In this document: positions 1 to 64,000 of the stretch, piece by piece
Numbering within the stretch: the stretch's first letter is position 1
How the letters are laid out: every line of letters begins with the position of its first letter
IMG/VR virus record: IMGVR_UViG_3300044678_003030
Location: 1 to 64,000 of that record
Length of the DNA: 64,000 nt
Strand: one strand, 5' to 3'
Origin: a virus
The notes under the pieces: generated by a model
What the model saw: only the letters and a program-made list of their open reading frames with translations
Databases searched by the model: none
Told to the model about the DNA's origin: nothing
Made by a program: the position numbers and the translations under genes

Positions 1-464
1 GGGTGGGCCTCGTACGTGCCGTAGTCCACAGCAGGATCTCGCTCGAAGAGGACCGCAGGCTTCCTCCAAGGGCGCCAGACAGAGCCGGCGAGGTCTTTGC
101 CCTTGACGCGGTCGAGCGGTTCGTTGCACGTCTTTTCGATGCGACGGAAGGCGTGCCAAGGGAAGGTGCCAGCGAGCGCTGTCTCTTCGTAGCTCTGCGC
201 GCCGCGCCGCGCGTTGCAGCTCAGGCACGCCGTCACCAGATTGGTGGGGTGATTCGTACCTCCCTTGGACCACGGGTCAAGGTGGTCCAAGGAGAGACGG
301 AAGCTGCCCTTGATCACGTCAGCGACGGGTGCCTTGCGGTTGCACCAGACGCAGCGAAGCTGCTGAGTGCGCTGGCAACGGTCACGCCAGTAGATGGCGT
401 AACGCGTCGGGGGGTGGCACCACTTGTAGCCCTGGTAGGTGGCGCCTTTGCCGCGAGCAGGCAT
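1..464 (-). CDS. HNH endonuclease, 3' end beyond the window
   Basis: The frame opens at an ATG directly after the TAG stop of the upstream gene and leaves the window without a stop, so at least 154 residues are present. It has the HNH layout: a CVWC knuckle at residues 38-41, LDHLDPWSKGG at 59-69 giving the catalytic D60/H61 pair, N75 in NLVTACLSC, and the second knuckle C80/C83. HNH proteins are metal-dependent nickases or endonucleases; in phages they are free-standing homing enzymes or packaging-associated nucleases. It is the last visible gene of the leftward operon and no terminase gene is adjacent, so a homing or recombination role is as likely as packaging. The fold call is firm; the role is open. 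Confidence 0.85.
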   Translation of the reverse strand, partial: MPARGKGATYQGYKWCHPPTRYAIYWRDRCQRTQQLRCVWCNRKAPVADVIKGSFRLSLDHLDPWSKGGTNHPTNLVTACLSCNARRGAQSYEETALAGTFPWHAFRRIEKTCNEPLDRVKGKDLAGSVWRPWRKPAVLFERDPAVDYGTYEAH

Positions 465-824
465 CTAGTCCTTTGGAAGGATAATGAAGGGCTCACTCGC
501 GCGCTTCCGGCAGACCGCGTTGAACTGGCCCCGATACAGATGCTCCGCGAAGAGCGCGAGGAAGATCTCGTGCTCGTAGAGATAGTCGCGACACGGAAGG
601 GCGTTGGGAGGGGGAGGGTGAGTCTGTGTCACGCACTCGACGACCTCGTCGAAGCTATTCGCGAGGTCGAGCTCCACGGCCCACTTACGGGCTATCCCCA
701 GGAGGTCCCTCGTCAGATTCGCCATGGTCTCCGAGAGAGACAGATGGGGCCAAAGCATCCACGTCTTCAGGTGCGCGTGCGACACGTCGTTGCGGTGCAC
801 CATCTCGTGCAGCGCGAGCGGCAC
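465..824 (-). CDS. Hypothetical protein, 119 aa
   Basis: Not recognised. I place the start at a GTG inside the end of the upstream gene because the residues from there on (starting PLALHEMVHRND) read as a normal mixed helical protein. The frame overlaps the 3' part of the neighbouring gene by about 140 bp. The alternative is that this is the true C-terminus of that neighbour, joined by a frameshift near 840. It ends in TAG, immediately followed by the ATG of the HNH gene. Confidence 0.5.
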   Translation of the reverse strand: MPLALHEMVHRNDVSHAHLKTWMLWPHLSLSETMANLTRDLLGIARKWAVELDLANSFDEVVECVTQTHPPPPNALPCRDYLYEHEIFLALFAEHLYRGQFNAVCRKRASEPFIILPKD

Positions 825-1299
825 GCAAGCCCATCTCGCTCTTGAGCTGTCGGTTCTGTACCTCCAATCCCTCGACTCGTCGTCGCAGGTGCTTGAGCTC
901 ATCGCGACGACGTAGATCATCTCGGATGTGTCGGGCGACGAGCAGGCCAGAGACGCACAGCTCACGCGCTCGATCCCAGCGAGAGCGCCAGTCGACGTAA
1001 GCGTCTCCTGACAGCTTGCCCTTGTAGAGCTTGGCGCTGCTGTCGATGTCGTCGAGTCGCTCTTCGTGGAGCCTGACTTGCAACTCAGCTTCATGGTGGT
1101 CCTTCGCCGTAGGAACAAACATCGAGTCGTCGAACGCGACGAACGAGTGGGGGAGACCCTCAGACTTGCAGAAGGTGTCGAGGCGGTGGATGACGGAGGC
1201 GAGAGACTCACCCGGGGTCACCCACACACGGATGCGGTTGGCGCCCTCACGGCACACGTCGGCGCTGCCGCGAACGAAGACGATGTCGAGGCCGTTCAC
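685..1299 (-). CDS. Hypothetical protein, up to 204 aa, C-terminus doubtful
   Basis: Not recognised. The start is the GTG inside the palindrome at 1295-1307, overlapping the TGA of the upstream gene (GTGA). Residues 1 to about 155 look like a real protein: a beta-rich first half, then a charged helical segment around DDLRRRDELKHLRRRVEGLE that could form a coiled coil. After about residue 155 the composition becomes Arg/Ala/Gly-rich and shadow-like, just where the 465-824 frame begins to look genuine. The natural product may therefore stop early or shift frame. Confidence 0.6.
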   Translation of the reverse strand: MNGLDIVFVRGSADVCREGANRIRVWVTPGESLASVIHRLDTFCKSEGLPHSFVAFDDSMFVPTAKDHHEAELQVRLHEERLDDIDSSAKLYKGKLSGDAYVDWRSRWDRARELCVSGLLVARHIRDDLRRRDELKHLRRRVEGLEVQNRQLKSEMGLRAARAARDGAPQRRVARAPEDVDALAPSVSLGDHGESDEGPPGDSP

Positions 1300-1307
1300 G
1301 GAGTGAA
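1295..1307. repeat. TTCAC-N3-GTGAA palindrome (centre GGA)
   Basis: Provides the TGA stop of the 1296-1481 gene and the GTG start of the 685-1299 gene. Confidence 0.9.
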
Positions 1308-1481
1308 ATCGTCCTTGGAGTCTTCCTCCTCGACGACCTCGCGCAGCGTCTTGCGGCAAACGCAACAGCGCTTGTGCGCCTCGTCGACGTACACGGTCTC
1401 CAATGAAGTCTCTGGTAGCGGGCACTTGAGGCAGTAGTAGGCACCCTTCTTGATCTTCCACCCGTAGTGGGACTTGTTCAT
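1296..1481 (-). CDS. Small zinc-ribbon protein, 61 aa
   Basis: Two CxxC pairs (YYCLKC and RCCVC) about 22 residues apart suggest one bound zinc, followed by an acidic C-terminal tail. The start ATG overlaps the TGA of the upstream gene (TGATG). The C-terminus DFTP is encoded by the palindrome at 1295-1307, whose TGA also serves as this gene's stop. Such small zinc ribbons are common in phage early operons; the partner is unknown. Confidence 0.7.
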   Translation of the reverse strand: MNKSHYGWKIKKGAYYCLKCPLPETSLETVYVDEAHKRCCVCRKTLREVVEEEDSKDDFTP

Positions 1482-1624
1482 CACATCACCCATCCTGCGA
1501 TGAACCCTGCCAGCAGGGACAGCGCCAGTGCGGTTGCGTAGATCAGAGGAGAGAACGATTCGTCGCGCCGTGGGCCCCGTCGATTGTCGATCTCGACAGG
1601 CGGCACGAAATCCCGCGTGGTCAT
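1481..1624 (-). CDS. Small C-terminally anchored membrane protein, 47 aa
   Basis: A polar, arginine-rich N-terminal half is followed by one hydrophobic span (LIYATALALSLLAGFIAGWV), predicting a single-pass protein with a cytoplasmic N-terminus. A strong AAGGAG ribosome site precedes the ATG, and ATGA and TGATG overlaps link it to both neighbours. Function unknown. Confidence 0.75.
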   Translation of the reverse strand: MTTRDFVPPVEIDNRRGPRRDESFSPLIYATALALSLLAGFIAGWVM

Positions 1625-2091
1625 CGCACGCTCCTTCCTGCGTACCGCCGAATCCATCCGACCTGCCGCATCGCTAGGGGATCGGGGTAGCATCCCGCGA
1701 AGGGCTGCTCGGGTCGGTCATGCCCGACCCCGTGGTGGTAGCGACCGAGCACGTCCGCCCACGGACGACCAGGGCAGCGCACGCGACGAATGAAGCGCAG
1801 GCTCTCCAGGGCGATGCCTGCGGCGCGTCGAATGGAGAGGCGCTGACACCCCTCGTAGTGATCACGGCGCTGACAGACCTCGGGGTGAAGGCTCACCCAA
1901 TGGGTCACGCCGAACGGGGGATAGGAGGCGACGTGGAACCAGTTCTCGCTCTTGGCGATGGTCGTGAGGGCCGCGCGCTCAACTGCGCTTTCCGTGACAG
2001 CGACGATGGCCTCTGCGTAGACGGTGCGCTCGGTGTGATTCCGCTCGCCGGCCATCGCCATCATCATGGCCAGTACCTGTGAGATATCCAT
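1621..2091 (-). CDS. Lysozyme/transglycosylase-like protein (tentative), 156 aa
   Basis: Start ATG overlaps the upstream TAA (TAATG) with AAGAAGG upstream. A helical first half contains TTIAKSENWF, resembling the helix that carries the catalytic glutamate in soluble lytic transglycosylases. Later, LGRYHHGVGH and a cysteine before YPDPLAMR resemble the end of small phage muramidase-type domains. No signal peptide is visible and it sits in an early-type operon, so a virion or lysis role is not obvious. Family assignment is tentative. Confidence 0.45.
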   Translation of the reverse strand: MDISQVLAMMMAMAGERNHTERTVYAEAIVAVTESAVERAALTTIAKSENWFHVASYPPFGVTHWVSLHPEVCQRRDHYEGCQRLSIRRAAGIALESLRFIRRVRCPGRPWADVLGRYHHGVGHDRPEQPFAGCYPDPLAMRQVGWIRRYAGRSVR

Positions 2092-2399
2092 TACAAACCT
2101 TCTTTCGCATGGTGGACGTAGAGCGCGCTGCTCGTGAGCGCCGCCCGAATACCATCCACCCTCACCCGACTCTGCACGCAAGGCGCTTCGACCTTGGAGC
2201 CTTCGCGGATGACAGTGACAGTGCTGTAGTCTTCGTTGAACAAGAGCTCGTGCCCCTGTTCCTCATACAGGTGCACGAGCGGAATCGCTGAGGACATGGG
2301 CACGAACGGGCTAAGACCCAGGTCCTTGAGCCACTGACGCAGGTCAAGGTGCGCCCAGGCGCGGCGCCACACTTCTTCCGAGATGACGTTGTCTTCCAT
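2091..2399 (-). CDS. Hypothetical protein, 102 aa
   Basis: Not recognised. An acidic helical N-terminus (MEDNVISEEVWRRAW) is followed by a mixed alpha/beta segment. It lies two bases from the upstream stop and its own stop overlaps the next start, so it is translationally coupled. No cysteines in pairs and no membrane segment. Confidence 0.7.
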   Translation of the reverse strand: MEDNVISEEVWRRAWAHLDLRQWLKDLGLSPFVPMSSAIPLVHLYEEQGHELLFNEDYSTVTVIREGSKVEAPCVQSRVRVDGIRAALTSSALYVHHAKEGL

Positions 2400-2401
2400 G
2401 A

Positions 2402-2878
2402 CTATCTGCGTTCGTATAACACGACCGGACAGTCAGGCGACAGGATCTCGTTGGCGATCCATCGCGTGCGGTCATCCGCCGACCGCAGGAGCGTGTGGCT
2501 CGTCTCAACGCGCTCGACCTTCATGGGCACACCGTTGACGCTGTACCAGCGCGCGGCGCGCGCGAGCACCACGACCGCCTTGCGCAGGAAGCCTTCCTCG
2601 CCCACCCATGTCCAGCGTAGACGCCCGTGCCAGTGGGCTGCGAAGTCAGGGCCTTCGAAGCTGTATAGATGGTCGGCGTCTTCGGGGGCGAGGACGACGT
2701 TCGCGGACCAGACACCCTTGGCGTCGAAAAGATGGAGGAGCCCCGCGAACACAGCGGCCTCGTTCGCCATCGCGTCGGTCACCGGGCCGAGGTAGACCTC
2801 GGTACGGATTCCGCGCGGGCGAACGGGGCCGCCGTAAGAAAGGAAGCGCATGGGAGGAAGGCGTGGGCTGTCGGCCAT
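2402..2878 (-). CDS. Hypothetical protein, 158 aa
   Basis: Not recognised; a mixed alpha/beta soluble protein rich in aromatic residues. A longer GTG start exists at 2884, but I choose the ATG at 2878 because a TAAGCT hexamer ends 7 nt before it with no Shine-Dalgarno, matching the leaderless promoter class seen elsewhere in the window. The 53-bp gap upstream also suggests a fresh transcript starting inside the operon. Confidence 0.7.
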   Translation of the reverse strand: MADSPRLPPMRFLSYGGPVRPRGIRTEVYLGPVTDAMANEAAVFAGLLHLFDAKGVWSANVVLAPEDADHLYSFEGPDFAAHWHGRLRWTWVGEEGFLRKAVVVLARAARWYSVNGVPMKVERVETSHTLLRSADDRTRWIANEILSPDCPVVLYERR

Positions 2879-2885
2879 GCCCACG

Positions 2886-2891
2886 AGCTTA
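2886..2891 (-). promoter_or_regulatory. Leaderless-type -10 element TAAGCT
   Basis: TAAGCT lies 7 nt before the ATG at 2878. The tandem 12-bp repeat at 2903-2926 sits roughly where a -35 region would be. Confidence 0.55.
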
Positions 2892-2902
2892 CGTCACGGG
2901 CC

Positions 2903-2926
2903 GTCGCGGTTGACGTCGCGGTTGAC
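2903..2926. repeat. Two tandem copies of GTCGCGGTTGAC
   Basis: Perfect back-to-back 12-bp repeat in the short gap between genes, upstream of the TAAGCT element. It could be an activator or repressor site for the internal promoter. Confidence 0.7.
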
Positions 2927-2943
2927 GTCGTAGCCGAAGCGGA

Positions 2944-3273
2944 TCATACCCGCATCCTCGCGACGTCGTAGAGGATCTGACGGTGCGTGTCCGCCTCGAT
3001 CGCGCACCGCGCCGCCTCGTAGAACTCCTTGTTCTCGACGAGCGCTTCGACCTGCGTGTTCGCGTAGTCGAGCTTGTCGATGATCATCTTCTCGACGGCA
3101 TCGAGCGCGCTGTTGTAGCTCTTGCCGTGCTCGCCTGACCCGCCGAAGTGGTGCAGGCAGTAGTCGATGAGGTCGGCGATCACGGACATGCGGATGATGT
3201 TCGGCAAGGCGCGGATCGCGTCGCGCGCCTTGACCAACTCTTCGCGGTTGAAGTGGTAGTTGGGAGGGGTCAT
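2944..3273 (-). CDS. Hypothetical protein, 109 aa, helical
   Basis: Not recognised. Almost entirely helical (LVKARDAIRALPNIIRM and ALDAVEKMIIDKLDYANTQV), likely a small oligomeric or adaptor protein. Start overlaps the upstream stop as ATGA. Confidence 0.7.
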   Translation of the reverse strand: MTPPNYHFNREELVKARDAIRALPNIIRMSVIADLIDYCLHHFGGSGEHGKSYNSALDAVEKMIIDKLDYANTQVEALVENKEFYEAARCAIEADTHRQILYDVARMRV

Positions 3274-3716
3274 GGGGTTTGCGCCTCTTGGTAGGGGGAG
3301 ACCTGGAGACCTTCGAGCAAGGCCGGGTCGAGGTGCTTGAGCAAGTCAGATCGCAACTTCAGCTCTTTGCGGAAGCGCTCCGTAGCGGCTTGCAGTTCCA
3401 GGATCTTGCGGTTCGCGTAGTCCTCCTCGCGCTGAACACGATAGAGCAGTGATCGTGCCAGCCGGTTGAAGGCTTCTTCCTCGTTTACGTCATTGACGTT
3501 CTCGCCGTAGTACACGCCATCGGCGTTGCACGCCTCTACGACTACGAGGACGCGCGTACCGAGTACGCGCGCAGAGATGTCGACCTTGTCCACACCCCAG
3601 AGATGGCAGGCGAGGCGTTCGAGGCGTTCACGCGGTGAAAACTTCCTGGTCGGAGGATGTCGCTCTCCCAGTAGGTCGAGCAGTTCGTCGACGTCGTTCT
3701 CGTTGGTGTTGTTCAC
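3270..3716 (-). CDS. Hypothetical protein, 148 aa
   Basis: Not recognised. Start is the GTG of the palindrome at 3712-3724, overlapping the TGA of the preceding tiny gene. A beta-rich centre (VLGTRVLVVVEACN) is followed by a long C-terminal helix (from ANRKILELQAATERFRKELK) that may be a coiled coil. A second palindrome copy lies inside the gene, only 85 bp from the first. Confidence 0.65.
   Translation of the reverse strand: MNNTNENDVDELLDLLGERHPPTRKFSPRERLERLACHLWGVDKVDISARVLGTRVLVVVEACNADGVYYGENVNDVNEEEAFNRLARSLLYRVQREEDYANRKILELQAATERFRKELKLRSDLLKHLDPALLEGLQVSPYQEAQTP
3627..3639. repeat. TTCAC-N3-GTGAA palindrome (centre GCG)
   Basis: Inside the 148-aa gene, 85 bp from the next copy. 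Confidence 0.9.
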
Positions 3717-3724
3717 GGCGTGAA
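3712..3724. repeat. TTCAC-N3-GTGAA palindrome (centre GGC)
   Basis: Provides the stop of the 40-aa gene and the GTG start of the 148-aa gene. Confidence 0.9.
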
Positions 3725-3835
3725 ACTCACACAGCGGCGGAAGACATCGACCGTGAGGGAGTTGCGCTCTTTGTCCAGGTAGACGGCGACGCACGGGAAG
3801 TGCCAGCCTGTGACATCCTGAGGATCAGGGTTCAT
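3713..3835 (-). CDS. Tiny protein, 40 aa
   Basis: A 40-codon frame from an ATG overlapping the upstream gene to a TGA that overlaps the next GTG start, inside the palindrome at 3712-3724. It fills what would otherwise be the only gap in a fully overlapping operon, the main reason to accept it. It reads MNPDPQDVTGWHFPCVAVYL at the N-terminus. Function unknown. Confidence 0.55.
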   Translation of the reverse strand: MNPDPQDVTGWHFPCVAVYLDKERNSLTVDVFRRCVSFTP

Positions 3836-4112
3836 GATCGAGAGACTCCACCTTGAAAACAACCGCGACGCTGGCCTCACCCTCGAACCGGCGCATCTCC
3901 AGGAGCTCGAACTCGATCCGGGTGTCCGATCGGACTTGGTCCACGGTTTCGGTGATGAACTTGAGGGCGCCGGAGAGGTCAGCGCTGCGCATGAAGGTCA
4001 TGAGGGGCTTGAACAGGTCGGAGATGTACTCGCCGCTCTTTGTGATGTGCGTGTGGTAGGTGGTGTTGATGCCCGTCTTGTCGCAGAAGAGCCTGATGTA
4101 CTCGGTCTTCAT
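3825..4112 (-). CDS. Hypothetical protein, 95 aa
   Basis: Not recognised. Soluble alpha/beta protein whose layout resembles the next upstream gene (about 92-95 aa, small N-terminal strand, central helix, C-terminal strands ending in an acidic tail), so the two may be diverged paralogues. ATGA overlap upstream. Confidence 0.65.
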   Translation of the reverse strand: MKTEYIRLFCDKTGINTTYHTHITKSGEYISDLFKPLMTFMRSADLSGALKFITETVDQVRSDTRIEFELLEMRRFEGEASVAVVFKVESLDHEP

Positions 4113-4387
4113 GATTCCTCGTAGTCGAGCGAGATGCGGAACTTCGGACCCTGCTTCTCATCCAGGGTGACCTCCAGGTTTGTCGCCGTGAAGCCGAACG
4201 GGATGAGGCTCTGGATGGCGCTCGTAAGACCCCCCGCCAAATCAGCGAAGGTTGTCGAACCGCGCGTGCAGTGCTCGATCTGCCTGCGGACCATGTTGTA
4301 CGGCGCTTGCTGGAGCCCCGTCGAGTAACCCGTGATCCGCCCCGGCCCCTTGTGGGGGTCGGAGTAGAAGTCGATGGTCTTCTTCAT
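4109..4387 (-). CDS. Hypothetical protein, 92 aa
   Basis: Not recognised. Central helix around ADLAGGLTSAIQSLIPFG, then two C-terminal strands (TNLEVTLDEK and KFRISLDYEES). Start overlaps the upstream stop as ATGA. Confidence 0.65.
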   Translation of the reverse strand: MKKTIDFYSDPHKGPGRITGYSTGLQQAPYNMVRRQIEHCTRGSTTFADLAGGLTSAIQSLIPFGFTATNLEVTLDEKQGPKFRISLDYEES

Positions 4388-4554
4388 TGAATGTCCATCC
4401 CGTCGATCTCCACGATGGCGGTCTGCGGGTCAGCCTGCTTCAGCAGAGCCGCAGGGTTCATCGACTTGACTTGCTCTTCGATGTCCTCCTCGTCGACGCC
4501 CTCGACCTCGATGATACCAGCGACGCGGACGTCGTATGAGACGATTGCTCTCAT
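4384..4554 (-). CDS. Small acidic protein, 56 aa
   Basis: Not recognised. A compact beta-helix-beta pattern (MRAIVSYDVRVAGIIEVEG, then an acidic helix) with net negative charge, of the kind seen in small phage inhibitor proteins. The start is five bases after the upstream stop. Confidence 0.6.
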   Translation of the reverse strand: MRAIVSYDVRVAGIIEVEGVDEEDIEEQVKSMNPAALLKQADPQTAIVEIDGMDIQ

Positions 4555-4559
4555 TGTTC

Positions 4560-4949
4560 TCAGCCCTTCGAACTCAGCCAGCTCATGACCTCTGCCAGAC
4601 CCTTTTGCGCCACCGCCTCGATCTCTTCCACGGTGGGGATACGCGCCTTCTTGTTGTTCACGACCGCGCACGCGCCAGGGAAGTGAAGCAGCGTGAACTG
4701 GTCCTCGGGGGACCGAGGCGGGTTGAGAGCCTTTCCGTACTCTTTGTTGAGGACGGCCCAATAGAAGTCGCGCATGTACTCAGGGTTGCTCCACCTCACG
4801 GGGAACAACACTGTCATGATCAGGTGCACCGAACAGAGTTGCACAGGGTACACACCCTCACAGGCGCCCTCGTAGACCGCGAAGTGATCCCAGGTCACGC
4901 CACGGCCGTTACGCTCGTAGCGAATGAGATGAAGCACGCAGGCGTCCAT
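4560..4949 (-). CDS. Hypothetical protein, 129 aa
   Basis: Not recognised. I use the ATG that overlaps the upstream TGA (TGATG) rather than the longer frame. The sequence is rich in aromatics and has four cysteines in its N-terminal half without a clear metal-binding pattern. Confidence 0.6.
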   Translation of the reverse strand: MDACVLHLIRYERNGRGVTWDHFAVYEGACEGVYPVQLCSVHLIMTVLFPVRWSNPEYMRDFYWAVLNKEYGKALNPPRSPEDQFTLLHFPGACAVVNNKKARIPTVEEIEAVAQKGLAEVMSWLSSKG

Positions 4950-5218
4950 CACGGCAGTCCTCCATATCCGCACGTGCTCGCGAACGACTCAGCGAGCTCC
5001 GCGCGGCGTTGCATTTTCTCGTAGACGATGCGGCCATCGAGCAACCTCTGCTCCATCGCCTTGACGGTGTCATTGCGGATGTCGAGCGCGAGGCGCAGCC
5101 CCTCCCTTTGTTGGATCAGCTCCGCGAGCACCTGCGCGAGCTCCTTGTCCGGGTCCATGGCGAGGTTCAGGCGCATCTGCAATCGCTCGACTTCGGCGCG
5201 TACCTTGTCTTCCTTCAC
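4949..5218 (-). CDS. Coiled-coil protein, 89 aa
   Basis: Nearly all helix with heptad-like spacing (VERLQMRLNLAMDPDKELAQ, then LIQQREGLRLALDIRND), so a coiled-coil dimer or adaptor is likely. Overlaps both neighbours. Function unknown. Confidence 0.65.
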   Translation of the reverse strand: MKEDKVRAEVERLQMRLNLAMDPDKELAQVLAELIQQREGLRLALDIRNDTVKAMEQRLLDGRIVYEKMQRRAELAESFASTCGYGGLP

Positions 5219-5574
5219 TGTGCATCCTTCTTCTCGTTGGCGGCGCGGAAGACGGCGACGAAGCCCTCGGGGTGGTCGCCGTTCTCGCGGTCAGACAGCA
5301 CGAAGACGTAGTCGGGGTGGACGTCGCGCCACACCGTGATCGCGGGGGAGCTACAACCATCACCGATCTCGACGCGGGCACCGATGAGGTAACCATCTCC
5401 GTCTTTGAGCTTCCACTCCTTCACGTGAAGCCACGTGAAGTCGAAGTTCACTTCACCATCAAGAGCATCAGCAAGCTGGCTCACGAGAGTTTTGCGGAAC
5501 GCCTCGATGGCGCTGTAGTGCGAGGAAATGCTCTCGATGAGCGTGGCCGTCATCCTTTGTTCGTAGGTGATCAC
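5215..5574 (-). CDS. Hypothetical protein, 119 aa
   Basis: Not recognised. An N-terminal helix is followed by alternating strands (DFTWLHVKEWKLKDG, GYLIGARVEIGD, ITVWRDVHPDYVFVL). Within it, at 5420-5429, lies TTCACGTGAA, the two palindrome half-sites with no spacer. Confidence 0.65.
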   Translation of the reverse strand: MITYEQRMTATLIESISSHYSAIEAFRKTLVSQLADALDGEVNFDFTWLHVKEWKLKDGDGYLIGARVEIGDGCSSPAITVWRDVHPDYVFVLSDRENGDHPEGFVAVFRAANEKKDAQ

Positions 5575-5951
5575 TGAGCAGCCTCCTTCTCCAGGCGCTT
5601 CGCGATGTCAATCAGGTTGAAGATGTCTTCCTTGGTGCGTCCGTGCGCGTCATTGAACACCACGATGTCGATGTCTCCGTTGAGATAATCGGTGTAGTCC
5701 TCGCCCGTCAGGACACGCCCCAAGGCTTTGTGGAGCGGGCGGGTCGCGCGGTCGCGGACGTCGTCCACCCCGCTACGGGAAGCGCACGCGAGCACCAGCG
5801 CACCACGAAGACAGAAGGAACACGCAGTGGGCTCGGCGTAGTCCGTCGGCTTGCCCTCCGCATCACGGGCGTACGTCCCCTGCGTCCACCCCTTCTCCGT
5901 CAGGATCTTCTTGGTCTCATCCAGGACATCGATCACGTCGTTGTAGCTCAT
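5571..5951 (-). CDS. DUF6197-like protein, 126 aa
   Basis: The pattern of an N-terminal helix ending in GWTQGTYARD, a CSFCLRGAL segment, and a C-terminal FNDAHGRTKEDIFNLIDIAK resembles the DUF6197 family as I remember it (small proteins of actinobacteria and phages with a W-Q-G start and a ND-GRT motif). The family's biochemical role is not known. It is the second gene of the operon. Confidence 0.5.
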   Translation of the reverse strand: MSYNDVIDVLDETKKILTEKGWTQGTYARDAEGKPTDYAEPTACSFCLRGALVLACASRSGVDDVRDRATRPLHKALGRVLTGEDYTDYLNGDIDIVVFNDAHGRTKEDIFNLIDIAKRLEKEAAQ

Positions 5952-7618
5952 TGGATCTCCTCGATTGCCTTGTAGATGCTCTTCCAGCGGCGGAGCGCGA
6001 CGCCCTTGATGTTGGCGTCAAGCCACGCGGCGTCGTGGAGCTGCGCGATCGTGGTGCCGCGCTTGTTGAGGATGGCGCGGACGTAGGCGGCGCGGCGGCG
6101 CAGCCGGGCGAGTGAGTGGTGAGGGAAGCGCTTCAAGAAGTCCCCCCAGAAGTCAGCGCGCTTCCACTTCCTGGCGTAGAGCGACAGGTAGGTGTCCTCT
6201 GCGATCGTGAAGGGGTACGCCTTGGCCCGCTTGCGCCGCTTGGCGTCCGTGGCCTCGTTGAACGCCTTCTTCCAGTCCAGCTTGGAGCCATAGAGACGCT
6301 GGAGGTGCGCCGAGAGGGCCGGCTGCTTGAGATGCGTCGCGAGGACAGAGAGCGAGACGAAGAGCGTCGCGGGGACATCTCGGAACCGGTAGCAGGGGGC
6401 GCCGGCCTCGTTGTAGGCGGCGAAGTCCTTGGCGGCGAGGTTGACGAGGAGACCAGGAGGGATGTTGTTGAAGGCGTCGATGTTGATGAAGAGGGTTTCG
6501 TTCTTGCGGCCGAGCGAGAGCGTGGGCGTGGTGACGAGGTCCGCGAACTCGGCGGGAGTACGAACCGTGATCTCCTTGAGGCGCCGATGGCGTGGAGGTC
6601 TTTCACCCCGTGAAAGGTGCTGGCCAGTGGTCTTCTCGGCGCGCTTGATGAACGCGGAGGCGTCGGCCCGGTAGATGACCGTGAAGTTGGCAGGGCTGTA
6701 GCTGACCGACTGGAGCTGATCGGTGCGCTCGAAGATGCGCACGCACGTGTCCTGCCCTGCGGTGCGGAAGGTCTCGCGGAGCCAGTCGCGCAGGTTCGCG
6801 GCGGCTGAGATGCGCTTGGCCTCTGGCACGGCCTCGGCGATCGTTTCGGCGCGGAGCCACGCGGGGTGGTCACCCGTGGTGATGACGTCGAGGGCGACGC
6901 CCTCGTGCCGGATCACGACGTAGTTGTTGTCGACCATGACACCGTAGCGCTCGCGACGGAGGAGGGCTGCGAGCTCTTCAGCGTAGGAAGTGCGGCAGGA
7001 GATGGGGAGAGTGCAGACAGCGTCGACGAGGTGGGTGTTGTCGATGAGGCCAGGAGCGTCGACGAAGGCAGGGGCGTAGAGCTCGGAGACGCTCAGGTCT
7101 GCGTTGGAGGCGCCGGTCCAGAGGTAGGGGGCGAAGAGGAGGTTGAACTCCTTACGCAGCAGCGTGCGTACACGCGGGCGAAGGCGCAGCAGTCGCGCGA
7201 GCTGCGTGCGGACCTGGGAGAAGCGGTCGAGGTCGCCAGCGGTCGTGTGGCCAGGGCTCTCGACGAGGTGGGAGCTGAGGACCGAGGGGAACGGAGGTTG
7301 GACGAGTGGGCCGAAGGCGGCGAGGCGAGCCCTGATGAGAGGGCAGACGGCGTCGAAGGCGGGGGACGCCGCGATGAGCTGGAGCGCGATGAGCGTCGGC
7401 TGCGACGACTCGATCGAGCCCTCGGGCGGCAAGAGCCCTGTGGCGAGCTTCGCCCAGTCCAGGCGCAGACGGCGGCTGGGGGTGACCCCCGCGAACGAGA
7501 CCCCCGCAGGGAGCGACCCGGAATGGTGCGTTACGAGGTTTTGCAGGGCAGAAACCATATAACGACGCCAAGAGGCTTCCCAGCTAGGCTTTATAGCGAG
7601 CGGCTTCTCATCTTTCAT
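5948..7618 (-). CDS. Large early protein, 556 aa, Myb-like C-terminus
   Basis: First gene of the leftward operon, with an AAGGAG ribosome site 6 nt before the ATG and a 135-nt leader running back to a TATAAG promoter. Function not recognised. Near the C-terminus, FTIAEDTYLSLY, FWGDFLKRFP and HSLARLRRRAAYV follow the three-helix Myb/SANT pattern (E-D, W, then a basic third helix), suggesting DNA binding. The rest is an alpha/beta protein with no motif I can name. The first ~20 codons are duplicated in inverted orientation at 8543. One palindrome (6602-6614) lies inside. Confidence 0.7.
   Translation of the reverse strand: MKDEKPLAIKPSWEASWRRYMVSALQNLVTHHSGSLPAGVSFAGVTPSRRLRLDWAKLATGLLPPEGSIESSQPTLIALQLIAASPAFDAVCPLIRARLAAFGPLVQPPFPSVLSSHLVESPGHTTAGDLDRFSQVRTQLARLLRLRPRVRTLLRKEFNLLFAPYLWTGASNADLSVSELYAPAFVDAPGLIDNTHLVDAVCTLPISCRTSYAEELAALLRRERYGVMVDNNYVVIRHEGVALDVITTGDHPAWLRAETIAEAVPEAKRISAAANLRDWLRETFRTAGQDTCVRIFERTDQLQSVSYSPANFTVIYRADASAFIKRAEKTTGQHLSRGERPPRHRRLKEITVRTPAEFADLVTTPTLSLGRKNETLFINIDAFNNIPPGLLVNLAAKDFAAYNEAGAPCYRFRDVPATLFVSLSVLATHLKQPALSAHLQRLYGSKLDWKKAFNEATDAKRRKRAKAYPFTIAEDTYLSLYARKWKRADFWGDFLKRFPHHSLARLRRRAAYVRAILNKRGTTIAQLHDAAWLDANIKGVALRRWKSIYKAIEEIQ
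6602..6614. repeat. TTCAC-N3-GTGAA palindrome (centre CCC)
   Basis: Inside the 556-aa early gene. Confidence 0.9.
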
Positions 7619-7752
7619 GAAGGCTCCTTGAGTTGAAGGGTCTTGCGGCGAACTAAAAATCAGGGGCGCTGTGAAATATAGGTACCCTGCGAAGGGTGTT
7701 GTTGCAGGAATCAGCGACGCTGTAAAGGAAATCGAGCAGGTTCGACTAGAGA

Positions 7753-7780
7753 CTTATACCAAATATATCAGGGCCTTTAG
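7753..7780 (-). promoter_or_regulatory. TATAAG-class promoter of the leftward operon
   Basis: Read on the minus strand: CTAAA, 17-bp spacer, TATAAG preceded by GG. Same architecture as the seven rightward TATAAG promoters. It gives a leader of about 130 nt to the ATG at 7618. Confidence 0.6.
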
Positions 7781-7896
7781 CTTTCGCAACGCAACCCATT
7801 GAAGCTGCTCAGGAAAGCCTGTGATCAGAATGTCACTATAGGACGAGTTTCACGTTTTGGCCTACAGCACAGGCAAATCCACGAGTTTTGCGCTCC

Positions 7897-7909
7897 AGGT
7901 TGACAACCT
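7897..7909. promoter_or_regulatory. Palindrome AGGTTGACAACCT, possible operator
   Basis: Perfect odd palindrome in the left arm; its mirror at 8252-8264 has one change (AGGTCGTCAACCT). It sits in one of the best-conserved blocks of the arms, upstream of the outward promoters, as expected for a repressor or activator site. Confidence 0.45.
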
Positions 7910-7930
7910 CCAAATACATAGGGGGGGTCT

Positions 7931-8231
7931 GAAGAGCTCACGTACGCACGCGACCTCCTCAACATAGTGTAGCGTAATGTATCTATAATATATTAGGTTT
8001 CCTGGACACGTATATATTGAGACCCTCAGAGCTGCTGAAATTCTGTAAAGGCTGCAAACCCCGTAGGGGCACCCTCCGGGTGATCCCGAACAAGGCGCGG
8101 CGCGGCGCCGCCCGGTTCGCGGCCTCGCGGTGTGTTTCGCTTGGATTCCCGGTGAATTCGCGCTGCCGGAGGTCGGTGGGAGATCGGCCCACCAATGCCG
8201 GGCTCCTCCGTGGAGGGAGTGCGCTCTGCTC
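7931..8231. other. Non-coding centre of the inverted duplication
   Basis: About 300 bp without a convincing gene. The left half is AT-rich (TATAATATATTAG near 7985); the right half is GC-rich with local hairpins CCCC-GTA-GGGG at 8059-8069 and CACCC-TCC-GGGTG at 8070-8082. Short frames on both strands are Arg/Pro/Ser-rich and have no ribosome site. Confidence 0.6.
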
Positions 8232-8613
8232 TGGACCCCCTATGTATTTGGAGGTCGTCAACCTGGATCGCAAAACTCTCGGATTTGCCTGAGTTACAGC
8301 GCAAAACGTGAAACTCGGCCTATAGTGACATTCTTGTCGAAGCCTTTCCTGGGTGTTTTCAGCCGGTTGCGCTGCAAAAAAAGATGGCCCTAATATATTT
8401 GGTATAAGTCTCTAATCAACGTTGAGCTTTCTACCTTGTTCTGCTGTGATTTCCTGCAACAACACCCTTCACAGGGTACCTATACTTCACGCGAAGGCTT
8501 CACCTTTATTTCGTTCGTTCACCTGCTTTTCAGGACGTTCCAGTGAACGATGAGAAATCGCCCAGTATAAAGCCTTCAACACAAGCTTTTCTCCCGTTAT
8601 ATCCGTTTCTCTG
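8232..8613. repeat. Right arm of the large inverted duplication
   Basis: Mirror image of 7550-7930, at an estimated 75-80% identity by eye, with blocks of 20-40 bp nearly identical. The leader hairpin is kept as ACCCT-TCAC-AGGGT, its only change being in the loop. Confidence 0.85.
8403..8408 (+). promoter_or_regulatory. Decayed mirror TATAAG promoter
   Basis: GGTATAAG is kept in the right arm and points outward (rightward), but 17 bp upstream the expected nnAAA is AAGAT. It would transcribe only the gene remnant at 8543 and then run antisense to the next gene, so it may be inactive. Confidence 0.4.
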
Positions 8614-8743
8614 TGTGCTGTTCCGCTGTGGCCCTCGTGCCTCGCCGCCCGACCCCCGAATTCGCGGGCTAACGACCTCCCACGTCATGCAGCGTCCACG
8701 GCGCTCACCTCCCCTACGCTGTGTGTCTTGCACCTACATGTAG
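8543..8743 (+). pseudogene. Remnant of a mirrored copy of the 556-aa gene start
   Basis: The GTG frame begins MNDEKSPSIKPSTQA, against MKDEKPLAIKPSWEA at the start of the leftward 556-aa protein. DNA similarity continues to about 8613 (including CGTTATAT and GTTTCT) and then stops. The remaining codons to 8743 look random. This is what is left after an inverted duplication of the operon start, not a working gene. Confidence 0.65.
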
Positions 8744-8794
8744 TAGACGCAGCTTTCCCATCCGTAGGCATCGGGAGCCTTCGGCGGCGTCTAG
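8614..8794. other. Non-coding stretch
   Basis: No supported gene, promoter or terminator between the end of the right arm and the stop codon of the 8795-9487 gene. Confidence 0.5.
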
Positions 8795-9487
8795 TTAGCG
8801 GGCTTCGAGGACAACGCGGTCGCGCTGATAGGTGTTGTACTGGTGGGAATCGTGATGCGGCGTGTACTTGCCCGTTCGCACGAGCAGGAAGAGCACGTCG
8901 TGAAACGCTTCGGACTCACGGCAGACGCTGCCTGTGATGGCGGCGCTGTTGAACTTGTGGAGTCTGCGCACGGCGTCGAGCTTGTTGAAGCACGGCCAGA
9001 GGTAGTAGGCGTTGTGGATCCTGTGCACACGCGCGCTGAGCACGCTCGGCGTGGTGTTTTGCCCGTGTGTCCACACGCCGATGGCGACGCCCATGCCATA
9101 GGCGCGCACCAGATAGTCACGCCGCCACGGTGCAGGCCAAGGAGCGAGGAAGATCAGCGTGAGCAACCACCACGGCGAGAACACCGCCAACAGCGCCAGC
9201 GCTGCAAACCCTTGTGGAAACAGCCACTTAGGCCAGAACAGCCTGTCCTTCTTTTGCTCTTCGAGGAGCACGTAGCCCTGCGCGAGCATCTTGAAGCTGT
9301 ACCAGGGGTCGGCGTCGTACGCCTCGGTGCTCGGTACGTAGAAGGTGCGACCGATCGCCGACCAATGATGGCGGTAGACAGGGATGTGGGCGTGCAGCAT
9401 CGACGCCTTCTTCGCCCGCACTTTCACACCGAGCCGATGAGCGATCTGCCGTTCGAGCGCCTCGCGAAGGTTGCGGTTGTCTGCCAT
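8795..9487 (-). CDS. Membrane-associated hypothetical protein, 230 aa
   Basis: I start at the ATG giving MADNRNLREALERQ, because GAGGTGA lies 7 nt upstream within the palindrome at 9492-9504; a longer frame reads through that palindrome. A hydrophobic hairpin (FPQGFAALALLAVF, then WWLLTLIFLAPWPAPW) lies around residues 88-120, so it is probably inner-membrane bound. The C-terminal half is His/Tyr-rich. Function unknown. It is an isolated minus-strand gene facing the inverted repeat. Confidence 0.7.
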   Translation of the reverse strand: MADNRNLREALERQIAHRLGVKVRAKKASMLHAHIPVYRHHWSAIGRTFYVPSTEAYDADPWYSFKMLAQGYVLLEEQKKDRLFWPKWLFPQGFAALALLAVFSPWWLLTLIFLAPWPAPWRRDYLVRAYGMGVAIGVWTHGQNTTPSVLSARVHRIHNAYYLWPCFNKLDAVRRLHKFNSAAITGSVCRESEAFHDVLFLLVRTGKYTPHHDSHQYNTYQRDRVVLEAR

Positions 9488-9491
9488 CAGT

Positions 9492-9504
9492 TTCACCTCG
9501 TGAA
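9492..9504. repeat. TTCAC-N3-GTGAA palindrome (centre CTC)
   Basis: Supplies the GAGGTG ribosome site of the leftward 8795-9487 gene and, on the other strand, most of the -35 of the 9501 promoter. Confidence 0.9.
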
Positions 9505-9528
9505 ATAAGGCTACGAGGCGGGTATAAG
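9501..9528 (+). promoter_or_regulatory. TATAAG-class promoter
   Basis: TGAAA, 17-bp spacer, TATAAG. The -35 element is the right half-site of the palindrome at 9492-9504, so a protein bound there would cover the promoter. Drives the gene at 9568. Confidence 0.7.
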
Positions 9529-9567
9529 GGAGTAGACACAACCCTCTGGCAACGAAAGGGCCATCTC

Positions 9568-10056
9568 ATGATCACGCTGTATAGGTCGTACACGAGCCTC
9601 ATGCTTGGGATCGCCGAGGGGCGGTACCAGGACAAGGTTCTCCTTGATCCTGCGTGCAGGTTTTTCTTCGGGTGTTCGTGGCCCCTCGCGACCAACCCCG
9701 AGCGCTCTCTGCGCGAGAACTTCTACGTGGGCACACCCGCGCCGATCGTGCCCACCTCAGACGTGGACGCGCTACGCAACATCGTCGGGCTGTTCGCGGC
9801 CTACTACGGCGCGGATGTCGCGAACCTTCAGTCCCGCACGCGCTTCGCCAAGGATCATCACGGGGTCAAGACCGCGACGAGCGCGACGATCGAGCACCTC
9901 CTTGACTGGCCTTTCGCCACGTTCGAACGCCACCTTCAAGGGAGTCGTATCAAGGCAGAGAACGTCGTCGACAGCTATTCCGATCTGGAGGAGGCCGTCG
10001 AGATCGTCAACCTCTCCGGCATCGACCCCCAGGTCAAGGTCGTGTGGAGGCGATGA
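9568..10056 (+). CDS. Hypothetical protein, 162 aa
   Basis: Not recognised. Preceded by GAAAGGG and a 40-nt leader from the TATAAG promoter. Soluble alpha/beta protein with cysteines at ACRFFFGC and a helical C-terminal half. First gene of a short coupled set (ATGA overlap with the next). Confidence 0.7.
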   Translation: MITLYRSYTSLMLGIAEGRYQDKVLLDPACRFFFGCSWPLATNPERSLRENFYVGTPAPIVPTSDVDALRNIVGLFAAYYGADVANLQSRTRFAKDHHGVKTATSATIEHLLDWPFATFERHLQGSRIKAENVVDSYSDLEEAVEIVNLSGIDPQVKVVWRR

Positions 10057-10163
10057 CGCTCAACCCGGAGACAGTGCAGATGCTGCACTGCGCCATCTAC
10101 GGCAGCATCGCCCTGGTCATCGCCACGCCCCTCGCGGCGTGGTGGGAGAAGAGGAACCCATGA
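10053..10163 (+). CDS. Tiny membrane protein, 36 aa
   Basis: A 36-codon frame with ATGA overlaps at both ends, consisting mainly of one hydrophobic span (CAIYGSIALVIATPLAAW) and a short basic tail (EKRNP). The double coupling supports it as real. Function unknown. Confidence 0.65.
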   Translation: MTLNPETVQMLHCAIYGSIALVIATPLAAWWEKRNP

Positions 10164-10639
10164 GTCAGAAGGTTTTCGCCCGGGTCGCTGGTTCGCTGGT
10201 GCAGGTTGGCGAGGTCTTCTCCTACGAGCAGACCGAGCACGTCGAACGGTTCAGCATTCGGCTCGACCTGATCCCTGTCGACGGGGTCCTCAGCATCGAG
10301 CTCCGCCACGAGGAAGCGTCTCACGCAGTCCTGCGGGTGCGGGACATCTTTCAGGGATCGTTCTACGCCAAGGCCGGGGATTCCGTCCCCAAGATCCCGG
10401 CCATCAAGGCGTACAGGGAGGTAACGGGGTGCGGCCTCGGCGAGGCCAAGGCGTGGATCGAGAACCACGCCCCCACCGAGCAGAAGGGTCTCGGCGCCTG
10501 GGGGCGGCCTGCCTGGGATTACGCGCTCTCCCCGGAGCTCGTGTCTTCTCTCAAGGAGCGCGCGCTCCTGAAGCCTCTCAGGGCGTGTACGTCGGAGACC
10601 GAGGGCGTCTTCCCGGCCTGGGAGGTCATCTTCTCCTGA
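10160..10639 (+). CDS. Protein with an L7/L12-like helix motif, 159 aa
   Basis: Start ATG overlaps the previous stop. A beta-rich N-terminal part (residues 1-70) is followed by PKIPAIKAYREVTGCGLGEA, which closely follows the KI-VIK-VR-ITGLGLKEAK core of the ribosomal protein L7/L12 C-terminal domain, the part that contacts translation factors. Whether it mimics L7/L12 or simply shares a small helical fold is not shown. A strong hairpin terminator follows directly. Confidence 0.65.
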   Translation: MSQKVFARVAGSLVQVGEVFSYEQTEHVERFSIRLDLIPVDGVLSIELRHEEASHAVLRVRDIFQGSFYAKAGDSVPKIPAIKAYREVTGCGLGEAKAWIENHAPTEQKGLGAWGRPAWDYALSPELVSSLKERALLKPLRACTSETEGVFPAWEVIFS

Positions 10640-10646
10640 CGCCCCT

Positions 10647-10689
10647 AGCAAACACCTACGGCGTCGGCGGCGCCGTAGGTGTTTGCTTT
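10647..10689 (+). terminator. Hairpin terminator with 17-bp perfect stem
   Basis: The 10647-10663 stem pairs exactly with 10671-10687 around a 7-nt loop, followed by TTT. It isolates the 9568-10639 set from the promoter at 10695. Confidence 0.8.
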
Positions 10690-10694
10690 GGCTC

Positions 10695-10723
10695 CGAAAC
10701 CCGCAGGGTCAGGGTGGTATAAG
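10695..10723 (+). promoter_or_regulatory. TATAAG-class promoter
   Basis: CGAAA, 18-bp spacer, TATAAG. Its start lies just after the previous terminator. Leader of about 85 nt to the ATG at 10814. Confidence 0.65.
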
Positions 10724-10758
10724 GAGATAGAGCGAGCGCATGACGCGCAACGCCTCCC

Positions 10759-10799
10759 GCACCCACTAATTGGTGCTTGCCCCCAGGGTGATGGGGGCA
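10759..10799 (+). promoter_or_regulatory. Two leader hairpins in front of the ribosome site
   Basis: GCACC/GGTGC at 10759-10776, then an 8-bp perfect stem TGCCCCCA/TGGGGGCA at 10778-10799, one base before the AGGAG at 10801. The placement suggests control of translation or mRNA stability. Confidence 0.6.
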
Positions 10800-10813
10800 C
10801 AGGAGTCATGATC

Positions 10814-11506
10814 ATGAACACGCCCAAGTCTGCCTATTACGCCTGCCTCGCCTTCGCTTCGAACCCCGCGCTCTCGTGGGACCGCGTCAGCGCGTTCGAC
10901 AACTTGCGCGCCGGCGCGCTCGCCCTCGCAGGAGGATCCTCGACCGCCTGGGGCGACGAGGATGTGTGCCTCGGGGAGGGTACCCGGGCCCGCAACGACG
11001 CCGAGCGCCAGGGCATCATTGATGCCTACCACGCCGCGAACGAACGGTTGATTGAGCTCCAGAACGAGCTCATTCACGCGGTCAACGCTGCCCCCTGGGG
11101 GCGTCAACCCGACGGCACCTTCATCACGGACAGCAAGTCCGGGGCTGAAGGGGGACGGCGCCGTGTCCTCCACGTCAACCGTCTCCCCGTTGCGGCCGTC
11201 TGCAATGGGTACAGGGTGAGCGTGCTCACGAAGGAGACCGCCACGAAGGTCCGGGACGCCGAGAAGGCGCGGACGAAGGAGGCGCAGTCCCAATACAACG
11301 CGTCGCGTCGTGAGGTCCTCACAGCGCTTCGGCGGGGTATCCGGCTGGAGCATCGAGACGGCCAGGAAGGCGGGGTGATCTATCCCCGCGTCGCCGGCAG
11401 GGCTGTCTCGGCCCGTGGGCTCATCGCCGCCCTGGCCGCCGAGGGCATCGATCTGAAGTTCGAGGGTGGTCTGGCGTTCGTCCCCGACTACCACGACGCG
11501 TACTGA
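10814..11506 (+). CDS. Hypothetical protein, 230 aa, single-gene unit
   Basis: Of two in-frame ATGs I take the second, which lies 8 nt after AGGAG; the first is only 2 nt away. Not recognised. A long central helix (IIDAYHAANERLIELQNELI) and a second (KVRDAEKARTKEAQSQYNAS) suggest an elongated or oligomeric protein. It has its own promoter, leader hairpins and a terminator-like hairpin, so it is expressed alone. Confidence 0.7.
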   Translation: MNTPKSAYYACLAFASNPALSWDRVSAFDNLRAGALALAGGSSTAWGDEDVCLGEGTRARNDAERQGIIDAYHAANERLIELQNELIHAVNAAPWGRQPDGTFITDSKSGAEGGRRRVLHVNRLPVAAVCNGYRVSVLTKETATKVRDAEKARTKEAQSQYNASRREVLTALRRGIRLEHRDGQEGGVIYPRVAGRAVSARGLIAALAAEGIDLKFEGGLAFVPDYHDAY

Positions 11507-11520
11507 CCTGACGACGGAGA

Positions 11521-11554
11521 CGACCCCCGACGGCCCCACAAGCCGTCGGGGTCG
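11521..11554 (+). terminator. Hairpin after 10814-11506 (weak T-run)
   Basis: A 13-bp stem with one bulged C, around a short loop; the following bases are CGCTTCGTTT rather than a clean T-tract. Confidence 0.55.
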
Positions 11555-11567
11555 CGCTTCGTTTGGC

Positions 11568-11580
11568 TTCACTCCGTGAA
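11568..11580. repeat. TTCAC-N3-GTGAA palindrome (centre TCC)
   Basis: Intergenic, between a terminator hairpin and the 11605 gene. Confidence 0.9.
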
Positions 11581-11591
11581 ATCGTCTGTGC

Positions 11592-11597
11592 TACCTC
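11592..11597 (+). promoter_or_regulatory. Possible leaderless -10, TACCTC
   Basis: Correctly placed 7 nt before the ATG at 11605 but ends in C instead of T. No Shine-Dalgarno is present. A palindrome lies 11 bp upstream. Confidence 0.35.
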
Positions 11598-11604
11598 TCT
11601 CTGT

Positions 11605-11928
11605 ATGGCACGTAACAGCAGCAAGAAGAACGACGGCAACGGCATCCCCAAGAAGCTCCTGAAGAACCTCCCGCACGGGTTCCTGGAGGAGGTTCAGTCC
11701 ATGGGCGTCTCGGTGCTCAAGGAGACGGTCGTACAGACCAGCGGCGCGATCGCTGAGACCGAGATCGCCAAGGCGCAGGACGAGAAGCTCACCGCCGCCA
11801 AGGAGAAGGTCAAGGACCTCTCCGAGGGCTACAACGAGGTCCTCAAGGCGCAGAAGGCCAAGCGCAACCTCGCGCTTCACTTCCTGGAGAGCCAAGGCCA
11901 GCTCCAGGGTGCGGACATCGGGGAATGA
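11605..11928 (+). CDS. Helical hypothetical protein, 107 aa
   Basis: Not recognised. Lysine-rich N-terminus, then one long helical region (IAETEIAKAQDEKLTAAKEK) with coiled-coil character. First gene of a rightward operon with ATGA overlap to the next. Confidence 0.65.
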   Translation: MARNSSKKNDGNGIPKKLLKNLPHGFLEEVQSMGVSVLKETVVQTSGAIAETEIAKAQDEKLTAAKEKVKDLSEGYNEVLKAQKAKRNLALHFLESQGQLQGADIGE

Positions 11929-12128
11929 TCACGATCTACATCGACGACGTGCCGTACACGGTCACGCGTACGGAGTCGTCTGCCCGTGACCTCCTCGCCA
12001 TGGCCCATGATGACGACGCGGACGAGTTCGACATCGTCCTGCTCGACGAAGGCGACTTCGAGGTCGCGTTCGACTGGACGCCGTATCAGGACGGTGATCG
12101 ATTCGTGACGAAGAAGAAGGAGTTCTGA
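11925..12128 (+). CDS. Small acidic protein, 67 aa
   Basis: Not recognised. Strongly acidic centre (AHDDDADEFDIVLLDEGDFE) and a basic last six residues. Acidic proteins of this size in phage operons are often inhibitors of host DNA-binding proteins, but nothing here proves that. Confidence 0.6.
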   Translation: MITIYIDDVPYTVTRTESSARDLLAMAHDDDADEFDIVLLDEGDFEVAFDWTPYQDGDRFVTKKKEF

Positions 12129-12132
12129 GGGC

Positions 12133-12324
12133 ATGAGCCCTTTCTGCGCATGTTCCTGCCACAGGGGTTCGGGCGTCTTCTGCTCGTGCTGGCGAGCCTG
12201 CTGCCACCAACCCCACGCGCCCGAGGCTGAGCAGACCGCGCAGTCCAAGACGTCATCGATCCCGGTGACGCTCAAGCGCGTGATGTTGCCGTCCATTCCC
12301 TCCGCGACACGCAAGGAGGCGTGA
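12133..12324 (+). CDS. Cysteine-rich small protein, 63 aa
   Basis: Seven cysteines and three histidines in the first 32 residues (FCACSCH, FCSCW, CCH) suggest metal binding. It fits tightly between neighbours (4 and 3 bp). Unrecognised. Confidence 0.5.
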   Translation: MSPFCACSCHRGSGVFCSCWRACCHQPHAPEAEQTAQSKTSSIPVTLKRVMLPSIPSATRKEA

Positions 12325-12327
12325 GCG

Positions 12328-13236
12328 ATGTTCGTAGATACCAAGTTCGTCGAGGAGACGGCCAACGCCGTCCTTCATCACTTCGGATGGAACCTCACCG
12401 CTGAGAGCGCAGAGGCTGAGCTCTCGCTCGACAAGCTCTACATCGGTCGGATGTATAGCTCCGAGCGCTACATCGTCTGGTCGCGCAAGGTCGGCTACGC
12501 GTTCTTCCGGCAGCAGGCGAACCTCTTCGCCGACCGCCTCACGGAGTGGGGCAAGCGCGTCAACGAGGTCCCCGACACCCGCATCGTCGATGACGCAGAA
12601 CGATTCGACCCTGGCCCGCAGCCCTCGCATGATCTGGTGTTCGAGTCGCGGACGACCGACTGGCGCTCGCAGGAGGCGCTGCGCGGTCTCGGCGAGGTCC
12701 GCTACGTGCAGACGACGCCGAACCGGCTCACCGAAGAAGGGACGTGCACCTTCTTTCTCGGGCAGCTCTACGTTCGCATGGACGACAAGGTCCACTGCTT
12801 CGGCAAGGTCCGCTCTGGCAACGGCCAGTTCCCGTTCTACGGCTTTCAGGTCACGTCATCGGCGCGTGATGGTGAGCAATCGGATCGGCTGGGCACGGTG
12901 ATCCGCTACGACGACCGCGAGATCGTTGGAGTTGTGACGGGCGAGTCGCTCAGCTTCTGCGACCGCTTTCAGATCGTCCTGGACATGGTCTCCCGCATGT
13001 GGGAGCCGGGCCTTGGGGTCCCTGAGGTCACAGGGGACCGTGTCCACCGCCTCTACGCCTACATGGCGCTCCACGACGTGCCGAAGACGTTCCAGGAGGT
13101 CGCCGACGAGGACGTCGCCCGCCTTGGCGATGCCGATGGCAACACCCTCACTGACCGGCGCATCGAGGCTGTGTACCTTGCCAAAGGGGAGAACCTCGCG
13201 GACTGGTACAACGCGTTCATCAACTTCACGGCGTGA
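12328..13236 (+). CDS. Hypothetical protein, 302 aa
   Basis: Not recognised; a soluble alpha/beta protein without visible catalytic motif, membrane span or repeats. The last codons (NFTA then TGA) are supplied by the palindrome at 13225-13237. Largest gene of its operon. Confidence 0.7.
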   Translation: MFVDTKFVEETANAVLHHFGWNLTAESAEAELSLDKLYIGRMYSSERYIVWSRKVGYAFFRQQANLFADRLTEWGKRVNEVPDTRIVDDAERFDPGPQPSHDLVFESRTTDWRSQEALRGLGEVRYVQTTPNRLTEEGTCTFFLGQLYVRMDDKVHCFGKVRSGNGQFPFYGFQVTSSARDGEQSDRLGTVIRYDDREIVGVVTGESLSFCDRFQIVLDMVSRMWEPGLGVPEVTGDRVHRLYAYMALHDVPKTFQEVADEDVARLGDADGNTLTDRRIEAVYLAKGENLADWYNAFINFTA

Positions 13237-13237
13237 A
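13225..13237. repeat. TTCAC-N3-GTGAA palindrome (centre GGC)
   Basis: Encodes the C-terminus FTA and the TGA stop of the 302-aa gene. Confidence 0.9.
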
Positions 13238-13241
13238 CTAG

Positions 13242-13397
13242 GTGGACTGCTTCGCCTACTTGACTGAACTCATTCACCACTTCGGCATTCCTTCCCCTGT
13301 CGCCCACGCCACTCTCACCCTCTGCGGTGTAGGCGCCGCTTGCCACGCTTCCGTGTGCTTCGCTGTGAGCCTATGGGAGTTATGGTGCGAGTCATGA
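13242..13397 (+). CDS. Tiny membrane protein, 51 aa
   Basis: GTG start a few bases after the previous stop, ending in TGA that overlaps the next ATG. One long hydrophobic stretch (VAHATLTLCGVGAACHASVC) with four cysteines. The coupling supports it. Confidence 0.5.
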   Translation: MDCFAYLTELIHHFGIPSPVAHATLTLCGVGAACHASVCFAVSLWELWCES

Positions 13398-13564
13398 ACG
13401 TAGACCATCTCCTTGTCGCGTGTTGGGTAGTCATCGGCGTCTACGCGCTGTTCGAAGCCTTCTCAGACATGTACCCAGACATCCTTCTGTCCTTCGGCTA
13501 TTGGCTGCGTGAGCGCGGCGAGGCTGTGCGCCAATACGGGCGACGGCTCAAGCTGCGTGGCTGA
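13394..13564 (+). CDS. Small membrane protein, 56 aa
   Basis: Begins MNVDHLLVACWVVIGVYALF, a single N-terminal span, followed by a basic amphipathic C-terminus. With the preceding tiny membrane gene it forms a pair of small membrane proteins as seen in holin or superinfection-exclusion loci; neither role is shown. Confidence 0.6.
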   Translation: MNVDHLLVACWVVIGVYALFEAFSDMYPDILLSFGYWLRERGEAVRQYGRRLKLRG

Positions 13565-13585
13565 CTTGATCCACGGGGTGAAACC

Positions 13586-14200
13586 ATGAGCGACCTCGAC
13601 ACATCCATCGCCTACTACGACGCGAATGCTGAGACGTACTGCGAGAAGACCTACCGCATCGACATGTCGGTGCTGCGCAACGAGTTCCTGCGACGGCTCA
13701 AGCCCGGTGCCCGGGTCATCGATGTCGGGAGCGGTTCTGGCCGGGACTCGCTCGGCTTCCTGCGAGCGGGTTGCTACGTCCTCGCCATTGACCCTTCGGC
13801 TGGCCTCGCGAGGGAGGCGCAGCGCTACGTCCGCTCGGAGGGGTACACCTTCAACGTCATCCCGATCCGCGCCGAGGATCTTTCCGCCGTAGACGAGTTC
13901 GACGCTGCGTGGTGTTGCGCCTCGCTCGTGCACCACCTGTGGACAGAGGCGGCGCGAGCCATCCACGCGATCATGCGCGCGGTGAAGCCCGACGGCTACG
14001 TGTTCATCAGCGTCCAGGAGGGCGACACGATCGACGAGCTCGGCGACGGACGGCGGATGGTTCGATACACCGAGGACGCACTCAGGAAGCTGCTCAAGCC
14101 CTACGCAGGCATCGTCGATGTCGTCTACACCGAAGACCGCCACCCCGAGAAGCGCGACATTCGGTGGATCTCCATCACGGCCAGGAAGTACACGAGGTAA
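13586..14200 (+). CDS. SAM-dependent methyltransferase, 204 aa
   Basis: Class I methyltransferase with motif I VIDVGSGSGRDS at residues 44-55, an acidic end to strand 2 (LAIDPS), the motif-II-like RAEDL region and FDAAWCCASLVHHL in place of motif IV. This layout fits small-molecule or tRNA-type methyltransferases; the NPPY/DPPY motif of DNA adenine methyltransferases is absent. The ribosome site GGGGTGAAACC is formed by an imperfect palindrome copy (TCCAC-GGG-GTGAA at 13570-13582). Substrate unknown. Confidence 0.8.
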   Translation: MSDLDTSIAYYDANAETYCEKTYRIDMSVLRNEFLRRLKPGARVIDVGSGSGRDSLGFLRAGCYVLAIDPSAGLAREAQRYVRSEGYTFNVIPIRAEDLSAVDEFDAAWCCASLVHHLWTEAARAIHAIMRAVKPDGYVFISVQEGDTIDELGDGRRMVRYTEDALRKLLKPYAGIVDVVYTEDRHPEKRDIRWISITARKYTR

Positions 14201-14204
14201 CCCA

Positions 14205-14819
14205 ATGCCCCCGAGAACCAAGCAACTTCTCGTCGACACCATCTCGCGAAGGGGCGTCAAGGCCGACGTCTTCTTCATCCGCGACTCCAAGACGTTCGTC
14301 GCGACGCTCTTCAACCAACGCTACGAAGAGAAGGTCTTCGACACGCTCAGGAACACCCTGTACAGGAAGATGGAAGAGGCTGAGTCACCTGAGTGGGTTG
14401 ACGTGATCATTGTCACCGAGACCAAGCCCTTCGCGTGCTCTACCGGCAACTACTTCGGGTTCGAGCTCAGCCGTGAACACGTCTGGAAGCGCCCCGATGG
14501 CAAGCTGATGACTGCACGGTGGAATCCGTCTACGCCCTCGGGAGATCGGTTGGCTTATGCCCACGAGTCCTACGCCGTGGTAGGGTCAGACGTGTTCTGT
14601 GGGGAGTACAAGAGCGGCAATCCGAACGATGACCGCTCCTTCCGCATCCCGTACAACGAGGCCCTGTGGGTTTCACTGAGTGACACGCAGCAGAAGTTGC
14701 GAGCGCTCAAGGAGACCTTCCGCCACCTCGTCTCCTCCGAGGAGGGGCGCGCGAAGCTCATGAGCAGCGGCAGTGAGCTGCTGCGGCTTGGTGCTGCTGT
14801 GCCGGAAGGAGAGGACTGA
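14205..14819 (+). CDS. Hypothetical protein, 204 aa
   Basis: Not recognised. Preceded by GAGGT; starts four bases after the methyltransferase stop, so the two are likely made together. Mixed alpha/beta, helical C-terminus, no motif I can name. Confidence 0.7.
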   Translation: MPPRTKQLLVDTISRRGVKADVFFIRDSKTFVATLFNQRYEEKVFDTLRNTLYRKMEEAESPEWVDVIIVTETKPFACSTGNYFGFELSREHVWKRPDGKLMTARWNPSTPSGDRLAYAHESYAVVGSDVFCGEYKSGNPNDDRSFRIPYNEALWVSLSDTQQKLRALKETFRHLVSSEEGRAKLMSSGSELLRLGAAVPEGED

Positions 14820-14841
14820 TGTCTCGCATCGAAGCCAAGCC

Positions 14842-15033
14842 GTGAGCAACCCTGTTTGCCCCATCTGCTGCGCACACCCGTTGGTCGATGCCCTCATGTG
14901 CCAGAAGTGCAGCGCTGCCTACGACCAAGTCGACGACTCAACGATCTACAGCGCGTTGGTCTGGGCGGCCAAACGGGCGCGCTGGTACGAGCAGCGTCGA
15001 AAGTGGCAGCGACCGATCGAGGAGGAGTCGTGA
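14842..15033 (+). CDS. Small zinc-ribbon protein, 63 aa
   Basis: GTG start chosen because it gives MSNPVCPICC directly; CPIC and CQKC form a zinc-binding pair 14 residues apart. A basic helical tail (KRARWYEQRRKWQRP) could bind nucleic acid. Its TGA overlaps the next GTG. Confidence 0.6.
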   Translation: MSNPVCPICCAHPLVDALMCQKCSAAYDQVDDSTIYSALVWAAKRARWYEQRRKWQRPIEEES

Positions 15034-15398
15034 GCGTCAAGCCCATTTCTCTCCTCTTTACCAGCCAGATCCAAGGCGACTTTTCCCCTGCGGAGGGCCC
15101 TCCTCCTGAGCGCGATGCGGTGTGTAGCTTCGCCGAGCGCTTCAAGTGCGTACGCGAGGTGTGGGAGGTCCATAGCGATCACGCTTACCCCTACTACTAT
15201 CTCGTCGTGGTCGACATCTCGTCTTGCCCTTGGACTGAGCCCTGGACCGAGTGTAAGCGGCAGAGCTTCTTCCTCGCGGTAAACGACGGCTTCTACGACT
15301 TCGTGCCGAAGGGCACGCCGCTTCACCTCGTGTCGTCCGACTGCTTCAAGATGCCTTCATACCCAAAGGGGAAGAAGGTGTACGAGAGGTCAGCGTGA
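15030..15398 (+). CDS. Hypothetical protein, 122 aa
   Basis: Not recognised. GTG start with a strong GGAGGAG ribosome site, overlapping the preceding stop. Aromatic- and beta-rich (YPYYYLVVVDIS) with five cysteines. Confidence 0.65.
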   Translation: MSVKPISLLFTSQIQGDFSPAEGPPPERDAVCSFAERFKCVREVWEVHSDHAYPYYYLVVVDISSCPWTEPWTECKRQSFFLAVNDGFYDFVPKGTPLHLVSSDCFKMPSYPKGKKVYERSA

Positions 15399-15487
15399 TG
15401 CAAGCCACGTCCTCGTTGGTCTTCTGTTGCGTAGCGCTCGCCGTTGCTTTCGGATTTCTCTTTGGCCCGCTATGGATCAAGCCATGA
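15398..15487 (+). CDS. Tiny membrane protein, 29 aa
   Basis: MQATSSLVFCCVALAVAFGF begins a peptide that is essentially one membrane span. It overlaps both neighbours (TGATG and ATGA), which is the main support. Confidence 0.55.
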   Translation: MQATSSLVFCCVALAVAFGFLFGPLWIKP

Positions 15488-15915
15488 ATACTGACGACAA
15501 GTTGCCTTTCTCGATGGGCTGCACCGTGACGCACACGCCGTGTTCGATCTGCCGCGCCGTCGGACGGGAGTCTATCTGTGGGCACCCACGTCCTGATGCG
15601 CCGCCAGCCCACATCCACGAGGACATCGAGTTCATCCCGGTGATCTTCGTTTCTACCCCGCTCGACCGTGTCTCCGTGTTCCGCCGGCTCTACGAAGATC
15701 ACGATGACCACTCTGCACCGGCTCGGTTGTTCTCCGCTGAAGCCATCGAGGCGGCCAAGCTCAACAGCCTTGCCGAAGCGGAGGTCCACCTCGATCGCTT
15801 CCTTCACGCGGTGAAAGATGTCGAGAACGCAGTGTTCGGAAAGCGCGTCGTCTGTGTGCGGCGGCGAGAAGATGGGCACATCACAATCCTGGTTTCGCCG
15901 GAGGTCGTGAAGTGA
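15484..15915 (+). CDS. Hypothetical protein, 143 aa
   Basis: Not recognised. N-terminal CSIC plus a later C-x-H could bind metal; the rest is alpha/beta. A palindrome at 15803-15815 is read in frame as LHAVKD. Confidence 0.65.
   Translation: MNTDDKLPFSMGCTVTHTPCSICRAVGRESICGHPRPDAPPAHIHEDIEFIPVIFVSTPLDRVSVFRRLYEDHDDHSAPARLFSAEAIEAAKLNSLAEAEVHLDRFLHAVKDVENAVFGKRVVCVRRREDGHITILVSPEVVK
15803..15815. repeat. TTCAC-N3-GTGAA palindrome (centre GCG)
   Basis: Inside the 143-aa gene, read as LHAVK. Confidence 0.9.
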
Positions 15916-16175
15916 TGTTCAAGCCCCAGGTGCTGTACATGTCCCGTACGCAGTGGAACCAGATCCGCGAGCTGATGGGATTGCCGCCGTGGTGTGAAGC
16001 CTGCGAGGGCACAGGGTTGATCCCTGGCGGCTACGACGACTGCGGTAGGGAGGCGCAGGCTGTGTGCAGCCACGACCGCAAGGAGATCGACGAGGAGCTT
16101 CGAGCGCAGGAGGACGCCAAGTTTCGCGCTACGTTAGAGGGGATTGCCGCGCGAGAGAGCCTCAAGTCCCTGTGA
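15915..16175 (+). CDS. Small zinc-knuckle protein, 86 aa
   Basis: WCEACEGTGLIPGG is a DnaJ-like CxxCxGxG half-repeat, with two further cysteines and a histidine behind it; the C-terminus is helical. A GTG three bases upstream is an alternative start. Last gene of the rightward operon; it ends overlapping the tail of the convergent gene. Confidence 0.6.
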   Translation: MFKPQVLYMSRTQWNQIRELMGLPPWCEACEGTGLIPGGYDDCGREAQAVCSHDRKEIDEELRAQEDAKFRATLEGIAARESLKSL

Positions 16176-16391
16176 CGTGACCACCACGAACTCGACGCAG
16201 CCAGGGCGCGTCCTGTAGGGTGACGGCCTGTCTTCGATCGTCACCAGCTCCTCACACAAGAACCGTCGCACGACACCCGCGTTGATCTCCTGGCGGGGCT
16301 CAGGTCCTGTGTCACGAAGCCGTCGTAGTACGCCCAGGGCGTGAACTGATAGTGGATGGATGTTCTTCCCGAAGAGGGGTTCTCGCGTCAT
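16134..16391 (-). CDS. Winged-helix-like protein, 85 aa
   Basis: The pattern LSVHALGVLRRLRDTGPEPR, then VVRRFLCEELV, then an SPYRTRPG turn and VVTSQGLEAL matches small phage winged-helix proteins that bind DNA. ATGA overlap with the upstream glycine-rich membrane gene. Convergent with the preceding operon by about 40 bp. Confidence 0.6.
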   Translation of the reverse strand: MTREPLFGKNIHPLSVHALGVLRRLRDTGPEPRQEINAGVVRRFLCEELVTIEDRPSPYRTRPGCVEFVVVTSQGLEALSRGNPL

Positions 16392-16801
16392 GCAAGACCG
16401 AGTACCTCGCGGAGGCCCTTGTTGCCAAGCCACGTCGCCGAGTAGTTCGGCAGCGCCGCGCGGTGGTAGTCACCCAGGGCCTTGGCGAACCCGCTCTCCG
16501 ATCCATTGAGCCCTGCGATGTACGCCTTCGCTTGGTCGTACTCCGCCGAGTGAAGCCTCTGCGCTGCGCCCGACAGCGAGCCGGCCGGCAACCCTGTGAT
16601 CGCCCCACCGATGCCGGCGCCGTAGGCAGCGCGTACACGCCGGTCTCTGTCGGTGGCGTCAGCCGGGGAGGTGAAGTAGCCGATGCCGCCACCAATGGCC
16701 GCGCCAGGGAGAGCTGCCAGCGAGCCATGGGTGAGTCCTGTACGAAGAGGCGACCAGGGTTCGGCGGCGAGCTTCTGGCCGTATTCGTACGCAGCGTTCA
16801 T
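16388..16801 (-). CDS. Glycine-zipper membrane protein, 137 aa (paralogue A)
   Basis: Begins MNAAYEYGQKLAAEPWS, almost the same as the next upstream gene, and shares with it THG, the IPGA/LPGA-type GxxxG helix and a second glycine-rich segment (AAYGAGIGGAITGLPAG). Such glycine-zipper proteins sit in membranes or oligomerise; similar segments occur in phage internal head proteins in this window. A tandem duplication of a virion or injection protein is the simplest reading. Confidence 0.65.
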   Translation of the reverse strand: MNAAYEYGQKLAAEPWSPLRTGLTHGSLAALPGAAIGGGIGYFTSPADATDRDRRVRAAYGAGIGGAITGLPAGSLSGAAQRLHSAEYDQAKAYIAGLNGSESGFAKALGDYHRAALPNYSATWLGNKGLREVLGLA

Positions 16802-16805
16802 GCGA

Positions 16806-17243
16806 TCAACCAGCCCAGGTGCGAGGAAACTTGTTCATCTGCTCTTGAATGCCCTTCCCTCGCATCTCGACGAGGTCGTCGATGATCTTTTGATTCCCGT
16901 AGCCAGGAGGCATGGTGGACATTACCGCGCTGCGAAGCGCTTCCGGCGTCGCCATGTTCTTCGCGTCGTTGAACATGCTCACGTGGTCCTTCTGTTGGAG
17001 CGCGCTGAACCCTCCACCGAGCGTCCCGGTGACGGCGCCTCCAGCGAGCGCCCCCTTGCCGGCTCGCAGCATCCGTTGCTTGCCGGTGTACTCCTTGGGG
17101 GCCGTGCCGTAGCCGAGCGCCCCGCCGATCACAGCGCCAGGGATGGCGCTCTGGGCACCGTGCGTGAGTCCTGCACGCAGGACGCTCCAGGGTTCGGCGG
17201 CGACCTTTGCGAGCCTCTGCCCGTACTCATATGCAGCGTTCAT
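16806..17243 (-). CDS. Glycine-zipper membrane protein, 145 aa (paralogue B)
   Basis: Paralogue of 16388-16801, with the N-terminus MNAAYEYGQRLAKVAAEPWS and two glycine-rich hydrophobic helices (AIPGAVIGGALGYG, GALAGGAVTGTLGGG). The KVA after the YGQ segment recalls the K-T/V-A motif of the 53-64 kb head proteins. A TAGGCT lies 7 nt before the ATG and there is no Shine-Dalgarno, so the transcript is probably leaderless. Confidence 0.7.
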   Translation of the reverse strand: MNAAYEYGQRLAKVAAEPWSVLRAGLTHGAQSAIPGAVIGGALGYGTAPKEYTGKQRMLRAGKGALAGGAVTGTLGGGFSALQQKDHVSMFNDAKNMATPEALRSAVMSTMPPGYGNQKIIDDLVEMRGKGIQEQMNKFPRTWAG

Positions 17244-17250
17244 GGACTCA

Positions 17251-17256
17251 AGCCTA
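17251..17256 (-). promoter_or_regulatory. Leaderless-type -10 element TAGGCT
   Basis: Seven bases before the ATG at 17243. Confidence 0.6.
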
Positions 17257-17279
17257 GCGCAGGCGCTATCTTGCGTCTC

Positions 17280-17372
17280 GGTAGTGTGGCCGATCGGAAG
17301 GCAGCCGCGAGGCGAGCAGCGTACCTGGACGCAGGGCTGTTCACATGGAGGGTTCGAATCCCCCTGCTACCG
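17280..17372 (+). tRNA. tRNA-like sequence, class II shape, anticodon unresolved
   Basis: The ends fit a tRNA: acceptor GGTAGTG pairs with TGCTACC (two G-U), the D arm TGGCCGATCGGAAGGC has the three-pair stem and GG of serine-type tRNAs, and the T arm has GGTTCGAATCC in the right place. At 93 nt it would be a long-variable-arm tRNA (Ser or Leu type). The middle does not fold normally: I find no 7-nt anticodon loop with U33, and one T-stem pair is A-C. It may be a degenerate tRNA, an unusual one, or a mimic. No CCA is encoded. Confidence 0.5.
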
Positions 17373-17597
17373 CTACTTGCGGCGCGAGAGCTCTTCCCCG
17401 AAGCGGGCGAGGGAGAGGTACTCGATCGAGTGGACGAAGTCGGCCTCGCCGAGCTCCAGCCGGTCGAGCGTCTTGACGTCTTGTGCGAGCTTCATGGTCA
17501 TCGGGAAGATGCGCCAGGGCGGGATCTTCCGCCAGCGGTCGTCTTCGAACCAACCCACCAGGAGCACCAGAAACGAGAACACGATGTCGAGCAGCAT
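17373..17597 (-). CDS. Small membrane protein, 74 aa
   Basis: Start ATG overlaps the upstream TAA (TAATG). One N-terminal span (MLLDIVFSFLVLLVGWF) followed by a soluble helical tail. Unrecognised. Confidence 0.65.
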   Translation of the reverse strand: MLLDIVFSFLVLLVGWFEDDRWRKIPPWRIFPMTMKLAQDVKTLDRLELGEADFVHSIEYLSLARFGEELSRRK

Positions 17598-17713
17598 TAC
17601 TTGCCTGATCCCATGGTGTAACCGGCCATGTAGAAGAGCCACGACAAGACGAGCAGAAGGGAGGCCACAAGCACCTTCTTCGCATAGCGCCGGATCTGGT
17701 CGAGATCGCTCAT
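17597..17713 (-). CDS. Tiny membrane protein, 38 aa
   Basis: Basic N-terminus (MSDLDQIRRYAKK) then one span (VLVASLLLVLSWLFYMAGYT). Overlaps both neighbours. Unrecognised. Confidence 0.65.
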   Translation of the reverse strand: MSDLDQIRRYAKKVLVASLLLVLSWLFYMAGYTMGSGK

Positions 17714-17913
17714 GGCGTTAGAGTAGTGGAACGACTTAGGACCCACCACGCCCACCCAGCCAGTAGGATCCACGCGTAGAGCGGGCTGATGGCTTTCGGC
17801 GTCGCCCCATCTTCGCAGAAGTGGCAGGTGCCATTGAGCCGTTCGTACTCCGGCAGTAGCCACCGTCGGGTACACGAGCACTTGCGGCAGACTGCGGTGA
17901 CTTCGATAGCCAT
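17710..17913 (-). CDS. Zinc-ribbon membrane protein, 67 aa
   Basis: CRKCSC and CHFC, 21 residues apart, form a zinc ribbon, followed by a C-terminal span (YAWILLAGWAWWVL). ATGA overlaps join it to its neighbours. Unrecognised. Confidence 0.65.
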   Translation of the reverse strand: MAIEVTAVCRKCSCTRRWLLPEYERLNGTCHFCEDGATPKAISPLYAWILLAGWAWWVLSRSTTLTP

Positions 17914-18242
17914 CAAAGTAGCTGAGTTGGGAGGAACGGCGCCGGGATGAGGCGCTTGTAGTAGAAGACGCACTTGTAGTCAGGTGCGTGCGCGCTGCGC
18001 TCAGCTTCTTCAGCGTACAGCGACGCGCCTGCGAACATGATGAGGAGACCGATCTTGCCCCCGCGAGGCAGGTCCTTGCCCCACAGTTGGACCCTCGACC
18101 AGTCCCCGTCGAACGTCAGGGCTCCGCCTTGGGCCTTCTCGGAGTACTTCAGCTCTACCGCTGTTCCTCCAAGGAGTTCGTGGAGGTCTGCCCCGTCTTC
18201 ACGCAGTGAACTCGCCCGAGCAGGGCCTACGAAGACGCGCAT
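17913..18242 (-). CDS. One-module relative of the next gene, 109 aa
   Basis: MRVFVGPARASSLREDGADL followed by HELLGG matches the start of each half of the upstream 247-aa protein, and the end (YKCVFYYKRLIPAP) matches its module ends. So this is a single copy of a module of about 110 residues. Role unknown; a beta-rich binding domain is likely. Confidence 0.65.
   Translation of the reverse strand: MRVFVGPARASSLREDGADLHELLGGTAVELKYSEKAQGGALTFDGDWSRVQLWGKDLPRGGKIGLLIMFAGASLYAEEAERSAHAPDYKCVFYYKRLIPAPFLPTQLL
18198..18210. repeat. TTCAC-N3-GTGAA palindrome (centre GCA)
   Basis: Inside the 109-aa module gene. Confidence 0.9.
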
Positions 18243-18970
18243 GCGGCCTCCTTCTTCACAGCAGGGACGATGCCAGCGAAGCTGTAGACGCAGTCCATGC
18301 CGTCAACGTCAACAGAGGCCGGCACGCGTGCGCCCTCGACGTAGATGTCGCCATTCGTGGTCGCGATGAGAAAGCCGAAGAGACGGCGAGGCGGCGTGTG
18401 AGGCGCCCAGGCATCACGCAGGGAGACCCCTGGTTCTCCGTAGCACGTCGCGATGTTCGTGTGGTCGATGCTGTTGGTCCGTAGCGAGAACGAGGCGCAG
18501 CCGAAGAGCTCGACGAGGTTCGAACGGGAGTCGTCCACGGCTGCGAACGACGGAGGGCCGACGAAGATGCGGAAGGTGACAGCCTTGACCGGGCTCGCCT
18601 TCGGGGGTGTGCGGACACGAGCGACTGCGTACAGATCCGTGGCTTCCACCTCGGGATCCGTGCGGCGAACGACGCCTTCCAGGTAGAGCTCGGTCCCGTC
18701 TGCGTCGACGAGGAGGCCGAACGCAGCATCATCCGCTGGCAACAACGGAGCCCATGCCCACCCATCAGGTCCCAGCATGGGCAGAGTAGCTGCCAGCCGT
18801 CGGGACGTCGGATCCATGCCGTAGAAGGAGACGTGGCTCAGGCTCATGGACATGTGCAGGCGCATGTTCACGGCGCCGAAGAGCTCGACGAGGTTCGATC
18901 TGTTTGGCAGGACGTCTGCCATCTTCGCAGGGCCCAGGAAGACACGCAGGGATCGGTACAGGGTGCTCAC
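18227..18970 (-). CDS. Two-module protein, 247 aa
   Basis: GTG start overlapping the upstream TGA (GTGA). Two tandem modules each open with RVFLGP or RIFVGP, then SNLVELFG, a WAP segment, LFGFLI or AFGLLV, and close with DLYAVARV or DCVYSFAGIVPA. The downstream gene is a third copy. The phage origin of the module is unclear. Confidence 0.65.
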   Translation of the reverse strand: MSTLYRSLRVFLGPAKMADVLPNRSNLVELFGAVNMRLHMSMSLSHVSFYGMDPTSRRLAATLPMLGPDGWAWAPLLPADDAAFGLLVDADGTELYLEGVVRRTDPEVEATDLYAVARVRTPPKASPVKAVTFRIFVGPPSFAAVDDSRSNLVELFGCASFSLRTNSIDHTNIATCYGEPGVSLRDAWAPHTPPRRLFGFLIATTNGDIYVEGARVPASVDVDGMDCVYSFAGIVPAVKKEAACASS

Positions 18971-20706
18971 TTGACCTCCCTTGCCTTCGGCGACCACAGC
19001 TCGATCCGGTCGAACGTGCAGGAGAGGGTCTCACGGAACACGCTGCCAGCGGCCTGACAGGTGTAGGTTTCGGGCCTCGCCGTGAGTCCGAAGAGGCGGA
19101 ACCCCATTCGTGAGCCTTGCCCGTGAGGAGGGCGAAACAGGATGCCGAAGTCGCGCTTGGTGTGGAGCGATTGGTTGAGGTCGTTGTTCGCGTTCGGGAA
19201 GAGGCGGAGAACGAGTGGGCTGCCCTCGATCAGCGCGGCGTCGATGGTGAAGATGTTGCCACCGATCGTGAACTGCCCCAAGGGCGTGGGCAGCACGTCA
19301 CGGACGTCATCCGGGGCGCCAGGGAAGTAGGAGATGTCGTCGGGGTGGTAGGCCGTGTAGACGGCGCCCACTGTGCCGGCGATCTTCGTCATCGAGGCAG
19401 CGTCGGCGGCAGCTTGCTGGTTGCAGGTACGACACGGTCGCTTGCAGCGGGTTCGTGTTGCGTCGTCGGCTAGCGTAGCGTCTTCTCGTTGGTCTGTCTT
19501 CGACGCTGTTTCGCGACGCTCCGCCGCCTCCACGCGCTCCATGATCTTGTCGTTCACGCCCGGCGCTGCTTGCATCTTGATGGCGTCTTCCCTCGGCGAC
19601 TTGCATTCCTTCCGCATGGCTTCGAGCTCGTTCTTGACCGCCTTGACCGACGCCGAGGAGAGAGACAGCGTGAACCCCCGCTTCAGTGGAGCATCCCGAT
19701 ACTCCCGGGCGTTCAGCACGACCTGGGGCGAGAAGTACACGTCGGCGTAGCACATGACGGCGGCGTCGAACCATGCGTGGTCCTGGCCAAGGACCTTGAC
19801 CCCGCTGAACATGATGACGGGGGCGAACAGCAGCTCCTTCGTGATCCTGCACCACCTTTCACGCTTTTCCTCTGGGAGCGCCTCCCACTCACCGGGCACA
19901 CGCGCGATGGTCTGACCGTAGGCGACCTTCGCGAGCGATCGGATGTTGGCTCCGTGGAGCAGGTCCACGGCGGCTTCGAGGAACTTGCTGACGAAGCCGG
20001 CGTTCTCGACCGCGAACTCGATCTTGTTCGACTTGACAGCTTCGACGAGCTCGGCGAGGCGCATCCGGTCACCGGGGTCGCGCATGTCATCCAGCGAGAA
20101 TCCCAGCTTGTGGAGCACCGTCGCGATGGTGATCTCGGGGAGCTTCTTCTCCTTCTCGATGTCCGCGAAGTTGATCTTGCGCCCCTTGAGCATGTTGTTG
20201 ACGATCTCTGCGAAGGGGAACTGGAGGGCGTCGACGGTCAGCGGATGACGAGAGCACTTCGGGTGTGCCATGCCGGGCTTGTAGCGGCTCAGCCGCACGA
20301 CAAGCTGCTCGAAGATCACCTTGTCGTCGGTTCCCTTCATCGCGGTGAGGTCGACGTAGTGGAGCAGCATCTTGAACGCGGTACGGAGCAGCTCGATGTC
20401 GATCTTCTCTGGGTTCCATGCGAGCTGTGCGTTCTGCACGACCTTCGCGCGATCAGGTTCCCGCGCGAGTTCGATGAGGCTCTCGACGTAGAGTGCGTAG
20501 AGGCGTGACGGCGCGCTGTAGATGAAGTTGGCTCCGTTCACGTCGGAGTGGTCCAGCACATTCTTCGCGATGGAGAGGAGCTTGGTGCGCTCTCCGTTGG
20601 AGACGCTGTACCAGTTGACGCTCAGGATCCCCTCGCGCATCCAGAGGGTGTAGACCGCGCCCATCCAGGCGGCCTCAGCGATGGCTTCGATAACGTTCGA
20701 GTTCAT
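18967..20706 (-). CDS. Hypothetical protein, 579 aa
   Basis: Not recognised. The first ~360 residues are helical. Around residues 390-440 comes a charged linker with a cysteine pair cluster (CKRPCRTC), then a C-terminal beta-rich part (from about residue 455) whose end (FRETLSCTFDRIELWSPK) recalls the module ends of the next gene. It could be the anchor of a complex built with the two module proteins downstream. A palindrome lies 13-25 bp upstream of the start. Confidence 0.65.
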   Translation of the reverse strand: MNSNVIEAIAEAAWMGAVYTLWMREGILSVNWYSVSNGERTKLLSIAKNVLDHSDVNGANFIYSAPSRLYALYVESLIELAREPDRAKVVQNAQLAWNPEKIDIELLRTAFKMLLHYVDLTAMKGTDDKVIFEQLVVRLSRYKPGMAHPKCSRHPLTVDALQFPFAEIVNNMLKGRKINFADIEKEKKLPEITIATVLHKLGFSLDDMRDPGDRMRLAELVEAVKSNKIEFAVENAGFVSKFLEAAVDLLHGANIRSLAKVAYGQTIARVPGEWEALPEEKRERWCRITKELLFAPVIMFSGVKVLGQDHAWFDAAVMCYADVYFSPQVVLNAREYRDAPLKRGFTLSLSSASVKAVKNELEAMRKECKSPREDAIKMQAAPGVNDKIMERVEAAERRETASKTDQREDATLADDATRTRCKRPCRTCNQQAAADAASMTKIAGTVGAVYTAYHPDDISYFPGAPDDVRDVLPTPLGQFTIGGNIFTIDAALIEGSPLVLRLFPNANNDLNQSLHTKRDFGILFRPPHGQGSRMGFRLFGLTARPETYTCQAAGSVFRETLSCTFDRIELWSPKAREVK

Positions 20707-20718
20707 GGGCCGGAGTGT

Positions 20719-20731
20719 TTCACGCGGTGAA
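20719..20731. repeat. TTCAC-N3-GTGAA palindrome (centre GCG)
   Basis: Between the divergent 579-aa gene and the 20749 promoter. Confidence 0.9.
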
Positions 20732-20748
20732 GTTGTGGGTCAAGGGTC

Positions 20749-20776
20749 TGAAAAGGGGAGTCCGCCCAGGTATAAG
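20749..20776 (+). promoter_or_regulatory. TATAAG-class promoter
   Basis: TGAAA, 17-bp spacer, TATAAG; leader has AACC-AAC-GGTT at 20791-20801. Confidence 0.7.
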
Positions 20777-20815
20777 AAGATGAGCCGATCAACCAACGGT
20801 TCAAGGAGATCTCCC

Positions 20816-21322
20816 ATGAGCGACGCATTCCGCCTTGTTCTCGCCGCCATCGACAACACCGTCGCGGACCCCGAGATGGGGTGCAAGTACTTCCGTCGGC
20901 CCTCCGGGTCGTACGTGCCTGCCCTCCGGGCGGAGGGGGATAGCGAGGGCCCCATGGCCGTCGCAGCGCTCCGTGTCGCTACGGAGACGGCCTGCGTGGA
21001 GATCACGAAGGAGGTGCGGAAGGCCGGCACCTCCTTCGGGAAGTGCAGGTACTTCAAGGTGCCCTTGCCAGGGGTCGAGGCCGCGTGCCTCTTCTCCGAT
21101 CTTCCTCTCGGTACCGTGCTCGCGGTCGTCGTCGGCCAGCACGGGGTCGAGTTGGTCGCTCCGGGGGTGCAGCCGCAGATGGTCAACTTCTCGACCATCT
21201 GCGTCGGCTCGGGGGAGAACCCCGAGGAGGAGCCCACGCGCGAGAACGCGCGTGTGTACTTCTGGGCGCCCGGCCGGGTTCTCCCCAGGCAGACAATCGC
21301 ACCTGTCGTCAAGCTCGGCTGA
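20816..21322 (+). CDS. Hypothetical protein, 168 aa, single-gene unit
   Basis: Not recognised. Preceded by AAGGAG and a 40-nt leader. Helical N-terminus (FRLVLAAIDNTV), then mixed; the central YFKVPLPGVEAACLF region is beta-like. Own promoter and terminator, like the other TATAAG-class genes. Confidence 0.7.
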   Translation: MSDAFRLVLAAIDNTVADPEMGCKYFRRPSGSYVPALRAEGDSEGPMAVAALRVATETACVEITKEVRKAGTSFGKCRYFKVPLPGVEAACLFSDLPLGTVLAVVVGQHGVELVAPGVQPQMVNFSTICVGSGENPEEEPTRENARVYFWAPGRVLPRQTIAPVVKLG

Positions 21323-21367
21323 GCCTGACGTACCCCAACGGCGCCTGCGCGTTTCAGCGGGCAGAAG

Positions 21368-21389
21368 AGGGCGGCAAGCCCTTTTCTTT
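21368..21389 (+). terminator. Rho-independent terminator
   Basis: AGGGC-GGCAA-GCCCT hairpin followed by TTTCTTT. Confidence 0.65.
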
Positions 21390-21412
21390 ATCCCTCAGCG
21401 AGTTCACTCGCT

Positions 21413-21418
21413 TATCGT
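21413..21418 (+). promoter_or_regulatory. Leaderless-type -10 element TATCGT
   Basis: Seven bases before the ATG at 21426, which has no Shine-Dalgarno. Confidence 0.55.
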
Positions 21419-21425
21419 TTGTTTG

Positions 21426-22220
21426 ATGCCCCTGCGACGCCCGACCCGTTCGAAGCTCGTCTTTGTCGCGAGCGACATCCACTTCGACCTACACGATCCG
21501 CCCACTTGGAGGGCGTTTGCAGCTTGCGTGAAGCGCGTGCAGCCTGATGAGATCATCCTCGCAGGAGACGTGATCGACTTCGGCATGCTGCACCACCACT
21601 TCAAGCCCGGGATGCGCGACCCGATCAACGCGATCGAGCAGATAACCTGCGCGGTGCGCGAGATCAACGCGGTGCGTGAGTACACCAAGCGCCTGCGCTT
21701 GCTTTCAGGCAACCATGAGGAGCGGTGGGACAAGTACATCCACGGGCCTACGCCCTTCGTCCTCGAAGGCGCCAAGGGCCTTCGCCTTCATGACCAGCTC
21801 AAGGTGCAGGGCCTGCGGCATGACGTCGAATGGGTGGAGGAGGGCCGAGGCACGCTCGGGATCCGCGTAGGCCCGTTCATGATTCGGCACGGTCACATGC
21901 AGTCAGGCCGCTTCGGGGGTGGCGAGCACCTCGCCGCCAACCGCATCAAGAAGAACAACGGGCAGTCCGAGCTCTTCGGCCACTTTCACCGTGGGCAGCT
22001 CATGGTCTACACGGCCTTCGGCCGAGACACGACCTGCATCGCCAACCCGTGCATGACGGGCTACCACGACTACGCAGGGCACTCGAACTGGCAGAGAGGC
22101 TTCACGGCGCTGGAGCTACACGCGCCGGACTTCGAGCGTGTGACGGCGTATCCGGTGCTCGCCACGAACGGGGTATTCTCGTGGGGTGGGTACACCTACG
22201 ACGGGAACGGGCTCGCCTGA
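21426..22220 (+). CDS. Calcineurin-type metallophosphoesterase, 264 aa
   Basis: All five metal-binding blocks are visible in order: SDIH (residues 16-19), GDVID (47-51), SGNHE (94-98), RHGH (154-157) and GHFH (185-188). This is a complete binuclear phosphoesterase site. Phage members act on nucleotides, RNA 2',3' ends or host signalling nucleotides, and some on phosphoproteins; the substrate here cannot be told. It probably has a leaderless transcript and its 3' end abuts the next TATAAG promoter. Confidence 0.9.
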   Translation: MPLRRPTRSKLVFVASDIHFDLHDPPTWRAFAACVKRVQPDEIILAGDVIDFGMLHHHFKPGMRDPINAIEQITCAVREINAVREYTKRLRLLSGNHEERWDKYIHGPTPFVLEGAKGLRLHDQLKVQGLRHDVEWVEEGRGTLGIRVGPFMIRHGHMQSGRFGGGEHLAANRIKKNNGQSELFGHFHRGQLMVYTAFGRDTTCIANPCMTGYHDYAGHSNWQRGFTALELHAPDFERVTAYPVLATNGVFSWGGYTYDGNGLA

Positions 22221-22245
22221 AACATGGTGGCGCCTCGGGTATAAG
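22218..22245 (+). promoter_or_regulatory. TATAAG-class promoter
   Basis: TGAAA (overlapping the preceding stop), 17-bp spacer, TATAAG. The leader carries AGCGC-GTGGT-GCGCT at 22256-22270. Confidence 0.7.
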
Positions 22246-22292
22246 GAGATAGACAAGCGCGTGGTGCGCTGCGTCTCACCCGGGAGTTTTCC

Positions 22293-22496
22293 ATGGATAT
22301 CCAGGTCAAGAATCGCTACGAGACTCTGGTCGCTGCCGATTGCTATTACTCTCAAGCGGAGACGCGCGTGGCTGCCCGAGCGTATGCACACGCGCTTCTC
22401 GAAGACGGCGTGATTGCCGACCGGAAGGCGGCCCGTCAGATTCTGGATGAGGTGGCTCGTGAGGGGAACGCCGCTACTACGCCTCAAGACGTGTAG
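22293..22496 (+). CDS. Small helical protein, 67 aa, single-gene unit
   Basis: Not recognised. Compact all-helix protein (YSQAETRVAARAYAHALLED, then RKAARQILDEVAREG). Preceded by GGGAG, followed by a textbook terminator. Confidence 0.7.
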   Translation: MDIQVKNRYETLVAADCYYSQAETRVAARAYAHALLEDGVIADRKAARQILDEVAREGNAATTPQDV

Positions 22497-22500
22497 CGGT

Positions 22501-22527
22501 GACGGGCGGTGCAACGCCCGTCTTTTT
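22501..22527 (+). terminator. Rho-independent terminator
   Basis: GACGGGCG-GTGCAA-CGCCCGTC followed by TTTTT. Confidence 0.9.
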
Positions 22528-22529
22528 GT

Positions 22530-22542
22530 TTCACGCCGTGAA
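22530..22542. repeat. TTCAC-N3-GTGAA palindrome (centre GCC)
   Basis: Between a terminator and the end of groES. Confidence 0.9.
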
Positions 22543-22548
22543 CGTCGA

Positions 22549-22815
22549 CTACTCGCCGACGACGCCGAGGACCTCATCGGCCTGGAAGATGACCAGGGTC
22601 TCCTCATCGACCTTGATCTCCAGGCCACCGTAACGGGGCACGAGCACGGTGTCGCCGACGCTCAGGTCCTTCACGTCGCGGCCGATGTTGACGACGTGAG
22701 CCTCCACGCTTCCGTTCTCCTCGACGGTCTCGGGGATGTAGAGCCCCCCGGGGGTCTGGGTCTGCTTGGGGGCGCGGCGGATGAGAACGCGATTGCCAGT
22801 GGGTCGGATGTTCAT
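22549..22815 (-). CDS. groES: Co-chaperonin GroES-like, 88 aa
   Basis: Begins MNIRPTGNRVLIRRA, with the mobile-loop region (KQTQTPGGLYIP), the VGDTVLVPRYGG strand and LVIFQADEVLGVVGE end typical of the 10-kDa chaperonin cap. It would pair with the host GroEL, as T4 gp31 does for capsid folding; no GroEL gene is in the window. A TACGGT sits 7 nt before the ATG without Shine-Dalgarno, so its mRNA is probably leaderless. Confidence 0.92.
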   Translation of the reverse strand: MNIRPTGNRVLIRRAPKQTQTPGGLYIPETVEENGSVEAHVVNIGRDVKDLSVGDTVLVPRYGGLEIKVDEETLVIFQADEVLGVVGE

Positions 22816-22822
22816 GACGCCG

Positions 22823-22828
22823 ACCGTA
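22823..22828 (-). promoter_or_regulatory. Leaderless-type -10 element TACGGT
   Basis: Seven bases before the groES ATG. Confidence 0.6.
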
Positions 22829-22837
22829 CACCAGCCG

Positions 22838-23515
22838 CTAGAACGCGTCCATGATCTGCTTGCGGTGGTCGTAGACCTCCCGTGCGCCCATGCCGAGCAA
22901 GCCCAGGAGCCCTGTGCGGGCCATGCCCTTGTGGTACTCACCCTGGTTGCCGTCTGAGATCGTGTCAGCCATGACCGTGTAGGGGCCGTGGAACTCTTTC
23001 TTCGCCTCGTCCAACACACGAGTCTTGGCGTAGGCGTCTGCATGCCGCTCAGCGATGAGGGGGAGGCCGTTCCAGAGCGTGCCGCCTACGACGCTCGCGG
23101 CGCGAGCAGCGCGCGATGGCGCCAGGGTTCCACCGAGCAGCGAGATAAGCGTCGGGAGAGGCGACTGCGTGGGGTTCCCGAGTTGGCTGGGAAGGCCCTG
23201 GGTGTGCCGTAGCACGCGGTGCTTTTGTAGGTTCGCGTGCCCGTGCTCATGGGCTACGACGTGTGCAGTGATGGCAGGGTGACGCGCCCAGCTCTTGTTG
23301 TTCGACGAGACGACGACATGATCGTCGCCTCTGTCGTAGAAGCCGCCGATTCTGTTGTCTGGGATGTGAGCTTGACGGGTCAGTACGCGCCCGGTGCGGA
23401 CGAGTTCGTCGACGATACGCTTGGTTTCGTCACCGAGCGGTGACCCGTCTGAGGCGTACTCAAACGGTTCCGTCTTCTTCATCCAGTCAGGGCGTAGATC
23501 GATGACGCGTGCCAC
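22838..23515 (-). CDS. M48-like zinc metallopeptidase, 225 aa
   Basis: HEHGH at residues 89-93 is the zinc-binding HExxH, and ERHAD (E156) is a good third ligand with the E-x-x-A-D pattern of M48 peptidases. Between them lies a hydrophobic glycine-rich stretch (LPTLISLLGGTLAPSRAARA) that may insert in a membrane. The gene at 29789 has the same order. GTG start with TACGCT 7 nt upstream. The substrate may be a host envelope or a virion protein. Confidence 0.75.
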   Translation of the reverse strand: MARVIDLRPDWMKKTEPFEYASDGSPLGDETKRIVDELVRTGRVLTRQAHIPDNRIGGFYDRGDDHVVVSSNNKSWARHPAITAHVVAHEHGHANLQKHRVLRHTQGLPSQLGNPTQSPLPTLISLLGGTLAPSRAARAASVVGGTLWNGLPLIAERHADAYAKTRVLDEAKKEFHGPYTVMADTISDGNQGEYHKGMARTGLLGLLGMGAREVYDHRKQIMDAF

Positions 23516-23522
23516 GCTGAGA

Positions 23523-23528
23523 AGCGTA
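23523..23528 (-). promoter_or_regulatory. Leaderless-type -10 element TACGCT
   Basis: Seven bases before the GTG at 23515. Confidence 0.6.
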
Positions 23529-23536
23529 GCGGAAGA

Positions 23537-24298
23537 TCAGTAGGTGACTTCGAGGCCGGCGGTCAGGTCGGCGGTGGTCGCGCTCCACCCCGAGCCGGTC
23601 TTGATGCGAACGTCGAGGACGTCCCCAGACATGAAGGAGAGGGCGTAGTCGGAGTAGGCGATCTGGTTGCGCGCGACGTCAGTCAGCGTGACCTCCGAGC
23701 CTTCCACCAGCGTGCCGTTCTTGTACACGGCGGCGATCAGGCCCGAACCAGCAGCGGCGGTGCTCAGCCCCACGGAGAGACCAGAGATGAAGCCGGGACG
23801 CAGCGCCACCCACCCGTGAACGATGGCAGAGGCGCCACCCCACCCGAGCTGCACAGCCGTCGCGCTGGGCGGAGACGCGTTGTCACCGGGCGCGACGTTC
23901 GCCAGCCCGTACTGGAGCACCTTGCGCGAGGGCATGAGAGGCTCACGGAAGACGAGGTCGTGGGTACCCACGACATCGGCGCCGGCGTTGCTCGTGCAGA
24001 TGAACACCTTGTCGGCCGAAGAGCCCTCTTCAACGACCACCTGGATGCCACGCGCCTGGGCGCCGACCGGCAAGGCGTTCGACCGAGTCGCCGGGACAGA
24101 GGCTCCGTTGAAGACGTAGAGCCCATCCTGGGTAGACGGGCTCTGGTTCACCGCGAGGAACTCCTCACCGTTGGCCATCGTCACGCCGTCGATCGTGGCG
24201 CCAGGAGAGGCGATGGTGACAGCGCCGTAGGACGCGACGCGCGCACGGAGGTCAGAGGGACGGGCAGGACTCGTCGAGTAGAGCTTGTAGAGCGGCAT
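23537..24298 (-). CDS. Tail-fibre-type virion protein, 253 aa
   Basis: Residues about 20-100 contain the widespread phage fibre segment: VASYGAVTIASPGATIDGVT, then NGEEFLAVNQ, DGLYVF and a later VVVEEGSSADKVFIC, corresponding to the known ATxxN...DGV...G..VLVKNQ...NGIYV pattern. The C-terminal half is beta-rich and may be a receptor-binding or trimerising domain. An AAGGAG site lies upstream, with TAGACT further up, so it has a short leader. Confidence 0.75.
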   Translation of the reverse strand: MPLYKLYSTSPARPSDLRARVASYGAVTIASPGATIDGVTMANGEEFLAVNQSPSTQDGLYVFNGASVPATRSNALPVGAQARGIQVVVEEGSSADKVFICTSNAGADVVGTHDLVFREPLMPSRKVLQYGLANVAPGDNASPPSATAVQLGWGGASAIVHGWVALRPGFISGLSVGLSTAAAGSGLIAAVYKNGTLVEGSEVTLTDVARNQIAYSDYALSFMSGDVLDVRIKTGSGWSATTADLTAGLEVTY

Positions 24299-24335
24299 CT
24301 TCGGTGGTTACTCCTTGAGCTCGAAGTCTAGGAGT

Positions 24336-24348
24336 TTCACTGGGTGAA
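24336..24348. repeat. TTCAC-N3-GTGAA palindrome (centre TGG)
   Basis: Intergenic, 5 bp upstream of a TAGACT hexamer for the leftward tail-fibre-type gene. Confidence 0.9.
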
Positions 24349-25092
24349 CTACTGGACTGAAGACGTCGGGATGACGACGCTTGGAACCACCAAGGCGACG
24401 ATGCTCACGTTCCCTTGGTAGACGACAACCACGGGCACCTCGTTCACGTTGTTCCAGCTACGGAGGATTGACACCAGCTTCGGCACGGGAGGGTCCGCCA
24501 TGATGATCAGCGGCTCAGGCATCTTCTCGATCCGGCGACAGACGGGGTCCATGTGGCGGATCAAGATGTTCCGTGGGAGAACCCCTGATGCGATGGGTAG
24601 CTGGTTGGACGTTCGGCAGTGCCGAACGAAGTCGTCTCCGACGAGCTCCTGAAACTTGGACGGGCAGAGCTCGTCGGTCACGTCGACGATGAAACCGGCG
24701 ATCGCGAGCGGCGCTAGGCCCTCATCGACGATCAGCTCGTTCCTGCTCGTGAGCACCATCTTCTTGTGCTGCTCGACGAGCTCGGCCCGGTTCGGCATGA
24801 CCTGGATCGTGGTCTTGCGTGACTTCGGGGCTGCGCTTCGCACCGCTTCCGAGGTGCGCTCGAAGAGGCACTCTTCGGGGTGTTCGTCGTCGGGGCCGAT
24901 GAAGCGGATGTCGATCGGGAAAGAGAACCGCTCCGCGAGGCGCTTGCGCACCTTGGACGGTGCGTTCTGGTCTGCCACGACGAACACGTAGCGCCCATAG
25001 GTAGTCGCTGTCTCCGCGTCGCGGTAGATGGCGAGCACTGCTGGGTGTGATTCGAACGCTGTGACTAGGTCACTGCTAGAGAACTCTGTCAC
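24349..25092 (-). CDS. Hypothetical protein, 247 aa
   Basis: Not recognised. N-terminal domain with ATTYGRYVFVVADQNAPSKV and a following helix; the C-terminus is very rich in valine (PVVVVYQGNVSIVALVVPSV), suggesting a buried beta-sheet. Overlaps the upstream helical gene as ATGA. Confidence 0.65.
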   Translation of the reverse strand: MTEFSSSDLVTAFESHPAVLAIYRDAETATTYGRYVFVVADQNAPSKVRKRLAERFSFPIDIRFIGPDDEHPEECLFERTSEAVRSAAPKSRKTTIQVMPNRAELVEQHKKMVLTSRNELIVDEGLAPLAIAGFIVDVTDELCPSKFQELVGDDFVRHCRTSNQLPIASGVLPRNILIRHMDPVCRRIEKMPEPLIIMADPPVPKLVSILRSWNNVNEVPVVVVYQGNVSIVALVVPSVVIPTSSVQ

Positions 25093-25292
25093 GGCTCTTC
25101 GCCTCCTTCAGTCACGGTTTTGAGATGTTCGTCAAGCGCTTTCAGCGCGGCTTCGCATGGTTCTAGCAGCTCATTGATCTTGGCGGTGCGGTAGACGTCC
25201 TTGAGATGTAGCCGCACACGGGCTACGCGCATCCGCGCCGTCTCCACTTCCTTCCGTGCATCATCACACAGCGTCTGTTCTCGCGTCCACAT
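25089..25292 (-). CDS. Small helical protein, 67 aa
   Basis: Starts MWTREQTLCDDARKEVETAR; a helical hairpin of coiled-coil type. Unrecognised. Divergent from the lipoprotein gene at 25342. Confidence 0.55.
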   Translation of the reverse strand: MWTREQTLCDDARKEVETARMRVARVRLHLKDVYRTAKINELLEPCEAALKALDEHLKTVTEGGEEP

Positions 25293-25341
25293 GGTCAAAC
25301 ATCAACACGCCGGCTACTTTCTCACAACGAAAGGCACTCAC

Positions 25342-25956
25342 ATGAACCAGACTTCTCGCATGCGCCTCATCAACGCCTTGTTCATTCTCCTCCTCGCGCT
25401 CCTCGGGTGTGGCTCGCCTGACCAACACGCGCCGAACACCTACGGCACCGTGCACGTCTGGATCTCTGCCTCCTGGCTCCCGATCGATCGGCCTCGGATC
25501 ATCGAGCAGCTCGCGAATCTCAGCCGTCTCGGGCCGACGTTCGTCGTCGACGACGCGCCCTACTACGCAGACGTCCTGATCTACCCGTTCAACTCGGATG
25601 ACTGCAAGCGGACCGGCGCCGGCCGTTGGTGGGTCAGCACCCGGAGCATCGAGGTGGACCCTGTCTGCACGCAGGGTGACACCGCTTTCCGTACGGCCAT
25701 CGGGCACGAGATCGGTCACGTGCTCGGCATGCGACACATCTGTACGTACCCGCAGGAGACCGCAGACTGTTCGCCCGTGGGTTTCGGCCGCGCGATGATG
25801 AACCCGACGCTCACCGAAGGTGACGACCCGCTCTCGCCGGTCCCGTTCACGGACCGACCGACGGAGCTTGACTTGCTGGAGTTCCGGCGCGTGTTCCGCG
25901 TCCGTCACCCGGTCGATGCCGGGTCCGTGTCCGACGCCACGGCGCCCACGGGATGA
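25342..25956 (+). CDS. Metzincin-type metalloprotease lipoprotein, 204 aa
   Basis: An N-terminal signal ending in the lipobox LLGC (C23) predicts a lipoprotein exported by the host and anchored in the envelope. The extended zinc motif HEIGHVLGMRH at residues 122-132 gives three histidine ligands and the catalytic glutamate, and AMMNP about 25 residues later is a plausible Met-turn, both marks of metzincins. Made in an infected or lysogenic cell, it could modify the host surface, digest competing structures or protect the cell; none of this is proven. AAAGG ribosome site. Confidence 0.8.
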   Translation: MNQTSRMRLINALFILLLALLGCGSPDQHAPNTYGTVHVWISASWLPIDRPRIIEQLANLSRLGPTFVVDDAPYYADVLIYPFNSDDCKRTGAGRWWVSTRSIEVDPVCTQGDTAFRTAIGHEIGHVLGMRHICTYPQETADCSPVGFGRAMMNPTLTEGDDPLSPVPFTDRPTELDLLEFRRVFRVRHPVDAGSVSDATAPTG

Positions 25957-26522
25957 CTTTCACGCCGTGAACTGGGCAGTGGAGTGAGGTCGGAGGGGAT
26001 CGGGTGCCACTCCCCTTCGGCGTCTTTCTGCTGGAACAGCGGGCCCCCCGAGGTCTGGACCGTGCGGACGGCCATGTACTGGATCGCCCAGGACAAACCC
26101 CCAGGGAGGTCTCCCAGTCGGCGTTCGCACTCCTGAAGCAGCCCCGCGTCTTCTCGCGCGATGCCGATCACGTAGATGCCTTCGGGCAGGGCGAGCACCT
26201 CGTCGTAGACACGGGCCCCGGCCAACGCCTTGACCGGGTCGTCTTCGAAGTGGCCGTGCGTCTTGAAGCCCACCTCGACCTCGCGCGTTTCGTCGGAGGC
26301 CGCGTGAAAGACCCCGATGAAGTCAGGGCGCAGGGCGCCCAGTCGGTTGGCGATGAAGGCGTCGACGCGATCCCAGACGATCGTGTGCTGGCATGCCATC
26401 GTGCTCACGGGCAGCACCGTGTCAACTCCTTGCACCGGGCTGTCTGCGAAGACGACGAGGTCGTGATCGATGCGGCCGACACGCCGCACGTTCTTCTGCT
26501 TGATGATCGCTTGGATGTCCAT
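25905..26522 (-). CDS. Hypothetical protein, 205 aa
   Basis: Not recognised. Residues 20-150 are alpha/beta (IDHDLVVFADSPVQGVDTVL, later GIYVIGIAREDAG). It runs through the palindrome at 25959-25971 and overlaps the end of the convergent lipoprotein gene by 52 bp. Leaderless-type TAGCGT 8 nt before the ATG. Confidence 0.6.
   Translation of the reverse strand: MDIQAIIKQKNVRRVGRIDHDLVVFADSPVQGVDTVLPVSTMACQHTIVWDRVDAFIANRLGALRPDFIGVFHAASDETREVEVGFKTHGHFEDDPVKALAGARVYDEVLALPEGIYVIGIAREDAGLLQECERRLGDLPGGLSWAIQYMAVRTVQTSGGPLFQQKDAEGEWHPIPSDLTPLPSSRRESHPVGAVASDTDPASTG
25959..25971. repeat. TTCAC-N3-GTGAA palindrome (centre GCC)
   Basis: Just after the lipoprotein stop, inside the end of the convergent gene. 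Confidence 0.9.
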
Positions 26523-26530
26523 GGCATGGG

Positions 26531-26536
26531 ACGCTA
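26531..26536 (-). promoter_or_regulatory. Leaderless-type -10 element TAGCGT
   Basis: Eight bases before the ATG at 26522; lies back to back with the rightward element at 26547. Confidence 0.55.
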
Positions 26537-26546
26537 CCTCAAGGGC

Positions 26547-26552
26547 TATCCT
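26547..26552 (+). promoter_or_regulatory. Leaderless-type -10 element TATCCT
   Basis: Seven bases before the ATG at 26560; supports that start over the upstream in-frame ATG at 26521. Confidence 0.55.
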
Positions 26553-26559
26553 TCTGTCG

Positions 26560-27054
26560 ATGCTCGGCGTACGCGTCGAATGGGTGCCCCCCTCTGGTCT
26601 CTTCTCCCAGGTCCTCTACCGAGGGGACGACGTCCTCGCTTACCTCTCTTCCGACGCGAACGTTTACGACGACGCAGGCGGGGAGGACGCGAGCGTCTAT
26701 CGGGTCAAGGGGTTCGACCAGGAGGGGTCGCTCCTTCACGACACGGGGCCGTTCCAGATGCCAGTCAATCGGGCGGCGATGTTGCGTGCGCGCACTCGTC
26801 TCGACCACGACACCGGCGCTGTGGACGCGCTCCGCTACGTCGAAGCAGGAGGCCAAGGGATCGCAGCTCTTGAAATCCGCGTGTATACGGAGGTGGACTG
26901 GCTGCAAGGTCGACGAGAATCCCCCATCGCGCTGAGTCAGACAGGATCTGACGGGAGGTGGCTATGGCCTGTGTTCGTTGAGCCTGGGTTTACGTACGTG
27001 CTACACGTACAGAAGAACGGTCGGGGGCCCGTCACCAACAGCGTGACGCTCTAA
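26560..27054 (+). CDS. Probable virion protein with a carboxypeptidase-regulatory-like end, 164 aa
   Basis: Beta-rich throughout. The C-terminal IALSQTGSDGRWLWPVFVEP then TYVLHVQKNG follows the pattern of Ig-like CarboxypepD-reg domains (TDxxGxF...G-Y-L-V), which are common decoration or adhesion modules in phage structural proteins. The start is set by the leaderless promoter. It is the first of several rightward structural-looking genes. Confidence 0.55.
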   Translation: MLGVRVEWVPPSGLFSQVLYRGDDVLAYLSSDANVYDDAGGEDASVYRVKGFDQEGSLLHDTGPFQMPVNRAAMLRARTRLDHDTGAVDALRYVEAGGQGIAALEIRVYTEVDWLQGRRESPIALSQTGSDGRWLWPVFVEPGFTYVLHVQKNGRGPVTNSVTL

Positions 27055-27077
27055 GACCCAGAATCCTCTTCCTTCCT

Positions 27078-27083
27078 TACGCT
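27078..27083 (+). promoter_or_regulatory. Leaderless-type -10 element TACGCT
   Basis: Six bases before the ATG at 27090. Confidence 0.6.
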
Positions 27084-27089
27084 TAGGCC

Positions 27090-27842
27090 ATGCTCAAGCA
27101 TGACCTCGCTGCAATCAACGTCCTTCAGCAGAAGCTGTCCGGCACTGGCGTCTTCAACGGCGCCGAGGTCGGGCGCGCTGCGCGTACTTTCGGGTCTGGC
27201 GGGTCTGCGGTTGTGTTCAAGGCGCGCGGCCTCGGGGCGGACGGCAACGCCATCAAGGTCGCGCTGATCGACCCGGTGCGCACGAACCCCTCCACGCGCG
27301 TTCGTCTGGAGGGCGACACCCACAAGGTCTACCTGCGGCATGACGGCTCGGCAGTGGCTGCCACCGCCGATGAGGTGGCCCTGGTCGTCAACAACCTCGA
27401 CTTGCCGTTCTACGTAGCGAACGGGGGCAGTGGAACCGTGGCGGCGGCTTCGGTCCAGAACCTCACGGGTGGTCTTGACCCTGTCGTTCGGCATTCCTCT
27501 CAGTTCCGGCTCAACGCCGCGACGAATGCACACGGCGGGCTCTTCTACTTCGACCAGGAGGAGCCGGTCAGGATCATCGCGGTGGCCGGTCGTTTCACGC
27601 TCGGTGGTGACACGGCCGTGAAGGTCGAGTCTGTCCCCCTCACGGCAGGTCTCGCTGCGATCGAGGAGGAGGCGACGACGCTTCACTCTGTGACGATCGC
27701 GCAGGCGGTCGCGAACTTCCGCTACGACGAGGAGTTCGTGATTCACCGTGACGAGGCGCTGCGCGTCACGATCAGCGCGCCCGGTGTCGTTCGTGTGTTC
27801 TTCCACCGCGTGCCGCGCGACACAACCATCGGCGTATTCTGA
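27090..27842 (+). CDS. Virion-type beta protein, 250 aa (paralogue of 28510)
   Basis: Residues about 40-120 hold a module (FKARGLGADGNAIKVALIDP, a strand pair, then ATADEVALVVNN) also present in the gene at 28510 and twice in the 42212-43399 protein. It resembles Ig-like modules seen in phage neck, fibre and decoration proteins. The C-terminal half is beta-rich (LFYFDQEEPVRIIAVAGRF), shared with the paralogue (FFYFGNLDHSVIISG). Confidence 0.6.
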   Translation: MLKHDLAAINVLQQKLSGTGVFNGAEVGRAARTFGSGGSAVVFKARGLGADGNAIKVALIDPVRTNPSTRVRLEGDTHKVYLRHDGSAVAATADEVALVVNNLDLPFYVANGGSGTVAAASVQNLTGGLDPVVRHSSQFRLNAATNAHGGLFYFDQEEPVRIIAVAGRFTLGGDTAVKVESVPLTAGLAAIEEEATTLHSVTIAQAVANFRYDEEFVIHRDEALRVTISAPGVVRVFFHRVPRDTTIGVF

Positions 27843-27845
27843 CGC

Positions 27846-27858
27846 TTCACTGGGTGAA
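27846..27858. repeat. TTCAC-N3-GTGAA palindrome (centre TGG)
   Basis: Intergenic, two bases upstream of the TAGGAT element. Confidence 0.9.
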
Positions 27859-27860
27859 AC

Positions 27861-27866
27861 TAGGAT
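27861..27866 (+). promoter_or_regulatory. Leaderless-type -10 element TAGGAT
   Basis: Seven bases before the ATG at 27874; a palindrome ends 2 bp upstream of the hexamer, so a bound protein would block it. Confidence 0.6.
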
Positions 27867-27873
27867 TCGTCAC

Positions 27874-28314
27874 ATGCAGATCACCTGGGAGAGCATCGCG
27901 CTCGTTGTGGGCGTGTTCGGTGGCCCGACCCTTTTTCTTGCTACCTTCGGGAAGGGCTTCTTTGTCGAGTACGTAGCGCCACGTGTCAAAATCGAGATTC
28001 AAAACTTTCTCAAGAGCACAGACTTTCTTGACGCTGAGAAGATCGCGGTCAAGAGGTGCATCGAGGAAGAGACACGACGCTCAGACGGCGTAATTGGTGC
28101 TGAGATCGAGAAGCGGATCACGCAGGTGTCTACGGATCACAACAATCGACTGGAGCGAGCGCTCGTCGACATCAACCGCAGCATCTCGGACAACGTCCGT
28201 GCGATTGAAGGCATCTCGAACAAGCAAGACTCGTGGGGTCACGAGATCGACAAGGTGAGCGGCGGGATTGACGTGCTGCTGAAGCTCAACGGCGTGAAGG
28301 CAGATCAAGACTGA
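27874..28314 (+). CDS. Membrane-anchored coiled-coil protein, 146 aa
   Basis: N-terminal span (SIALVVGVFGGPTLFLATFG) then a long helical region (from KIEIQNFLKSTDFLD to the end). This is the shape of phage spanin-like or lysis-accessory proteins, but no partner is obvious except the small convergent membrane gene that follows. Confidence 0.6.
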   Translation: MQITWESIALVVGVFGGPTLFLATFGKGFFVEYVAPRVKIEIQNFLKSTDFLDAEKIAVKRCIEEETRRSDGVIGAEIEKRITQVSTDHNNRLERALVDINRSISDNVRAIEGISNKQDSWGHEIDKVSGGIDVLLKLNGVKADQD

Positions 28315-28495
28315 TCACGTCTCGCGCGACTCCCGCGTCCCACATACGGATCGCAGGGTGGACCTCGCTGTGAGTGTTCACCTCGGGGACTACGCGTGCG
28401 CACGTGTGCCCGAACAGTTGTGCCAGGATCAGACTGAGCACAAAACCGAGTAGAGCCTGCGTTGCAGGCCCGCCAGGAGGCCGGGGCATGGTCAT
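28286..28495 (-). CDS. Small membrane protein, 69 aa
   Basis: One span (ALLGFVLSLILAQLFGHTCA) and a short polar tail. The start at ATG 28495 is supported by TACCGT 6 nt upstream. Converges with and overlaps the previous gene by 29 bp. Unrecognised. Confidence 0.5.
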   Translation of the reverse strand: MTMPRPPGGPATQALLGFVLSLILAQLFGHTCARVVPEVNTHSEVHPAIRMWDAGVARDVISLDLPSRR

Positions 28496-28500
28496 ACACT
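28495..28500 (+). promoter_or_regulatory. Possible -10 element TACACT (9 nt from start)
   Basis: Rightward element for the ATG at 28510. It begins on the last base of the leftward ATG, so the two divergent starts share the same few bases. Confidence 0.4.
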
Positions 28501-28501
28501 A

Positions 28502-28507
28502 ACGGTA
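28502..28507 (-). promoter_or_regulatory. Leaderless-type -10 element TACCGT
   Basis: Six bases before the ATG at 28495. Confidence 0.5.
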
Positions 28508-28509
28508 GG

Positions 28510-29274
28510 ATGTACCCCGTCGCCCTTGGTGTTCCTTTCGTGGTTCAGGAGAAGACGCTCGACGCCAATTTCACGGGCGCTGTCGAGTACGCCAGGGCCA
28601 AGTGCACCATCGGCCCAGGAGGCTCACAGATTCGCGCGAGCGCCAAGATTCTCGGGGCCGGCCCCAACGGTTACCGGCTCTCGCTGATCAACACAGGTGT
28701 CACGACCGCAACGACTACGGTGACGCAGGTCGGCGCGGACTTCGAGGTGCGCCTTCGGCGTAGCTCGACGGTCGTGCTGGCAACGCCTCAAGAGGTGGCT
28801 GGCGTAATCAATGCCGCCAACCTGCCGATTCGTTGTGCGTGGAGCGGCACATCGCCGATGACGCAGGCGCTCCTCCAAGCGTTCACAGGTGGAGCCGACC
28901 CGACGCGGCGGGACCCGACGGGGACGCGCTTCGAGTGGGACCGAGCGACGACGCAGCTCGGGGGCTTCTTTTATTTTGGCAACCTTGACCACTCCGTGAT
29001 CATCTCCGGGATCGAGCTCGCCTTCACCGGTCTCAGCGTTTCACCGATTCCGTTTTCAGTTGAGCGGGTGAACCTGGACGACGGCCTCGAACCTGTCTCC
29101 GCGAGCGCCATGCCGATTCTCGTTGGCGAGGTGAGCTCTGCGCTCCCTACGTTCGCGGTCAACGGGATCGATGGGATCATCCTGCCTCCGTATCAGGCGC
29201 TCCTCGTGAAGTGTGCTGCGCTGGGGCGATGCTACATCACTGCGCAGCGCCTCATGCGCCACCCCTACGCCTGA
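28510..29274 (+). CDS. Virion-type beta protein, 254 aa (paralogue of 27090)
   Basis: Shares with 27090-27842 the module (ASAKILGAGPNGYRLSLINT, then TPQEVAGVINAANLP) and the GGFFYFGNLDHSVIISG strand pair. Probably a head decoration, neck or fibre component. It ends eight residues after a tyrosine-threonine-rich strand, and a palindrome follows 4 bp after the stop. Confidence 0.6.
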   Translation: MYPVALGVPFVVQEKTLDANFTGAVEYARAKCTIGPGGSQIRASAKILGAGPNGYRLSLINTGVTTATTTVTQVGADFEVRLRRSSTVVLATPQEVAGVINAANLPIRCAWSGTSPMTQALLQAFTGGADPTRRDPTGTRFEWDRATTQLGGFFYFGNLDHSVIISGIELAFTGLSVSPIPFSVERVNLDDGLEPVSASAMPILVGEVSSALPTFAVNGIDGIILPPYQALLVKCAALGRCYITAQRLMRHPYA

Positions 29275-29277
29275 TCT

Positions 29278-29290
29278 TTCACGGAGTGAA
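29278..29290. repeat. TTCAC-N3-GTGAA palindrome (centre GGA)
   Basis: Intergenic; GGAGTGAA serves as ribosome site for the 29297 gene. Confidence 0.9.
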
Positions 29291-29296
29291 ACGCCG

Positions 29297-29785
29297 ATGC
29301 CCGTCACAGTCCCTACGACCAAGACGCGTCTGCCGCTGCGAGAGCAAGTCCGCATGTTCCTCCGTGACGTGCCGGGGCGCATCCCAGGTTCGGCGAGCGA
29401 GAACATCCTGCTCGACGACGTCGAGTTCTCGGACCCTGAGCTCGACTTCGCCAAGGAGCTAGCGGTCTCGCGGTTCAACTCGGCCAACCCACCGATTCGG
29501 CCGCACACCGCTGAGTCGATCCCCCTCGACATCCTGCTGCTCGGGATCTCTGGCTTCCTGATGAACGCCGAGAGCTTTCGCCAGCTCCGCAATCAGGTGT
29601 CGGCGTCTGACGGCGAGGTCCCGCTCGGGATCGACGACAAGCACGCAGCCTACGTTCAGCTCAGGAAGTTCCTGCTGGATGAGTTCGACACGCGCCTGAC
29701 CGCGTACAAGGTGCAGAAGAACATGGCAGCGTGCTGGGGCGGCGTGAACTCAGGCTACTCGTACCGTCTCTACCGAAGGGAGTGA
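29297..29785 (+). CDS. Hypothetical protein, 162 aa
   Basis: Not recognised; soluble, helical, no cysteine pairs. The ribosome site GGAGTGAA is formed by the right side of the palindrome at 29278-29290. It lies directly before the metallopeptidase gene, suggesting co-expression. Confidence 0.65.
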   Translation: MPVTVPTTKTRLPLREQVRMFLRDVPGRIPGSASENILLDDVEFSDPELDFAKELAVSRFNSANPPIRPHTAESIPLDILLLGISGFLMNAESFRQLRNQVSASDGEVPLGIDDKHAAYVQLRKFLLDEFDTRLTAYKVQKNMAACWGGVNSGYSYRLYRRE

Positions 29786-29788
29786 CAA

Positions 29789-30811
29789 GTGGGCGTGCTA
29801 GATAACTCATTCACGCGGAAGATGCTTACGAACGACGTGAGTCGCGCGTTGTCGGAGCGTTTTCCTGAGGTCAAACTCACGCTCCAAGGTGACACTGACG
29901 CGTCTTACATGCCGAAGTTCTTCCTGAACGAAGCGCCTGAGGTTACGATCGGGTCAAAGCACTTGGACTCGCCGCATGTTTTTGCGCACGAGTACGGGCA
30001 CCACCAGTTCGATCAAACACCTATCGGTAGCGCTGTTCAACACCCTGTTTTTCGAGGGATTTCTAACTACGCGAACATCCCGTTGAGCGCTTTGGCGGGA
30101 GTTGCCGCTGCTCGTTCTGACAAGAAGTGGGCTCCTTACGTAGGGGCTCTTGCTCCGGTGTTGACTTCGTTGCCAGTTCTCGGCTCTGAGTACATGGCGA
30201 CGCGGAACGCTATGGGGCTTATGCGCGACGCTGGGGCTTCCACGCAGCAGATCGCTGACAGTAAGAGAGAGCTCGCTGGTGCGTATGGGAGTTACGCGAC
30301 ACAAGCCCTGCTGGCAGCAGCCGCGTACGCCGCGCCGTTTTTGGCGAAGAAGTACTGGCGTACAGCTCCTCCTCCCCCCAGGTGGGGAGACGAGGAGTAC
30401 ATCAGAGGAGGGGAGGAAAATACCAAGGCGGCATCGCTCTTGGATATGGCGCCGAACTGGGATAGCCCTGTGCGCGCGCGTGTGATTCAGGGAGGGGTAA
30501 CTGGCGGCGCGGCGGGGCTTCTCGCGGGCATTCCCGTAGGTCTTTTGGCTCCAAGGCTGTATGGTGGTAGCGACGACCGGCTTAGGGGTGTGTTGTCGGC
30601 AGCAGGCAGCATGGGGCTATTGGGTATGGGTTCCGGTGCGATAGCAGGCAGCGTTCTTGGTGGTTACGAAGAAGGGCTTCAATACGGGAGTCATCCCGAT
30701 AAGTACGACTATGACCCGATTGTTCAATACACCTATCCCCCGGACCCGCTCGGGGCGGTAGCCAATAGGCTCGGCGTTCGCGATGGTGAGCGTTTTCGGG
30801 GTGCTCGGTGA
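29789..30811 (+). CDS. M48-like zinc metallopeptidase with membrane helices, 340 aa
   Basis: GTG start. HEYGH at residues 67-71 and GSEYMATRN (E134) give the HExxH plus downstream glutamate arrangement of gluzincins; the paralogue at 22838 shows the same. Two alanine/glycine-rich helices lie between and after (SALAGVAAARSDKKW, ATQALLAAAAYAAPFLA). The C-terminal third (residues 215-300) has more glycine-zipper helices (GGVTGGAAGLLAGIPVGLL). TKAASLLD in the linker resembles the K-x-A motifs of internal head proteins. Its GTGA overlap with the giant downstream gene suggests both are virion proteins delivered together. Confidence 0.7.
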   Translation: MGVLDNSFTRKMLTNDVSRALSERFPEVKLTLQGDTDASYMPKFFLNEAPEVTIGSKHLDSPHVFAHEYGHHQFDQTPIGSAVQHPVFRGISNYANIPLSALAGVAAARSDKKWAPYVGALAPVLTSLPVLGSEYMATRNAMGLMRDAGASTQQIADSKRELAGAYGSYATQALLAAAAYAAPFLAKKYWRTAPPPPRWGDEEYIRGGEENTKAASLLDMAPNWDSPVRARVIQGGVTGGAAGLLAGIPVGLLAPRLYGGSDDRLRGVLSAAGSMGLLGMGSGAIAGSVLGGYEEGLQYGSHPDKYDYDPIVQYTYPPDPLGAVANRLGVRDGERFRGAR

Positions 30812-33800
30812 GCCACTCCCACCGCTGGTCGTCTTTCTACGTCCCCGGCGACGCCTATCGGTACTGCGCGTGCGGCGCGATCGAGACGGTCTCGCCGGAT
30901 GGCGAGCACGGGCCTGTGCCGGCCAAGGAGGAGGGATTCGTCCGTCGCCACATCGAGCGCCTGGAGAAGAGCGCGGAGGCGCTCAAGAAGACGCTTGGGC
31001 CCTTCACCTTCGAGATCGATCGGCCCGAAGGAACTACGAAGGCGTGGCCCGGTGGCAAGTCCTTTACGTACCCCGTCGACTACGGATTCTTTCCGAAGCT
31101 CGAAGGGGAGGACGGGGAGGGACTGGATGCGTTCGTGGGAGATGACCCGCACGGTCACCTGGAGTCCTTCCAGAAGCTCAAGCCGAACAAGGACGGCAAG
31201 CTCGTCGCCGACGAGACGAAGTACCTGCTCGGCGTGAACGACCGTCAACGCGAGACCATCTACAAGCTCTACGGGCGAGAGATCAACGCGCGTCGCGTGT
31301 ACGACACATGGGAGGCGGTGGAGCGGTCGTTGGCGCGGTTCGAGAAGGAGGCGTCTGAGCCGGAGGAAACTCCGGTTTGGGAGAAGGACGTTCGCGACGC
31401 CGCCGGGGTTGCGCTCGCAGGGCTTGGCGCACGAAGTCTTGCGCATGGGGCTGCGGAGGACCTGCTAGGCGCGCAGAGGTTCTACCACGGTACTGGTGAT
31501 GCAGCGGCAGCGGCGATTCGCCGTGATGGCCTTTTGGCTTCAATGGGAGGTAACCCCAACGGCAGTGCGTCTCTTTCGGGAGTCCAGTCTTACGTAAAGA
31601 ATTCAAAGGGTCATGTACACGTCGGCACGGGCTTTTTAGGTGCGCAGGCGGCTCGCGGCTACGCCTCGCTCGTGGATGCCAAGGAGCGTAATCCGCTTCT
31701 TTCCAACGAAGGCGCAATGTACGCGTACCTGCGTGGGATGGGCCCTGGGCACAAAGGCACTGTTCTTCAGGGCGCTGTCCCGTACGAGTGGCTCTCCAGC
31801 AACTTTTCACCGGACCCTGATAGCGGCGGTAGCAGCGCTGCCCTCAAGGGGCAGGTGGACATCGGAGCCTCCCACATTTCAGACGGCGCCGTAGGTCTTC
31901 GAGACCTCTACAAGAATCGAGCTCCTGACCTCCTTGGGTACGTGAAGCGCAACCCACGTCGTGTTGCGCATGGCGCCTTGATGGCCGGAGGGTCTTTGGC
32001 CGCTGTGTACGCTGCATATCGACTGGCCAAGATGATCCAGGACCGACACAGTAGCCCAGAGCAGGAGCCTGTTGTGGAAGCAAAGCTCGGAGCTGCCGAT
32101 GCCCCCTCGAATCTTCTCGGACTCGTGGGCACGCCTCAGTACTACCTGACGCGCGCCGCTGACTTCCGTCGCCGACACCCTGATCTCCGCGCTCCTGACT
32201 ACTACAACGAGTACGGCGATCGCTACGCCCACCGCTTCGAGAGCCAGACTCGTCCTCGGCTCTCTCCGGCCGGGCAGGCGTGGTTCGACAAGACCAAGCA
32301 CGGCCTTCAGTATGCGATCGAGCAGAAGCGCCTCGAAGACCCTGAAGGGTTCGACGCCCTTGAGCGTGACCCCAAGGCGTTCCACCGCTTCGCGTACGAC
32401 ACGCACGGCCCGGTGTACCTGAACTCAGGGATTCGCAAGCTGCCGCTGCGCGACCTCATGCGCGTGGCGCGCACGCCAGACCTCAAGGATGTCATCAACC
32501 GAGATGGTCTACGTCTTGTGGGGCAGGTCTTGAATCCGTTCAACAAGGCGGCCTCGGTCAAGGAGGCGCGAGTCCCTACTCATGTGAAGCAGTACCGCCG
32601 CGCGCTTCAGATGTTGGCAGAAGGGCAACACGACTTCCACGGCACCGCGAATCTTCCTGGTGTTGTACGGACCGGTCGTGTTGTTGGCGGGAAGAATGAC
32701 GCGTACCATACAGGCGGCAAAGCGTACTTTTCGCGCGGTTTTCCACTGGCTGAGTACTTTGACTACGAGACCTCGAAGTACAACGATGGAGGGTTCGCCT
32801 TCCCTCGTGTACAGATGGACAAGAACAAAGCGGAGATCATTCCGGGGACACCTGCAACCTTGCCGGTTCCCTACGTAGCTGCTTGGCACGCCCCCCTTCA
32901 ACAGGGCGCTACCGTCTTTGTGACGTCTCCCGCTGCGAAAGTGCGCGAGGCAGCAAGCGCCGCGCAACGTAAGTTCAATCTGCGCCGCGTTGACCCCGAG
33001 GCTTACGCCCTCGCCGTTGAGACCCTGAAGGGCAACGTGTCTCCTGGTGCTTCCCAGCACATACTCAAGAACCTCGAAGGTCCGTATACCCCGGTTATGC
33101 CAGCGCCTTCAATTTCCGCCTCCTCTGTTGCAACCCCTCCCGCTGCGCCCTCTGTCTATTCCATCCTCAATCGCCGCAACGCCGCGATCGCAGGCGGTAC
33201 CCTCGCCACGGCTGCCGCGCTGTACGGAGGCCACCGTTGGCTTCGTTCACGGCGTGAAAAGGAACAAGAAAAGGTCGCTGACGCAGTGGAACAAGACCCG
33301 TCCGAACAGCCGCCGAAGAAGTCCTGGCTACGTCGCAACGCGGCCCCGATTGCAGGGCTGACGACGGCAGCGGTAGTTGCACCGCTTCTCTATCGCTACC
33401 TGCGTAAGCAGCGACTGAGCAATGACCCCGCACTCCGCTCGATTCAAGAGGCATCGGGCGGCAGGTTCGGCCGCATCCTTGAAGGGCGGCAAGAGGCGAT
33501 GTCTGCGCCACGTCGTTGGCTCGACCGATTGATCTACTCAGGTGGCGGCGATGTCCACTACCAGGACAACCTCATCGAGGCGGCGCGCAAGAGTGGCAAG
33601 GTGCCGCAGGTTGAGGGGGTGCTCCTTCACAACGCGCCAGGGAAGCAGCTTGCACAGGGGGCCTCAAACCTTATCGCGAATCGTGATTCCGATGCGGTGT
33701 CGAGCATCTTTGACAACGGTAACAAGTGGCAGGAGTACAACATCTTCGAGCACTTTGCGCCGGGGTCCATGGGAAAGACCGAGAACGTTGCAGACGTTCT

Positions 33801-34818
33801 CGCTGACATGGGGCACAACCTCGGAGCTCGCAACCCGCGAGAGCGCGGACAGCAGGTCGAAGCCTTCCGTAAGGCCATGTCCAACAACGGCGCGCGTAGG
33901 CGAGACATGCTCGCGGAGCTTCAGAGTAACCTCCGTCAAAGGTTTGGGGACGGCTTCCTTCTCAAGGACGTCGACGCTGCTGCTACGGGGGGGAAGTTCC
34001 CCTCGGATCTGCACAACTTCACAGATCTTGTGAACGAGGATTCGCCTGCGGCGAAGACTCTGATCAACGCGATCAAGGATCCGCGAAGTGTGATCGCGCA
34101 GTCGAAGCTGCCGCTCGCTCAAGGATCGTGGCTCGACCGGCAGTTTGCCAAGCTCCGTGGCCTGCCATCTACGCAGGAAGTTCGTGTCCATGTGATGAAC
34201 GGTGCGGTCGCCCCGGACCTCACAGTGCCGCGCTTCTCTCCGACGATGTGGCTCACCGGACGAAAGACGATGCGCGGCGCGGACCAGTACGCGCGTGATC
34301 TGCTTACGAAGTTGCCCGAGGAGCTTCAGCGCGGGACGTATGCGATGGACGTCGCACCGCTCGTGGGTGGCGGGTACAAACTCATTGAGTCTAATCCTGG
34401 TTACCGTAGTGGTTTCTTGAGCCCCGGTAACCATCCGGTAATCGGACCTCTTCTGCACAAGCAGTTCACTGGCCAGCACAGCCAAATGGTTTCTGGCCTT
34501 GGTGCCGGCGCGGGCGCTGTTGGCGGAGGGCTTACGGCAGCGGCTGGTGCGCGGTACCTCGCCAACCGGCAGCAGCCGGAGCAAGAGTCTGAGCTTCACG
34601 GCGTGAAACAAGCCAGCGCCTTCGACGCCCTCAACTGGGTCCCCGCTCCTTTCCAGGGGCGCGTGCAGTCCCCGCAAGAAATCGTCTACGCCGCGCGCTC
34701 TACCCCTGCTCTCGCGGCGACACAGGAGAACCTTCGGCTGCTTCAGGTCGCCCAGGACCCCTACGGCACCGGGTCTCCGACGCAGGGCGTCTCTCACCAT
34801 CGACGTCATCACGGCTAG
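30808..34818 (+). CDS. Giant polyvalent-type protein, 1336 aa
   Basis: GTG start overlapping the upstream TGA. Domains by eye: (1) residues ~62-158, phage-type inorganic-pyrophosphatase-like domain with YPVDYGFFPKLEGEDGEGLD; (2) ~222-345, ADP-ribosyltransferase-like, opening RFYHGTG; (3) hydrophobic helix ~385-408; (4) ~605-705, a second ART-like domain, opening HDFHGT with a later YFSRGFPLAEYF; (5) hydrophobic helices ~793-812 and ~845-863; (6) ~940-1225, ATP-grasp-like, with GDGFLLKDVD and MDVAPLVGGGYKLIESNPG; (7) a glycine-rich helix ~1229-1250. K-x-A tripeptides (KEAS, KAAS, KQAS) lie in the linkers. Such chains fit polyvalent proteins injected with phage DNA to disarm the host. Catalytic residues are not all assigned. 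Confidence 0.65.
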   Translation: MSHSHRWSSFYVPGDAYRYCACGAIETVSPDGEHGPVPAKEEGFVRRHIERLEKSAEALKKTLGPFTFEIDRPEGTTKAWPGGKSFTYPVDYGFFPKLEGEDGEGLDAFVGDDPHGHLESFQKLKPNKDGKLVADETKYLLGVNDRQRETIYKLYGREINARRVYDTWEAVERSLARFEKEASEPEETPVWEKDVRDAAGVALAGLGARSLAHGAAEDLLGAQRFYHGTGDAAAAAIRRDGLLASMGGNPNGSASLSGVQSYVKNSKGHVHVGTGFLGAQAARGYASLVDAKERNPLLSNEGAMYAYLRGMGPGHKGTVLQGAVPYEWLSSNFSPDPDSGGSSAALKGQVDIGASHISDGAVGLRDLYKNRAPDLLGYVKRNPRRVAHGALMAGGSLAAVYAAYRLAKMIQDRHSSPEQEPVVEAKLGAADAPSNLLGLVGTPQYYLTRAADFRRRHPDLRAPDYYNEYGDRYAHRFESQTRPRLSPAGQAWFDKTKHGLQYAIEQKRLEDPEGFDALERDPKAFHRFAYDTHGPVYLNSGIRKLPLRDLMRVARTPDLKDVINRDGLRLVGQVLNPFNKAASVKEARVPTHVKQYRRALQMLAEGQHDFHGTANLPGVVRTGRVVGGKNDAYHTGGKAYFSRGFPLAEYFDYETSKYNDGGFAFPRVQMDKNKAEIIPGTPATLPVPYVAAWHAPLQQGATVFVTSPAAKVREAASAAQRKFNLRRVDPEAYALAVETLKGNVSPGASQHILKNLEGPYTPVMPAPSISASSVATPPAAPSVYSILNRRNAAIAGGTLATAAALYGGHRWLRSRREKEQEKVADAVEQDPSEQPPKKSWLRRNAAPIAGLTTAAVVAPLLYRYLRKQRLSNDPALRSIQEASGGRFGRILEGRQEAMSAPRRWLDRLIYSGGGDVHYQDNLIEAARKSGKVPQVEGVLLHNAPGKQLAQGASNLIANRDSDAVSSIFDNGNKWQEYNIFEHFAPGSMGKTENVADVLADMGHNLGARNPRERGQQVEAFRKAMSNNGARRRDMLAELQSNLRQRFGDGFLLKDVDAAATGGKFPSDLHNFTDLVNEDSPAAKTLINAIKDPRSVIAQSKLPLAQGSWLDRQFAKLRGLPSTQEVRVHVMNGAVAPDLTVPRFSPTMWLTGRKTMRGADQYARDLLTKLPEELQRGTYAMDVAPLVGGGYKLIESNPGYRSGFLSPGNHPVIGPLLHKQFTGQHSQMVSGLGAGAGAVGGGLTAAAGARYLANRQQPEQESELHGVKQASAFDALNWVPAPFQGRVQSPQEIVYAARSTPALAATQENLRLLQVAQDPYGTGSPTQGVSHHRRHHG
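33246..33258. repeat. TTCAC-N3-GTGAA palindrome (centre GGC)
   Basis: Inside the giant gene, just after a hydrophobic helix. Confidence 0.9.
34595..34607. repeat. TTCAC-N3-GTGAA palindrome (centre GGC)
   Basis: Near the 3' end of the giant gene, read as LHGVK next to a KQAS motif. Confidence 0.9.
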
Positions 34819-34823
34819 CGTGA

Positions 34824-34829
34824 TAGGGT
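34824..34829 (+). promoter_or_regulatory. Leaderless-type -10 element TAGGGT
   Basis: Seven bases before the ATG at 34837. Confidence 0.6.
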
Positions 34830-34836
34830 CTGAGAC

Positions 34837-35160
34837 ATGCTCTCGTTCGACCCTGTGGGCCACTGCCCTGCGTGCCAAAAGATGAGGAAGAAGCCGCGAA
34901 ATCAGCTAGGTGACTTCGCGCCGATCGATACGTGCGTGTGCCGCAAGGGTCAGGGCACGTTCGGCGCCTACGTCGACCGTCTCTACGCCCATGTCGACCT
35001 CGGCAAGGACGACACACGCGAGGTCTTGATGGTCCTCTGCACGCTGCTCGGGCGTGCGCAGGGCGCCGTGCTCGTCGGGGACCGCAAGGCATTGCGCGAG
35101 GCGCTCGCGCAGCTCTCGGCGATCGTCTGGCGGCTCGGGGAATCGCTGGAGTCAACGTGA
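34837..35160 (+). CDS. Zinc-finger-like small protein, 107 aa
   Basis: N-terminal CPAC and, 22 residues later, CVC suggest a metal site; the rest is two helices (EVLMVLCTLLGRAQ, ALREALAQLSAIVWRLGE). Overlaps the thymidine kinase GTG, so the two are co-translated. Unrecognised. Confidence 0.65.
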   Translation: MLSFDPVGHCPACQKMRKKPRNQLGDFAPIDTCVCRKGQGTFGAYVDRLYAHVDLGKDDTREVLMVLCTLLGRAQGAVLVGDRKALREALAQLSAIVWRLGESLEST

Positions 35161-35699
35161 ACAAAGAAGGTTGGGTCGAAGTCATCACAGGGCCGATGTT
35201 CTCGGGTAAGACCGAGGCTTTTGTTCACCGGGTGAACAGGGCGACGCGGCAGCGGCAGCTTGTTCGTGTCTTTCGCCCTACGGCCGATTCTCGCACGAAG
35301 GAGATTATTTCCCACTCGGGTCACAAGCTCCACCCCTCTTCGTACCTCAAAGAGGCGTACATCGCCGACCTCCTGGATGCCAAGTACGGGACGTCGATGG
35401 TGGCCATCGACGAGGCACAGTTCTTCCCTCCGAGCATTGTGCCTTGGGTCAAGGGGGCGTCCGAGCGCGGGTTGCGCGTGATTATCGCCGGGCTTGATCG
35501 TGATTATCGTGGCGAGGCTTTCGGGTCGATGAAGGACCTCATCTTCCTCGCTGATCATGTCGATAAGCTACCGGCCGTCTGTGCTGTTTGCTGCCGTGAT
35601 GCCACGCGCACGCAGCGCAAAGATCCGAGCGGGCCTGTCACCCTCGTCGGCGCGGAAGACCTCTACGAGCCTCGCTGCAAGCTCTGCCACCGATTCTAA
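35157..35699 (+). CDS. tdk: Thymidine kinase, 180 aa
   Basis: Type II thymidine kinase: Walker A GPMFSGKT at residues 12-19, DEAQFF at 85-90, the lasso-region glycine turn (GLDRDYRGEAFG), and a C-terminal zinc site (CAVC and CKLC). It phosphorylates thymidine for the dTTP pool. The length is usual for the family. GTG start overlapping the upstream stop. A palindrome at 35224-35236 is read as VHRVN, just after the P-loop. Confidence 0.95.
   Translation: MNKEGWVEVITGPMFSGKTEAFVHRVNRATRQRQLVRVFRPTADSRTKEIISHSGHKLHPSSYLKEAYIADLLDAKYGTSMVAIDEAQFFPPSIVPWVKGASERGLRVIIAGLDRDYRGEAFGSMKDLIFLADHVDKLPAVCAVCCRDATRTQRKDPSGPVTLVGAEDLYEPRCKLCHRF
35224..35236. repeat. TTCAC-N3-GTGAA palindrome (centre CGG)
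   Basis: Inside thymidine kinase, just after the P-loop codons. Confidence 0.9.
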
Positions 35700-35724
35700 A
35701 ATCGGCCCTGCGTGCAGGTATAAG
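35697..35724 (+). promoter_or_regulatory. TATAAG-class promoter
   Basis: TAAAA (over the tdk stop), 17-bp spacer, TATAAG. Leader hairpin CCAGA-ACCC-TCTGG at 35732-35745. Confidence 0.65.
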
Positions 35725-35792
35725 ACTGTGTCCAGAACCCTCTGGCTTGCGTCAATTCGGCGCGGCACACGAGGACGGACGGAGTTCACATC

Positions 35793-36464
35793 ATGACGCA
35801 GAGCAACAACATCAAGCGGGTCGAACTCTCCAACGCCACCGGGGCCGACGAGGTCGATGTCGTCAACCGCAAGCTCATCGACGAGACCTTTCGGGGTCGA
35901 GTCGCCCGGCACCTCCTCGCGGCCGGCGCCGCCTCCTCGCTCGTCGCCGACCTCGCCGAGCTCTACGGTCTGGGGGTGCTCGACACCGGGTCGCCCACTC
36001 GGGCGGCGAGCCGTTTCCTCCCGGTGACGGACGCCGCCGTCGCGATCGTCGACGCTGGTGGAGGCGGTGGGTTCGTCGACGCCGCGATCACCGAATACCT
36101 CGGGGGTCACGACCCCCGGAACGTCGTGATCCTGGTCCGCCGGATGGGCGAGTGCGGCGTCACCGGGCCCGCCAGGGCGCTCGTCGCGGAGCACATGCTC
36201 GCGCTCATCGGCGCGACCGACCGCTCGTTGCCCGCGCTCCGGCCCGTCTGGGCGGAGCTCGATCGCCTCGGTTCGGCGATCGCGATGGCGCGGCGCGGCC
36301 TCGGGACCAACAAGGTCTCGTCGGCGCTCCCTGAGCTCGTGAACGCGTGGCTCAGCGGGCGGCAGATGCACCTCGACGAGGCCGTCAACCGCGTGACCGC
36401 CACGCGAGGCAAGACCGTCGCACGGGCGTTCGCGCAAGCGGAGCTGCGCGCCCGCGCCGACTGA
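35793..36464 (+). CDS. Hypothetical protein, 223 aa, single-gene unit
   Basis: Not recognised. Helical, Ala/Arg/Val-rich protein with a glycine-rich turn (IVDAGGGGGFVD). Very GC-rich third positions compared with its neighbours. Its last seven codons (ELRARAD) lie in the first copy of a 20-bp direct repeat. Confidence 0.65.
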   Translation: MTQSNNIKRVELSNATGADEVDVVNRKLIDETFRGRVARHLLAAGAASSLVADLAELYGLGVLDTGSPTRAASRFLPVTDAAVAIVDAGGGGGFVDAAITEYLGGHDPRNVVILVRRMGECGVTGPARALVAEHMLALIGATDRSLPALRPVWAELDRLGSAIAMARRGLGTNKVSSALPELVNAWLSGRQMHLDEAVNRVTATRGKTVARAFAQAELRARAD

Positions 36465-36482
36465 GCTGCGCGCCCGCGCCGA
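36441..36482 (+). repeat. 20-bp direct repeat across the stop codon
   Basis: The 20 bases at 36441-36460 are repeated exactly at 36463-36482 with two bases between. The first copy encodes the C-terminus of the 223-aa protein; the second leads into the terminator. Looks like a local slippage duplication. Confidence 0.85.
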
Positions 36483-36524
36483 GGCCCCGGTTCACGCCGG
36501 GGCCTCGGGCGTGGCTTTCTTTTG
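36480..36524 (+). terminator. Rho-independent terminator
   Basis: An 11-bp perfect stem 36480-36490/36497-36507 with loop TTCACG, followed within a few bases by TTTCTTTT. Confidence 0.85.
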
Positions 36525-36525
36525 C

Positions 36526-36553
36526 CAAAAGCCCTTCCGTTATGCGGTATAAC
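36526..36553 (+). promoter_or_regulatory. TATAAC promoter of the TATAAG class
   Basis: CAAAA, 17-bp spacer, TATAAC. The leader has a 9-bp stem GTGCGACGA/TCGTCGCAC at 36558-36589. Confidence 0.6.
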
Positions 36554-36602
36554 AACAGTGCGACGATCTGTGGCTTCCCCTCGTCGCACGGAGGGTCTAT
36601 CG

Positions 36603-36866
36603 ATGTTCATCAATCAGTTCAAGTCACGCTTTCGCTTCACCCGGGATCTCTACGCCGGGGAGAACCACGCCATCCTGCTCGACCAGCGCATCCGGGAGCG
36701 CATGCGCGAGACCGGCCATGACCAGGGCGTCAACCAGGGTGCAGCACGCGCGCAGGGGGGCGCCTTCGGCGACGGCATCACCGGGGCCTGGAGGATGTTC
36801 CAGGCGGCTCGCGCCTTCGCGCCGATCCGTGACGCGATGATCGACGCGCACTACGCCGGGCGCTGA
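36603..36866 (+). CDS. Small protein, 87 aa, single-gene unit
   Basis: Not recognised. Basic N-terminus (FINQFKSRFRFTRD), helical centre, glutamine/glycine-rich stretch and a helical end. Strong GGAGGG site. Own promoter and terminator. Confidence 0.65.
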   Translation: MFINQFKSRFRFTRDLYAGENHAILLDQRIRERMRETGHDQGVNQGAARAQGGAFGDGITGAWRMFQAARAFAPIRDAMIDAHYAGR

Positions 36867-36879
36867 TACACCTGTCCTT

Positions 36880-36922
36880 CGGGGCCACGGTTCGCGCCGT
36901 GGCCCCGGGTGACGTTTCTTTT
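36880..36922 (+). terminator. Rho-independent terminator
   Basis: An 11-bp perfect stem 36880-36890/36897-36907 with loop TTCGCG, then TTTCTTTT; almost a copy of the terminator at 36480. Confidence 0.85.
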
Positions 36923-36928
36923 GCTCTC

Positions 36929-36956
36929 AAAAACAGGCGCCGAGATCGGGTATAAG
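36929..36956 (+). promoter_or_regulatory. TATAAG-class promoter
   Basis: AAAAA, 17-bp spacer, TATAAG. The leader can form GTCCA/TGGAC (36962-36979) or the 9-bp stem GACGCGCGA/TCGCGCGTC (36977-36997). Confidence 0.65.
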
Positions 36957-37022
36957 AACATGTCCAGGAACCAATGGACGCGCGATGGTCGCGCGTCACT
37001 TCGGTTGGACACGAGGTTCCAC

Positions 37023-37298
37023 ATGATTCAGAGCATCCGCACCGGGTTCGTTGGCGTCAGCTCCACCCTCAGCTACTGGGGAGCCGTCGCGAGGCAGGAG
37101 CCGCGTGCCGTGGCGCTGACACAAGAGCTCGTGGGTTGGTACAACCATGAACTGGACACCATTATCGCAACCAGCGGTAGGCTGGACACGCTGCGTGCGA
37201 AGATCGTGTACATTCGGCGTGCCCATCTCCTGGGCAGGCGCTTCACGGCGGTATGCCGGGCGCGGATCCGCGCCGAGTACGGCGGCGAAGGCGAGTGA
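37023..37298 (+). CDS. Small helical protein, 91 aa, single-gene unit
   Basis: Not recognised. Helical throughout, basic C-terminal half (YIRRAHLLGRRF). GAGGTT upstream. Third in a row of TATAAG-promoter, hairpin-leader, single-gene, terminator units. Confidence 0.65.
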   Translation: MIQSIRTGFVGVSSTLSYWGAVARQEPRAVALTQELVGWYNHELDTIIATSGRLDTLRAKIVYIRRAHLLGRRFTAVCRARIRAEYGGEGE

Positions 37299-37312
37299 TC
37301 TCCAGGTCCCGG

Positions 37313-37347
37313 GGCGGTAACGCTTCGGGGCCCCCCGCCTCTTTTTT
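37313..37347 (+). terminator. Terminator between convergent genes
   Basis: GC-rich hairpin (GGCGG ... CCGCC with a nested GGGGCCCC) directly followed by six Ts, three bases from the stop of the convergent gene. Confidence 0.6.
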
Positions 37348-37349
37348 GG

Positions 37350-37739
37350 CTACTGGAGGAGCCAGATGTCGGCCTTGAACCCTGCGACGCTCGACAGGTA
37401 GAGCGTCCGCGCGGTGCCGACGGGCGTGAAGAGGAGGATCTTGGCGCGTTCGGTCGGAACCGGGTCTGCGTCCATCGACAGGCGCGTCGGCACGCTGTCG
37501 TTGTTCGTGTCCCACTTCAGGTCGAGCGTCCCCGCGCGCAGCTCGACGAAGATGGCCTTCGGCGCAGTGATCGACCCGTCCGACACCGCGAGGTTCGTCT
37601 GGGCCGTCGCCATGTCGTACTCCAGCACGGCCTTCTGGCTGTAGTTGAGGACGAAGTCGAGCGCCATCGGTCCGGGGACCGCGCGATCGGTCAGGGTGAG
37701 GGAGAGGGTGCCTGCTGCCTTGAGCTGCTTCGCCGCCAT
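37350..37739 (-). CDS. Small beta-rich probable virion protein, 129 aa
   Basis: Starts MAAKQLKAAGTLSLTLTDRA; alternating strands to the end (TARTLYLSSVAGFKADIWLL). The ATG is preceded by TACCCT at 7 nt and no ribosome site. Possibly a decoration or tail accessory protein; no family recognised. Confidence 0.6.
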   Translation of the reverse strand: MAAKQLKAAGTLSLTLTDRAVPGPMALDFVLNYSQKAVLEYDMATAQTNLAVSDGSITAPKAIFVELRAGTLDLKWDTNNDSVPTRLSMDADPVPTERAKILLFTPVGTARTLYLSSVAGFKADIWLLQ

Positions 37740-37746
37740 ACCCCGT

Positions 37747-37752
37747 AGGGTA
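37747..37752 (-). promoter_or_regulatory. Leaderless-type -10 element TACCCT
   Basis: Seven bases before the ATG at 37739; the palindrome at 37758-37770 occupies the spacer upstream. Confidence 0.6.
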
Positions 37753-37757
37753 GGCAT

Positions 37758-37770
37758 TTCACGCGGTGAA
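37758..37770. repeat. TTCAC-N3-GTGAA palindrome (centre GCG)
   Basis: Encodes the end and stop of the amidase and lies upstream of the 37747 -10 element. Confidence 0.9.
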
Positions 37771-38550
37771 GCCGAAGGCTCTGATGCCGTGTGCGTAGCC
37801 GCGTGCCTTGAGCGCTGCGACCGTCGCGGGACCAGGATCGCCATCGGCAGTCACCCCGAGCTCGCGCTGGCGCTCTCTCCAGATGGCGTCGGCGTCGGGC
37901 GAGAAGAAGTCGAACTTCTCGACGCCAACGGCTTCCAGGGCGAGCCACATCGCATCGCCAGGATCGCCGATCCCGCGCCCCTGATCACCCTGGTAGTGGC
38001 CGAAGACGCCGACAGGGCCCTGGTAGGCGTCGAGGTTCAGGCGCTTGCGCCCCACGCGGTAGGGCCAGTGCGTCTGGAACTGCACGCCGGTCTGACCGCA
38101 GAGCCACCGTACGAGCCGCGCGGTCACGTCGAGCTGCCCCTGGTAGATCGAGGCGTCGCGGCTGAACTGCACGATCTCGATGCCGATCGAGTCGAAGCTC
38201 ACGCCCGGCATGTGGTACGCCACTTCGGTGATGAGGTCGCACGTCTGGATCACCGAGCCGTCACGGTCGACGAGGAGGTGCGCGCCGGCCTGCCCAGCAT
38301 TGCCGGTCCAGTAGCGGACATTGTCCTCTGCTGCGTTACCAGGAGGACCAAACCCAGGTAGGATCACCTGAGGGCGCTGGTCCCTCCCGCCAGGAATGCC
38401 CCCTGTCGAGTGAATGATGATTCGACGGATTCGAGGCTTGGGTCGTGAGCGCCCATCGTTCCCCATCTTCAGTCGAATAGCGTTGTTGTCCCGCCAGTTC
38501 GACGTCACGATCCCAGGGACTTCCTTGGCGACACCATTGAGGATCAACAT
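37759..38550 (-). CDS. N-acetylmuramoyl-L-alanine amidase endolysin, 263 aa
   Basis: Amidase_2-type domain: IIIHSTGG (H47), AHLLVDRDGSV (H91), SIGIEIVQ (E125) and GVFGHYQGDQ (H185) with a following acidic loop, the zinc ligands and catalytic residues expected. The last 45 residues (from AIWRERQRELGVTADGDPG to RGYAHG) resemble a C-terminal peptidoglycan-binding domain. No signal peptide, so a holin is needed. I start at MLILNGVAKE, 30 bp inside the longer frame, behind GAGGTG. The terminal GFTA and stop come from a palindrome. Confidence 0.9.
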   Translation of the reverse strand: MLILNGVAKEVPGIVTSNWRDNNAIRLKMGNDGRSRPKPRIRRIIIHSTGGIPGGRDQRPQVILPGFGPPGNAAEDNVRYWTGNAGQAGAHLLVDRDGSVIQTCDLITEVAYHMPGVSFDSIGIEIVQFSRDASIYQGQLDVTARLVRWLCGQTGVQFQTHWPYRVGRKRLNLDAYQGPVGVFGHYQGDQGRGIGDPGDAMWLALEAVGVEKFDFFSPDADAIWRERQRELGVTADGDPGPATVAALKARGYAHGIRAFGFTA

Positions 38551-39166
38551 GCAGACACCTCGACTCAAGTCTAACGATCGGCGCGAACTCGAACGTGCTG
38601 TTTACCACGGGTTGAAGTGGCGTGGCTGCTATTGGCGCGCAGGCTTCGATTTCAATGGCAAGGAGGTCGCGGTCGCGATGGTGCCGCCGTACCTGCTCAA
38701 TGAAATTGAGCGCGGGGCTACGACCATCGAGCGAGTCTCGCGGAACCTTGCGCGGCGTAGCCTCGTTACAAGTCGGGGCCCCTGTGACTTTGACGAGTAT
38801 TGCGGCCTCTGGGATGAAGCTGTGAGCTACGCCCTCGGGGTGAGGGAAGACGCTCGAAGGGCCGCTGAGTGCGGGCGTGCTGCTCTGGAAGCTGTTCGCC
38901 GAGGCGCGTGGTACGAAGCGGTCGAGCAAGCGTATCAAGCCTACGCGTGTGAGCGCCTGTACGTCTGGCGTGGACGTTTTTGGTTGCGGTTGCTACACGC
39001 GATCACAGACTTCCTGGTACGGTCTGGGTATGGACACATCCACCCCTACATCTTCCCTCGATCCCACCCAAGAGACCCGCCGCCCGTACACGGTCCTCGT
39101 CGTCGATCACCGTCCCGAAGGCGCAAGCGACGCCGAGGCGCAGGCGATGGGCGCGGAGGCGTGTGA
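38549..39166 (+). CDS. Hypothetical protein, up to 205 aa
   Basis: Not recognised. Its ATG shares two bases with the divergent amidase ATG (CATG). The first ~160 residues look genuine (ERAVYHGLKWRGCYWRAGFD); the last ~45 (PRRRSPSRRRKRRRG) overlap the next gene in another frame and look like a shadow, so a frame or sequence error near 39030 is possible. Confidence 0.5.
   Translation: MQTPRLKSNDRRELERAVYHGLKWRGCYWRAGFDFNGKEVAVAMVPPYLLNEIERGATTIERVSRNLARRSLVTSRGPCDFDEYCGLWDEAVSYALGVREDARRAAECGRAALEAVRRGAWYEAVEQAYQAYACERLYVWRGRFWLRLLHAITDFLVRSGYGHIHPYIFPRSHPRDPPPVHGPRRRSPSRRRKRRRGAGDGRGGV
39018..39023 (+). promoter_or_regulatory. Leaderless-type -10 element TACGGT
   Basis: Six bases before the ATG at 39030. 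Confidence 0.55.
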
Positions 39167-39401
39167 CGCCTTCACGCGCATTCACAACCGTGACCACAGC
39201 GTCTCGATCGCGTCCACCGGGTCAGACGGAGAGCCGCTGAGCGTTCACGAGCTCTTCTTTCACTGGGAGATGCTGGGGCGCTACATCGTGAGCAAGGCGG
39301 ATCTGGCACAGGCGGCTGACTTGCGGTTGGTGCGGTTTCTCACCGCAGTCCTCTCACAGGTCAGGCTTCAGGATGTCCTCAAGCCTTCCCCTCCGCTCTG
39401 A
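39030..39401 (+). CDS. Hypothetical protein, 123 aa
   Basis: Not recognised. A beta strand (PYTVLVVDHRPEG) then helices. Starts inside the previous frame but has its own leaderless-type promoter. Converges with the FmdB-like gene by 23 bp. Confidence 0.65.
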   Translation: MDTSTPTSSLDPTQETRRPYTVLVVDHRPEGASDAEAQAMGAEACDAFTRIHNRDHSVSIASTGSDGEPLSVHELFFHWEMLGRYIVSKADLAQAADLRLVRFLTAVLSQVRLQDVLKPSPPL

Positions 39402-39804
39402 GCCGCCGCTTCGTCGATGTCTTGTAGTCTGGCTGAACTCGTGCCGCGAGAGGGTGCTCTCGGTGGGTGCGCGGGTTCAGCGCGCCTCCCGCCCCCACAC
39501 TGACCTTCTGCACGCCGATGTCCCCGTGTGAGTGCACGTAGCCGGCCTTGTGCGCCTTGGCGCCAGGGGTGTCGAGCACCGTCTTGCGGTTGCCAGAGTC
39601 GCCTGTGATCCAGAGGTCAGGGGCTGTGAGGAAGACCTGTTTGGCTGCAAGCCCACACGGCTCGACCACAGGGCTGAAGTCCTCGTTGCAGCGCACAGAG
39701 TCTTCGACTCCGCACGGGCACGGCGGGCTGTTTGGCTTGCTGCTGATCGAGCAGAAGATCTCGAAGGTGTGCCCTTCAGGGCAGCGGAACTCGTAGGTCG
39801 GCAT
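39379..39804 (-). CDS. FmdB-type zinc-ribbon protein, 141 aa
   Basis: Opens MPTYEFRCPEGHTFEIFCSI and has CPC a little later, the N-terminal zinc ribbon of the FmdB family (Y-x-C-x-x-G-H-x-F-E). The rest is disordered and basic at the end. Phage members are of unknown role; several are encoded with virion genes, as here. Confidence 0.65.
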   Translation of the reverse strand: MPTYEFRCPEGHTFEIFCSISSKPNSPPCPCGVEDSVRCNEDFSPVVEPCGLAAKQVFLTAPDLWITGDSGNRKTVLDTPGAKAHKAGYVHSHGDIGVQKVSVGAGGALNPRTHREHPLAARVQPDYKTSTKRRLRAEGKA

Positions 39805-39805
39805 G

Positions 39806-41506
39806 TTACTCCGGTCGACAACCAGCGTCTGGGCCGGCCGTCGGTTGCATGGCGGCGTCGAATGCCACCAGCGGGTCAGGGCTTGCGGTAGACGTTACAG
39901 GGTCGGCGGGACGGGTGCCATCAACAGACGTGATGCCTGCGATGACAGGGTCTTCTTCGCTATCGCCAAAGAAGGTCTCAAACGCTCGCAAGGCCCGAAG
40001 CACGGGCTCGGGATCGGGGCCTACGGCGACGAGCACAAACCCCGTGACGTACTCTGAGCCGAATGTGAAGTCGGGTCGGTCGGGGCTTTCGTCGAGGTCG
40101 AATGCGCGCGTCATGTCGCCAAGGAAGGTGCCGACGCTGCCCTGCCCTTGGCCCACGTAGCAGTGTGCGCCGGCCTGCGTGTTCATGAGGAGGGCGTTGA
40201 TTCGTTCAAGATAGCGCGTGAGCTCGTCGGCCTTCTTTGTGTAGCGATCAGCTTCTCGGGAGAGGAATGTGATCACGGCGTTCGTGTCGTCGTTCACCGT
40301 CTTGACCATGTCGCCGAAGACTTGAACCTCTTCCTTCACCCGGTCGATGAGGCCAGACACAGCCGGGAACACCCTCGCGACGCTCGGTGTCCGCATCCAG
40401 TCAGGAGGTGTCCCGTTCGAAGCTGCGCGGAGGGTACGGCGTCGGTCGAGGCGTACCGCAGCGCAAGACGAGAGCGCCGTGAAGCCGAGGTCGGTCTCTC
40501 CGCTGCCGCTGTCAGAACGAACCCGGAATGCGACGTTGTAGAAGTAGTCGACACCCTCATCGAGGTTCGCAGACTCCACCCATCGAGACGTGATGCCGTC
40601 GTATCGGTGCAGGGCTACGACTTCTGAGCCGTATTCGCCCTGGATGCCTTGCGAGAGTTCGCGATTGCCGAACAGGTCTTGGACGACTTGAACGGTACGG
40701 ACACGAAAGTCGCGCGATCGGATCACTGCGTAGTGCGTCGCTGAGAGCGTGGTGTCGCCGTCTACGCGGGTGGTCGGCGACATACGATCCCACGTGATCA
40801 CGACTCGGTTTTGCCTACCCGACGGCCGAGCTCTCACGTTCCTTGGCACGAAGGACACGGCGTTGCGATCGGCCGGGACCGTGTTGGCGTCGGCACCAAG
40901 GCCGAGCAGGCGCGAGAAGAACGCGGCCACTGACGCGGCGGCGGTGATGTCCTGAGCGCCTCCGACGACAATTGTGTAGGCCCAGTAGCTGTCTCGGGTG
41001 AACTGAGGCCGGTTCTCGTCGCCAGCGTCGTGCAGGCTATCGGCGACGCATCGCAGGAACCACGCGTTGCCGCCAACGAAGGCAGCCTCAGGGTCGAAGG
41101 CTTGCCGCCACGTCGGGAGATTCTTGAGCTCAGCCGCTGAGCTTACGCCCTTGAGGATGTTCGCTACAGGGGCGTCGACGAACGTGCTTGGCCCGCCTTC
41201 GGGCGCCGGGATCAGGCCGAGCAACCCCTTTTTTGGAAGCGGCACCACCAAGGCGTAGACGGCAGCGTCGTCGAGCGCGGCGTCGAGCGCGGCGTTGGCT
41301 GTCGCGATCAGCCCTTGGACTGCCGCGTTGAACGCCATGACGTTCGGTTGGTCCAGGCTCGACGCGAGCGCTCGGGCAGCTTCAAGGGCTACGCGCGCCC
41401 CTTGAATCCCGGCTTTCACTGCGTGAAGCCCTTCACTGACCGCCCCGCCCGCTGCGGAGAGCTCAGCCGGTGGTTTGACGCTTAGGCTCTTCCAAAGTCC
41501 GGCCAC
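39806..41506 (-). CDS. Probable baseplate or neck structural protein, 566 aa
   Basis: GTG start. N-terminal helical part (residues ~20-110), then an alpha/beta region, then a fibronectin-III-like stretch around residues 235-340 (QNRVVITWDRMSP, THYAVIRSRDF, VDYFYNVAFRV), and a helical C-terminus (KKADELTRYLERINALL). This is the shape of baseplate periphery or hub-associated proteins. It closes the main leftward virion block. No family can be named. Confidence 0.55.
   Translation of the reverse strand: MAGLWKSLSVKPPAELSAAGGAVSEGLHAVKAGIQGARVALEAARALASSLDQPNVMAFNAAVQGLIATANAALDAALDDAAVYALVVPLPKKGLLGLIPAPEGGPSTFVDAPVANILKGVSSAAELKNLPTWRQAFDPEAAFVGGNAWFLRCVADSLHDAGDENRPQFTRDSYWAYTIVVGGAQDITAAASVAAFFSRLLGLGADANTVPADRNAVSFVPRNVRARPSGRQNRVVITWDRMSPTTRVDGDTTLSATHYAVIRSRDFRVRTVQVVQDLFGNRELSQGIQGEYGSEVVALHRYDGITSRWVESANLDEGVDYFYNVAFRVRSDSGSGETDLGFTALSSCAAVRLDRRRTLRAASNGTPPDWMRTPSVARVFPAVSGLIDRVKEEVQVFGDMVKTVNDDTNAVITFLSREADRYTKKADELTRYLERINALLMNTQAGAHCYVGQGQGSVGTFLGDMTRAFDLDESPDRPDFTFGSEYVTGFVLVAVGPDPEPVLRALRAFETFFGDSEEDPVIAGITSVDGTRPADPVTSTASPDPLVAFDAAMQPTAGPDAGCRPE
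41415..41427. repeat. TTCAC-N3-GTGAA palindrome (centre TGC)
   Basis: Inside the 566-aa gene near its start, read as LHAVK. Confidence 0.9.
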
Positions 41507-41627
41507 GCGCCGCCTCCAGTTGTTGTATGCGCGTCAGCTTGTCCTCTAGCTCGCGCTGCATTAGGGTGACCAGAGTCTGCGCCACTCGTTCAATCGCGTG
41601 AAGGACGCGTGGCCGTCTCGTCCACAT
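41463..41627 (-). CDS. Small helical protein, 54 aa
   Basis: Starts MWTRRPRVLHAIERVAQTLV; one long basic helix. Overlaps the start of the 566-aa gene by 44 bp. Support is the TACCCT exactly 7 nt before the ATG. Confidence 0.45.
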   Translation of the reverse strand: MWTRRPRVLHAIERVAQTLVTLMQRELEDKLTRIQQLEAARGRTLEEPKRQTTG

Positions 41628-41634
41628 GGGAAGA

Positions 41635-41640
41635 AGGGTA
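41635..41640 (-). promoter_or_regulatory. Leaderless-type -10 element TACCCT
   Basis: Seven bases before the ATG at 41627. Confidence 0.5.
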
Positions 41641-41641
41641 C

Positions 41642-42211
41642 ATGAAGATCTCGGAATATCACAAGGCTCACGGGCTCTCTGGCGTTCTCCGTGCGTTCGA
41701 CTCGAACACAGAGATCCACTTCACGTTCGAGAAGGGCAAGACTCGAACGGGGGTTGAGCTCAACCTCGGGGGGCACATCATCGAAGGCTACCTGGAGATC
41801 ACAGGTGTGCCGACCAAGGATCCGAACGCTGAGTTCGACGTGGCTCTGAGCCTTCTGGTCGGTCCGCGCCCTGCGCAGGACTACCAGCCCAATCCTCGGT
41901 CTGTCGGGGGCAACAAGGGTCCCGTCGCGACCCCGGAGCCCACCTACGAGCTTCCCCCTGCGCCTCCTGGCATGGTGCCGATCGCGGAGAAGAAGACGGA
42001 GCCGGCGAAGTACGAGCCTGTCGGCAGATTCGACCCAGGACCCCCGCCGCCGCCCCCGGAGCCGGCCGAGGTGGATGAGCCGGAGCCCGAGACGGCGAAG
42101 CTCGCCGTGATCCTCACGCCCGAGGAGGTCAGGAAGCAGGAGCAGCAGGGGCAGAAGGAGCAGCAGGGGCAGAAGTCGCAGAAGGCTCAGAAGGCCCAGA
42201 AGGGCCGCTGA
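41642..42211 (+). CDS. Protein with proline-rich and Q/K-repeat tail, 189 aa
   Basis: Residues 1-90 are a compact beta-rich domain (EIHFTFEKGKTRTGVELNLG). Then a proline-rich linker (GPPPPPPEPAEVDEPEPE) and a tail of QQGQKE-type repeats made of lysine and glutamine. It is a lone rightward gene between leftward virion genes, with AGAAGGG near the start. Its C-terminus ends one base before the stop of the convergent virion gene. Confidence 0.65.
   Translation: MKISEYHKAHGLSGVLRAFDSNTEIHFTFEKGKTRTGVELNLGGHIIEGYLEITGVPTKDPNAEFDVALSLLVGPRPAQDYQPNPRSVGGNKGPVATPEPTYELPPAPPGMVPIAEKKTEPAKYEPVGRFDPGPPPPPPEPAEVDEPEPETAKLAVILTPEEVRKQEQQGQKEQQGQKSQKAQKAQKGR
42139..42206 (+). repeat. CAG/AAG-rich low-complexity repeat
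   Basis: Imperfect units of GAGCAGCAGGGGCAGAAG and AAGGCTCAG encoding the Q/K tail of the 189-aa protein; a likely slippage tract. Confidence 0.75.
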
Positions 42212-43399
42212 TCAGGACGCGACGCCGACGGTTCCTGAGAGGATGACCTCGTCGAGGCTGAGCGCGACGAGGGCATCTTCACCGGCCACGCAGCCGGCAG
42301 TGACCAGGGCGGTGTCGGCGACCTGGAGCGTCACGGCGGTGTCCGTGTACGCGATCACGTCCACGCTCGCGCCACCGATCGAAGCCACCGGGGTCTCGCC
42401 GCAGCCGCCGCAGAGGTAGGTGCGGGGGATCGGAGTGCTCGCCACGACGTCGTCGCCGTTCGTGCCCACGACCTCGGCGAAGAAGTGCTTCTGCGCCGTC
42501 GCGTTGTTGTTGATCTGCGCTGCGACGACGCTCGCGTCCGCATTTCCGCTGCCCGTCGCCGGGGTGACGGTCAGCAGCTTCGTGCTCGTGTTCACGGCCA
42601 CCGACCCACCCCCCGACGGGGCGAGCACGGTGACGGACCACTCGTTCCCACGGCTCCCAGGCAGCAGCCGCGTGACGCGCAGGCGCGTGCGAGCGAGCGT
42701 GGTCGGGAGGTCCACGAACGCCTGCCCGGCGCCAGCGTGGCGCTCGTTGTGGGTGAGGACGATCCCGTTCACCGGGCATCGCACGTCTCCGGTGCCGCCG
42801 CCGACGCAGGTCACGTGCTTGGTCACCGCGCCAGTGAACTGCGCAGCGATCGTGTTCGCCTGCGTTCCGCTGCCGCCCGACGCCGGGGTCACGTTGACCG
42901 TGACAGCACCGTCCAGGCCGTAGACGAGCTCCACGCCCGCCGAGCCAGGGGCCTTGAGGTTGATCGTGACCTTCTGACCGCGAGGGCCCTTCCCGGCAGC
43001 CGTGAACGTGAGCTGGCTCGACCCGGTACCGAGCACGGCCGACGCCTTGCGGCCAGCGATCAGGTTCTGACCACGGAAGGTGACGCTCTGGGTTCCACCA
43101 GAGAGGGAGAGGGCGCCGCCCTCTGCCTGGAGGAACCGGGGGCGCTCGTCAGACAGGACGTCGTAGCTCATGAGTGGAGACGTCCGGGTGGTGCCGGGGA
43201 TCTGAACTCGCATCTGCGAGAGCTTCTCCAGCGACTGCCGGATTCCGGTCTCGAACTCCGAGCGGGTCACGTAGATCTCGGCGCTCTGCCCTGCCGAGAG
43301 CGACACGGAGACGAACTGCTGGTCGAGCTTGTAGGGGGTCAGCCCGACGAAGTCGCCGACCGAGAAGTCGCCAAAGGCGGTGATGGCAATGCGGATCAT
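42212..43399 (-). CDS. Virion protein with Ig-like modules, 395 aa
   Basis: Residues 1-120 form an N-terminal domain, then two Ig-like modules follow: AAGKGPRGQKVTINLKAPGS with TIAAQFTG, and RLLPGSRGNEWSVTVLAPSG with VVAAQINNNATA. These match the modules of the 27090 and 28510 proteins. The C-terminus is small strands. TATGAT lies about 40 nt upstream, with AGGAG nearer the start. A baseplate or tail decoration protein is likely. Confidence 0.6.
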   Translation of the reverse strand: MIRIAITAFGDFSVGDFVGLTPYKLDQQFVSVSLSAGQSAEIYVTRSEFETGIRQSLEKLSQMRVQIPGTTRTSPLMSYDVLSDERPRFLQAEGGALSLSGGTQSVTFRGQNLIAGRKASAVLGTGSSQLTFTAAGKGPRGQKVTINLKAPGSAGVELVYGLDGAVTVNVTPASGGSGTQANTIAAQFTGAVTKHVTCVGGGTGDVRCPVNGIVLTHNERHAGAGQAFVDLPTTLARTRLRVTRLLPGSRGNEWSVTVLAPSGGGSVAVNTSTKLLTVTPATGSGNADASVVAAQINNNATAQKHFFAEVVGTNGDDVVASTPIPRTYLCGGCGETPVASIGGASVDVIAYTDTAVTLQVADTALVTAGCVAGEDALVALSLDEVILSGTVGVAS

Positions 43400-43433
43400 C
43401 TATCTCTCCTGGAGGTGGTCGTTCGCGACGTAA

Positions 43434-44786
43434 TCATAGGACCACGTCTTCATTCTTCATCGAGTTCAGGTCGATGCTCAGCGGGGAGCCGATGAGCGGC
43501 GCGAGCGACGGGGATGCGACAGGTCCTGGGTGCACATGAGCCCCGACGAGGGCCTTCGTGTTGTTGTAGTCGGCTTGGAGCGCCTCAAGCTGCGTACGCA
43601 GCGCCTCGTAGTTCACGGCGTGAAAACGGGGGTTGCGGCCGAGCTTTACTCCATCAGGAATGGTGGTCTTGAGGATGACCGACCCAGTGCCCATCTCGAC
43701 GGTGTAGTCGCCTGTTCTCGTCCGGTGTGTCTGTCCGCCCGTTACGACGGTCACGTCGAGACCGCCGCCGTAGGTGAAGTTGCCGCGCCCTGCGACTGTC
43801 GCGCGATCGTCGCGCAATACGGTCGAGGATCTGTCTTGGCCGACAGAGAGCGCGTCGTTGCCTGAGACTTCAGCGCGGCGCCCTGCCTCATAGAGCGATG
43901 ACGCGGCGCCTGCGATACGAATCGTGTCAGTCCCGGCGACTTGAGTATCGCGGTCACCGGCGATTCGGACAGGCGCGCTTCCTCCACCATCTGTTTGGTC
44001 GATGCCGCCTGCGGCAAAGATCTCCAGCCGGCCTTCAGCGCTGACGTGCCAGCGGAACAATGTTTGACCGCGCGGTGTCGTGATCTCGAAGTTCACGAGG
44101 TCCCCGAGGTGCCCCACATCCAGGTGGATTGTGTAGCGAGATTCGTCGGGCCCTGTCTGGGTGAGCTGGTCTGCGCCGCCGCGCCACGTGAAGGACGTCT
44201 TGCCGTCTTCGTTGATGACTCTGGACTCTCCCATCCAGGTGAGGATGCTCATCACCCCTGCGATGAGCTGGACGTGGTCGTTGTCACCAAAGAGGCGTAG
44301 CTGCGCGAGCGGCCCTCCGCTCAACAGCGCCACAGGTCCTTGCCCGAGCGCCAATGCTGCGCCACCCGGGCCACGGAGCACTGTGTCTCCCGGCAACAGG
44401 TCGTTCGGCTCATCACCGGCGCGTGCTGTGGCGCCGTAGTTACGTGCGAGGTTCGGGTCTTGGCCACCGTAGCCGCTGACACCCATGACGGACTCTTCGC
44501 GGCGACCCTCGGTGCGGCGACCCTCAGGGGGGAGGATGCCCACGATGTAGGGCTCTCCGAGAGAGTGGTCGACGACGACAGGTGTGCCGTTTGGAATGAG
44601 ACCGAGGTCTCCTGGAAACGCGCGCATGCGTGGCATGGCAGCGACGCCGTTGGCGATGGCAACTTGATAGACGTGTCCGTCAGCATCACAGCTCACCACA
44701 GATCCGCGCTCGCGCCGGTTGTGTGGTGAGGCTGTCGGTGATGGAGGTGGACTCGGAGGAGCGGCAGGTGAACGTCGGCGAACCAT
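43434..44786 (-). CDS. Central spike/baseplate-hub-like protein, 450 aa
   Basis: After a proline-rich N-terminus, residues ~40-100 look like an OB-fold of the gp5/gpV type (DADGHVYQVAIANG ... GTPVVVDHSLGEPYIVGILP). From ~290 to 410 short repeated strands (DTQVAGTDTIRIAG, RAEVSGNDALSVGQDRSS, RATVAGRGNFTYGG) suggest a triple-stranded beta-helix needle, as in phage spikes and VgrG. The position after tube and sheath fits a membrane-puncturing spike. TAGGCT lies 10 nt before the ATG. Confidence 0.65.
   Translation of the reverse strand: MVRRRSPAAPPSPPPSPTASPHNRRERGSVVSCDADGHVYQVAIANGVAAMPRMRAFPGDLGLIPNGTPVVVDHSLGEPYIVGILPPEGRRTEGRREESVMGVSGYGGQDPNLARNYGATARAGDEPNDLLPGDTVLRGPGGAALALGQGPVALLSGGPLAQLRLFGDNDHVQLIAGVMSILTWMGESRVINEDGKTSFTWRGGADQLTQTGPDESRYTIHLDVGHLGDLVNFEITTPRGQTLFRWHVSAEGRLEIFAAGGIDQTDGGGSAPVRIAGDRDTQVAGTDTIRIAGAASSLYEAGRRAEVSGNDALSVGQDRSSTVLRDDRATVAGRGNFTYGGGLDVTVVTGGQTHRTRTGDYTVEMGTGSVILKTTIPDGVKLGRNPRFHAVNYEALRTQLEALQADYNNTKALVGAHVHPGPVASPSLAPLIGSPLSIDLNSMKNEDVVL
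43612..43624. repeat. TTCAC-N3-GTGAA palindrome (centre GGC)
   Basis: Inside the spike-like gene, read as FHAVN. Confidence 0.9.
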
Positions 44787-44796
44787 GAGGATCGCG

Positions 44797-44802
44797 AGCC
44801 TA
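44797..44802 (-). promoter_or_regulatory. Possible -10 element TAGGCT (10 nt from start)
   Basis: Slightly farther from the ATG at 44786 than the others of the leaderless class. Confidence 0.35.
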
Positions 44803-44808
44803 CGCCGC

Positions 44809-45591
44809 TTACGGGAGAGAAGCCACCGTGGGGTCACCCAGCGCGGCGTCAGGGAAGCCGCCGACCCGGTTCGAGATCGGTGTGGGGAACACGTCGTTCG
44901 CGAGGCCGAGCACAGCGTCCATGAGGTTGCGCCCGACTTCAGGGTTCTCCATCGAGTCGGTCGCTTGGTAGGGCAGCACGCGATCACACATGCCCGACAC
45001 GGCCTCGGCGATCATGTTGCCGCCCGAGGTGATCTGCGCACCCCAGGAGTCGATCATGCAGAGCTCCAGGTAGAACGACATGATCGAGGTGTGCGACTTC
45101 GACTTGACGATCACCGCCATCCCGAACGGGATGTAGAAGAGTTCGCTGTCGAGGTTCAGGAACGCTTGCGAGTCAGGCTGCCCCTCGAACGCCGCAGGGT
45201 CGTCGAAGCGGTCCACCTGGATGCCGGCTTCGACGGCGTTGTGGTAGAGCGCTCGCAGGAGGTTGCGCCCGTTGATCAGGCAGCGGTTGACCTGCCAACG
45301 GGACTGCGACTTGCCGCGAAGGAAGAAGGAGCGGCCCGAGCCGATGGCCATCACCGGAGTGAGCGGCACGCTCGTCTGCACAGAGAAGTTCAAGAACATC
45401 CCGAGCGCCATCAGCGTACGGGTGGAGCTTCGCTGCGGCCGAACGACTCCCTTACGAGCAGGGCCCGCGAGGATGAGCGTGTCGTCCGGGTGCGCGGCCT
45501 CGTAGGCCGAGTTGTCGAGCATGCGCTCGACGTGGTGACGCTGGAAGTTCCAGGAACCCAGCGACTTGGTCACTCCGATCGGGTATGCCAT
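44809..45591 (-). CDS. Tail tube candidate, 260 aa
   Basis: Second gene after the sheath in transcription order and about the right size for a contractile-tail tube. Central beta-rich region (ELFYIPFGMAVIVKSKSHTS) with a helix before it. No tube signature I can verify, so the call rests on position and size. Ribosome site GGAGATAGAGG. Confidence 0.4.
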   Translation of the reverse strand: MAYPIGVTKSLGSWNFQRHHVERMLDNSAYEAAHPDDTLILAGPARKGVVRPQRSSTRTLMALGMFLNFSVQTSVPLTPVMAIGSGRSFFLRGKSQSRWQVNRCLINGRNLLRALYHNAVEAGIQVDRFDDPAAFEGQPDSQAFLNLDSELFYIPFGMAVIVKSKSHTSIMSFYLELCMIDSWGAQITSGGNMIAEAVSGMCDRVLPYQATDSMENPEVGRNLMDAVLGLANDVFPTPISNRVGGFPDAALGDPTVASLP

Positions 45592-45617
45592 CCTCTATCT
45601 CCGGGTGAAAGCGTAGG

Positions 45618-46220
45618 TCAGTGAGCCTGCTGCGGGCGTAGCGCTGAGTGGAGCATACCCGCCCCCATGACACCGAGACCGCCGACGTCGTAGAGGCTCA
45701 TCGAGTCACCGTGTCGGACTTTGTCAGCCGAAGTGAGCCCGAGTGTCGCCAAGCCGAAAGCGTTGAGCGCCGTCGTCAGGTCTTGGTTGTCGTGGATACG
45801 GTCGGAGAGGTACGGCAGCAGAAAGGCGCCGTAGCCGGCGGCGTTGGCGGCGCGGTGCCACGCCGGATCGTCATTCGCGCGCTTCGTGAGCCCACCGAGC
45901 GACAGTGTTTCACTCAGTGAAGCGCTCAGCTTGACGGTGGACTGCGGCTTGAACGCCGGCTGCGAGGTCGTCATCTTGAAAGACCCGGCAGGGTCCTTGA
46001 AACTGTCTTTGATGTGACTCGCGTTGAAGCCAAGCGTCGACGCAAGGCCCGTTCCCGACTGGCCGATGAGCCCGCCTACGAGCGGTACCTTGCTGCGCGC
46101 GAAGTTGTACGCGAACTGCCCCGCACCGCTGGAGAGAGCCTTGGACCCGAAGGCCTTGGCTCCGGCCAGCGCGAGACCGCCGGCCAGGGCGGTCTTTTCG
46201 CAGAGACCGCCGAGGGGCAT
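45618..46220 (-). CDS. Glycine/alanine-rich probable virion protein, 200 aa
   Basis: Opens MPLGGLCEKTALAGGLALAG, including the K-T-A motif found in the head proteins, then glycine-rich amphipathic helices and a C-terminal hydrophobic region. Starts on the last base of the sheath stop. Role unknown. Confidence 0.6.
   Translation of the reverse strand: MPLGGLCEKTALAGGLALAGAKAFGSKALSSGAGQFAYNFARSKVPLVGGLIGQSGTGLASTLGFNASHIKDSFKDPAGSFKMTTSQPAFKPQSTVKLSASLSETLSLGGLTKRANDDPAWHRAANAAGYGAFLLPYLSDRIHDNQDLTTALNAFGLATLGLTSADKVRHGDSMSLYDVGGLGVMGAGMLHSALRPQQAH
45909..45921. repeat. TTCAC-N3-GTGAA palindrome (centre TCA)
   Basis: Inside the 200-aa gene. Confidence 0.9.
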
Positions 46221-49200
46221 CAGACCACCACGTAGAGATCGATGCCGTTGACGGGCTTCGCGATTTCGACGTTGACGTACATCTGGTAGCGGTCCTTGGC
46301 GAAGTCAGCGACCTTGATCAGGTTGACCTTGCCGTCGACCAGAGGCGGGCCGATGCGAGCGACGCGCCGCCCCTTGAGGTTCTCCATGCCATCAGAGACG
46401 GCACGGAACATCTCGTTGCTCGTCTCGGGGAGCACGTTGTACTGCCCGAGGAAGTCTTCGAGGATGTCCTGGAGGAACATCGACACGAAGTCGAGGTTGC
46501 GCACCACCGAGAGCTCGCCGGTCTCGACGGCCGTCGTGTCGGTGGTGAGCTGGTGCAGGCACACCGGCAGATCGGTCGGGCGGCGCTGGTGTAGGACGAA
46601 CCAGCCACCATCGGAGAGCCGCGAGAGCTGACGCTCGTTGAAGTAGCCGGTCGAGTAGCGCAGGCGCCGGATGCCGGCGAACCCCAGGTTCGTGAGGCCG
46701 GCCTGAGGCGGGAGACCCGCGAGGGCACCACCGACGATCGCAGCCGCGTAGAAGCCAGGGAGCCACCCGGAAGGCTCTGCCACCGTAGGCACCGTTCGCG
46801 GCACCGACCCGTCGGGGATGTCCGCGAGTTCCACGTCCGAGGGCCATACGAGCGTGACGCGCTTGGTGCGGAAGCTCTGCGCGAGGCTTGTCAGGGTGGT
46901 GACCTGCTCGTCCTTCGAGAGCGAGCGGCGCACACGGTAGCGCATGGCGTTGGGGGCCGCGTTGTCGACGGAGCGGCCTGCGTAGTCCCGCATGTAGTAG
47001 TGCGGGAGCTCGTTCGACGCAGACGAGGAGTCGTCGCGCCCGTTCTGGATCAGGATCCGCTGCTCGTTGATCACCTGCGCCACGAGGTAGGTGTGCACGC
47101 GCCCATCGAACGCACCCGACGTGTAGTCGTTCGCGTCGATCGGGATCTCGATCGTGTCGCCAGGGCGGATGTTGGAGGTGAGGAACGTCGCCTGCGCGTC
47201 TTCCAGCCGGTCGAAGAGCGCGTCGTTGATGATCACCTCTGCCGCGTTGGTGCTCACCGCGAGCTCAACGGCCGTGGCCGCGACCGCGCCCGTGACGGTA
47301 GATGTGCCGTTCGCCAGCACCTCTGCCGTGACGATCCCAGAGATCACGGTGTGCGCGTCGGCCAGCGCCTTGACGGCGTTGTGCGTGGTCACGTTGTTCA
47401 CGTACGTGACGGTGATCGCGAAGCCAGAGATCGTGATACCCGGGGCAGTACCCGCGACGTACGCGACAGTGTACGGCCCGCCGAAGACCGTCGGTGCACG
47501 CATCGACCAACGGATCTGGCCGGTGTTCTGCGTGATCGTGACCGCAGCGAGCTTGGAGACACGAGTCGTGCCGTCAGGCCCCTTGATCTGGATCTCGATG
47601 TCGCCAGCGCCCGTGCCAGCGGTGTCGTCCCACCGGCTCGTTCCCGGTTCGATCTCCAGCACCGAAGCGTTCCCGGGGTACGCCGGGTTCGTATCGGTGT
47701 AGTTGTTGTTGACGTGCGAGACGCGATGCGTTCCACGACGGTTCTGCCAACCGGAGGGAGCGCCGGAAGACGGGAGGCCGAACGTGATCAGGTCTCCAGG
47801 GAGCACAGCGGCGAGGCTGAACACCGCAGCAGCATTGACGGACACCGTACGGTACTTGCCAGAAGAGGCGCCCGGCTGCTGCGCGATGCCGTTGATCGTG
47901 CCGTCGTACACGGTCTCCGCCACAGGGAGGACACCGCTGCCGAGCACGCCACGAAACTTCTGCTGTACACCGTCGCGGATCGCGGCGGTCGGATCGGACA
48001 GGGTGTCGACCCCGAACTTGTACGACGCCAGGATCGACGTGTCGTTCGTCAGCGGCACGACCGCCCACATGTCACGACGGGCCTCCATGGCGGCGAGCGC
48101 CACAGCGTGACCGCCTGCGTCGTCCGACGGGACGCCGAAGTACATCATCGGTGCGGTGCCCGAGTTTTCGAGCGCCTTCTTCAGGCCGACCGCCAGGGGG
48201 TTGCGCGCATCTACGCGGCCGATACCCGTGATGTTCGTCACTCCGCTGCGCGACACGACGTCGACGGCGCTCACGCTGCCGATCTCCTGGAGATCCTGGC
48301 GCAGCGCGCGGTAGGCGAGGTAGACCTGCGCGTAAGAGAGGCGGCGGCTGGCCGTGGAGGTCGACGGAGACGGCGTCGCCACCGAGGGCACGGGCGTGAT
48401 GGCCACGCTGAGGGAGATGCCGCCCTTGAGCACCATCTGGTCATTCCCGGGCAGCGGGAACGTGATGTACTCGTGGTTTTCGTCGAGGAGCTCGGTGTTC
48501 GCGAGCGTACGCTCGATTCGGGCCTCGCCCGTAGCGTTGTAGGCCCAGAGCGAGGCGCTCGTCGCGCCTCCGGCCATGCCGGTCACGACGAAGCCAACGT
48601 GCGTGACCGTCTCCGTGACCGACTGATTACCCTCGGCGCCGCCGATGGTGTTGATCAGGTCGATGCCATCAGTGCCGTAGTTCGTAGTGTCGATGTTGAG
48701 CGACGGGGCAGCGTCGATGGCGGCCTTGATGAGCGCGCGCATCTGGGTCGCGGTCTCCGAGCCCGTGAAGATGATCCGACGAAGCGTCGCCGTCGGGGTC
48801 ACCGAGGCATCGCTGTCGAACTGAAAGGTCACGGCCGGGTTGGTGCCGTCGTTGAGGACGAACGTTTCGCCGTCGGCGATGTTCGCGCCGGTGGTCGTCA
48901 CGATGCGCCCCGTGGCCTTTGCGTCGCCCGTGGGCAGCGCCGACGTGATGCGGAGCTTGGTCGCGTCGGTGGCGAGTCCGTCTGCGTTGGGTTCGCCGAC
49001 GGTCATCACTGTACGGACGACGGACTGCGTACCGCGCGACGAGGTCACGATGACGCGGTCACCGGGACGCACCCCGGCAGCGATGAGGTCTCCCCCAGGG
49101 AACGTCAGCAGCGTGCGGTCGCTCTCGGAAGTGGTGACCGACGACCCGAGCGACGACCCGAGGCTCGCCTGGGTTGATCCGAGGATGACCTTCGGGGCGC

Positions 49201-49492
49201 CGAGGTAGATGCGGACGGAGGTGTGGTCGACCACGGATCCAGGGCTCTGCGCCGGGTAGGCGTTGACCGTGACCGCAGCTTCCCCGGTTGCAGGGGGCGT
49301 GTAGACGTCGCTCCCTCCCGCAGGTCGATCGAGCGACCCGTAGGTTGAGTCGAGGAGGATCTCTGCCGCGTCCTCGGGGTAGTCCTTGATGTCGTAGCAA
49401 GGGCCTACGATGATCGAGTTGAGGTCCGGGGTTGTCGGCGTCCCCGAGGGCTGCTGGATTTCCTGATAGACAGTGACAAGCGGTCGGGCCAC
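46220..49492 (-). CDS. Contractile tail sheath protein, 1090 aa
   Basis: The C-terminal ~170 residues have sheath features: GALAGLPPQAGLTNLGFAGI, YFNERQLSRLSDGGWFVLHQ, then VVRNLDFVSMFLQDILEDFL. The N-terminus (RPLVTVYQEIQQPSG ... SIIVGPCYDI) is also sheath-like. At 1090 residues it is about twice the usual length. The extra sequence lies in beta-rich inserts around residues 80-380 and 560-800, with Ig-like composition, which would decorate the sheath surface. GTG start with AAGGAG upstream. Confidence 0.85.
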   Translation of the reverse strand: MARPLVTVYQEIQQPSGTPTTPDLNSIIVGPCYDIKDYPEDAAEILLDSTYGSLDRPAGGSDVYTPPATGEAAVTVNAYPAQSPGSVVDHTSVRIYLGAPKVILGSTQASLGSSLGSSVTTSESDRTLLTFPGGDLIAAGVRPGDRVIVTSSRGTQSVVRTVMTVGEPNADGLATDATKLRITSALPTGDAKATGRIVTTTGANIADGETFVLNDGTNPAVTFQFDSDASVTPTATLRRIIFTGSETATQMRALIKAAIDAAPSLNIDTTNYGTDGIDLINTIGGAEGNQSVTETVTHVGFVVTGMAGGATSASLWAYNATGEARIERTLANTELLDENHEYITFPLPGNDQMVLKGGISLSVAITPVPSVATPSPSTSTASRRLSYAQVYLAYRALRQDLQEIGSVSAVDVVSRSGVTNITGIGRVDARNPLAVGLKKALENSGTAPMMYFGVPSDDAGGHAVALAAMEARRDMWAVVPLTNDTSILASYKFGVDTLSDPTAAIRDGVQQKFRGVLGSGVLPVAETVYDGTINGIAQQPGASSGKYRTVSVNAAAVFSLAAVLPGDLITFGLPSSGAPSGWQNRRGTHRVSHVNNNYTDTNPAYPGNASVLEIEPGTSRWDDTAGTGAGDIEIQIKGPDGTTRVSKLAAVTITQNTGQIRWSMRAPTVFGGPYTVAYVAGTAPGITISGFAITVTYVNNVTTHNAVKALADAHTVISGIVTAEVLANGTSTVTGAVAATAVELAVSTNAAEVIINDALFDRLEDAQATFLTSNIRPGDTIEIPIDANDYTSGAFDGRVHTYLVAQVINEQRILIQNGRDDSSSASNELPHYYMRDYAGRSVDNAAPNAMRYRVRRSLSKDEQVTTLTSLAQSFRTKRVTLVWPSDVELADIPDGSVPRTVPTVAEPSGWLPGFYAAAIVGGALAGLPPQAGLTNLGFAGIRRLRYSTGYFNERQLSRLSDGGWFVLHQRRPTDLPVCLHQLTTDTTAVETGELSVVRNLDFVSMFLQDILEDFLGQYNVLPETSNEMFRAVSDGMENLKGRRVARIGPPLVDGKVNLIKVADFAKDRYQMYVNVEIAKPVNGIDLYVVV

Positions 49493-49538
49493 GGTTTGGT
49501 CTCCTTGAGGTCTCGCAGGAAGGTTAGGTGCAGGTGGA

Positions 49539-49551
49539 TTTCACCGCGTGA
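49539..49551. repeat. TTCAC-N3-GTGAA palindrome (centre CGC)
   Basis: Encodes the last residues of the 230-aa tail gene. Confidence 0.9.
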
Positions 49552-50233
49552 AGCCGCGCATCGCGAGTTCGAGTACCGACACGCGACCCGTGCTTACAGC
49601 GAGCGAGATTTCTTGGAGCAGTGTGGCGATCGGCTTTGTTGACCACTTGAATTCGTTGATGACGCGAAAGCTGACGACCGCGACGTACCCGGGAGCTTCA
49701 GCTTCGTTGTCTTTTGCTTCTTGTGGCTCTGTGAGCGCGGGTAGCCCGATCTCATGCAGCTTCATGACTTCGCGGATCTGGTTGGCGCAGACGGCGACGT
49801 GTGAACGGACGATGTCTGCGATCGTAGCGGCTTCCCCGGGTTCTCTGCCGTAGCACCTGACCGCGATGGTGAGGTAGTCGTGTGCGTAGAAGTCTTGGCG
49901 CCGATCGGGCAGTCGGACAGCGGCCCTGTTGCCGACAACAACTTGTTGAAGTTGCGCGCTTGGAACACTGACAACGACGCGAGGGAAGGTATTGCGCGCT
50001 TGCGGCTCGTTCGCGTAGACGCTCGTCACGTAGATCGGGTCGGGATTGTCGCTGGTCCCGTCTTGTGTCTCTTCTCGTGTGAATGATGGTGACCAGCGCC
50101 ATGGCATACTCGGCTCGTCAAAGCGCGCCTGGATGACAGCAACGAACACCCCAACGAGACCCAGGAGGCTACCGGGCAGGACATCTTCTGCTCCGCCCTT
50201 GACCTTCGCACCCTTGTCGCCTTCGAGGTCCAT
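49541..50233 (-). CDS. Tail terminator-like protein, 230 aa
   Basis: Alpha/beta layout (PRVVVSVPSAQLQQVV, FYAHDYLTIAVRCYG, a helix of ~20, then YVAVVSFRVINEFKW) fits the fold of tail terminator or completion proteins, and it lies between neck protein and sheath, where such genes usually are. Leaderless-type TACCGT 7 nt before the ATG. Last codons GFTR plus stop come from the palindrome at 49539. Confidence 0.5.
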   Translation of the reverse strand: MDLEGDKGAKVKGGAEDVLPGSLLGLVGVFVAVIQARFDEPSMPWRWSPSFTREETQDGTSDNPDPIYVTSVYANEPQARNTFPRVVVSVPSAQLQQVVVGNRAAVRLPDRRQDFYAHDYLTIAVRCYGREPGEAATIADIVRSHVAVCANQIREVMKLHEIGLPALTEPQEAKDNEAEAPGYVAVVSFRVINEFKWSTKPIATLLQEISLAVSTGRVSVLELAMRGFTR

Positions 50234-51054
50234 TAGAACAACGGTAGAACAGAGGAGGGATCTACCCGAAGGTGGTAGAGAGCGTGACCACGGTCCAGCT
50301 CTGCAACCGTGATTGTTTGGTGCGCAGGTTCGAGTCCGATACGCACTTCGTCGCGCTCCATCACACGATACCTCTGGTTGGTCTGGAGGAGCACAAGGAC
50401 GTCATCCTTGTCGACCTGCGGGACATCTGTCGTCGTGAGCCTCATTGAGGAACCGTCTGACTTTGGCTTGCCGGTGGTGCGCTCGATCCCGCTGCCAGAG
50501 AACTTCACGAAGACTTTCACGGGGTTTAGAAAGCCGCCATCAAAGGTTGTTCCCCAACAGACCTTGCAGCCTGAGCGCGTCGACACGCCAGTCTTCTTGT
50601 CGAAGCATTGCGGACACCTCAGGCCCCACACGCGAGCCTTGAGTAGGATCGCCTCATGCCCGACGACTCTCTCCAGGCCGATGCGTGTGTCACGTGCCAA
50701 CTTGCGGCGGATCCCGTTGCGCCGACCTTGCGCCGCAGGGCCAATTTCGAAGACGTCTACGAGCGTGGTCCCCTCGACCGAGACACGGTAGTAGACCGCC
50801 TGGAAGAAACGAGAGGTGTTGGGGAGGGGGTTCGCCTCACCGTCGTGGGCGCCGTCGCGAGGCAGCTCATCGAGGATGGCGTAACGGTTCTTCAGTCCTT
50901 CAGCGACGAGGTCCCACGGTCCATCAGGGCCGCCGCTGCGTTCCACCCGGAACGTGACGTCCGTTTGATCGTTGTTCGCGACGTCTCGCAGTGTCCACTG
51001 GATGAAGTGGCCACGCGGAGGGTAGGTTCGGCTCAGGATGATCTTGACGCGCAC
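50233..51054 (-). CDS. Neck-type protein with zinc ribbon, 273 aa
   Basis: A fibronectin-like N-terminal half (VTFRVERSGGPDGPWDLVAE) is followed by RVWGLRCPQC and GCKVCWGTTFDGG, a zinc ribbon found in many phage head-tail connector proteins, then a small beta-barrel-like end. GTG start; its ribosome site GGAGTGAA is the right side of the palindrome at 51061-51073. Confidence 0.6.
   Translation of the reverse strand: MRVKIILSRTYPPRGHFIQWTLRDVANNDQTDVTFRVERSGGPDGPWDLVAEGLKNRYAILDELPRDGAHDGEANPLPNTSRFFQAVYYRVSVEGTTLVDVFEIGPAAQGRRNGIRRKLARDTRIGLERVVGHEAILLKARVWGLRCPQCFDKKTGVSTRSGCKVCWGTTFDGGFLNPVKVFVKFSGSGIERTTGKPKSDGSSMRLTTTDVPQVDKDDVLVLLQTNQRYRVMERDEVRIGLEPAHQTITVAELDRGHALYHLRVDPSSVLPLF
50241..50246 (-). 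promoter_or_regulatory. Leaderless-type -10 element TACCGT
   Basis: Seven bases before the ATG at 50233. Confidence 0.55.
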
Positions 51055-51060
51055 GCCGGT

Positions 51061-51073
51061 TTCACTCCGTGAA
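51061..51073. repeat. TTCAC-N3-GTGAA palindrome (centre TCC)
   Basis: Intergenic; on the minus strand it supplies the GGAG ribosome site of the neck gene. Confidence 0.9.
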
Positions 51074-51102
51074 GAGTGTAGGCGTGCGCGGCGAGGTCGG
51101 GA

Positions 51103-52014
51103 TCAGGCGAAGACGAGGTGCTGGACCGACTCGAAGTTCCCGATGCCGATGCCCGGCGCCGAGTACGAGTCGAAGGAGATGACGTCGCGCTTCTGCTCGA
51201 TGAACATCGTCGCGTCCTGGAGCAGGTAGAAGCGGCCGAGGAACTCGTTCGGGGCGAGCACCCAGCACTCCTTCTTGTCGTAGACGTGCACCTTGGTGGT
51301 CACGACCGCAGGGACGCCGTAGAGGTGGTCCTCGCCGTCGATGCCCTCGCGGTAGTGCTTCGACGCGATGTCGTTGCCGAGCGCGGTCGCAGGGAGGTCC
51401 ATCGCTTCACGGAAGAGTCGCTTGGTCAGCAGGAGCTTGCCGATCGGGCGGCGGCGGTCGTCCATCGCCTGGAACGAGCGCTTGAACGCGTTCGAGGTGA
51501 ACGACGACGCGCCGGTGCGCTGGATGGTCGAGTTCCGGTTCACGATCGAGAGGAGCGTGCGCCGGAAGTAGTGGTCCTCCTGGTCGCCCATCTTCTTGAC
51601 CGAGTTGTCGGCGATGACCTTGCGGATATCCATCCGGTAGGTCATGAGCTCCCACTTCGTCTTCTTGTACGTCGGCGTGGTGATCTTGCCGAAGTAGATC
51701 TCGTAGCGGTCGCCCTTGATCCAGTGGGCCTCGGGGGTGCCGGTGAGCTCGACCCACGTCGCGTAGGTCTCGTCGTCGCCCGGCTCCTTCTCCACGATCT
51801 TCATCGGGCGGTCGGTCGTGGAGACGCGGTCGATCTCGTCGTCCGCGAGACCGATCGGCTCCATGACCTCACGGACCGCCGCCTCCTGGAGGATCAGGTT
51901 GCGGATGAAGGAGTTCGAGGCGTCCTCGGCCTCCTTCGTCTGGCCGCTGTCCAGCATGGAAAGGAAGCGCGAGTTGTAGACGCGCGTCTGCACCTGAGTC
52001 GTTTCCGTCTTCAT
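51103..52014 (-). CDS. Major capsid protein (HK97-fold candidate), 303 aa
   Basis: Position (after protease and small decoration gene, before neck and tail genes) and content fit a HK97-type capsid protein: a helical N-terminal arm, E-loop-like segment (KGDRYEIYFGKITTPTYKKT), a long spine helix (DHYFRRTLLSIVNRNSTIQ) and a C-terminal beta-rich A domain ending DSYSAPGIGIGNFES. GGAG ribosome site. It has no K-T-A motif. Confidence 0.75.
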   Translation of the reverse strand: MKTETTQVQTRVYNSRFLSMLDSGQTKEAEDASNSFIRNLILQEAAVREVMEPIGLADDEIDRVSTTDRPMKIVEKEPGDDETYATWVELTGTPEAHWIKGDRYEIYFGKITTPTYKKTKWELMTYRMDIRKVIADNSVKKMGDQEDHYFRRTLLSIVNRNSTIQRTGASSFTSNAFKRSFQAMDDRRRPIGKLLLTKRLFREAMDLPATALGNDIASKHYREGIDGEDHLYGVPAVVTTKVHVYDKKECWVLAPNEFLGRFYLLQDATMFIEQKRDVISFDSYSAPGIGIGNFESVQHLVFA

Positions 52015-52068
52015 CGTCCTGTCACTCCAAGAAAGCGTGGGGCTCTTTGTTGCTCGTTGTCGTTCGTG

Positions 52069-52581
52069 TCAGGTCGACTGCGGCATGATCACGTCGAGCG
52101 CGCCGTTCGCACGGAGCGCGCGAGGCCCCACGTACGCGATGTGCTTGATGTTGTCGTTGGCCAGCAGCTTCGGCGCGAGGTTGCCATCGACCGAGGGCGA
52201 CGGCACGAGGGGCTGCCCTGCCGCGTACGAGGCCGCGTCGATCTTCGTGGTCTCGAATCGCCCGCCGAGGAAGGCGAAGACGGAGCCGTCGAAGGAGAAG
52301 TCGTTGTTGCCGGAGAACACGCAGAAGTAGAGCTTCGGCATGTCGGTCCCGATGACGCAGTCGGTCGCCTTGACCCAGTTGCCCTCGGCGTTCATCTCGA
52401 TGATGAGTCCGCCCTCCCAGTCACCCTGGACCGGAGTTCCGTTGTCGCCGGGGACGCCGACGCCGTCACCAGCCGCGATGGCCTCGGCGACGTTCTGGGG
52501 CTGAACGTTCAGCCAGATGGCGCACATCGCGCCGGTCTGCGGCTCGTTGGTCTTGAGGTTGAACTTGGACGAGAACTTCAT
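52069..52581 (-). CDS. Capsid decoration/stabilising protein candidate, 170 aa
   Basis: Beta-rich small protein with GDWEGGLIIEMNAEGNWVKA and SFDGSVFAFLGGRFETTKID, directly upstream of the capsid gene in the same transcript, as head decoration proteins usually are. AAGGAAAG site; TAGTAT about 28 nt upstream may be a -10 for a high-level transcript covering capsid. Confidence 0.55.
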   Translation of the reverse strand: MKFSSKFNLKTNEPQTGAMCAIWLNVQPQNVAEAIAAGDGVGVPGDNGTPVQGDWEGGLIIEMNAEGNWVKATDCVIGTDMPKLYFCVFSGNNDFSFDGSVFAFLGGRFETTKIDAASYAAGQPLVPSPSVDGNLAPKLLANDNIKHIAYVGPRALRANGALDVIMPQST

Positions 52582-52617
52582 TGGTGTCTTTCCTTGCCAG
52601 AAATACTAGGACGTGGT

Positions 52618-53031
52618 TCAGCGCCGGCTGTTGATGAGGTCTTCACCGAAGTTGTCGAACGCCTGCTTGTAGCGCTCCGCGCGCGTGCCCTGCGGGGCCT
52701 CACGCCGAGCCGACGGGTCAGAGCGTTCACTCGGTGAACCGAGGTCGTTCACGCGAAGGGAAGCCGCAGCGAGCTTCTCGACGGCGGCGCGCGCAGCGGG
52801 GTTCTCGGCCACTTCGTCAGGGAGGTCTTCACCCGTGGCGCGGCGGTAGGCGCTGCCGAAGGACTCGTCTTCTGCCTTCTTCACAGGCATCGCCTGTGGC
52901 TGCGCAGCTTGAACCGCTTTGGGAGCGGGAACTTCCTTCGCCTTCTTCGGCAGTTCCTTCATCGCCTTGGCCGTCATGACATCGGTCAGGGCTTCCAGGG
53001 CGCTTGCGATCTTTTCGTGGAGGTCGTTCAT
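52618..53031 (-). CDS. Lysine/alanine-rich head protein, scaffold-like, 137 aa
   Basis: N-terminal helix (HEKIASALEALTDVMTAKAM), a proline/alanine-rich linker, then a charged C-terminal part. Short, helical and charged just before decoration and capsid genes: a scaffolding or internal head protein would fit. Coupled to the upstream gene (ATGA). Confidence 0.5.
   Translation of the reverse strand: MNDLHEKIASALEALTDVMTAKAMKELPKKAKEVPAPKAVQAAQPQAMPVKKAEDESFGSAYRRATGEDLPDEVAENPAARAAVEKLAAASLRVNDLGSPSERSDPSARREAPQGTRAERYKQAFDNFGEDLINSRR
52726..52738. repeat. TTCAC-N3-GTGAA palindrome (centre TCG)
   Basis: Inside the 137-aa scaffold-like gene. Confidence 0.9.
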
Positions 53032-53390
53032 CGGGGCACTCGCTTCAAAAGGCTAAGCGCCCCGAGGGCGCGTACAGCGGCAGCACGCTTCTCGCGCAAG
53101 TCGAAGGCCCGATCGATGCCGGCGACGCGCACGGAGTCGGCGAGAGCACGGACCTTGCCGACAGCAGACCCGTCACAGGACGCGATCTTCTCGACGAGCT
53201 CTGCGCGACGAGCGGAGAGCGCGGCGTAGTCAGCCGTTTTCACCGCGTGAACGTCAGCGATCGTGAACGGTAGGTCCCCCGCTACACGCACTGCCTGTGA
53301 GAGCGCGCCCAAGGCCCGAGCGTACGGGTCGTCGTGTGCGCGCTTCTCCGCTCCATCGAGGTCACGAAGCGTGTCAGCCAATGTACCCAT
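53028..53390 (-). CDS. Helical internal head protein candidate, 120 aa
   Basis: All-helical and alanine/arginine-rich. Carries HAVKTADYAALSARR, where the palindrome at 53239 and the K-T-A motif adjoin. I use the ATG at 53390, overlapping the end of the upstream gene by 17 bp. Confidence 0.55.
   Translation of the reverse strand: MGTLADTLRDLDGAEKRAHDDPYARALGALSQAVRVAGDLPFTIADVHAVKTADYAALSARRAELVEKIASCDGSAVGKVRALADSVRVAGIDRAFDLREKRAAAVRALGALSLLKRVPR
53239..53251. repeat. TTCAC-N3-GTGAA palindrome (centre CGC)
   Basis: Inside the 120-aa gene, read as VHAVK just before the A of a K-T-A motif region. Confidence 0.9.
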
Positions 53391-53736
53391 TCGGTACCCC
53401 CATCGACTGCGGTTGATCGTCCTTGGTGAGGTGGTGATAGAGCGCATACGCCACAGGACCCACCACGGCCCCTGTGTACCCGCGTGTCCCACCTTCAGGC
53501 GTACTCATGGAGTTCCCGACGATACCGCCCATCGCCCCGGCCAGGATCGACTCCATGTCCTTCCCTTGAGGGGCGATGACTGAGCCGATACCGGCGCCCG
53601 CCAGCGCGGGGCCGTGGATCTTGAGCTGCTGACCGAACGCCTCCGGGGAGAACGCGGCTGACTTGCTCAGCTCGTCGAAGGCAGCTCCCTTCAGCCCGGC
53701 GTGAAGCCGGACCAGCTCGGCGTCCGTGTGGCGCAT
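53374..53736 (-). CDS. Glycine-zipper protein, 120 aa
   Basis: MRHTDAELVRLHAGLKGAAF opens a helical start; two glycine-rich hydrophobic helices follow (GPALAGAGIGSVIAPQG, SILAGAMGGIVGNSM). LSKSAAFS resembles the K-x-A motif. TGATG coupling with the upstream gene. Confidence 0.6.
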   Translation of the reverse strand: MRHTDAELVRLHAGLKGAAFDELSKSAAFSPEAFGQQLKIHGPALAGAGIGSVIAPQGKDMESILAGAMGGIVGNSMSTPEGGTRGYTGAVVGPVAYALYHHLTKDDQPQSMGVPNGYIG

Positions 53737-54296
53737 CAGCGGCCGATCGCCTGCTTGAGCGATTCGTAGCCGTTGAGGTAGTGCCCGGCGCCGAGCTCCT
53801 GGTACTGGCGCAGCTCGTTGTTCGCAGCCGTCTTGTCCTGCCCGCTCGCGGCGCGCTGCTCGTTGTAGCCACGCTCGACCTCGCGCAGGAAGCCCGCAGG
53901 GTCGGCCTGCGCCAGCTTGGCGAGCTCGATCGTACGGGGGTCGATGCCAGCGGCGGCTTCCTTCGCCATCTTCTCGGCGGCTTCGCCCGCCGACGTGAAG
54001 GTCGCCAGGGCCTGCTCCGCGAACGCAGCCCCGGCGAGCTTGCCTCGGCGGAACGCGCGCTCGTCGTTGGCCGCCTCGATCGCCTGGGCCTCCTTGGTCA
54101 GCACGTCGCTGACGGTGGTCGCGCTCGCCTCCTTGACGGACCCGAGCCCCGACACGACTTCGCGCATCGACTGGTCGAGCGTCGAGGCTGCCGGAGCGGA
54201 GGGCGCAGGCGAGGCGGTACCGGGCTGCCCGGCCGTCTTCGCCTCGGCGGTCTTCGTGGTCTGGTTCAGGTTTCCGATCAGGCTCTTGATCTGCAT
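53736..54296 (-). CDS. Internal head protein candidate with K-T-A motifs, 186 aa
   Basis: TTKTAEAKTAG in residues 13-23 and QDKTAANN near the C-terminus, plus KEAQ, KEAAAG and KLAQ in between. Otherwise helical and alanine-rich. Situated directly after the protease gene in transcription order, where scaffold or internal proteins lie. Confidence 0.6.
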   Translation of the reverse strand: MQIKSLIGNLNQTTKTAEAKTAGQPGTASPAPSAPAASTLDQSMREVVSGLGSVKEASATTVSDVLTKEAQAIEAANDERAFRRGKLAGAAFAEQALATFTSAGEAAEKMAKEAAAGIDPRTIELAKLAQADPAGFLREVERGYNEQRAASGQDKTAANNELRQYQELGAGHYLNGYESLKQAIGR

Positions 54297-54313
54297 TACG
54301 TTCCTCTTGGAGG

Positions 54314-56182
54314 TCAGGACAGGAGTAGCGCACCAAGCGCGCCGCTGAAGTCGTCGAGCGATAGGGTAGGCGGTTCGGTCGAGTCTTCTGCCTGCTTCTC
54401 CCAGCGCTCGAAGTGATCATCGGCGAGATCTGAGATGCGGGTGCGGCGTCGCATCTCTGCGGCCATGTTCCCGCTGTGGCATTGCGCCGGCAGCCGCTCG
54501 GCGTAGTCCGAGGCAAACTTGGCCAGGACGGAGGCCAGCTTGAACTCGGTTCCCCCGGAGACGCGGACGCCTTGGTCGGTCAGGTACGCCGGGTTCCGGT
54601 ACGGGCGAGCGGCGCGTAGAACGTGAGGGGCGGTCACTGCGCCAAGTCCGATTCCACCGAGCGTAGAAGCCACGGGGTTCACGCCGCCGAGCCCGTAGAG
54701 CCCGAGCCCGTAGAGGGCTGACAACCCGACCGTCGTACCTACGAGACCCTTCATGTCTTCGTGGTTGGCGCGCATGGCGGCGCCACGGGTCGTCGTGTAG
54801 CGGTGCCCCGTATTCGGGTCCGTCATCGATAGGAGATCGGTCCTCGGCGGTTCTTGCGCAGAGGTCAGATAGCCGGGTCCGAGAGGAGGGTCGACCGTCT
54901 GGTTCACGCGCTGCTTGAGCCAGTCGTCCATCGAGGCGAGCTTGGCTTCGACCTCTGCGGACGGGCGCCTCGGGTCGATGGTCACATAGGCCCCGAGCTC
55001 TTCGGCGAGCTTCGGGTATCGCCCCATGATCGAGAGCACGGACGGCTGGAGCGTGACCATCCTGTCGAGCAAACGAGCAGAAGGGATCACGCCTGCGGTC
55101 TTGCGCAGGAAGACGCGCGCGAACTCGCTCGCCGTGAGAGACGCGTTCTTGGACGCGAGCGTCGAGAGCAGGGCGTCGAACGGCAAGCCAGCGAGGTCAG
55201 CGACTTGCGCCTCAGTCGCGCTAACCGGAGCCTTGAGGGGCACGGTCTGCCGGTACTGGCGGATCGCCTGGATGTCGGGCGCTGTACGGACAGCCTCGAT
55301 GTCTCCCGCGATCTCCTTCTGGATGTCGGAGACCTTGTTTACGGCCGCTCGCTTGGCTTCGTAGTCGGCAACCTTTTCACCGAGTGAAGCTCCTGTACGG
55401 ATCACGTACGCATCCTCGGCGACCTTCTTGAGCATGAACCCTGTGCGGTCTGCCGGGCGCCACACGAAGGAGATGTCGAAGAAGCTCGGTGATGGGTTGA
55501 GCGCGCAGTTCCTGATCCCCGTCGCCGGATCGATCTGGCGCATCGCCGAGCGGAGGTGCTCGCAGTAGTCCTTGCGGGTCGGGGCTCGGTGTCCGCACTT
55601 GGCGCACACGTCCCAACGGACGTTGCAGCCCATCGACACAGCCGGGAATTCACCTGCGTTGATCTTGCCGACGAGCTCAGGGTCGAGGCGATTCCTGATC
55701 TCCAGCAGGAGCTCGCTCCGGTGCATGGAGCTGTTCCAGAACGCCTTCTCGATTCGACCGAGCGACTTGCGGGGGTCCTTGTTGACGTGGTGCTTGTAGA
55801 TCCCGCCACGTGTCTCGAAGGTCTTGTAGTGCTGGGTGACAACTTCGTCCGGGGAGATCCAACCTTCGAGGTTGCGCGGTTGACACCCTGGATGGCCACA
55901 GGTTGCCCGCTCTCCCACGCGGTAGGTGCGCTCCGGGAAGGCGTCGCCGTTGCGGTTGTCATCGTAGTACTCGTAGGCGCCGAACGCGTTGACGAGGACG
56001 ATCGTGCATCCTTCGCGAGGGGTGACCGTCTTGATGTAGTCGAACGCCTCAGACGCGGTCTTTTCGGACGAACCCGGACGTTCGGTGTACCAACGGCCCT
56101 TCTCAGAACGAGCGATGACGCGCAGCGTCGGTTCGCCGGTCTTGGGGAAGTAGTCGTCGAGCTCGATGATTTTGGTGAACAT
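54314..56182 (-). CDS. Prohead protease with long C-terminal extension, 622 aa
   Basis: Residues ~40-215 match the head maturation proteases of large myoviruses: NAFGAYEYYDDNRNGDAF, then YKHHVNKDPRKSLGRIEK (H131/H132) and FPAVSMGCNVRWDVCAKCG (S183 likely nucleophile, with a zinc-like C193/C196 and C207). The remaining ~400 residues are an extension with helices, a glycine-rich hydrophobic part near 500 and K-T-A motifs at residues 41 and ~372. Such proteases remove scaffold and propeptides during head maturation; the extension may be scaffold or delivered with DNA. Confidence 0.75.
   Translation of the reverse strand: MFTKIIELDDYFPKTGEPTLRVIARSEKGRWYTERPGSSEKTASEAFDYIKTVTPREGCTIVLVNAFGAYEYYDDNRNGDAFPERTYRVGERATCGHPGCQPRNLEGWISPDEVVTQHYKTFETRGGIYKHHVNKDPRKSLGRIEKAFWNSSMHRSELLLEIRNRLDPELVGKINAGEFPAVSMGCNVRWDVCAKCGHRAPTRKDYCEHLRSAMRQIDPATGIRNCALNPSPSFFDISFVWRPADRTGFMLKKVAEDAYVIRTGASLGEKVADYEAKRAAVNKVSDIQKEIAGDIEAVRTAPDIQAIRQYRQTVPLKAPVSATEAQVADLAGLPFDALLSTLASKNASLTASEFARVFLRKTAGVIPSARLLDRMVTLQPSVLSIMGRYPKLAEELGAYVTIDPRRPSAEVEAKLASMDDWLKQRVNQTVDPPLGPGYLTSAQEPPRTDLLSMTDPNTGHRYTTTRGAAMRANHEDMKGLVGTTVGLSALYGLGLYGLGGVNPVASTLGGIGLGAVTAPHVLRAARPYRNPAYLTDQGVRVSGGTEFKLASVLAKFASDYAERLPAQCHSGNMAAEMRRRTRISDLADDHFERWEKQAEDSTEPPTLSLDDFSGALGALLLS
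55376..55388. repeat. TTCAC-N3-GTGAA palindrome (centre CGA)
   Basis: Inside the prohead protease gene, in the extension. Confidence 0.9.
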
Positions 56183-57606
56183 CAGAAGACCGGCGCCGAG
56201 TACGCCTTGACGCGGTCAGAGAGCTGGTCGACGTCTTGCGCAGTGAGCTGCCCCTTGCCCCATCCGAGCATGTCGAGCGGTAGGTCCTTGTTCCCGGCGT
56301 TGAAGTGGTCCATCAGGCGTTGACGGTTGCCAGGGTCGCTGAAGATCTTGCTTGCGGGGGACAAGCTGCCAAGGTCTTCAGCCGCCCGGCTGAGCAGGTC
56401 GTACTGCCGCTGTGCCTGCCGTGTCTTGGACAGGGCCTGAGCCGCCTCCAGCGTCCGCTGGTCCATGAGCTCCTTGACGACTTGCCCACCGACCGCGCCG
56501 AGGGGCATACCCAGGAGCCCACCCATCGCAGCGCCGCGCAGCCGGTTGTCCTTGTCGTCCCACGCGCCGATGCCCGCGCCTCCGACCGCACCGATTCCCG
56601 CTCCGATGACACGGGGGTCGGTGTAGAAAGAGGCGGGGATGCCTGCGGTCTTCGGCTGAGCTTGTGCCGTCTTGAGCGGCCACATCTCGCGAAAGCTCTC
56701 CAGGTCTTCATCAGAGACCCGATCTCGGGGGTCACGGAGTGACGCCGCGAGGCGGCGATAACGTTCTGCGTCTCCCCCTTCCAGGCCGCCGAAGTAGCTG
56801 TCTTGGATATCGGGATGCCGCAACATCACGGTTTCGGGGTCGATCGTTTCATGGAGCGTTGCCCCTGGAAGATGTGCTTGAAGCTGCGCGAGGTCGAACG
56901 GAACGGGGGGCGCGGGCGGCGGCGCGGGCGGCGCCTTCTTGCCCCTGAACCAGTCGAGCATCCCTGCGGTCTTCTCCGCCTCGCGGGTGAGGTAGCAGAG
57001 GTCGTCGATCGCTGCCTCGGCCGAGAGCGTGGCGAGCTTCTCGGCCTCTTGCTCGGTGACCTCTCCCTTCGCGCGCAGATCGGCGATCTTGGCGTCGACG
57101 AGGTAGTTGCTCGCGAAGCTGCGCGCAGCCTCTTCTCGCTCTTCACGGGACGAAGCGGTCTTGGTGCCGGTGCGCTCGGTCTCGCTCCAAACACGCAGCG
57201 CTTCACCAGCAAGCCATTGCACGGGGTCGTTTGTACGCGCTGCGGCGATCTTCATCCGCTCCCACAGGCCCCGCTGCTCAGCGGCGACGGTCGTGCGGTA
57301 GCCCACTGAGGCGGTCTTCTCCTGTGCGCCCAGAAGAACTTTCACGGCGTGAAAGTCTGGCGTGAAGCTCTCGGCTTCCGCGAGCTTCGAGTCACCGCAC
57401 AGTGACCGCATGTCGTCGAACCCGGCTGCGAGCGCAGCCTCCTTGGTGATGTCTCCACTGATTGTCTCGCCGAGGTAGCGAGCCACGCTCGGGAGGTCCC
57501 ATGAGTCCGGGGCGTTGACGTCTCCCGTGTGACGAAGGTACTCCGTCGCGAACTTGGGGAAGCCGAAGACACGAATGGCCTCTCCGGCCTTGCGGTAGGG
57601 GTGCAT
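56182..57606 (-). CDS. Internal head protein candidate with five K-T-A motifs, 474 aa
   Basis: QEKTASVG, GTKTASSR, AEKTAGML, LKTAQ and PKTAGIP punctuate the chain, mostly at borders between helical blocks. A proline linker (KKAPPAPPPAPPVPFD) follows the third. The C-terminal third has glycine-zipper helices (VIGAGIGAVGGAGIGAW, MGGLLGMPLGAVGG). A palindrome is read as FHAVK. Probably enclosed in the head or injected. Confidence 0.6.
   Translation of the reverse strand: MHPYRKAGEAIRVFGFPKFATEYLRHTGDVNAPDSWDLPSVARYLGETISGDITKEAALAAGFDDMRSLCGDSKLAEAESFTPDFHAVKVLLGAQEKTASVGYRTTVAAEQRGLWERMKIAAARTNDPVQWLAGEALRVWSETERTGTKTASSREEREEAARSFASNYLVDAKIADLRAKGEVTEQEAEKLATLSAEAAIDDLCYLTREAEKTAGMLDWFRGKKAPPAPPPAPPVPFDLAQLQAHLPGATLHETIDPETVMLRHPDIQDSYFGGLEGGDAERYRRLAASLRDPRDRVSDEDLESFREMWPLKTAQAQPKTAGIPASFYTDPRVIGAGIGAVGGAGIGAWDDKDNRLRGAAMGGLLGMPLGAVGGQVVKELMDQRTLEAAQALSKTRQAQRQYDLLSRAAEDLGSLSPASKIFSDPGNRQRLMDHFNAGNKDLPLDMLGWGKGQLTAQDVDQLSDRVKAYSAPVF
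57341..57353. repeat. TTCAC-N3-GTGAA palindrome (centre GGC)
   Basis: Inside the 474-aa gene, read as FHAVK. Confidence 0.9.
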
Positions 57607-58232
57607 TACTGGCCTCCGATTTCGCCGCGCCCTTGGCGCACAGTCTTCTCGATGTCGGCGAGGGACTTGGCGGTTGCGAAGTCGAGCTGGCCGCCGATCG
57701 TGGCTCCCTGGTTGAGGAAGTTCTGAGTGACCAGCGGGTCCATCGCGAGCGAGGGGGCGTAGGTCTTGAACGACCCGTACAGGCGCCGAATCATCTCAGG
57801 GTTCTCTCGGTGGATTCTGGCGAGCTCAGGGTCCATACCCAGGACCTCGTCAAACACCTTGCGCTGCTTGGGCTCGGTGTAGAGCTTCTTCTTGAGCACC
57901 GACTGAAGAGCGTTGAACGGGCGCTTGATGCCGATGTCGGCGACCGCATTGGCGAGCGCGCCTGTTGCGACGTCCTGGAACTTCGGAGCAGCGGCAGCAA
58001 ACGTGAGAGGAGAACCCTCGCTCACGTCCGCCAGCTTGCGGGTTGCAAACGCCTCGTGGCTCTGCTTGACGGTCAACTTGGGCAGCGCCGCTGTCATGTC
58101 GTGTCGCCTTGCGTTTGAGAGATCGAGCATTCGAGCCTCTTGCTCATCTTGCACCTTGCCGCTGCGCACGACCGCCGCAGCGGCTGTCGCAGCCAGCGCT
58201 GCGGGCACGAGTCGGTTGGTGGTCGTTGCCAT
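57606..58232 (-). CDS. Hypothetical head-region protein, 208 aa
   Basis: Starts MATTTNRLVPAALAATAAAA, a hydrophobic N-terminal helix without a clear signal-peptide cleavage site; the rest is soluble and helical. No K-T-A. TGATG coupling with the upstream gene. Confidence 0.6.
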   Translation of the reverse strand: MATTTNRLVPAALAATAAAAVVRSGKVQDEQEARMLDLSNARRHDMTAALPKLTVKQSHEAFATRKLADVSEGSPLTFAAAAPKFQDVATGALANAVADIGIKRPFNALQSVLKKKLYTEPKQRKVFDEVLGMDPELARIHRENPEMIRRLYGSFKTYAPSLAMDPLVTQNFLNQGATIGGQLDFATAKSLADIEKTVRQGRGEIGGQ

Positions 58233-59083
58233 CAGGACCTGCACCACACATCGAACTCTTGCTTGAGCTTGTCACGCTCGGCGCAGAGCGACTCGTAGTG
58301 GCTTCGACCCTCTTCGTGCTCGACACGCGCCTTGGTCGCGACCTTGAGCAGAGAGGTCATCGTATTCGGCTTGCCGTCGGGGATTCGCTCGATGAGCGCT
58401 GCGACTTTTTCCTGCGGCAGATCAATCGCGCTGTGGCACGCCCGAGTGAGGGCGACGTTGAGGTCAGGGAGGGAGTCCCCGCCGAGCACCGCGAGCGCGT
58501 TCTTGCAGAAGCCGTCGAGGTCGCGGTTCAACGGCCTGAGGTGGAAGGAGACGCGGTCGACAGCATCGGTCCAGCGCTGTTCGAGCGAGCCGAGCTTGAT
58601 CTTGAGCTCGTGAGCAGCCTTCTCGGCCTTGTGGTAGCGGATGTCGAGCGGGATCTCTGCGGGGATGTAGCGAGCGGCGCGACGCGCGTCCTCTTCGTAG
58701 GACGCGGTCTTGATCGACGCCGACACGACCACATCTTCACGCAGCCGCGCCATCTCGTCTGGCAGGTCTGGATAGGAGTGGGAGTCCGACGCGGTCTTGG
58801 TCGCGGCGTCGTCGAAGAGCCGCCCGATGACGACCACTTCATCGGCGACAGGGAACGCAACGTTCTTGTCGCCGCCTTGAATCGACGCGAACTTCGACTC
58901 GAAGGTGTGCACGTTCACGGCCCGGCAGAGCCGGCGAACTTGCTCCTCGTTGAGGCTTTCGTCACGAGCGGTCTTGGTGACCAGCTCATTGAGGTCTGCG
59001 CCGTTCTGCCCTTGCCCGGCTTCGTAGGCCGAAGCGAGCTCGGCAGCCTTCGCATCGAACAGCGAGTTCGTCCACGTTGCCAT
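58232..59083 (-). CDS. Helical head-region protein with K-T-A motifs, 283 aa
   Basis: VTKTARDE, ATKTASDS and SIKTASYE lie in the first 130 residues, with KVATKA near the end. Otherwise helical (AHELKIKLGSLEQRWTDAVD). A TAGGCT lies 8 nt before the ATG, suggesting an internal promoter in the head gene block. Confidence 0.6.
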   Translation of the reverse strand: MATWTNSLFDAKAAELASAYEAGQGQNGADLNELVTKTARDESLNEEQVRRLCRAVNVHTFESKFASIQGGDKNVAFPVADEVVVIGRLFDDAATKTASDSHSYPDLPDEMARLREDVVVSASIKTASYEEDARRAARYIPAEIPLDIRYHKAEKAAHELKIKLGSLEQRWTDAVDRVSFHLRPLNRDLDGFCKNALAVLGGDSLPDLNVALTRACHSAIDLPQEKVAALIERIPDGKPNTMTSLLKVATKARVEHEEGRSHYESLCAERDKLKQEFDVWCRS

Positions 59084-59091
59084 ACGAGCAA

Positions 59092-59097
59092 AGCCTA
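59092..59097 (-). promoter_or_regulatory. Leaderless-type -10 element TAGGCT
   Basis: Eight bases before the ATG at 59083. Confidence 0.5.
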
Positions 59098-59799
59098 GTC
59101 CTTGAGACCGGCGATCTCGTTGATGTTGACGCTGGCCTGCTCGGGCGTCTTTGTCTCGTCGACGAGGTGCAAGGCCAGTTTGATCGCGTGCGCAGCGTTG
59201 TCGCCATGGCTCGCGCTCTTCTCGTTCACGAGGGCGGCGGCGCGCAATAGCTCGGGGGCGAGCCGCAATGCGGCTTGTGCCTTGGTGGTTTCAATGTCCA
59301 GCCCTCGGTTGTCGAGGAAGCGGACGTAGAGGTCACCGAGGACAGCGCGCATGACCTCTTTGGGGTCAACAGGCTTGCGGTCGCCCACGCGAAACTTGTC
59401 CGCGAGGAATGTGGGTCCTTGTTGCGTAGCGCTGAGGTAGTACTGCCTCTGGTCATCAGTGCAGTTGACTGATCGTGCGTACGCGTAGACGTCGAGCGCG
59501 TGCCGGAACACGGAGACGTCAAAGAAGAGGTGCCGATAAACATCCGTCACGACTTCCGGTAGGTCCAGGGCGTCACGCAGGACCGCGTTGCTCGCCTTGC
59601 CCAGGAGCAGCGCATCGACGATGTGCCGGTACTCTGGCGATACGTAGATGAGGTAGGCGTCCTCGATGTGAGCGATCAGCGACGTGTCGCCGGCCGTTTT
59701 CACGAGGTGAAAAAGGGCGCTTTCCCTGGGATCGGTGCTCTCACATACGGGTGAGGAGAGCACCGATTGGGCGCGATGATCAGGCGATCGCCGGGGCAT
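59095..59799 (-). CDS. Helical head-region protein, 234 aa
   Basis: The first ~28 residues are irregular, then ALFHLVKTAGDTS (palindrome and K-T-A side by side) opens an all-helical protein. The true start could lie later. Follows the 914-aa gene by four bases. Confidence 0.6.
   Translation of the reverse strand: MPRRSPDHRAQSVLSSPVCESTDPRESALFHLVKTAGDTSLIAHIEDAYLIYVSPEYRHIVDALLLGKASNAVLRDALDLPEVVTDVYRHLFFDVSVFRHALDVYAYARSVNCTDDQRQYYLSATQQGPTFLADKFRVGDRKPVDPKEVMRAVLGDLYVRFLDNRGLDIETTKAQAALRLAPELLRAAALVNEKSASHGDNAAHAIKLALHLVDETKTPEQASVNINEIAGLKD
59699..59711. repeat. TTCAC-N3-GTGAA palindrome (centre GAG)
   Basis: Inside the 234-aa gene, read as FHLVK immediately followed by TAG of a K-T-A-G motif. 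Confidence 0.9.
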
Positions 59800-59803
59800 C
59801 GGC

Positions 59804-62548
<2,745 letters not shown>

Positions 62549-62565
62549 TGCTCCTGATGGGCGAA

Positions 62566-62599
62566 CGCCCGGTTCTCCCAAGGATAGGGAGACCGGGCG
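62566..62599. other. Strong intergenic stem-loop in the head gene block
   Basis: CGCCCGGTTCTCCC pairs with GGGAGACCGGGCG (one bulge) around AAGGATA. There is no T-tract on the transcribed (minus) strand, so it is more likely a processing or stability element, or an attenuator, than a simple terminator. Confidence 0.65.
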
Positions 62600-62600
62600 T

Positions 62601-62613
62601 TTCACGCCGTGAA
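62601..62613. repeat. TTCAC-N3-GTGAA palindrome (centre GCC)
   Basis: Intergenic, beside the stem-loop at 62566-62599. Confidence 0.9.
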
Positions 62614-62633
62614 CTTGGTGCGCGGAGGCTTGA

Positions 62634-63998
62634 TCAGCCCGTGGCGAGGAGCTCGCGCAGGCGAGAGTCGCGGTTGGACGGGGGAGCCGCGAGGATCTGC
62701 TGGAGTGCAGCGACCTTCTGCGACTCGGTCCAGCCGACCGGGAGCGCGCTGCCGTAGGCGGCGGCGACCTTGCTGAAGGACGCCATGTAGCTCGCGTCCG
62801 CAGCCTTCTTGTCTTCGCGCGCGACGACGTTGTCGGCGTTGACGAAGGGCACGCCGGCGCGCGGAGCCTGGACGACAGTCTCCGGGGTCGACGGTGCGCT
62901 CACGGGAGCCTTGCCCTGCGCGTTCTCGGCGTAGCCTGCGGGGCGCTGCTGCTTCTCCACCGCCGCGAGCTCGTCCGTCTTTGCGGCGTCGGCGACCGTG
63001 TTGGGGCCGTGCGGGGTGAGCGAGCCAGCTCCGGCGAGCTTGAGCTTCGAGGCGAAGGTCTGCGGGTTGCGACGCGCAGCAGCGGTCTTCGCGAACTCGG
63101 TCTTGACGAGCCACCGCGTCTCAGCCGAGGCGCACTTGGTGAGCGCATCGCGGTTGTCGGCGAACACACTGCGCAGGAGCGCGCTGGCGTCGGCGGCGGT
63201 CTTCGCGACGTGCGCGACGTGCGCGAGCACCTCCTGCCCCTGCGGGTGGTCCATGAGCCCGGCGACGGCAGCCTGGGACTCATCGTCCTCGGGGGCGAGG
63301 GACTTGAGCTTCTCCCAGATCATCTGGAGCAGCGCGGTCTGCTCGTCAGCGGGCGCCCCTTCGGCGGGCATGGGCGGCTCCGCGTCAGTCAGACCTTCGG
63401 CCGGGTTGCCGTCCCCGAACTCCGTGTCCTCACCACCGGCCAGCTTGTTGCCGAGCGCCGCAGCGGCGAGCTTGGTCGCCTGCCGCTCCGCCTTGTAGGC
63501 GTTGTAGTTGACGCTCGCGACCTTGGCGTACTCGCGAGCGGTGCTCGCGACAGCCGGGACCTGCTTGGCGATCTGCTCGTCGGTCGCGATCTTGATCAGC
63601 CGATCCGCGAGGAAGCCGATCACACCGGCCTGCGGCGCCTTGCCCATGGACGCAACCTTGACGAGCGCGTCCTGGTCCTCCTTCTTGAGCGTCGCCATCG
63701 CGGCCTTGACGTGCGCGTCGTTGAGCGCCGCGAACACGGGCGTCATGAACCCAGCAGCGGCGACCTTGGCCACGCGCTCCTCCACACCGGCCTGCTTGAG
63801 CCCCACGTAGAGGCGCTCGGCGGCGGCCTTGGCGCTCTGGTCAGTGAGCGAGTTCGCGATCATCGGCGAGATCTCTGGCCGGGCCGGGTCAGCGATTTCC
63901 TTGGGGCCGGTGATGCCAGGAGCAGGGAGAAGCGTGTCGGCGCCCTGCGGCTGCTCGGCGTAGCCGACGGGGCGTTGCGAGATCTCCAGGGCCGCCAT
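62634..63998 (-). CDS. Alanine/lysine-rich internal head protein, 454 aa (start near window edge)
   Basis: Frame opens at an ATG two bases from the window edge; a longer N-terminus outside cannot be excluded. Very rich in Ala and Lys with many K-[TVIL]-A-[SAG] tripeptides (VAKVAAAG, LVKVASMG, LIKIATDE, YAKVASVN, VAKTAADA, EFAKTAAA, FSKVAAAY). The segment QRPVGYAEQPQG near the N-terminus returns as QRPAGYAENAQG near residue 345. Helical, probably abundant inside the head. Confidence 0.6.
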   Translation of the reverse strand: MAALEISQRPVGYAEQPQGADTLLPAPGITGPKEIADPARPEISPMIANSLTDQSAKAAAERLYVGLKQAGVEERVAKVAAAGFMTPVFAALNDAHVKAAMATLKKEDQDALVKVASMGKAPQAGVIGFLADRLIKIATDEQIAKQVPAVASTAREYAKVASVNYNAYKAERQATKLAAAALGNKLAGGEDTEFGDGNPAEGLTDAEPPMPAEGAPADEQTALLQMIWEKLKSLAPEDDESQAAVAGLMDHPQGQEVLAHVAHVAKTAADASALLRSVFADNRDALTKCASAETRWLVKTEFAKTAAARRNPQTFASKLKLAGAGSLTPHGPNTVADAAKTDELAAVEKQQRPAGYAENAQGKAPVSAPSTPETVVQAPRAGVPFVNADNVVAREDKKAADASYMASFSKVAAAYGSALPVGWTESQKVAALQQILAAPPSNRDSRLRELLATG

Positions 63999-64000
63999 CG

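What the first reader, a model, noticed from the sequence alone, without database searches (positions are those of the whole stretch)
1295..62613. A 13-bp palindrome TTCAC-N3-GTGAA occurs 30 times, about every 2.1 kb
Seen directly: 30 perfect copies starting at 1295, 3627, 3712, 6602, 9492, 11568, 13225, 15803, 18198, 20719, 22530, 24336, 25959, 27846, 29278, 33246, 34595, 35224, 37758, 41415, 43612, 45909, 49539, 51061, 52726, 53239, 55376, 57341, 59699 and 62601. Ten fixed bases should occur about once per megabase. Spacing is fairly even (most gaps 1.3-3 kb, none above 4 kb), on both gene strands, half within genes. The three central bases vary freely. The half-site equals the inner half of the ParB site parS (TTTCAC/GTGAAA), but with three bases inserted; a zero-spacer copy, TTCACGTGAA, is at 5420. 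Known parallels are stoperators of mycobacteriophage L5, parS clusters and DNA-uptake sequences. The even spread favours a DNA-organising, segregation, packaging or genome-wide silencing protein. No obvious binding protein is in the window.
Basis: partly seen in the sequence, partly recalled or inferred. Interest (0 to 1): 0.92.

Follow-up and report, generated by a model that had tools for sequence, protein, structure and literature searches.

The report
Evenly spaced ParB-docking sites across phage
This phage carries the same short mirror-image DNA sequence about every 2.3 kb along its genome, and comparison with its relatives indicates that these are docking sites for the phage's own ParB-type clamp protein, which probably coats or organises the whole viral genome; this could also explain repeats of unknown function described in other phages.

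Summary
In detail: 30 perfect TTCAC-N3-GTGAA copies in the window, 40 in the whole 93,956-bp virus record (0.06 expected), far more evenly spaced than chance, with almost no other spacers or one-mismatch copies. No ParA was found. Comparison supports the pairing of protein and site. All 11 fully read relatives with a ParB have a dispersed palindrome as their most over-represented one: TTCAC-N3-GTGAA (39 and 18 copies), TTTAC-N3-GTAAA (5 to 21 copies) or TAC variants. About 24 relatives without a detected ParB have only background counts. Unrelated ParB phages show similar arrays with other half-sites, as does the Corndog group, whose 17-bp TGTTCGG-N3-CCGAACA repeat is of unknown function and which encodes a ParB-like protein. 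One recognition-helix residue tracks the variable half-site base. Site positions turn over between relatives while sequence and spacing persist, which fits selection for regular coverage. Best explanation: ParA-less ParB clamps load at many parS-like sites and coat or organise the phage genome. ParB binding is strongly inferred; the biological purpose is not shown.

The parts
1295..1307 (.). site 1 TTCACGGAGTGAA
3627..3639 (.). site 2 TTCACGCGGTGAA
3712..3724 (.). site 3 TTCACGGCGTGAA
6602..6614 (.). site 4 TTCACCCCGTGAA
9492..9504 (.). site 5 TTCACCTCGTGAA
11568..11580 (.). site 6 TTCACTCCGTGAA
13225..13237 (.). site 7 TTCACGGCGTGAA
15803..15815 (.). site 8 TTCACGCGGTGAA
18198..18210 (.). site 9 TTCACGCAGTGAA
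20719..20731 (.). site 10 TTCACGCGGTGAA
22530..22542 (.). site 11 TTCACGCCGTGAA
24336..24348 (.). site 12 TTCACTGGGTGAA
25959..25971 (.). site 13 TTCACGCCGTGAA
27846..27858 (.). site 14 TTCACTGGGTGAA
29278..29290 (.). site 15 TTCACGGAGTGAA
33246..33258 (.). site 16 TTCACGGCGTGAA
34595..34607 (.). site 17 TTCACGGCGTGAA
35224..35236 (.). site 18 TTCACCGGGTGAA
37758..37770 (.). site 19 TTCACGCGGTGAA
41415..41427 (.). site 20 TTCACTGCGTGAA
43612..43624 (.). site 21 TTCACGGCGTGAA
45909..45921 (.). site 22 TTCACTCAGTGAA
51061..51073 (.). site 24 TTCACTCCGTGAA
52726..52738 (.). site 25 TTCACTCGGTGAA
53239..53251 (.). site 26 TTCACCGCGTGAA
55376..55388 (.). site 27 TTCACCGAGTGAA
57341..57353 (.). site 28 TTCACGGCGTGAA
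59699..59711 (.). site 29 TTCACGAGGTGAA
62601..62613 (.). site 30 TTCACGCCGTGAA. Outside the window the record holds 10 more sites (65334, 68167, 71564, 74270, 76504, 79428, 81052, 83124, 86120, 91074) and the ParB gene at 79585-80784 +

Best explanation
The 13-bp palindrome (fuller consensus tTTCAC-BSV-GTGAAa) is the nucleation site of the phage's own ParB-family protein, encoded at 79585-80784 of the same record, outside the window. Each half is the TTTCAC half of bacterial parS, with the two halves moved 3 bp apart. There is no detectable ParA. By analogy with ParB, Noc and KorB, a dimer loads at each site with CTP, closes into a clamp and slides onto the flanking DNA. About 40 loading sites every 2.3 kb would then spread ParB over the whole phage genome and mark it, compact it or keep it apart from host DNA during replication or packaging, instead of marking one centromere. 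Shown here: the array, its regularity, the ParB gene and its family, and the co-occurrence of array and ParB in relatives. Strongly inferred: that this ParB binds these sites. Inferred from known families only: CTP clamping and spreading. Most speculative: the biological purpose.
For: 1) Gene 84 is a ParB: HTH_ParB 6.6e-11, PHROG ParB-like partition 4e-11, Spo0J 5.5e-8, Noc and KorB in the PDB. A cousin's model matches ParB-nucleotide, Noc and KorB structures, E down to 1e-10, although the model is of modest confidence (pLDDT 68). 2) In the phage's own lineage 27 of 42 relatives hit HTH_ParB. All 11 ParB-positive ones read in full have a dispersed palindrome as the most over-represented one: TTCAC-N3-GTGAA 39x and 18x, TTTAC-N3-GTAAA 21x, 17x, 17x, 6x, 6x, 5x, TACG-N-CGTA 12x and 24x, TACGC-GCGTA 23x. 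24 relatives, 23 of them with no ParB found, have 9 matches to TTYACNNNGTRAA in total. 3) Regular spacing recurs: P<0.006 in G000, G092, G094, G112, G123, G093 and G030. 4) The ParB residue at position 196 in the recognition helix is Gly in 7 of 7 TTTAC phages and Ala/Ser in 4 of 4 phages with the C (or mixed) half-site; it is one of only two columns with that clean split. 5) At the place of Caulobacter ParB R173, which contacts parS guanine 1 (PMC7383237), this ParB has Ser195 by alignment, and the site has no preference at that base. 6) Coding-region sites mostly do not sit at homologous positions in collinear relatives, so number and spacing, not location, are maintained. 7) Flanking letters do not covary as base pairs, against an RNA hairpin.
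Against: No binding was measured. Some ParB-positive relatives show no array in what was searched (G111, G117, G107, G124), although other half-sites or low density could hide one. Other ParB phages (G028, G031, Schnabeltier, Maja and others) have no dispersed palindrome. Most fully read relatives were chosen after their 20-kb locus had hinted at a palindrome (G095 had not; G093's hint was a different one), so frequencies are not unbiased. The residue-base link rests on 11 related proteins, and 28 columns separate the classes with disjoint letters. The record is probably a fragment, so a ParA elsewhere in the genome is not excluded. Noncoding enrichment would also fit regulation. The GERR glutamate needed for CTPase activity in canonical ParB is Arg here (KorB has Ala and still hydrolyses CTP, PMC11790492), so clamp dynamics may differ.
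Confidence: 0.75

Rival explanations
1. KorB- or stoperator-like global repressor: ParB bound at the sites silences phage genes by blocking or roadblocking RNA polymerase, setting timing or latency.
For: Sites are enriched in noncoding DNA (20 of 40, P 4e-9) and many lie within tens of bases of a start codon. KorB, a ParB relative, represses from a distance of up to 1.5 kb as a sliding clamp (PMC11790492). One site lies 157 bp upstream of parB.
Against: 15 of 40 sites are inside genes, up to 2.4 kb from either end. Spacing is even beyond what gene layout gives. Coding sites do not follow orthologous genes. Sites are symmetric, not oriented. No integrase was found and the phage has its own RNA polymerase. 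Noncoding DNA is also simply where a site costs least.
Confidence: 0.25
2. Packaging, ejection or virion-DNA condensation: an evenly spaced ParB scaffold packs or spaces the DNA inside or on the way into the capsid.
For: Genome-wide even spacing.
Against: ParB is syntenic with helicase, sigma factor and replication genes, not with head genes. Density varies from one per 2.3 kb to one per 12 kb or more between relatives.
Confidence: 0.1
3. The sites are bound by another phage or host DNA-binding protein, and ParB co-occurs only because both belong to the same lineage.
For: ParB presence and the array could both be clade traits; many columns differ between site classes.
Against: Arrays with the same general build occur in unrelated ParB phages with different half-sites (G030, G080, G082, G090, Firecracker). 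The half-site is that of parS. The best separating column lies in the ParB recognition helix. Relatives of the same lineage without a detected ParB lack the array.
Confidence: 0.08
4. RNA-level element: a 5-bp stem with a 3-base loop acting as a processing or protein-binding hairpin in transcripts.
For: A palindrome can form a hairpin in RNA from either strand (sequence itself).
Against: Half-sites are invariant, without compensatory variants (other letter orders occur 0 or 1 times). Flank and centre positions pair no more often than shuffled. A 5-bp stem is weak.
Confidence: 0.02
5. Restriction-modification target, recombination site or chance composition effect.
For: Bipartite palindromes are typical of some type II restriction sites (own knowledge).
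Against: Phages avoid rather than accumulate such sites. Counts are about 600 times expectation while permuted and re-spaced controls are at background. Half-site changes among relatives are symmetric.
Confidence: 0.02

Closest known systems
17-bp repeats TGTTCGG-N3-CCGAACA of Cluster O mycobacteriophages (Corndog, Firecracker; PMC4351075)
   Same: Over 30 invariant palindromes with a 3-bp spacer, many intergenic and about a third in genes, mostly no promoter link. I recounted 35-36 in Firecracker, which encodes a ParB-like protein gp94 with a ParB_N match.
   Different: Different half-site; AT-rich centre; denser to the right and not evenly spaced. [quoted passage not shown] no ParB pairing was proposed.
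KorB and its OB operators on plasmid RK2 (PMC11790492)
   Same: ParB-family CTPase with several dispersed palindromic sites; non-Glu residue in the GxRR motif; VSQ in the recognition helix of the KorB-like relative read here (L048).
   Different: OB is TTTAGC-S-GCTAAA with a 1-bp centre; KorB works with KorA and represses promoters, and the plasmid has a ParA; fewer sites, tied to promoters (partly own knowledge).
Chromosomal ParB-parS and Noc-NBS
   Same: Half-site TTTCAC/GTGAAA shared with parS; Noc is a ParA-independent ParB paralogue with dispersed sites (PMC7383237 and own knowledge).
   Different: parS and NBS have no spacer, parS clusters near the origin; here a 3-bp spacer and an even spread over the whole genome.
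Stoperators of mycobacteriophage L5 (Cluster A)
   Same: Tens of dispersed short sites in a phage genome.
   Different: Asymmetric and oriented with transcription (as described in PMC4351075), bound by an immunity repressor (own knowledge); here symmetric, with ParB and no sign of lysogeny.
Partition systems of plasmid prophages (P1, N15)
   Same: Phage-encoded ParB.
   Different: Need ParA and one or a few centromere sites (own knowledge); no ParA here.

Membership tests
ParB protein family | ParB N-terminal CTPase fold with GxRR and ENxxR motifs | tested here: met
   GRRR and ENLDR present; phmmer alignment to Spo0J/Noc spans them. PF02195 itself does not reach threshold in gene 84; the G030 relative folds as ParB.
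ParB protein family | ParB-type HTH DNA-binding domain | tested here: met
   PF17762 at 6.6e-11, above the curated cut-off
ParB protein family | CTP binding and hydrolysis, clamp closing | not testable with these tools
   Needs biochemistry; the catalytic Glu of GERR is Arg here
ParABS partition system | ParA ATPase gene | tested here: not met
   No ParA-type Walker motif in the 94-kb record; PF13614 absent from it and 43 other ParB records; the record may be incomplete
ParABS partition system | 16-bp parS TGTTTCACGTGAAACA, clustered at one locus | tested here: not met
   0 copies of canonical parS; sites have a 3-bp spacer and are spread over the whole record
KorB/OB regulation | TTTAGC-N-GCTAAA operators at promoters with KorA partner | tested here: not met
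   0 OB sites; KorA not searched; promoter link not shown
Cluster A stoperators | Asymmetric sites oriented with transcription | tested here: not met
   Sites are perfect palindromes
Cluster O type repeats | More than 30 dispersed palindromes with 3-bp spacer in a phage with a ParB-like gene | tested here: met
   40 sites, ParB gene; Firecracker compared directly
Cluster O type repeats | Half-site TGTTCGG | tested here: not met
   Half-site is TTTCAC

The most novel reading that the evidence does not exclude
A ParA-less ParB-CTPase clamp that loads at many regularly interspersed palindromes and coats the entire viral genome is a widespread phage genome-organising system. It has evolved many half-site specificities on a shared scaffold (halves often ending AC...GT, usually with a 3-bp spacer) and explains the Corndog repeats.
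Probability: 0.55. Interest if true: 0.9.

Novelty: new variant of a known kind. Interest (0 to 1): 0.83.

Why it matters
Many phages encode orphan ParB-like proteins whose role is unknown, and the Corndog repeats have had no explanation since 2015. This work joins the two: it predicts the protein, its cognate site and which residue and base matter, so both questions become testable by gel shift, ChIP-seq and parB deletion in a cultured phage such as Firecracker. If coating is confirmed, it would be a viral counterpart of chromosome organisation based on evenly spread loading sites rather than one centromere, and a natural data set for how ParB specificity evolves.

Tried and rejected
Direct searches with the single ParB or RNA polymerase protein found no relatives in viral contigs and none by DNA; aligned, conserved stretches were needed. 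The first set of RNA polymerase relatives (33-40% identity) lacked ParB and array, which for a time looked like an isolated case. RNA families and tRNAs: none. Mu-type transposase as a clue to lifestyle: no hits, but the control also failed. Hairpin model: no covariation. parS without spacer and KorB OB sites: absent. Corndog's own record is not in the collection, so Firecracker was used.

Full report
WHAT WAS CHECKED. The window is bases 1-64000 of a 93,956-bp IMG/VR virus record. All 30 copies of TTCAC-N3-GTGAA are there, one coordinate off by one; the record holds 40. An unbiased scan of all 5- and 6-base half-sites with spacers 0-7 puts this palindrome first (Poisson P about 8e-97). Other spacers, permuted half-sites and one-mismatch versions are at or near background, so sites are all-or-none. 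Mean spacing is 2.3 kb with CV 0.40; none of 20,000 random layouts was as even, and none of 10,000 layouts that keep the intergenic/intragenic split. In genes the motif never sits in frame 0, where it would create a TGA stop; noncoding DNA is favoured. The logo is tTTCAC-BSV-GTGAAa.

THE BINDING PROTEIN. No binding protein is in the window, but gene 84 at 79585-80784 of the same record is a 399-aa ParB-family protein: HTH_ParB 6.6e-11, PHROG ParB-like partition families, and alignment over both the nucleotide-binding and the DNA-binding part of Spo0J, Noc and KorB. The phage also encodes a beta/beta'-type RNA polymerase in two pieces, a sigma factor, DNA polymerase and SNF2 helicase. There is no ParA-type Walker motif and no PF13614 hit.

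FIRST COMPARISONS. Distant RNA polymerase relatives, including phages Arash and Vibrio D69 (33-40% identity), have neither HTH_ParB (0 of 29 records) nor, in the stretches fetched, the array. ParB homology searches in viral contigs led to unrelated phages with arrays of their own. G030 has GTTTAC-N3-GTAAAC (9 exact plus 1), evenly spread over 102 kb, and it is again the top palindrome of the whole record. G080 has GCGCAC-N3-GTGCGC, G082 CGAAC-N3-GTTCG, G090 GCGAAC-N3-GTTCGC, G051 and G053 TGACG-N3-CGTCA. The cultured phage VarioGold has a spacer-free 16-bp version. Many other ParB phages have no such array. ParB-less control loci never passed P = 1e-6; one ParB-less whole genome reached 2e-9 through a local cluster, not a dispersed array.

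DECISIVE COMPARISON. Using the RNA polymerase catalytic region, 80 closer relatives were found. Of 42 records searched, 27 hit HTH_ParB. All 11 ParB-positive records that were read in full have a dispersed palindrome as their most over-represented one: TTCAC-N3-GTGAA in G092 (39) and G094 (18); TTTAC-N3-GTAAA in G100 (21), G101 (17), G123 (17), G099 (6), G110 (6) and G115 (5, weak); TACG-N-CGTA in G093 (12) and G095 (24); spacer-changed TACGC-GCGTA in G112 (23). Spacing is significantly even in most. G103 and G114 add 7 and 9 TTYAC-type sites. A set of 24 related records with no HTH_ParB hit (4.0 Mb) holds only 9 matches to TTYACNNNGTRAA; in one of these, G097, a lineage-specific model did find a diverged ParB, and its site, if any, is unknown. 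Several ParB-positive records (G111, G117, G107, G124) show no TTYAC array and remain unresolved.

MOLECULAR LINK. Aligning the ParBs, column 196 in the recognition helix is Gly in all 7 TTTAC phages and Ala or Ser in all 4 phages with TTCAC or mixed sites. Of 28 columns with disjoint residues only two have an invariant residue in the T class. This is suggestive, not proof, because the proteins are related. In Caulobacter, ParB R173 contacts parS guanine 1 (PMC7383237). The equivalent here by alignment is Ser195, and the equivalent base is unconserved in the array.

TURNOVER. G092 and G094 are collinear with this phage at 37-39% median protein identity, and the ParB gene keeps its place between helicase and sigma factor. 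Yet coding-region sites mostly do not fall at homologous positions. Sequence, number and regularity are kept; locations are not. That is the pattern expected if even coverage is selected.

MECHANISM. Shown: array, ParB, co-occurrence, regularity, turnover. Inferred: ParB binds the sites (about 0.9), loads with CTP and spreads as in KorB, Noc and ParB. Proposed: coating serves to organise, mark or separate the replicating genome (about 0.5), with KorB-like silencing the main rival (about 0.25). The GxRR motif of array phages often lacks the catalytic Glu (R, F, Y, H or A; Q in Firecracker), as in KorB (PMC11790492); this was noticed after the fact and G080, G082 and others keep the Glu.

KNOWN OR NEW. 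Cluster O mycobacteriophages carry a 17-bp palindrome with a 3-bp spacer, more than 30 copies, function unknown; the authors judged the ParB-like protein unlikely to act in genome stability (PMC4351075). Firecracker was rescanned here: 35-36 sites and a ParB_N protein gp94. A 2025 survey of the ParB fold covers phages; the word 'dispersed' does not occur in it and the passages read do not mention such sites (PMC12704722). Searches of the paper library found no link of phage ParB to dispersed palindromes, but most subscription papers and preprints are not held. Hence: a new variant of a known kind.

LIMITS. Virus records may be fragments, so absence claims are soft. Most fully read relatives had already hinted at a palindrome in the fetched 20-kb locus. 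Gene calls are my own. No experiment was possible.

Noticed in passing
record 68890-73962 (-) and 65353-67155 (-), beyond the window: The phage encodes a multi-subunit-type RNA polymerase in two proteins (1690 aa with beta and part of beta', and 600 aa with a further part), with a weak inorganic pyrophosphatase-like match (PF18823) inside the large one.
   Followed up: partly
window 53736-64000 (genes 67-74): A short KTA[S/A/G/E] peptide recurs in many proteins of the structural-gene block (for example KTAS 7 times against 0.45 expected), perhaps a maturation-protease cleavage motif.
   Followed up: partly
window 22549-22815 (-): Protein that reads like a GroES-type co-chaperonin (by eye, not tested).
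   Followed up: no
window 35232-35699 (+) and 37759-38550 (-): Thymidine kinase and an amidase-type endolysin (PHROGs).
   Followed up: partly
L429-L433 (G112) and L323 (G113): Relatives with a spacer-changed array TACGC-GCGTA (23 copies in G112), suggesting that spacing between half-sites also evolves.
   Followed up: partly
L263 (VarioGold), L264 (Aval): Cultured phages with integrase and ParB and a few dispersed spacer-free 16-bp palindromes of parS-like build (GTGCAgACGTcTGCAC in VarioGold).
   Followed up: partly
L266 (Aphanizomenon phage Yong-DA): The record carries replication, ParA and ParB genes and sugar-metabolism genes but no annotated phage structural genes, so it looks like a plasmid; it has 5 dispersed copies of a GTTCAGACGTCTGAAC-type palindrome.
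   Followed up: partly
G064 31422-32188, G068 8108-8753, G074 10250-12087, G084 24824-24948: ParB phages of another type (long C-terminal part with cysteines) have 2-4 clustered palindromes within about 10 kb of parB instead of a dispersed array.
   Followed up: no
L120 5575-6682 (G029): A second, clustered palindrome GTAGGCG-N3-CGCCTAC, four copies within 1.1 kb.
   Followed up: no
L450, L451 (G097:C1:166898-167986): Diverged ParB-like protein (449-aa frame) in a close relative that lacks the TTYAC sites; its cognate site is unknown.
   Followed up: no

Follow-up and report, generated by a model that had tools for sequence, protein, structure and literature searches.

The immunity region of phage lambda is a divergent promoter-operator region of phage regulators, and the oriL of herpesviruses is a palindromic replication origin situated between divergent genes. 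For uncultured phages with bacterial-type RNA polymerases, the start sites of transcription and of replication are little known. In the current analysis we describe, in a phage of this kind, a mirrored non-coding region that resembles both systems in part. With lambda-type regions it shares divergent transcription, which is predicted here, a compact intergenic region, a putative DNA-binding regulator gene next to it and repeated operator-like sites. With oriL it shares mirrored arms, a location near genes of replication or regulation in an intergenic region, which is strictly divergent in the relatives with strong mirrored arms, and an origin-binding protein, for which there is a candidate.

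The window, which is the whole stretch of 64,000 nucleotides that was analysed, is made up of positions 1-64000 of a virus record 93,956 bp in length, and the phage is referred to here as G000. Beyond the window the record encodes a bacterial-type RNA polymerase made up of a fused beta/beta'-like ORF of 1690 residues (68890-73962) and a separate beta' part of 607 residues (65353-67176). A SNF2-type helicase, a primase, a family-A DNA polymerase and a sigma-70-like protein are also encoded in the genome. A Sigma70_r2 domain protein at 81268-81459 on the minus strand scores above the Pfam cut-off, and the relatives of G000 have one too. The polymerase is about 33% identical over its full length to those of Salmonella phage Arash and of Vibrio phages D69, D148 and D181, and the fused bacterial-type beta/beta' form is common to all of them. 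Polymerase subunits and a sigma factor have been detected in Arash virions (PMC10585845). Gene content and the likeness of the polymerase to those of Arash and the Vibrio phages place G000, as a tailed phage, in an unclassified and mostly uncultured group. The N-terminal part of the fused polymerase ORF (71984-72233) also has an inverted nucleotide similarity to 30971-31235 of the window, which lies in an ORF (30808-34818) with a weak Pfam match to InPase (PF18823); this similarity suggests an inserted domain common to the two ORFs.

Mirrored arms and their conserved blocks

Comparison of the 93,956-bp record with itself by BLAST has identified one strong inverted pair in the whole genome, 7671-7925 and 8236-8490, with an identity of 78% (E-value 1.6e-58). 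In a gapped alignment the similarity extends over about 7550-7958 and about 8190-8613, with 77% identity over 408 columns. Aligned without gaps, the two arms keep register over 340 bp, 7925 down to 7586 against 8236 up to 8575, where 240 of the 340 positions are identical and 100 are mismatched. The left arm (7586-7925, minus strand, recognisable to about 7550-7958) is proposed as a control module reading leftward into a gene of 556 codons, and the right arm (8236-8575, plus strand, recognisable to about 8193-8613) is its mirror copy and reads rightward. The arms are low in GC. The spacer of 310 bp between them (7926-8235) has no arm-like similarity and has a GC-rich middle, reaching 71% GC at 8101-8200. 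The region falls in the largest non-coding gap of the genome (7618-8794, 1176 bp; the runner-up is 479 bp). A reading as terminal inverted repeats of a mobile element is not supported, the arms being unique in the genome with no further copies. A scan of the window against Rfam gave no match.

The similarity between the arms is concentrated in five blocks; in each arm the distances from one block start to the next are 71, 79, 77 and 80 nt. Identity is about 93-97% in four of the blocks (54, 29, 29 and 40 bp) and about 73% in the fifth, at the start codon. The columns outside the blocks are 52% identical, two long patches being near 33-45%. An alternation of conserved blocks with diverged patches had been described in the original prediction; the switches between block and strongly diverged patch come every 30-50 bp. 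A permutation test on the gapped alignment gave a p value of 0.012 only. Because the placing of gaps makes the patches look more alike than they are, the ungapped view was used in its place, together with neutral simulations in which one arm was evolved with uniform substitutions and indels and then realigned. The real arms have 123 columns in windows of at least 96% identity, whereas the simulated ones average 11, with 59 as the 99th percentile, and none of 306 matched simulations reached the observed clustering of blocks. Uniform drift is rejected. Neutral evolution therefore does not describe the right arm taken as a whole, contrary to one outcome that had been envisaged for it, and its blocks are under selection. 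The spacing of the blocks is probably selected as well.

Block 1 (7872-7925, minus strand) reads CCCCCTATGTATTTGGAGGTTGTCAACCTGGA..CGCAAAACTC..GGATTTGCC and contains the dyad AGGTTGTCAACCT; in the right arm (8236-8289, plus strand) 49 of 53 block columns are identical to it. Block 2 (7829-7857, minus strand; AAACGTGAAACTCGTCCTATAGTGACATT) is identical at 28 of 29 positions to 8304-8332 on the plus strand, and the pair are the only two occurrences of this block in the genome. The sequence TCACTATAGG, the core of T7-type promoters, is found at 7833-7842 (plus) and 8319-8328 (minus), both copies pointing inward; it was rejected as a signal, its presence in both arms not being beyond chance for the window.

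Block 3 (7747-7775, minus strand; GGCCCTGATATATTTGGTATAAGTCTCTA) includes the -10 element of a sigma-70-like promoter, TTGCGA-16-TATATT, placed by a promoter scan at 7789-7762, about 140 nt upstream of the start codon. Its counterpart (8386-8414, plus strand; GGCCCTAATATATTTGGTATAAGTCTCTA) differs at one position, and the block has no further copy in the genome. The -10 block is kept on the right. The hexamers and the ribosome site of the right arm are weaker, with the extended -10 TG and the -35 weakened to the point that the TG and a good -35 are lost. The DNA patterns of blocks 2 and 3 are absent from the viral collection, and that of block 2 also from the genome collection.

Block 4, the leader block (7671-7710, minus strand; TTCCTGCAACAACACCCTTCGCAGGGTACCTATATTTCAC), is 95% complementary to its mirror at 8451-8490 (plus strand) and contains a short hairpin. 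A leader hairpin conserved in both arms had been proposed: the block is indeed conserved in sequence, but the two leaders fold no better than shuffled sequences (z -0.23 and +0.33). A protein-binding or other sequence role of this block is hence more likely than one as RNA structure.

Block 5 comprises the start codon and first codons of the 556-aa gene on the left (7586-7618, minus strand; MKDEKPLAIKP) and a GTG with the first codons of another frame on the right (8543-8575, plus strand; MNDEKSPSIKP). The two start frames, MKDEKPLAIKPS and (GTG)NDEKSPSIKPS, are as had been described. The right frame stops after 66 codons, and its coding homology to the 556-aa gene ends after about 12.

The 556-aa gene itself occupies 5948-7618 on the minus strand and is followed directly downstream by a gene for a DUF6197 family protein (5571-5951, minus strand). 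On the other side an orphan gene of coding-like composition (8795-9487, minus strand) faces the right arm, so that the region is flanked by minus-strand genes on both sides in G000, and the next rightward gene starts at 9568.

Mirrored gaps and Myb-like proteins in related phages

Relatives were found in the viral collection by means of the polymerase and a probable capsid protein, which gave 8 and then 80 related loci, and 23 related contigs besides G000 were read in whole or in large part. The 556-aa gene and the arm sequence are absent from all the related contigs read. Short DNA matches to relatives (E 0.008-1), one of them inside a coding region of r7, are attributed to chance.

Mirrored arms of their own have been identified in several of these phages. 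Non-coding gaps, 254 of them in 21 contigs, were delimited with a simple, purpose-written gene caller on contigs that may be incomplete or circularly permuted, and were compared with shuffles preserving dinucleotide composition. Mirrored arms at p<0.001 are present in 6 of 35 divergent gaps, in none of 28 convergent gaps and in 4 of 191 tandem gaps, one of the last being the G000 locus itself; divergent gaps are thus enriched over the others (6/35 against 4/219, Fisher p 6e-4). The strong cases are r2 (G002, IMGVR_UViG_3300044939_000165, the region of which is also present in a near-identical second contig), r7 (G007), G010, G015, G017 and G027, all six strictly divergent. From one of these genomes to another the mirrored arms are unrelated in sequence. 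G010 repeats the block-and-patch pattern, in gap-free register, over about 170 bp. The arms of r2 have the promoter-like cores TTATAAT and TTATAAAG, and a gene starts about 20 bp from one of the arms. Beside the r2 arms (L027) a 47-bp unit is repeated four times (1457-1645), and both arms contain long stretches of alternating purines and pyrimidines (1998-2047 and 2222-2290). Apparent mirrored gaps of G020 and G029 were discarded as opposite-strand tRNA genes or repeats; in G020 (L247) a tRNA-like gene pair on opposite strands, at 6398-6877, mimics a mirrored region.

The gene adjacent to the arms, or to the equivalent gap, is co-oriented with the capsid and polymerase genes in 11 of 11 loci examined. 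The recurrence of a mirrored region at an equivalent spot suggests a common, so far undescribed start point for transcription or replication. An intact second copy of the arm-adjacent gene was found in no relative, and the far-side genes, where comparable (G017 and G027), belong to another family. The earlier proposal that a right-hand gene has been lost finds no support in these loci.

A Myb-like DNA-binding domain is predicted in the arm-adjacent proteins of eight relatives, which form two homologous sets: G010, G015, G012 and G013 in one, and G017, G027, G025 and G028 in the other. G012 and G013 are close relatives and do not count as independent, and the arm-adjacent proteins of G016 and G017 are identical. 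Four of the arm-adjacent proteins match Pfam PF00249 below its curated cut-off (best 1.8e-4), and the family profile, with the G000 fragment included, matches c-Myb structures at an E-value of 1e-10; by profile comparison, these proteins are thus predicted to carry a Myb-like domain. The profile finds seven genes with this domain in the 21 contigs, and each of them lies next to a divergent non-coding gap of 490 bp or more. In a forward test, a search of further contigs for the Myb family identified G028, in which the gene borders a divergent gap of 567 bp with weak mirrored arms (p 0.0024). Mirroring at the Myb-family loci is frequent and not universal, since clear mirrored arms are missing in G012, G013 and G025 (p 0.70, 0.21 and 0.04). 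No relevant paper came up in literature searches for Myb-like proteins of phages or for mirrored divergent regions in phage genomes.

The 556-aa protein has no homologue in phage records, viral contigs or the relatives. Its C-terminal motif FTIAEDTYL resembles the Myb-like domain of the relatives' arm-adjacent proteins and occurs once in the six-frame translation of G000, exactly in this gene. The pattern [WF][TSI]..[EQ]D..[LI], which was written after seeing these proteins and hence is no independent test, is found in only 10 of 2924 called proteins, and 8 of the 10 are products of arm-adjacent-type genes, the 556-aa protein among them. When the 556-aa protein is left out of the Myb profile, the profile fails to recover it, and its C-terminal part, modelled from the family alignment (pLDDT 72), matches no structure significantly in Foldseek. 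For these two reasons its assignment as a Myb-like regulator, on which the short motif and the position of the gene agree, is tentative. An AlphaFold2 model of the full 556 residues from the single sequence (pLDDT 39) was not used.

Control region, replication origin and other explanations

We favour, with moderate confidence, the explanation that the feature is a two-way control region made up of two inverted promoter/operator modules and regulated by the adjacent protein. Each module would consist of upstream protein-binding blocks, a promoter core, a leader block and the start-codon context, and the two copies would stand back to back. The left copy would serve the 556-aa gene and its leftward operon, and the right copy would be kept under selection, probably for rightward transcription or for completing a symmetric binding array. 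Since the relatives' arm-adjacent proteins have a predicted Myb-like domain, the simplest mechanism would be that the 556-aa protein recognises the matching blocks of the two arms and controls transcription to either side, that of its own gene included; the presence of a predicted DNA-binding gene next to the arms likewise suggests auto-regulation through sites in both. Conservation of the leader and of the start-codon context on both sides points to transcription, beyond DNA binding alone. The weaker promoter hexamers on the right and the orientation of the next gene on that side, which faces the arm, count against a two-way region. So do the failure to recover the 556-aa protein with an independent Myb profile and the three Myb-family loci that lack clear mirrored arms. 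As anatomy, the inverted duplication that was originally thought to have formed a two-way region, with elements selected on both sides, is well supported by the selection on the blocks and by the relatives' own mirrored regions.

The same weak right promoter and ribosome site, together with the early end of the coding homology and the lack of a downstream gene homologue beyond the right arm, would fit a chance inverted duplication of an operon head, of which the right copy is non-functional and owes its likeness to recombination or gene conversion between the arms. Such a relic is improbable: blocks and patches alternating at fixed spacing are not what neutral drift produces, and relatives have independent mirrored arms at this locus. 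Far less probable still is a structural role, in which the arms form a long DNA hairpin or cruciform or a long double-stranded RNA. They could pair over 255 bp around a loop of 310 nt; the long patches would not pair, however, and show no compensation, the leaders of single arms fold like shuffles, and the predicted arm transcripts run outward so that neither would hold both arms. The long structured RNA suggested for the locus is unsupported on these grounds, and the relatives keep the architecture and not the sequence.

The main rival explanation, a serious one if somewhat unlikely, is that the mirrored region is a bidirectional replication origin, with the arm-adjacent protein as its origin-binding initiator and the blocks as symmetric initiator sites; it may coexist with promoter function. 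The largest non-coding gap, the low GC of the arms and the adjacent predicted DNA-binding gene all fit an origin. GC skew, which had been named as a check, bears on it in a mixed way. Uncorrected skew minima were dropped, being confounded by gene direction, in favour of regressions of third-position skew (GC3) with coding strand as covariate. So corrected, the best-scoring origin falls less than 3 kb from the locus, with a strong signal in G015 (0.2 kb, t 9.8), r2 (0.9 kb, t 13.5) and G012 (2.9 kb, t 8.6), and also in G013 (0.9 kb) and, with weak support, G000 (2.1 kb, t 4.0). It is not near the locus in G017, G025 and r7. Local tests give p about 0.0015-0.004 when nine loci are combined; among them the sign is reversed in G017 and a signal is lacking in G025. 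For G000 the local skew shift is weak to absent (t -0.3 to 2.3), and genome-wide the locus reaches only the top 18% of positions. Kinship deprives G012 and G013 of independent weight, the half-genome split of r2 coincides with its division into core and accessory genes, and an origin does not require conservation of a leader block and start-codon context. Rather unlikely, in our estimate, is a wider conjecture by which this group of polymerase phages would start its early programme, transcription and replication together, at one mirrored centre recognised by a phage Myb-like protein, with centre and protein co-evolving at such a rate that the sequence turns over but the mirrored architecture and the gene order are retained.

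Comparison with known divergent regions

Among the phages with a related polymerase, Arash differs from G000 in having neither a comparable mirrored region nor the Myb-like motif. Unlike oriL, with which it has no homology, the G000 region has imperfect arms separated by a 310-bp spacer, and its origin signal, from GC skew, is weak. A recurring locus, a predicted DNA-binding protein and defined symmetric blocks together make it a directly testable candidate. In lambda-type regions, the counterpart of the control region favoured here, whole modules are not known to be mirrored, whereas in G000 modules of 340 bp are, including the leader and the start-codon context. The mirrored sequence, again unlike that of lambda-type regions, is unrelated between relatives while the architecture recurs, an apparent case of conserved architecture with replaced sequence of the kind that similarity searches alone would miss.
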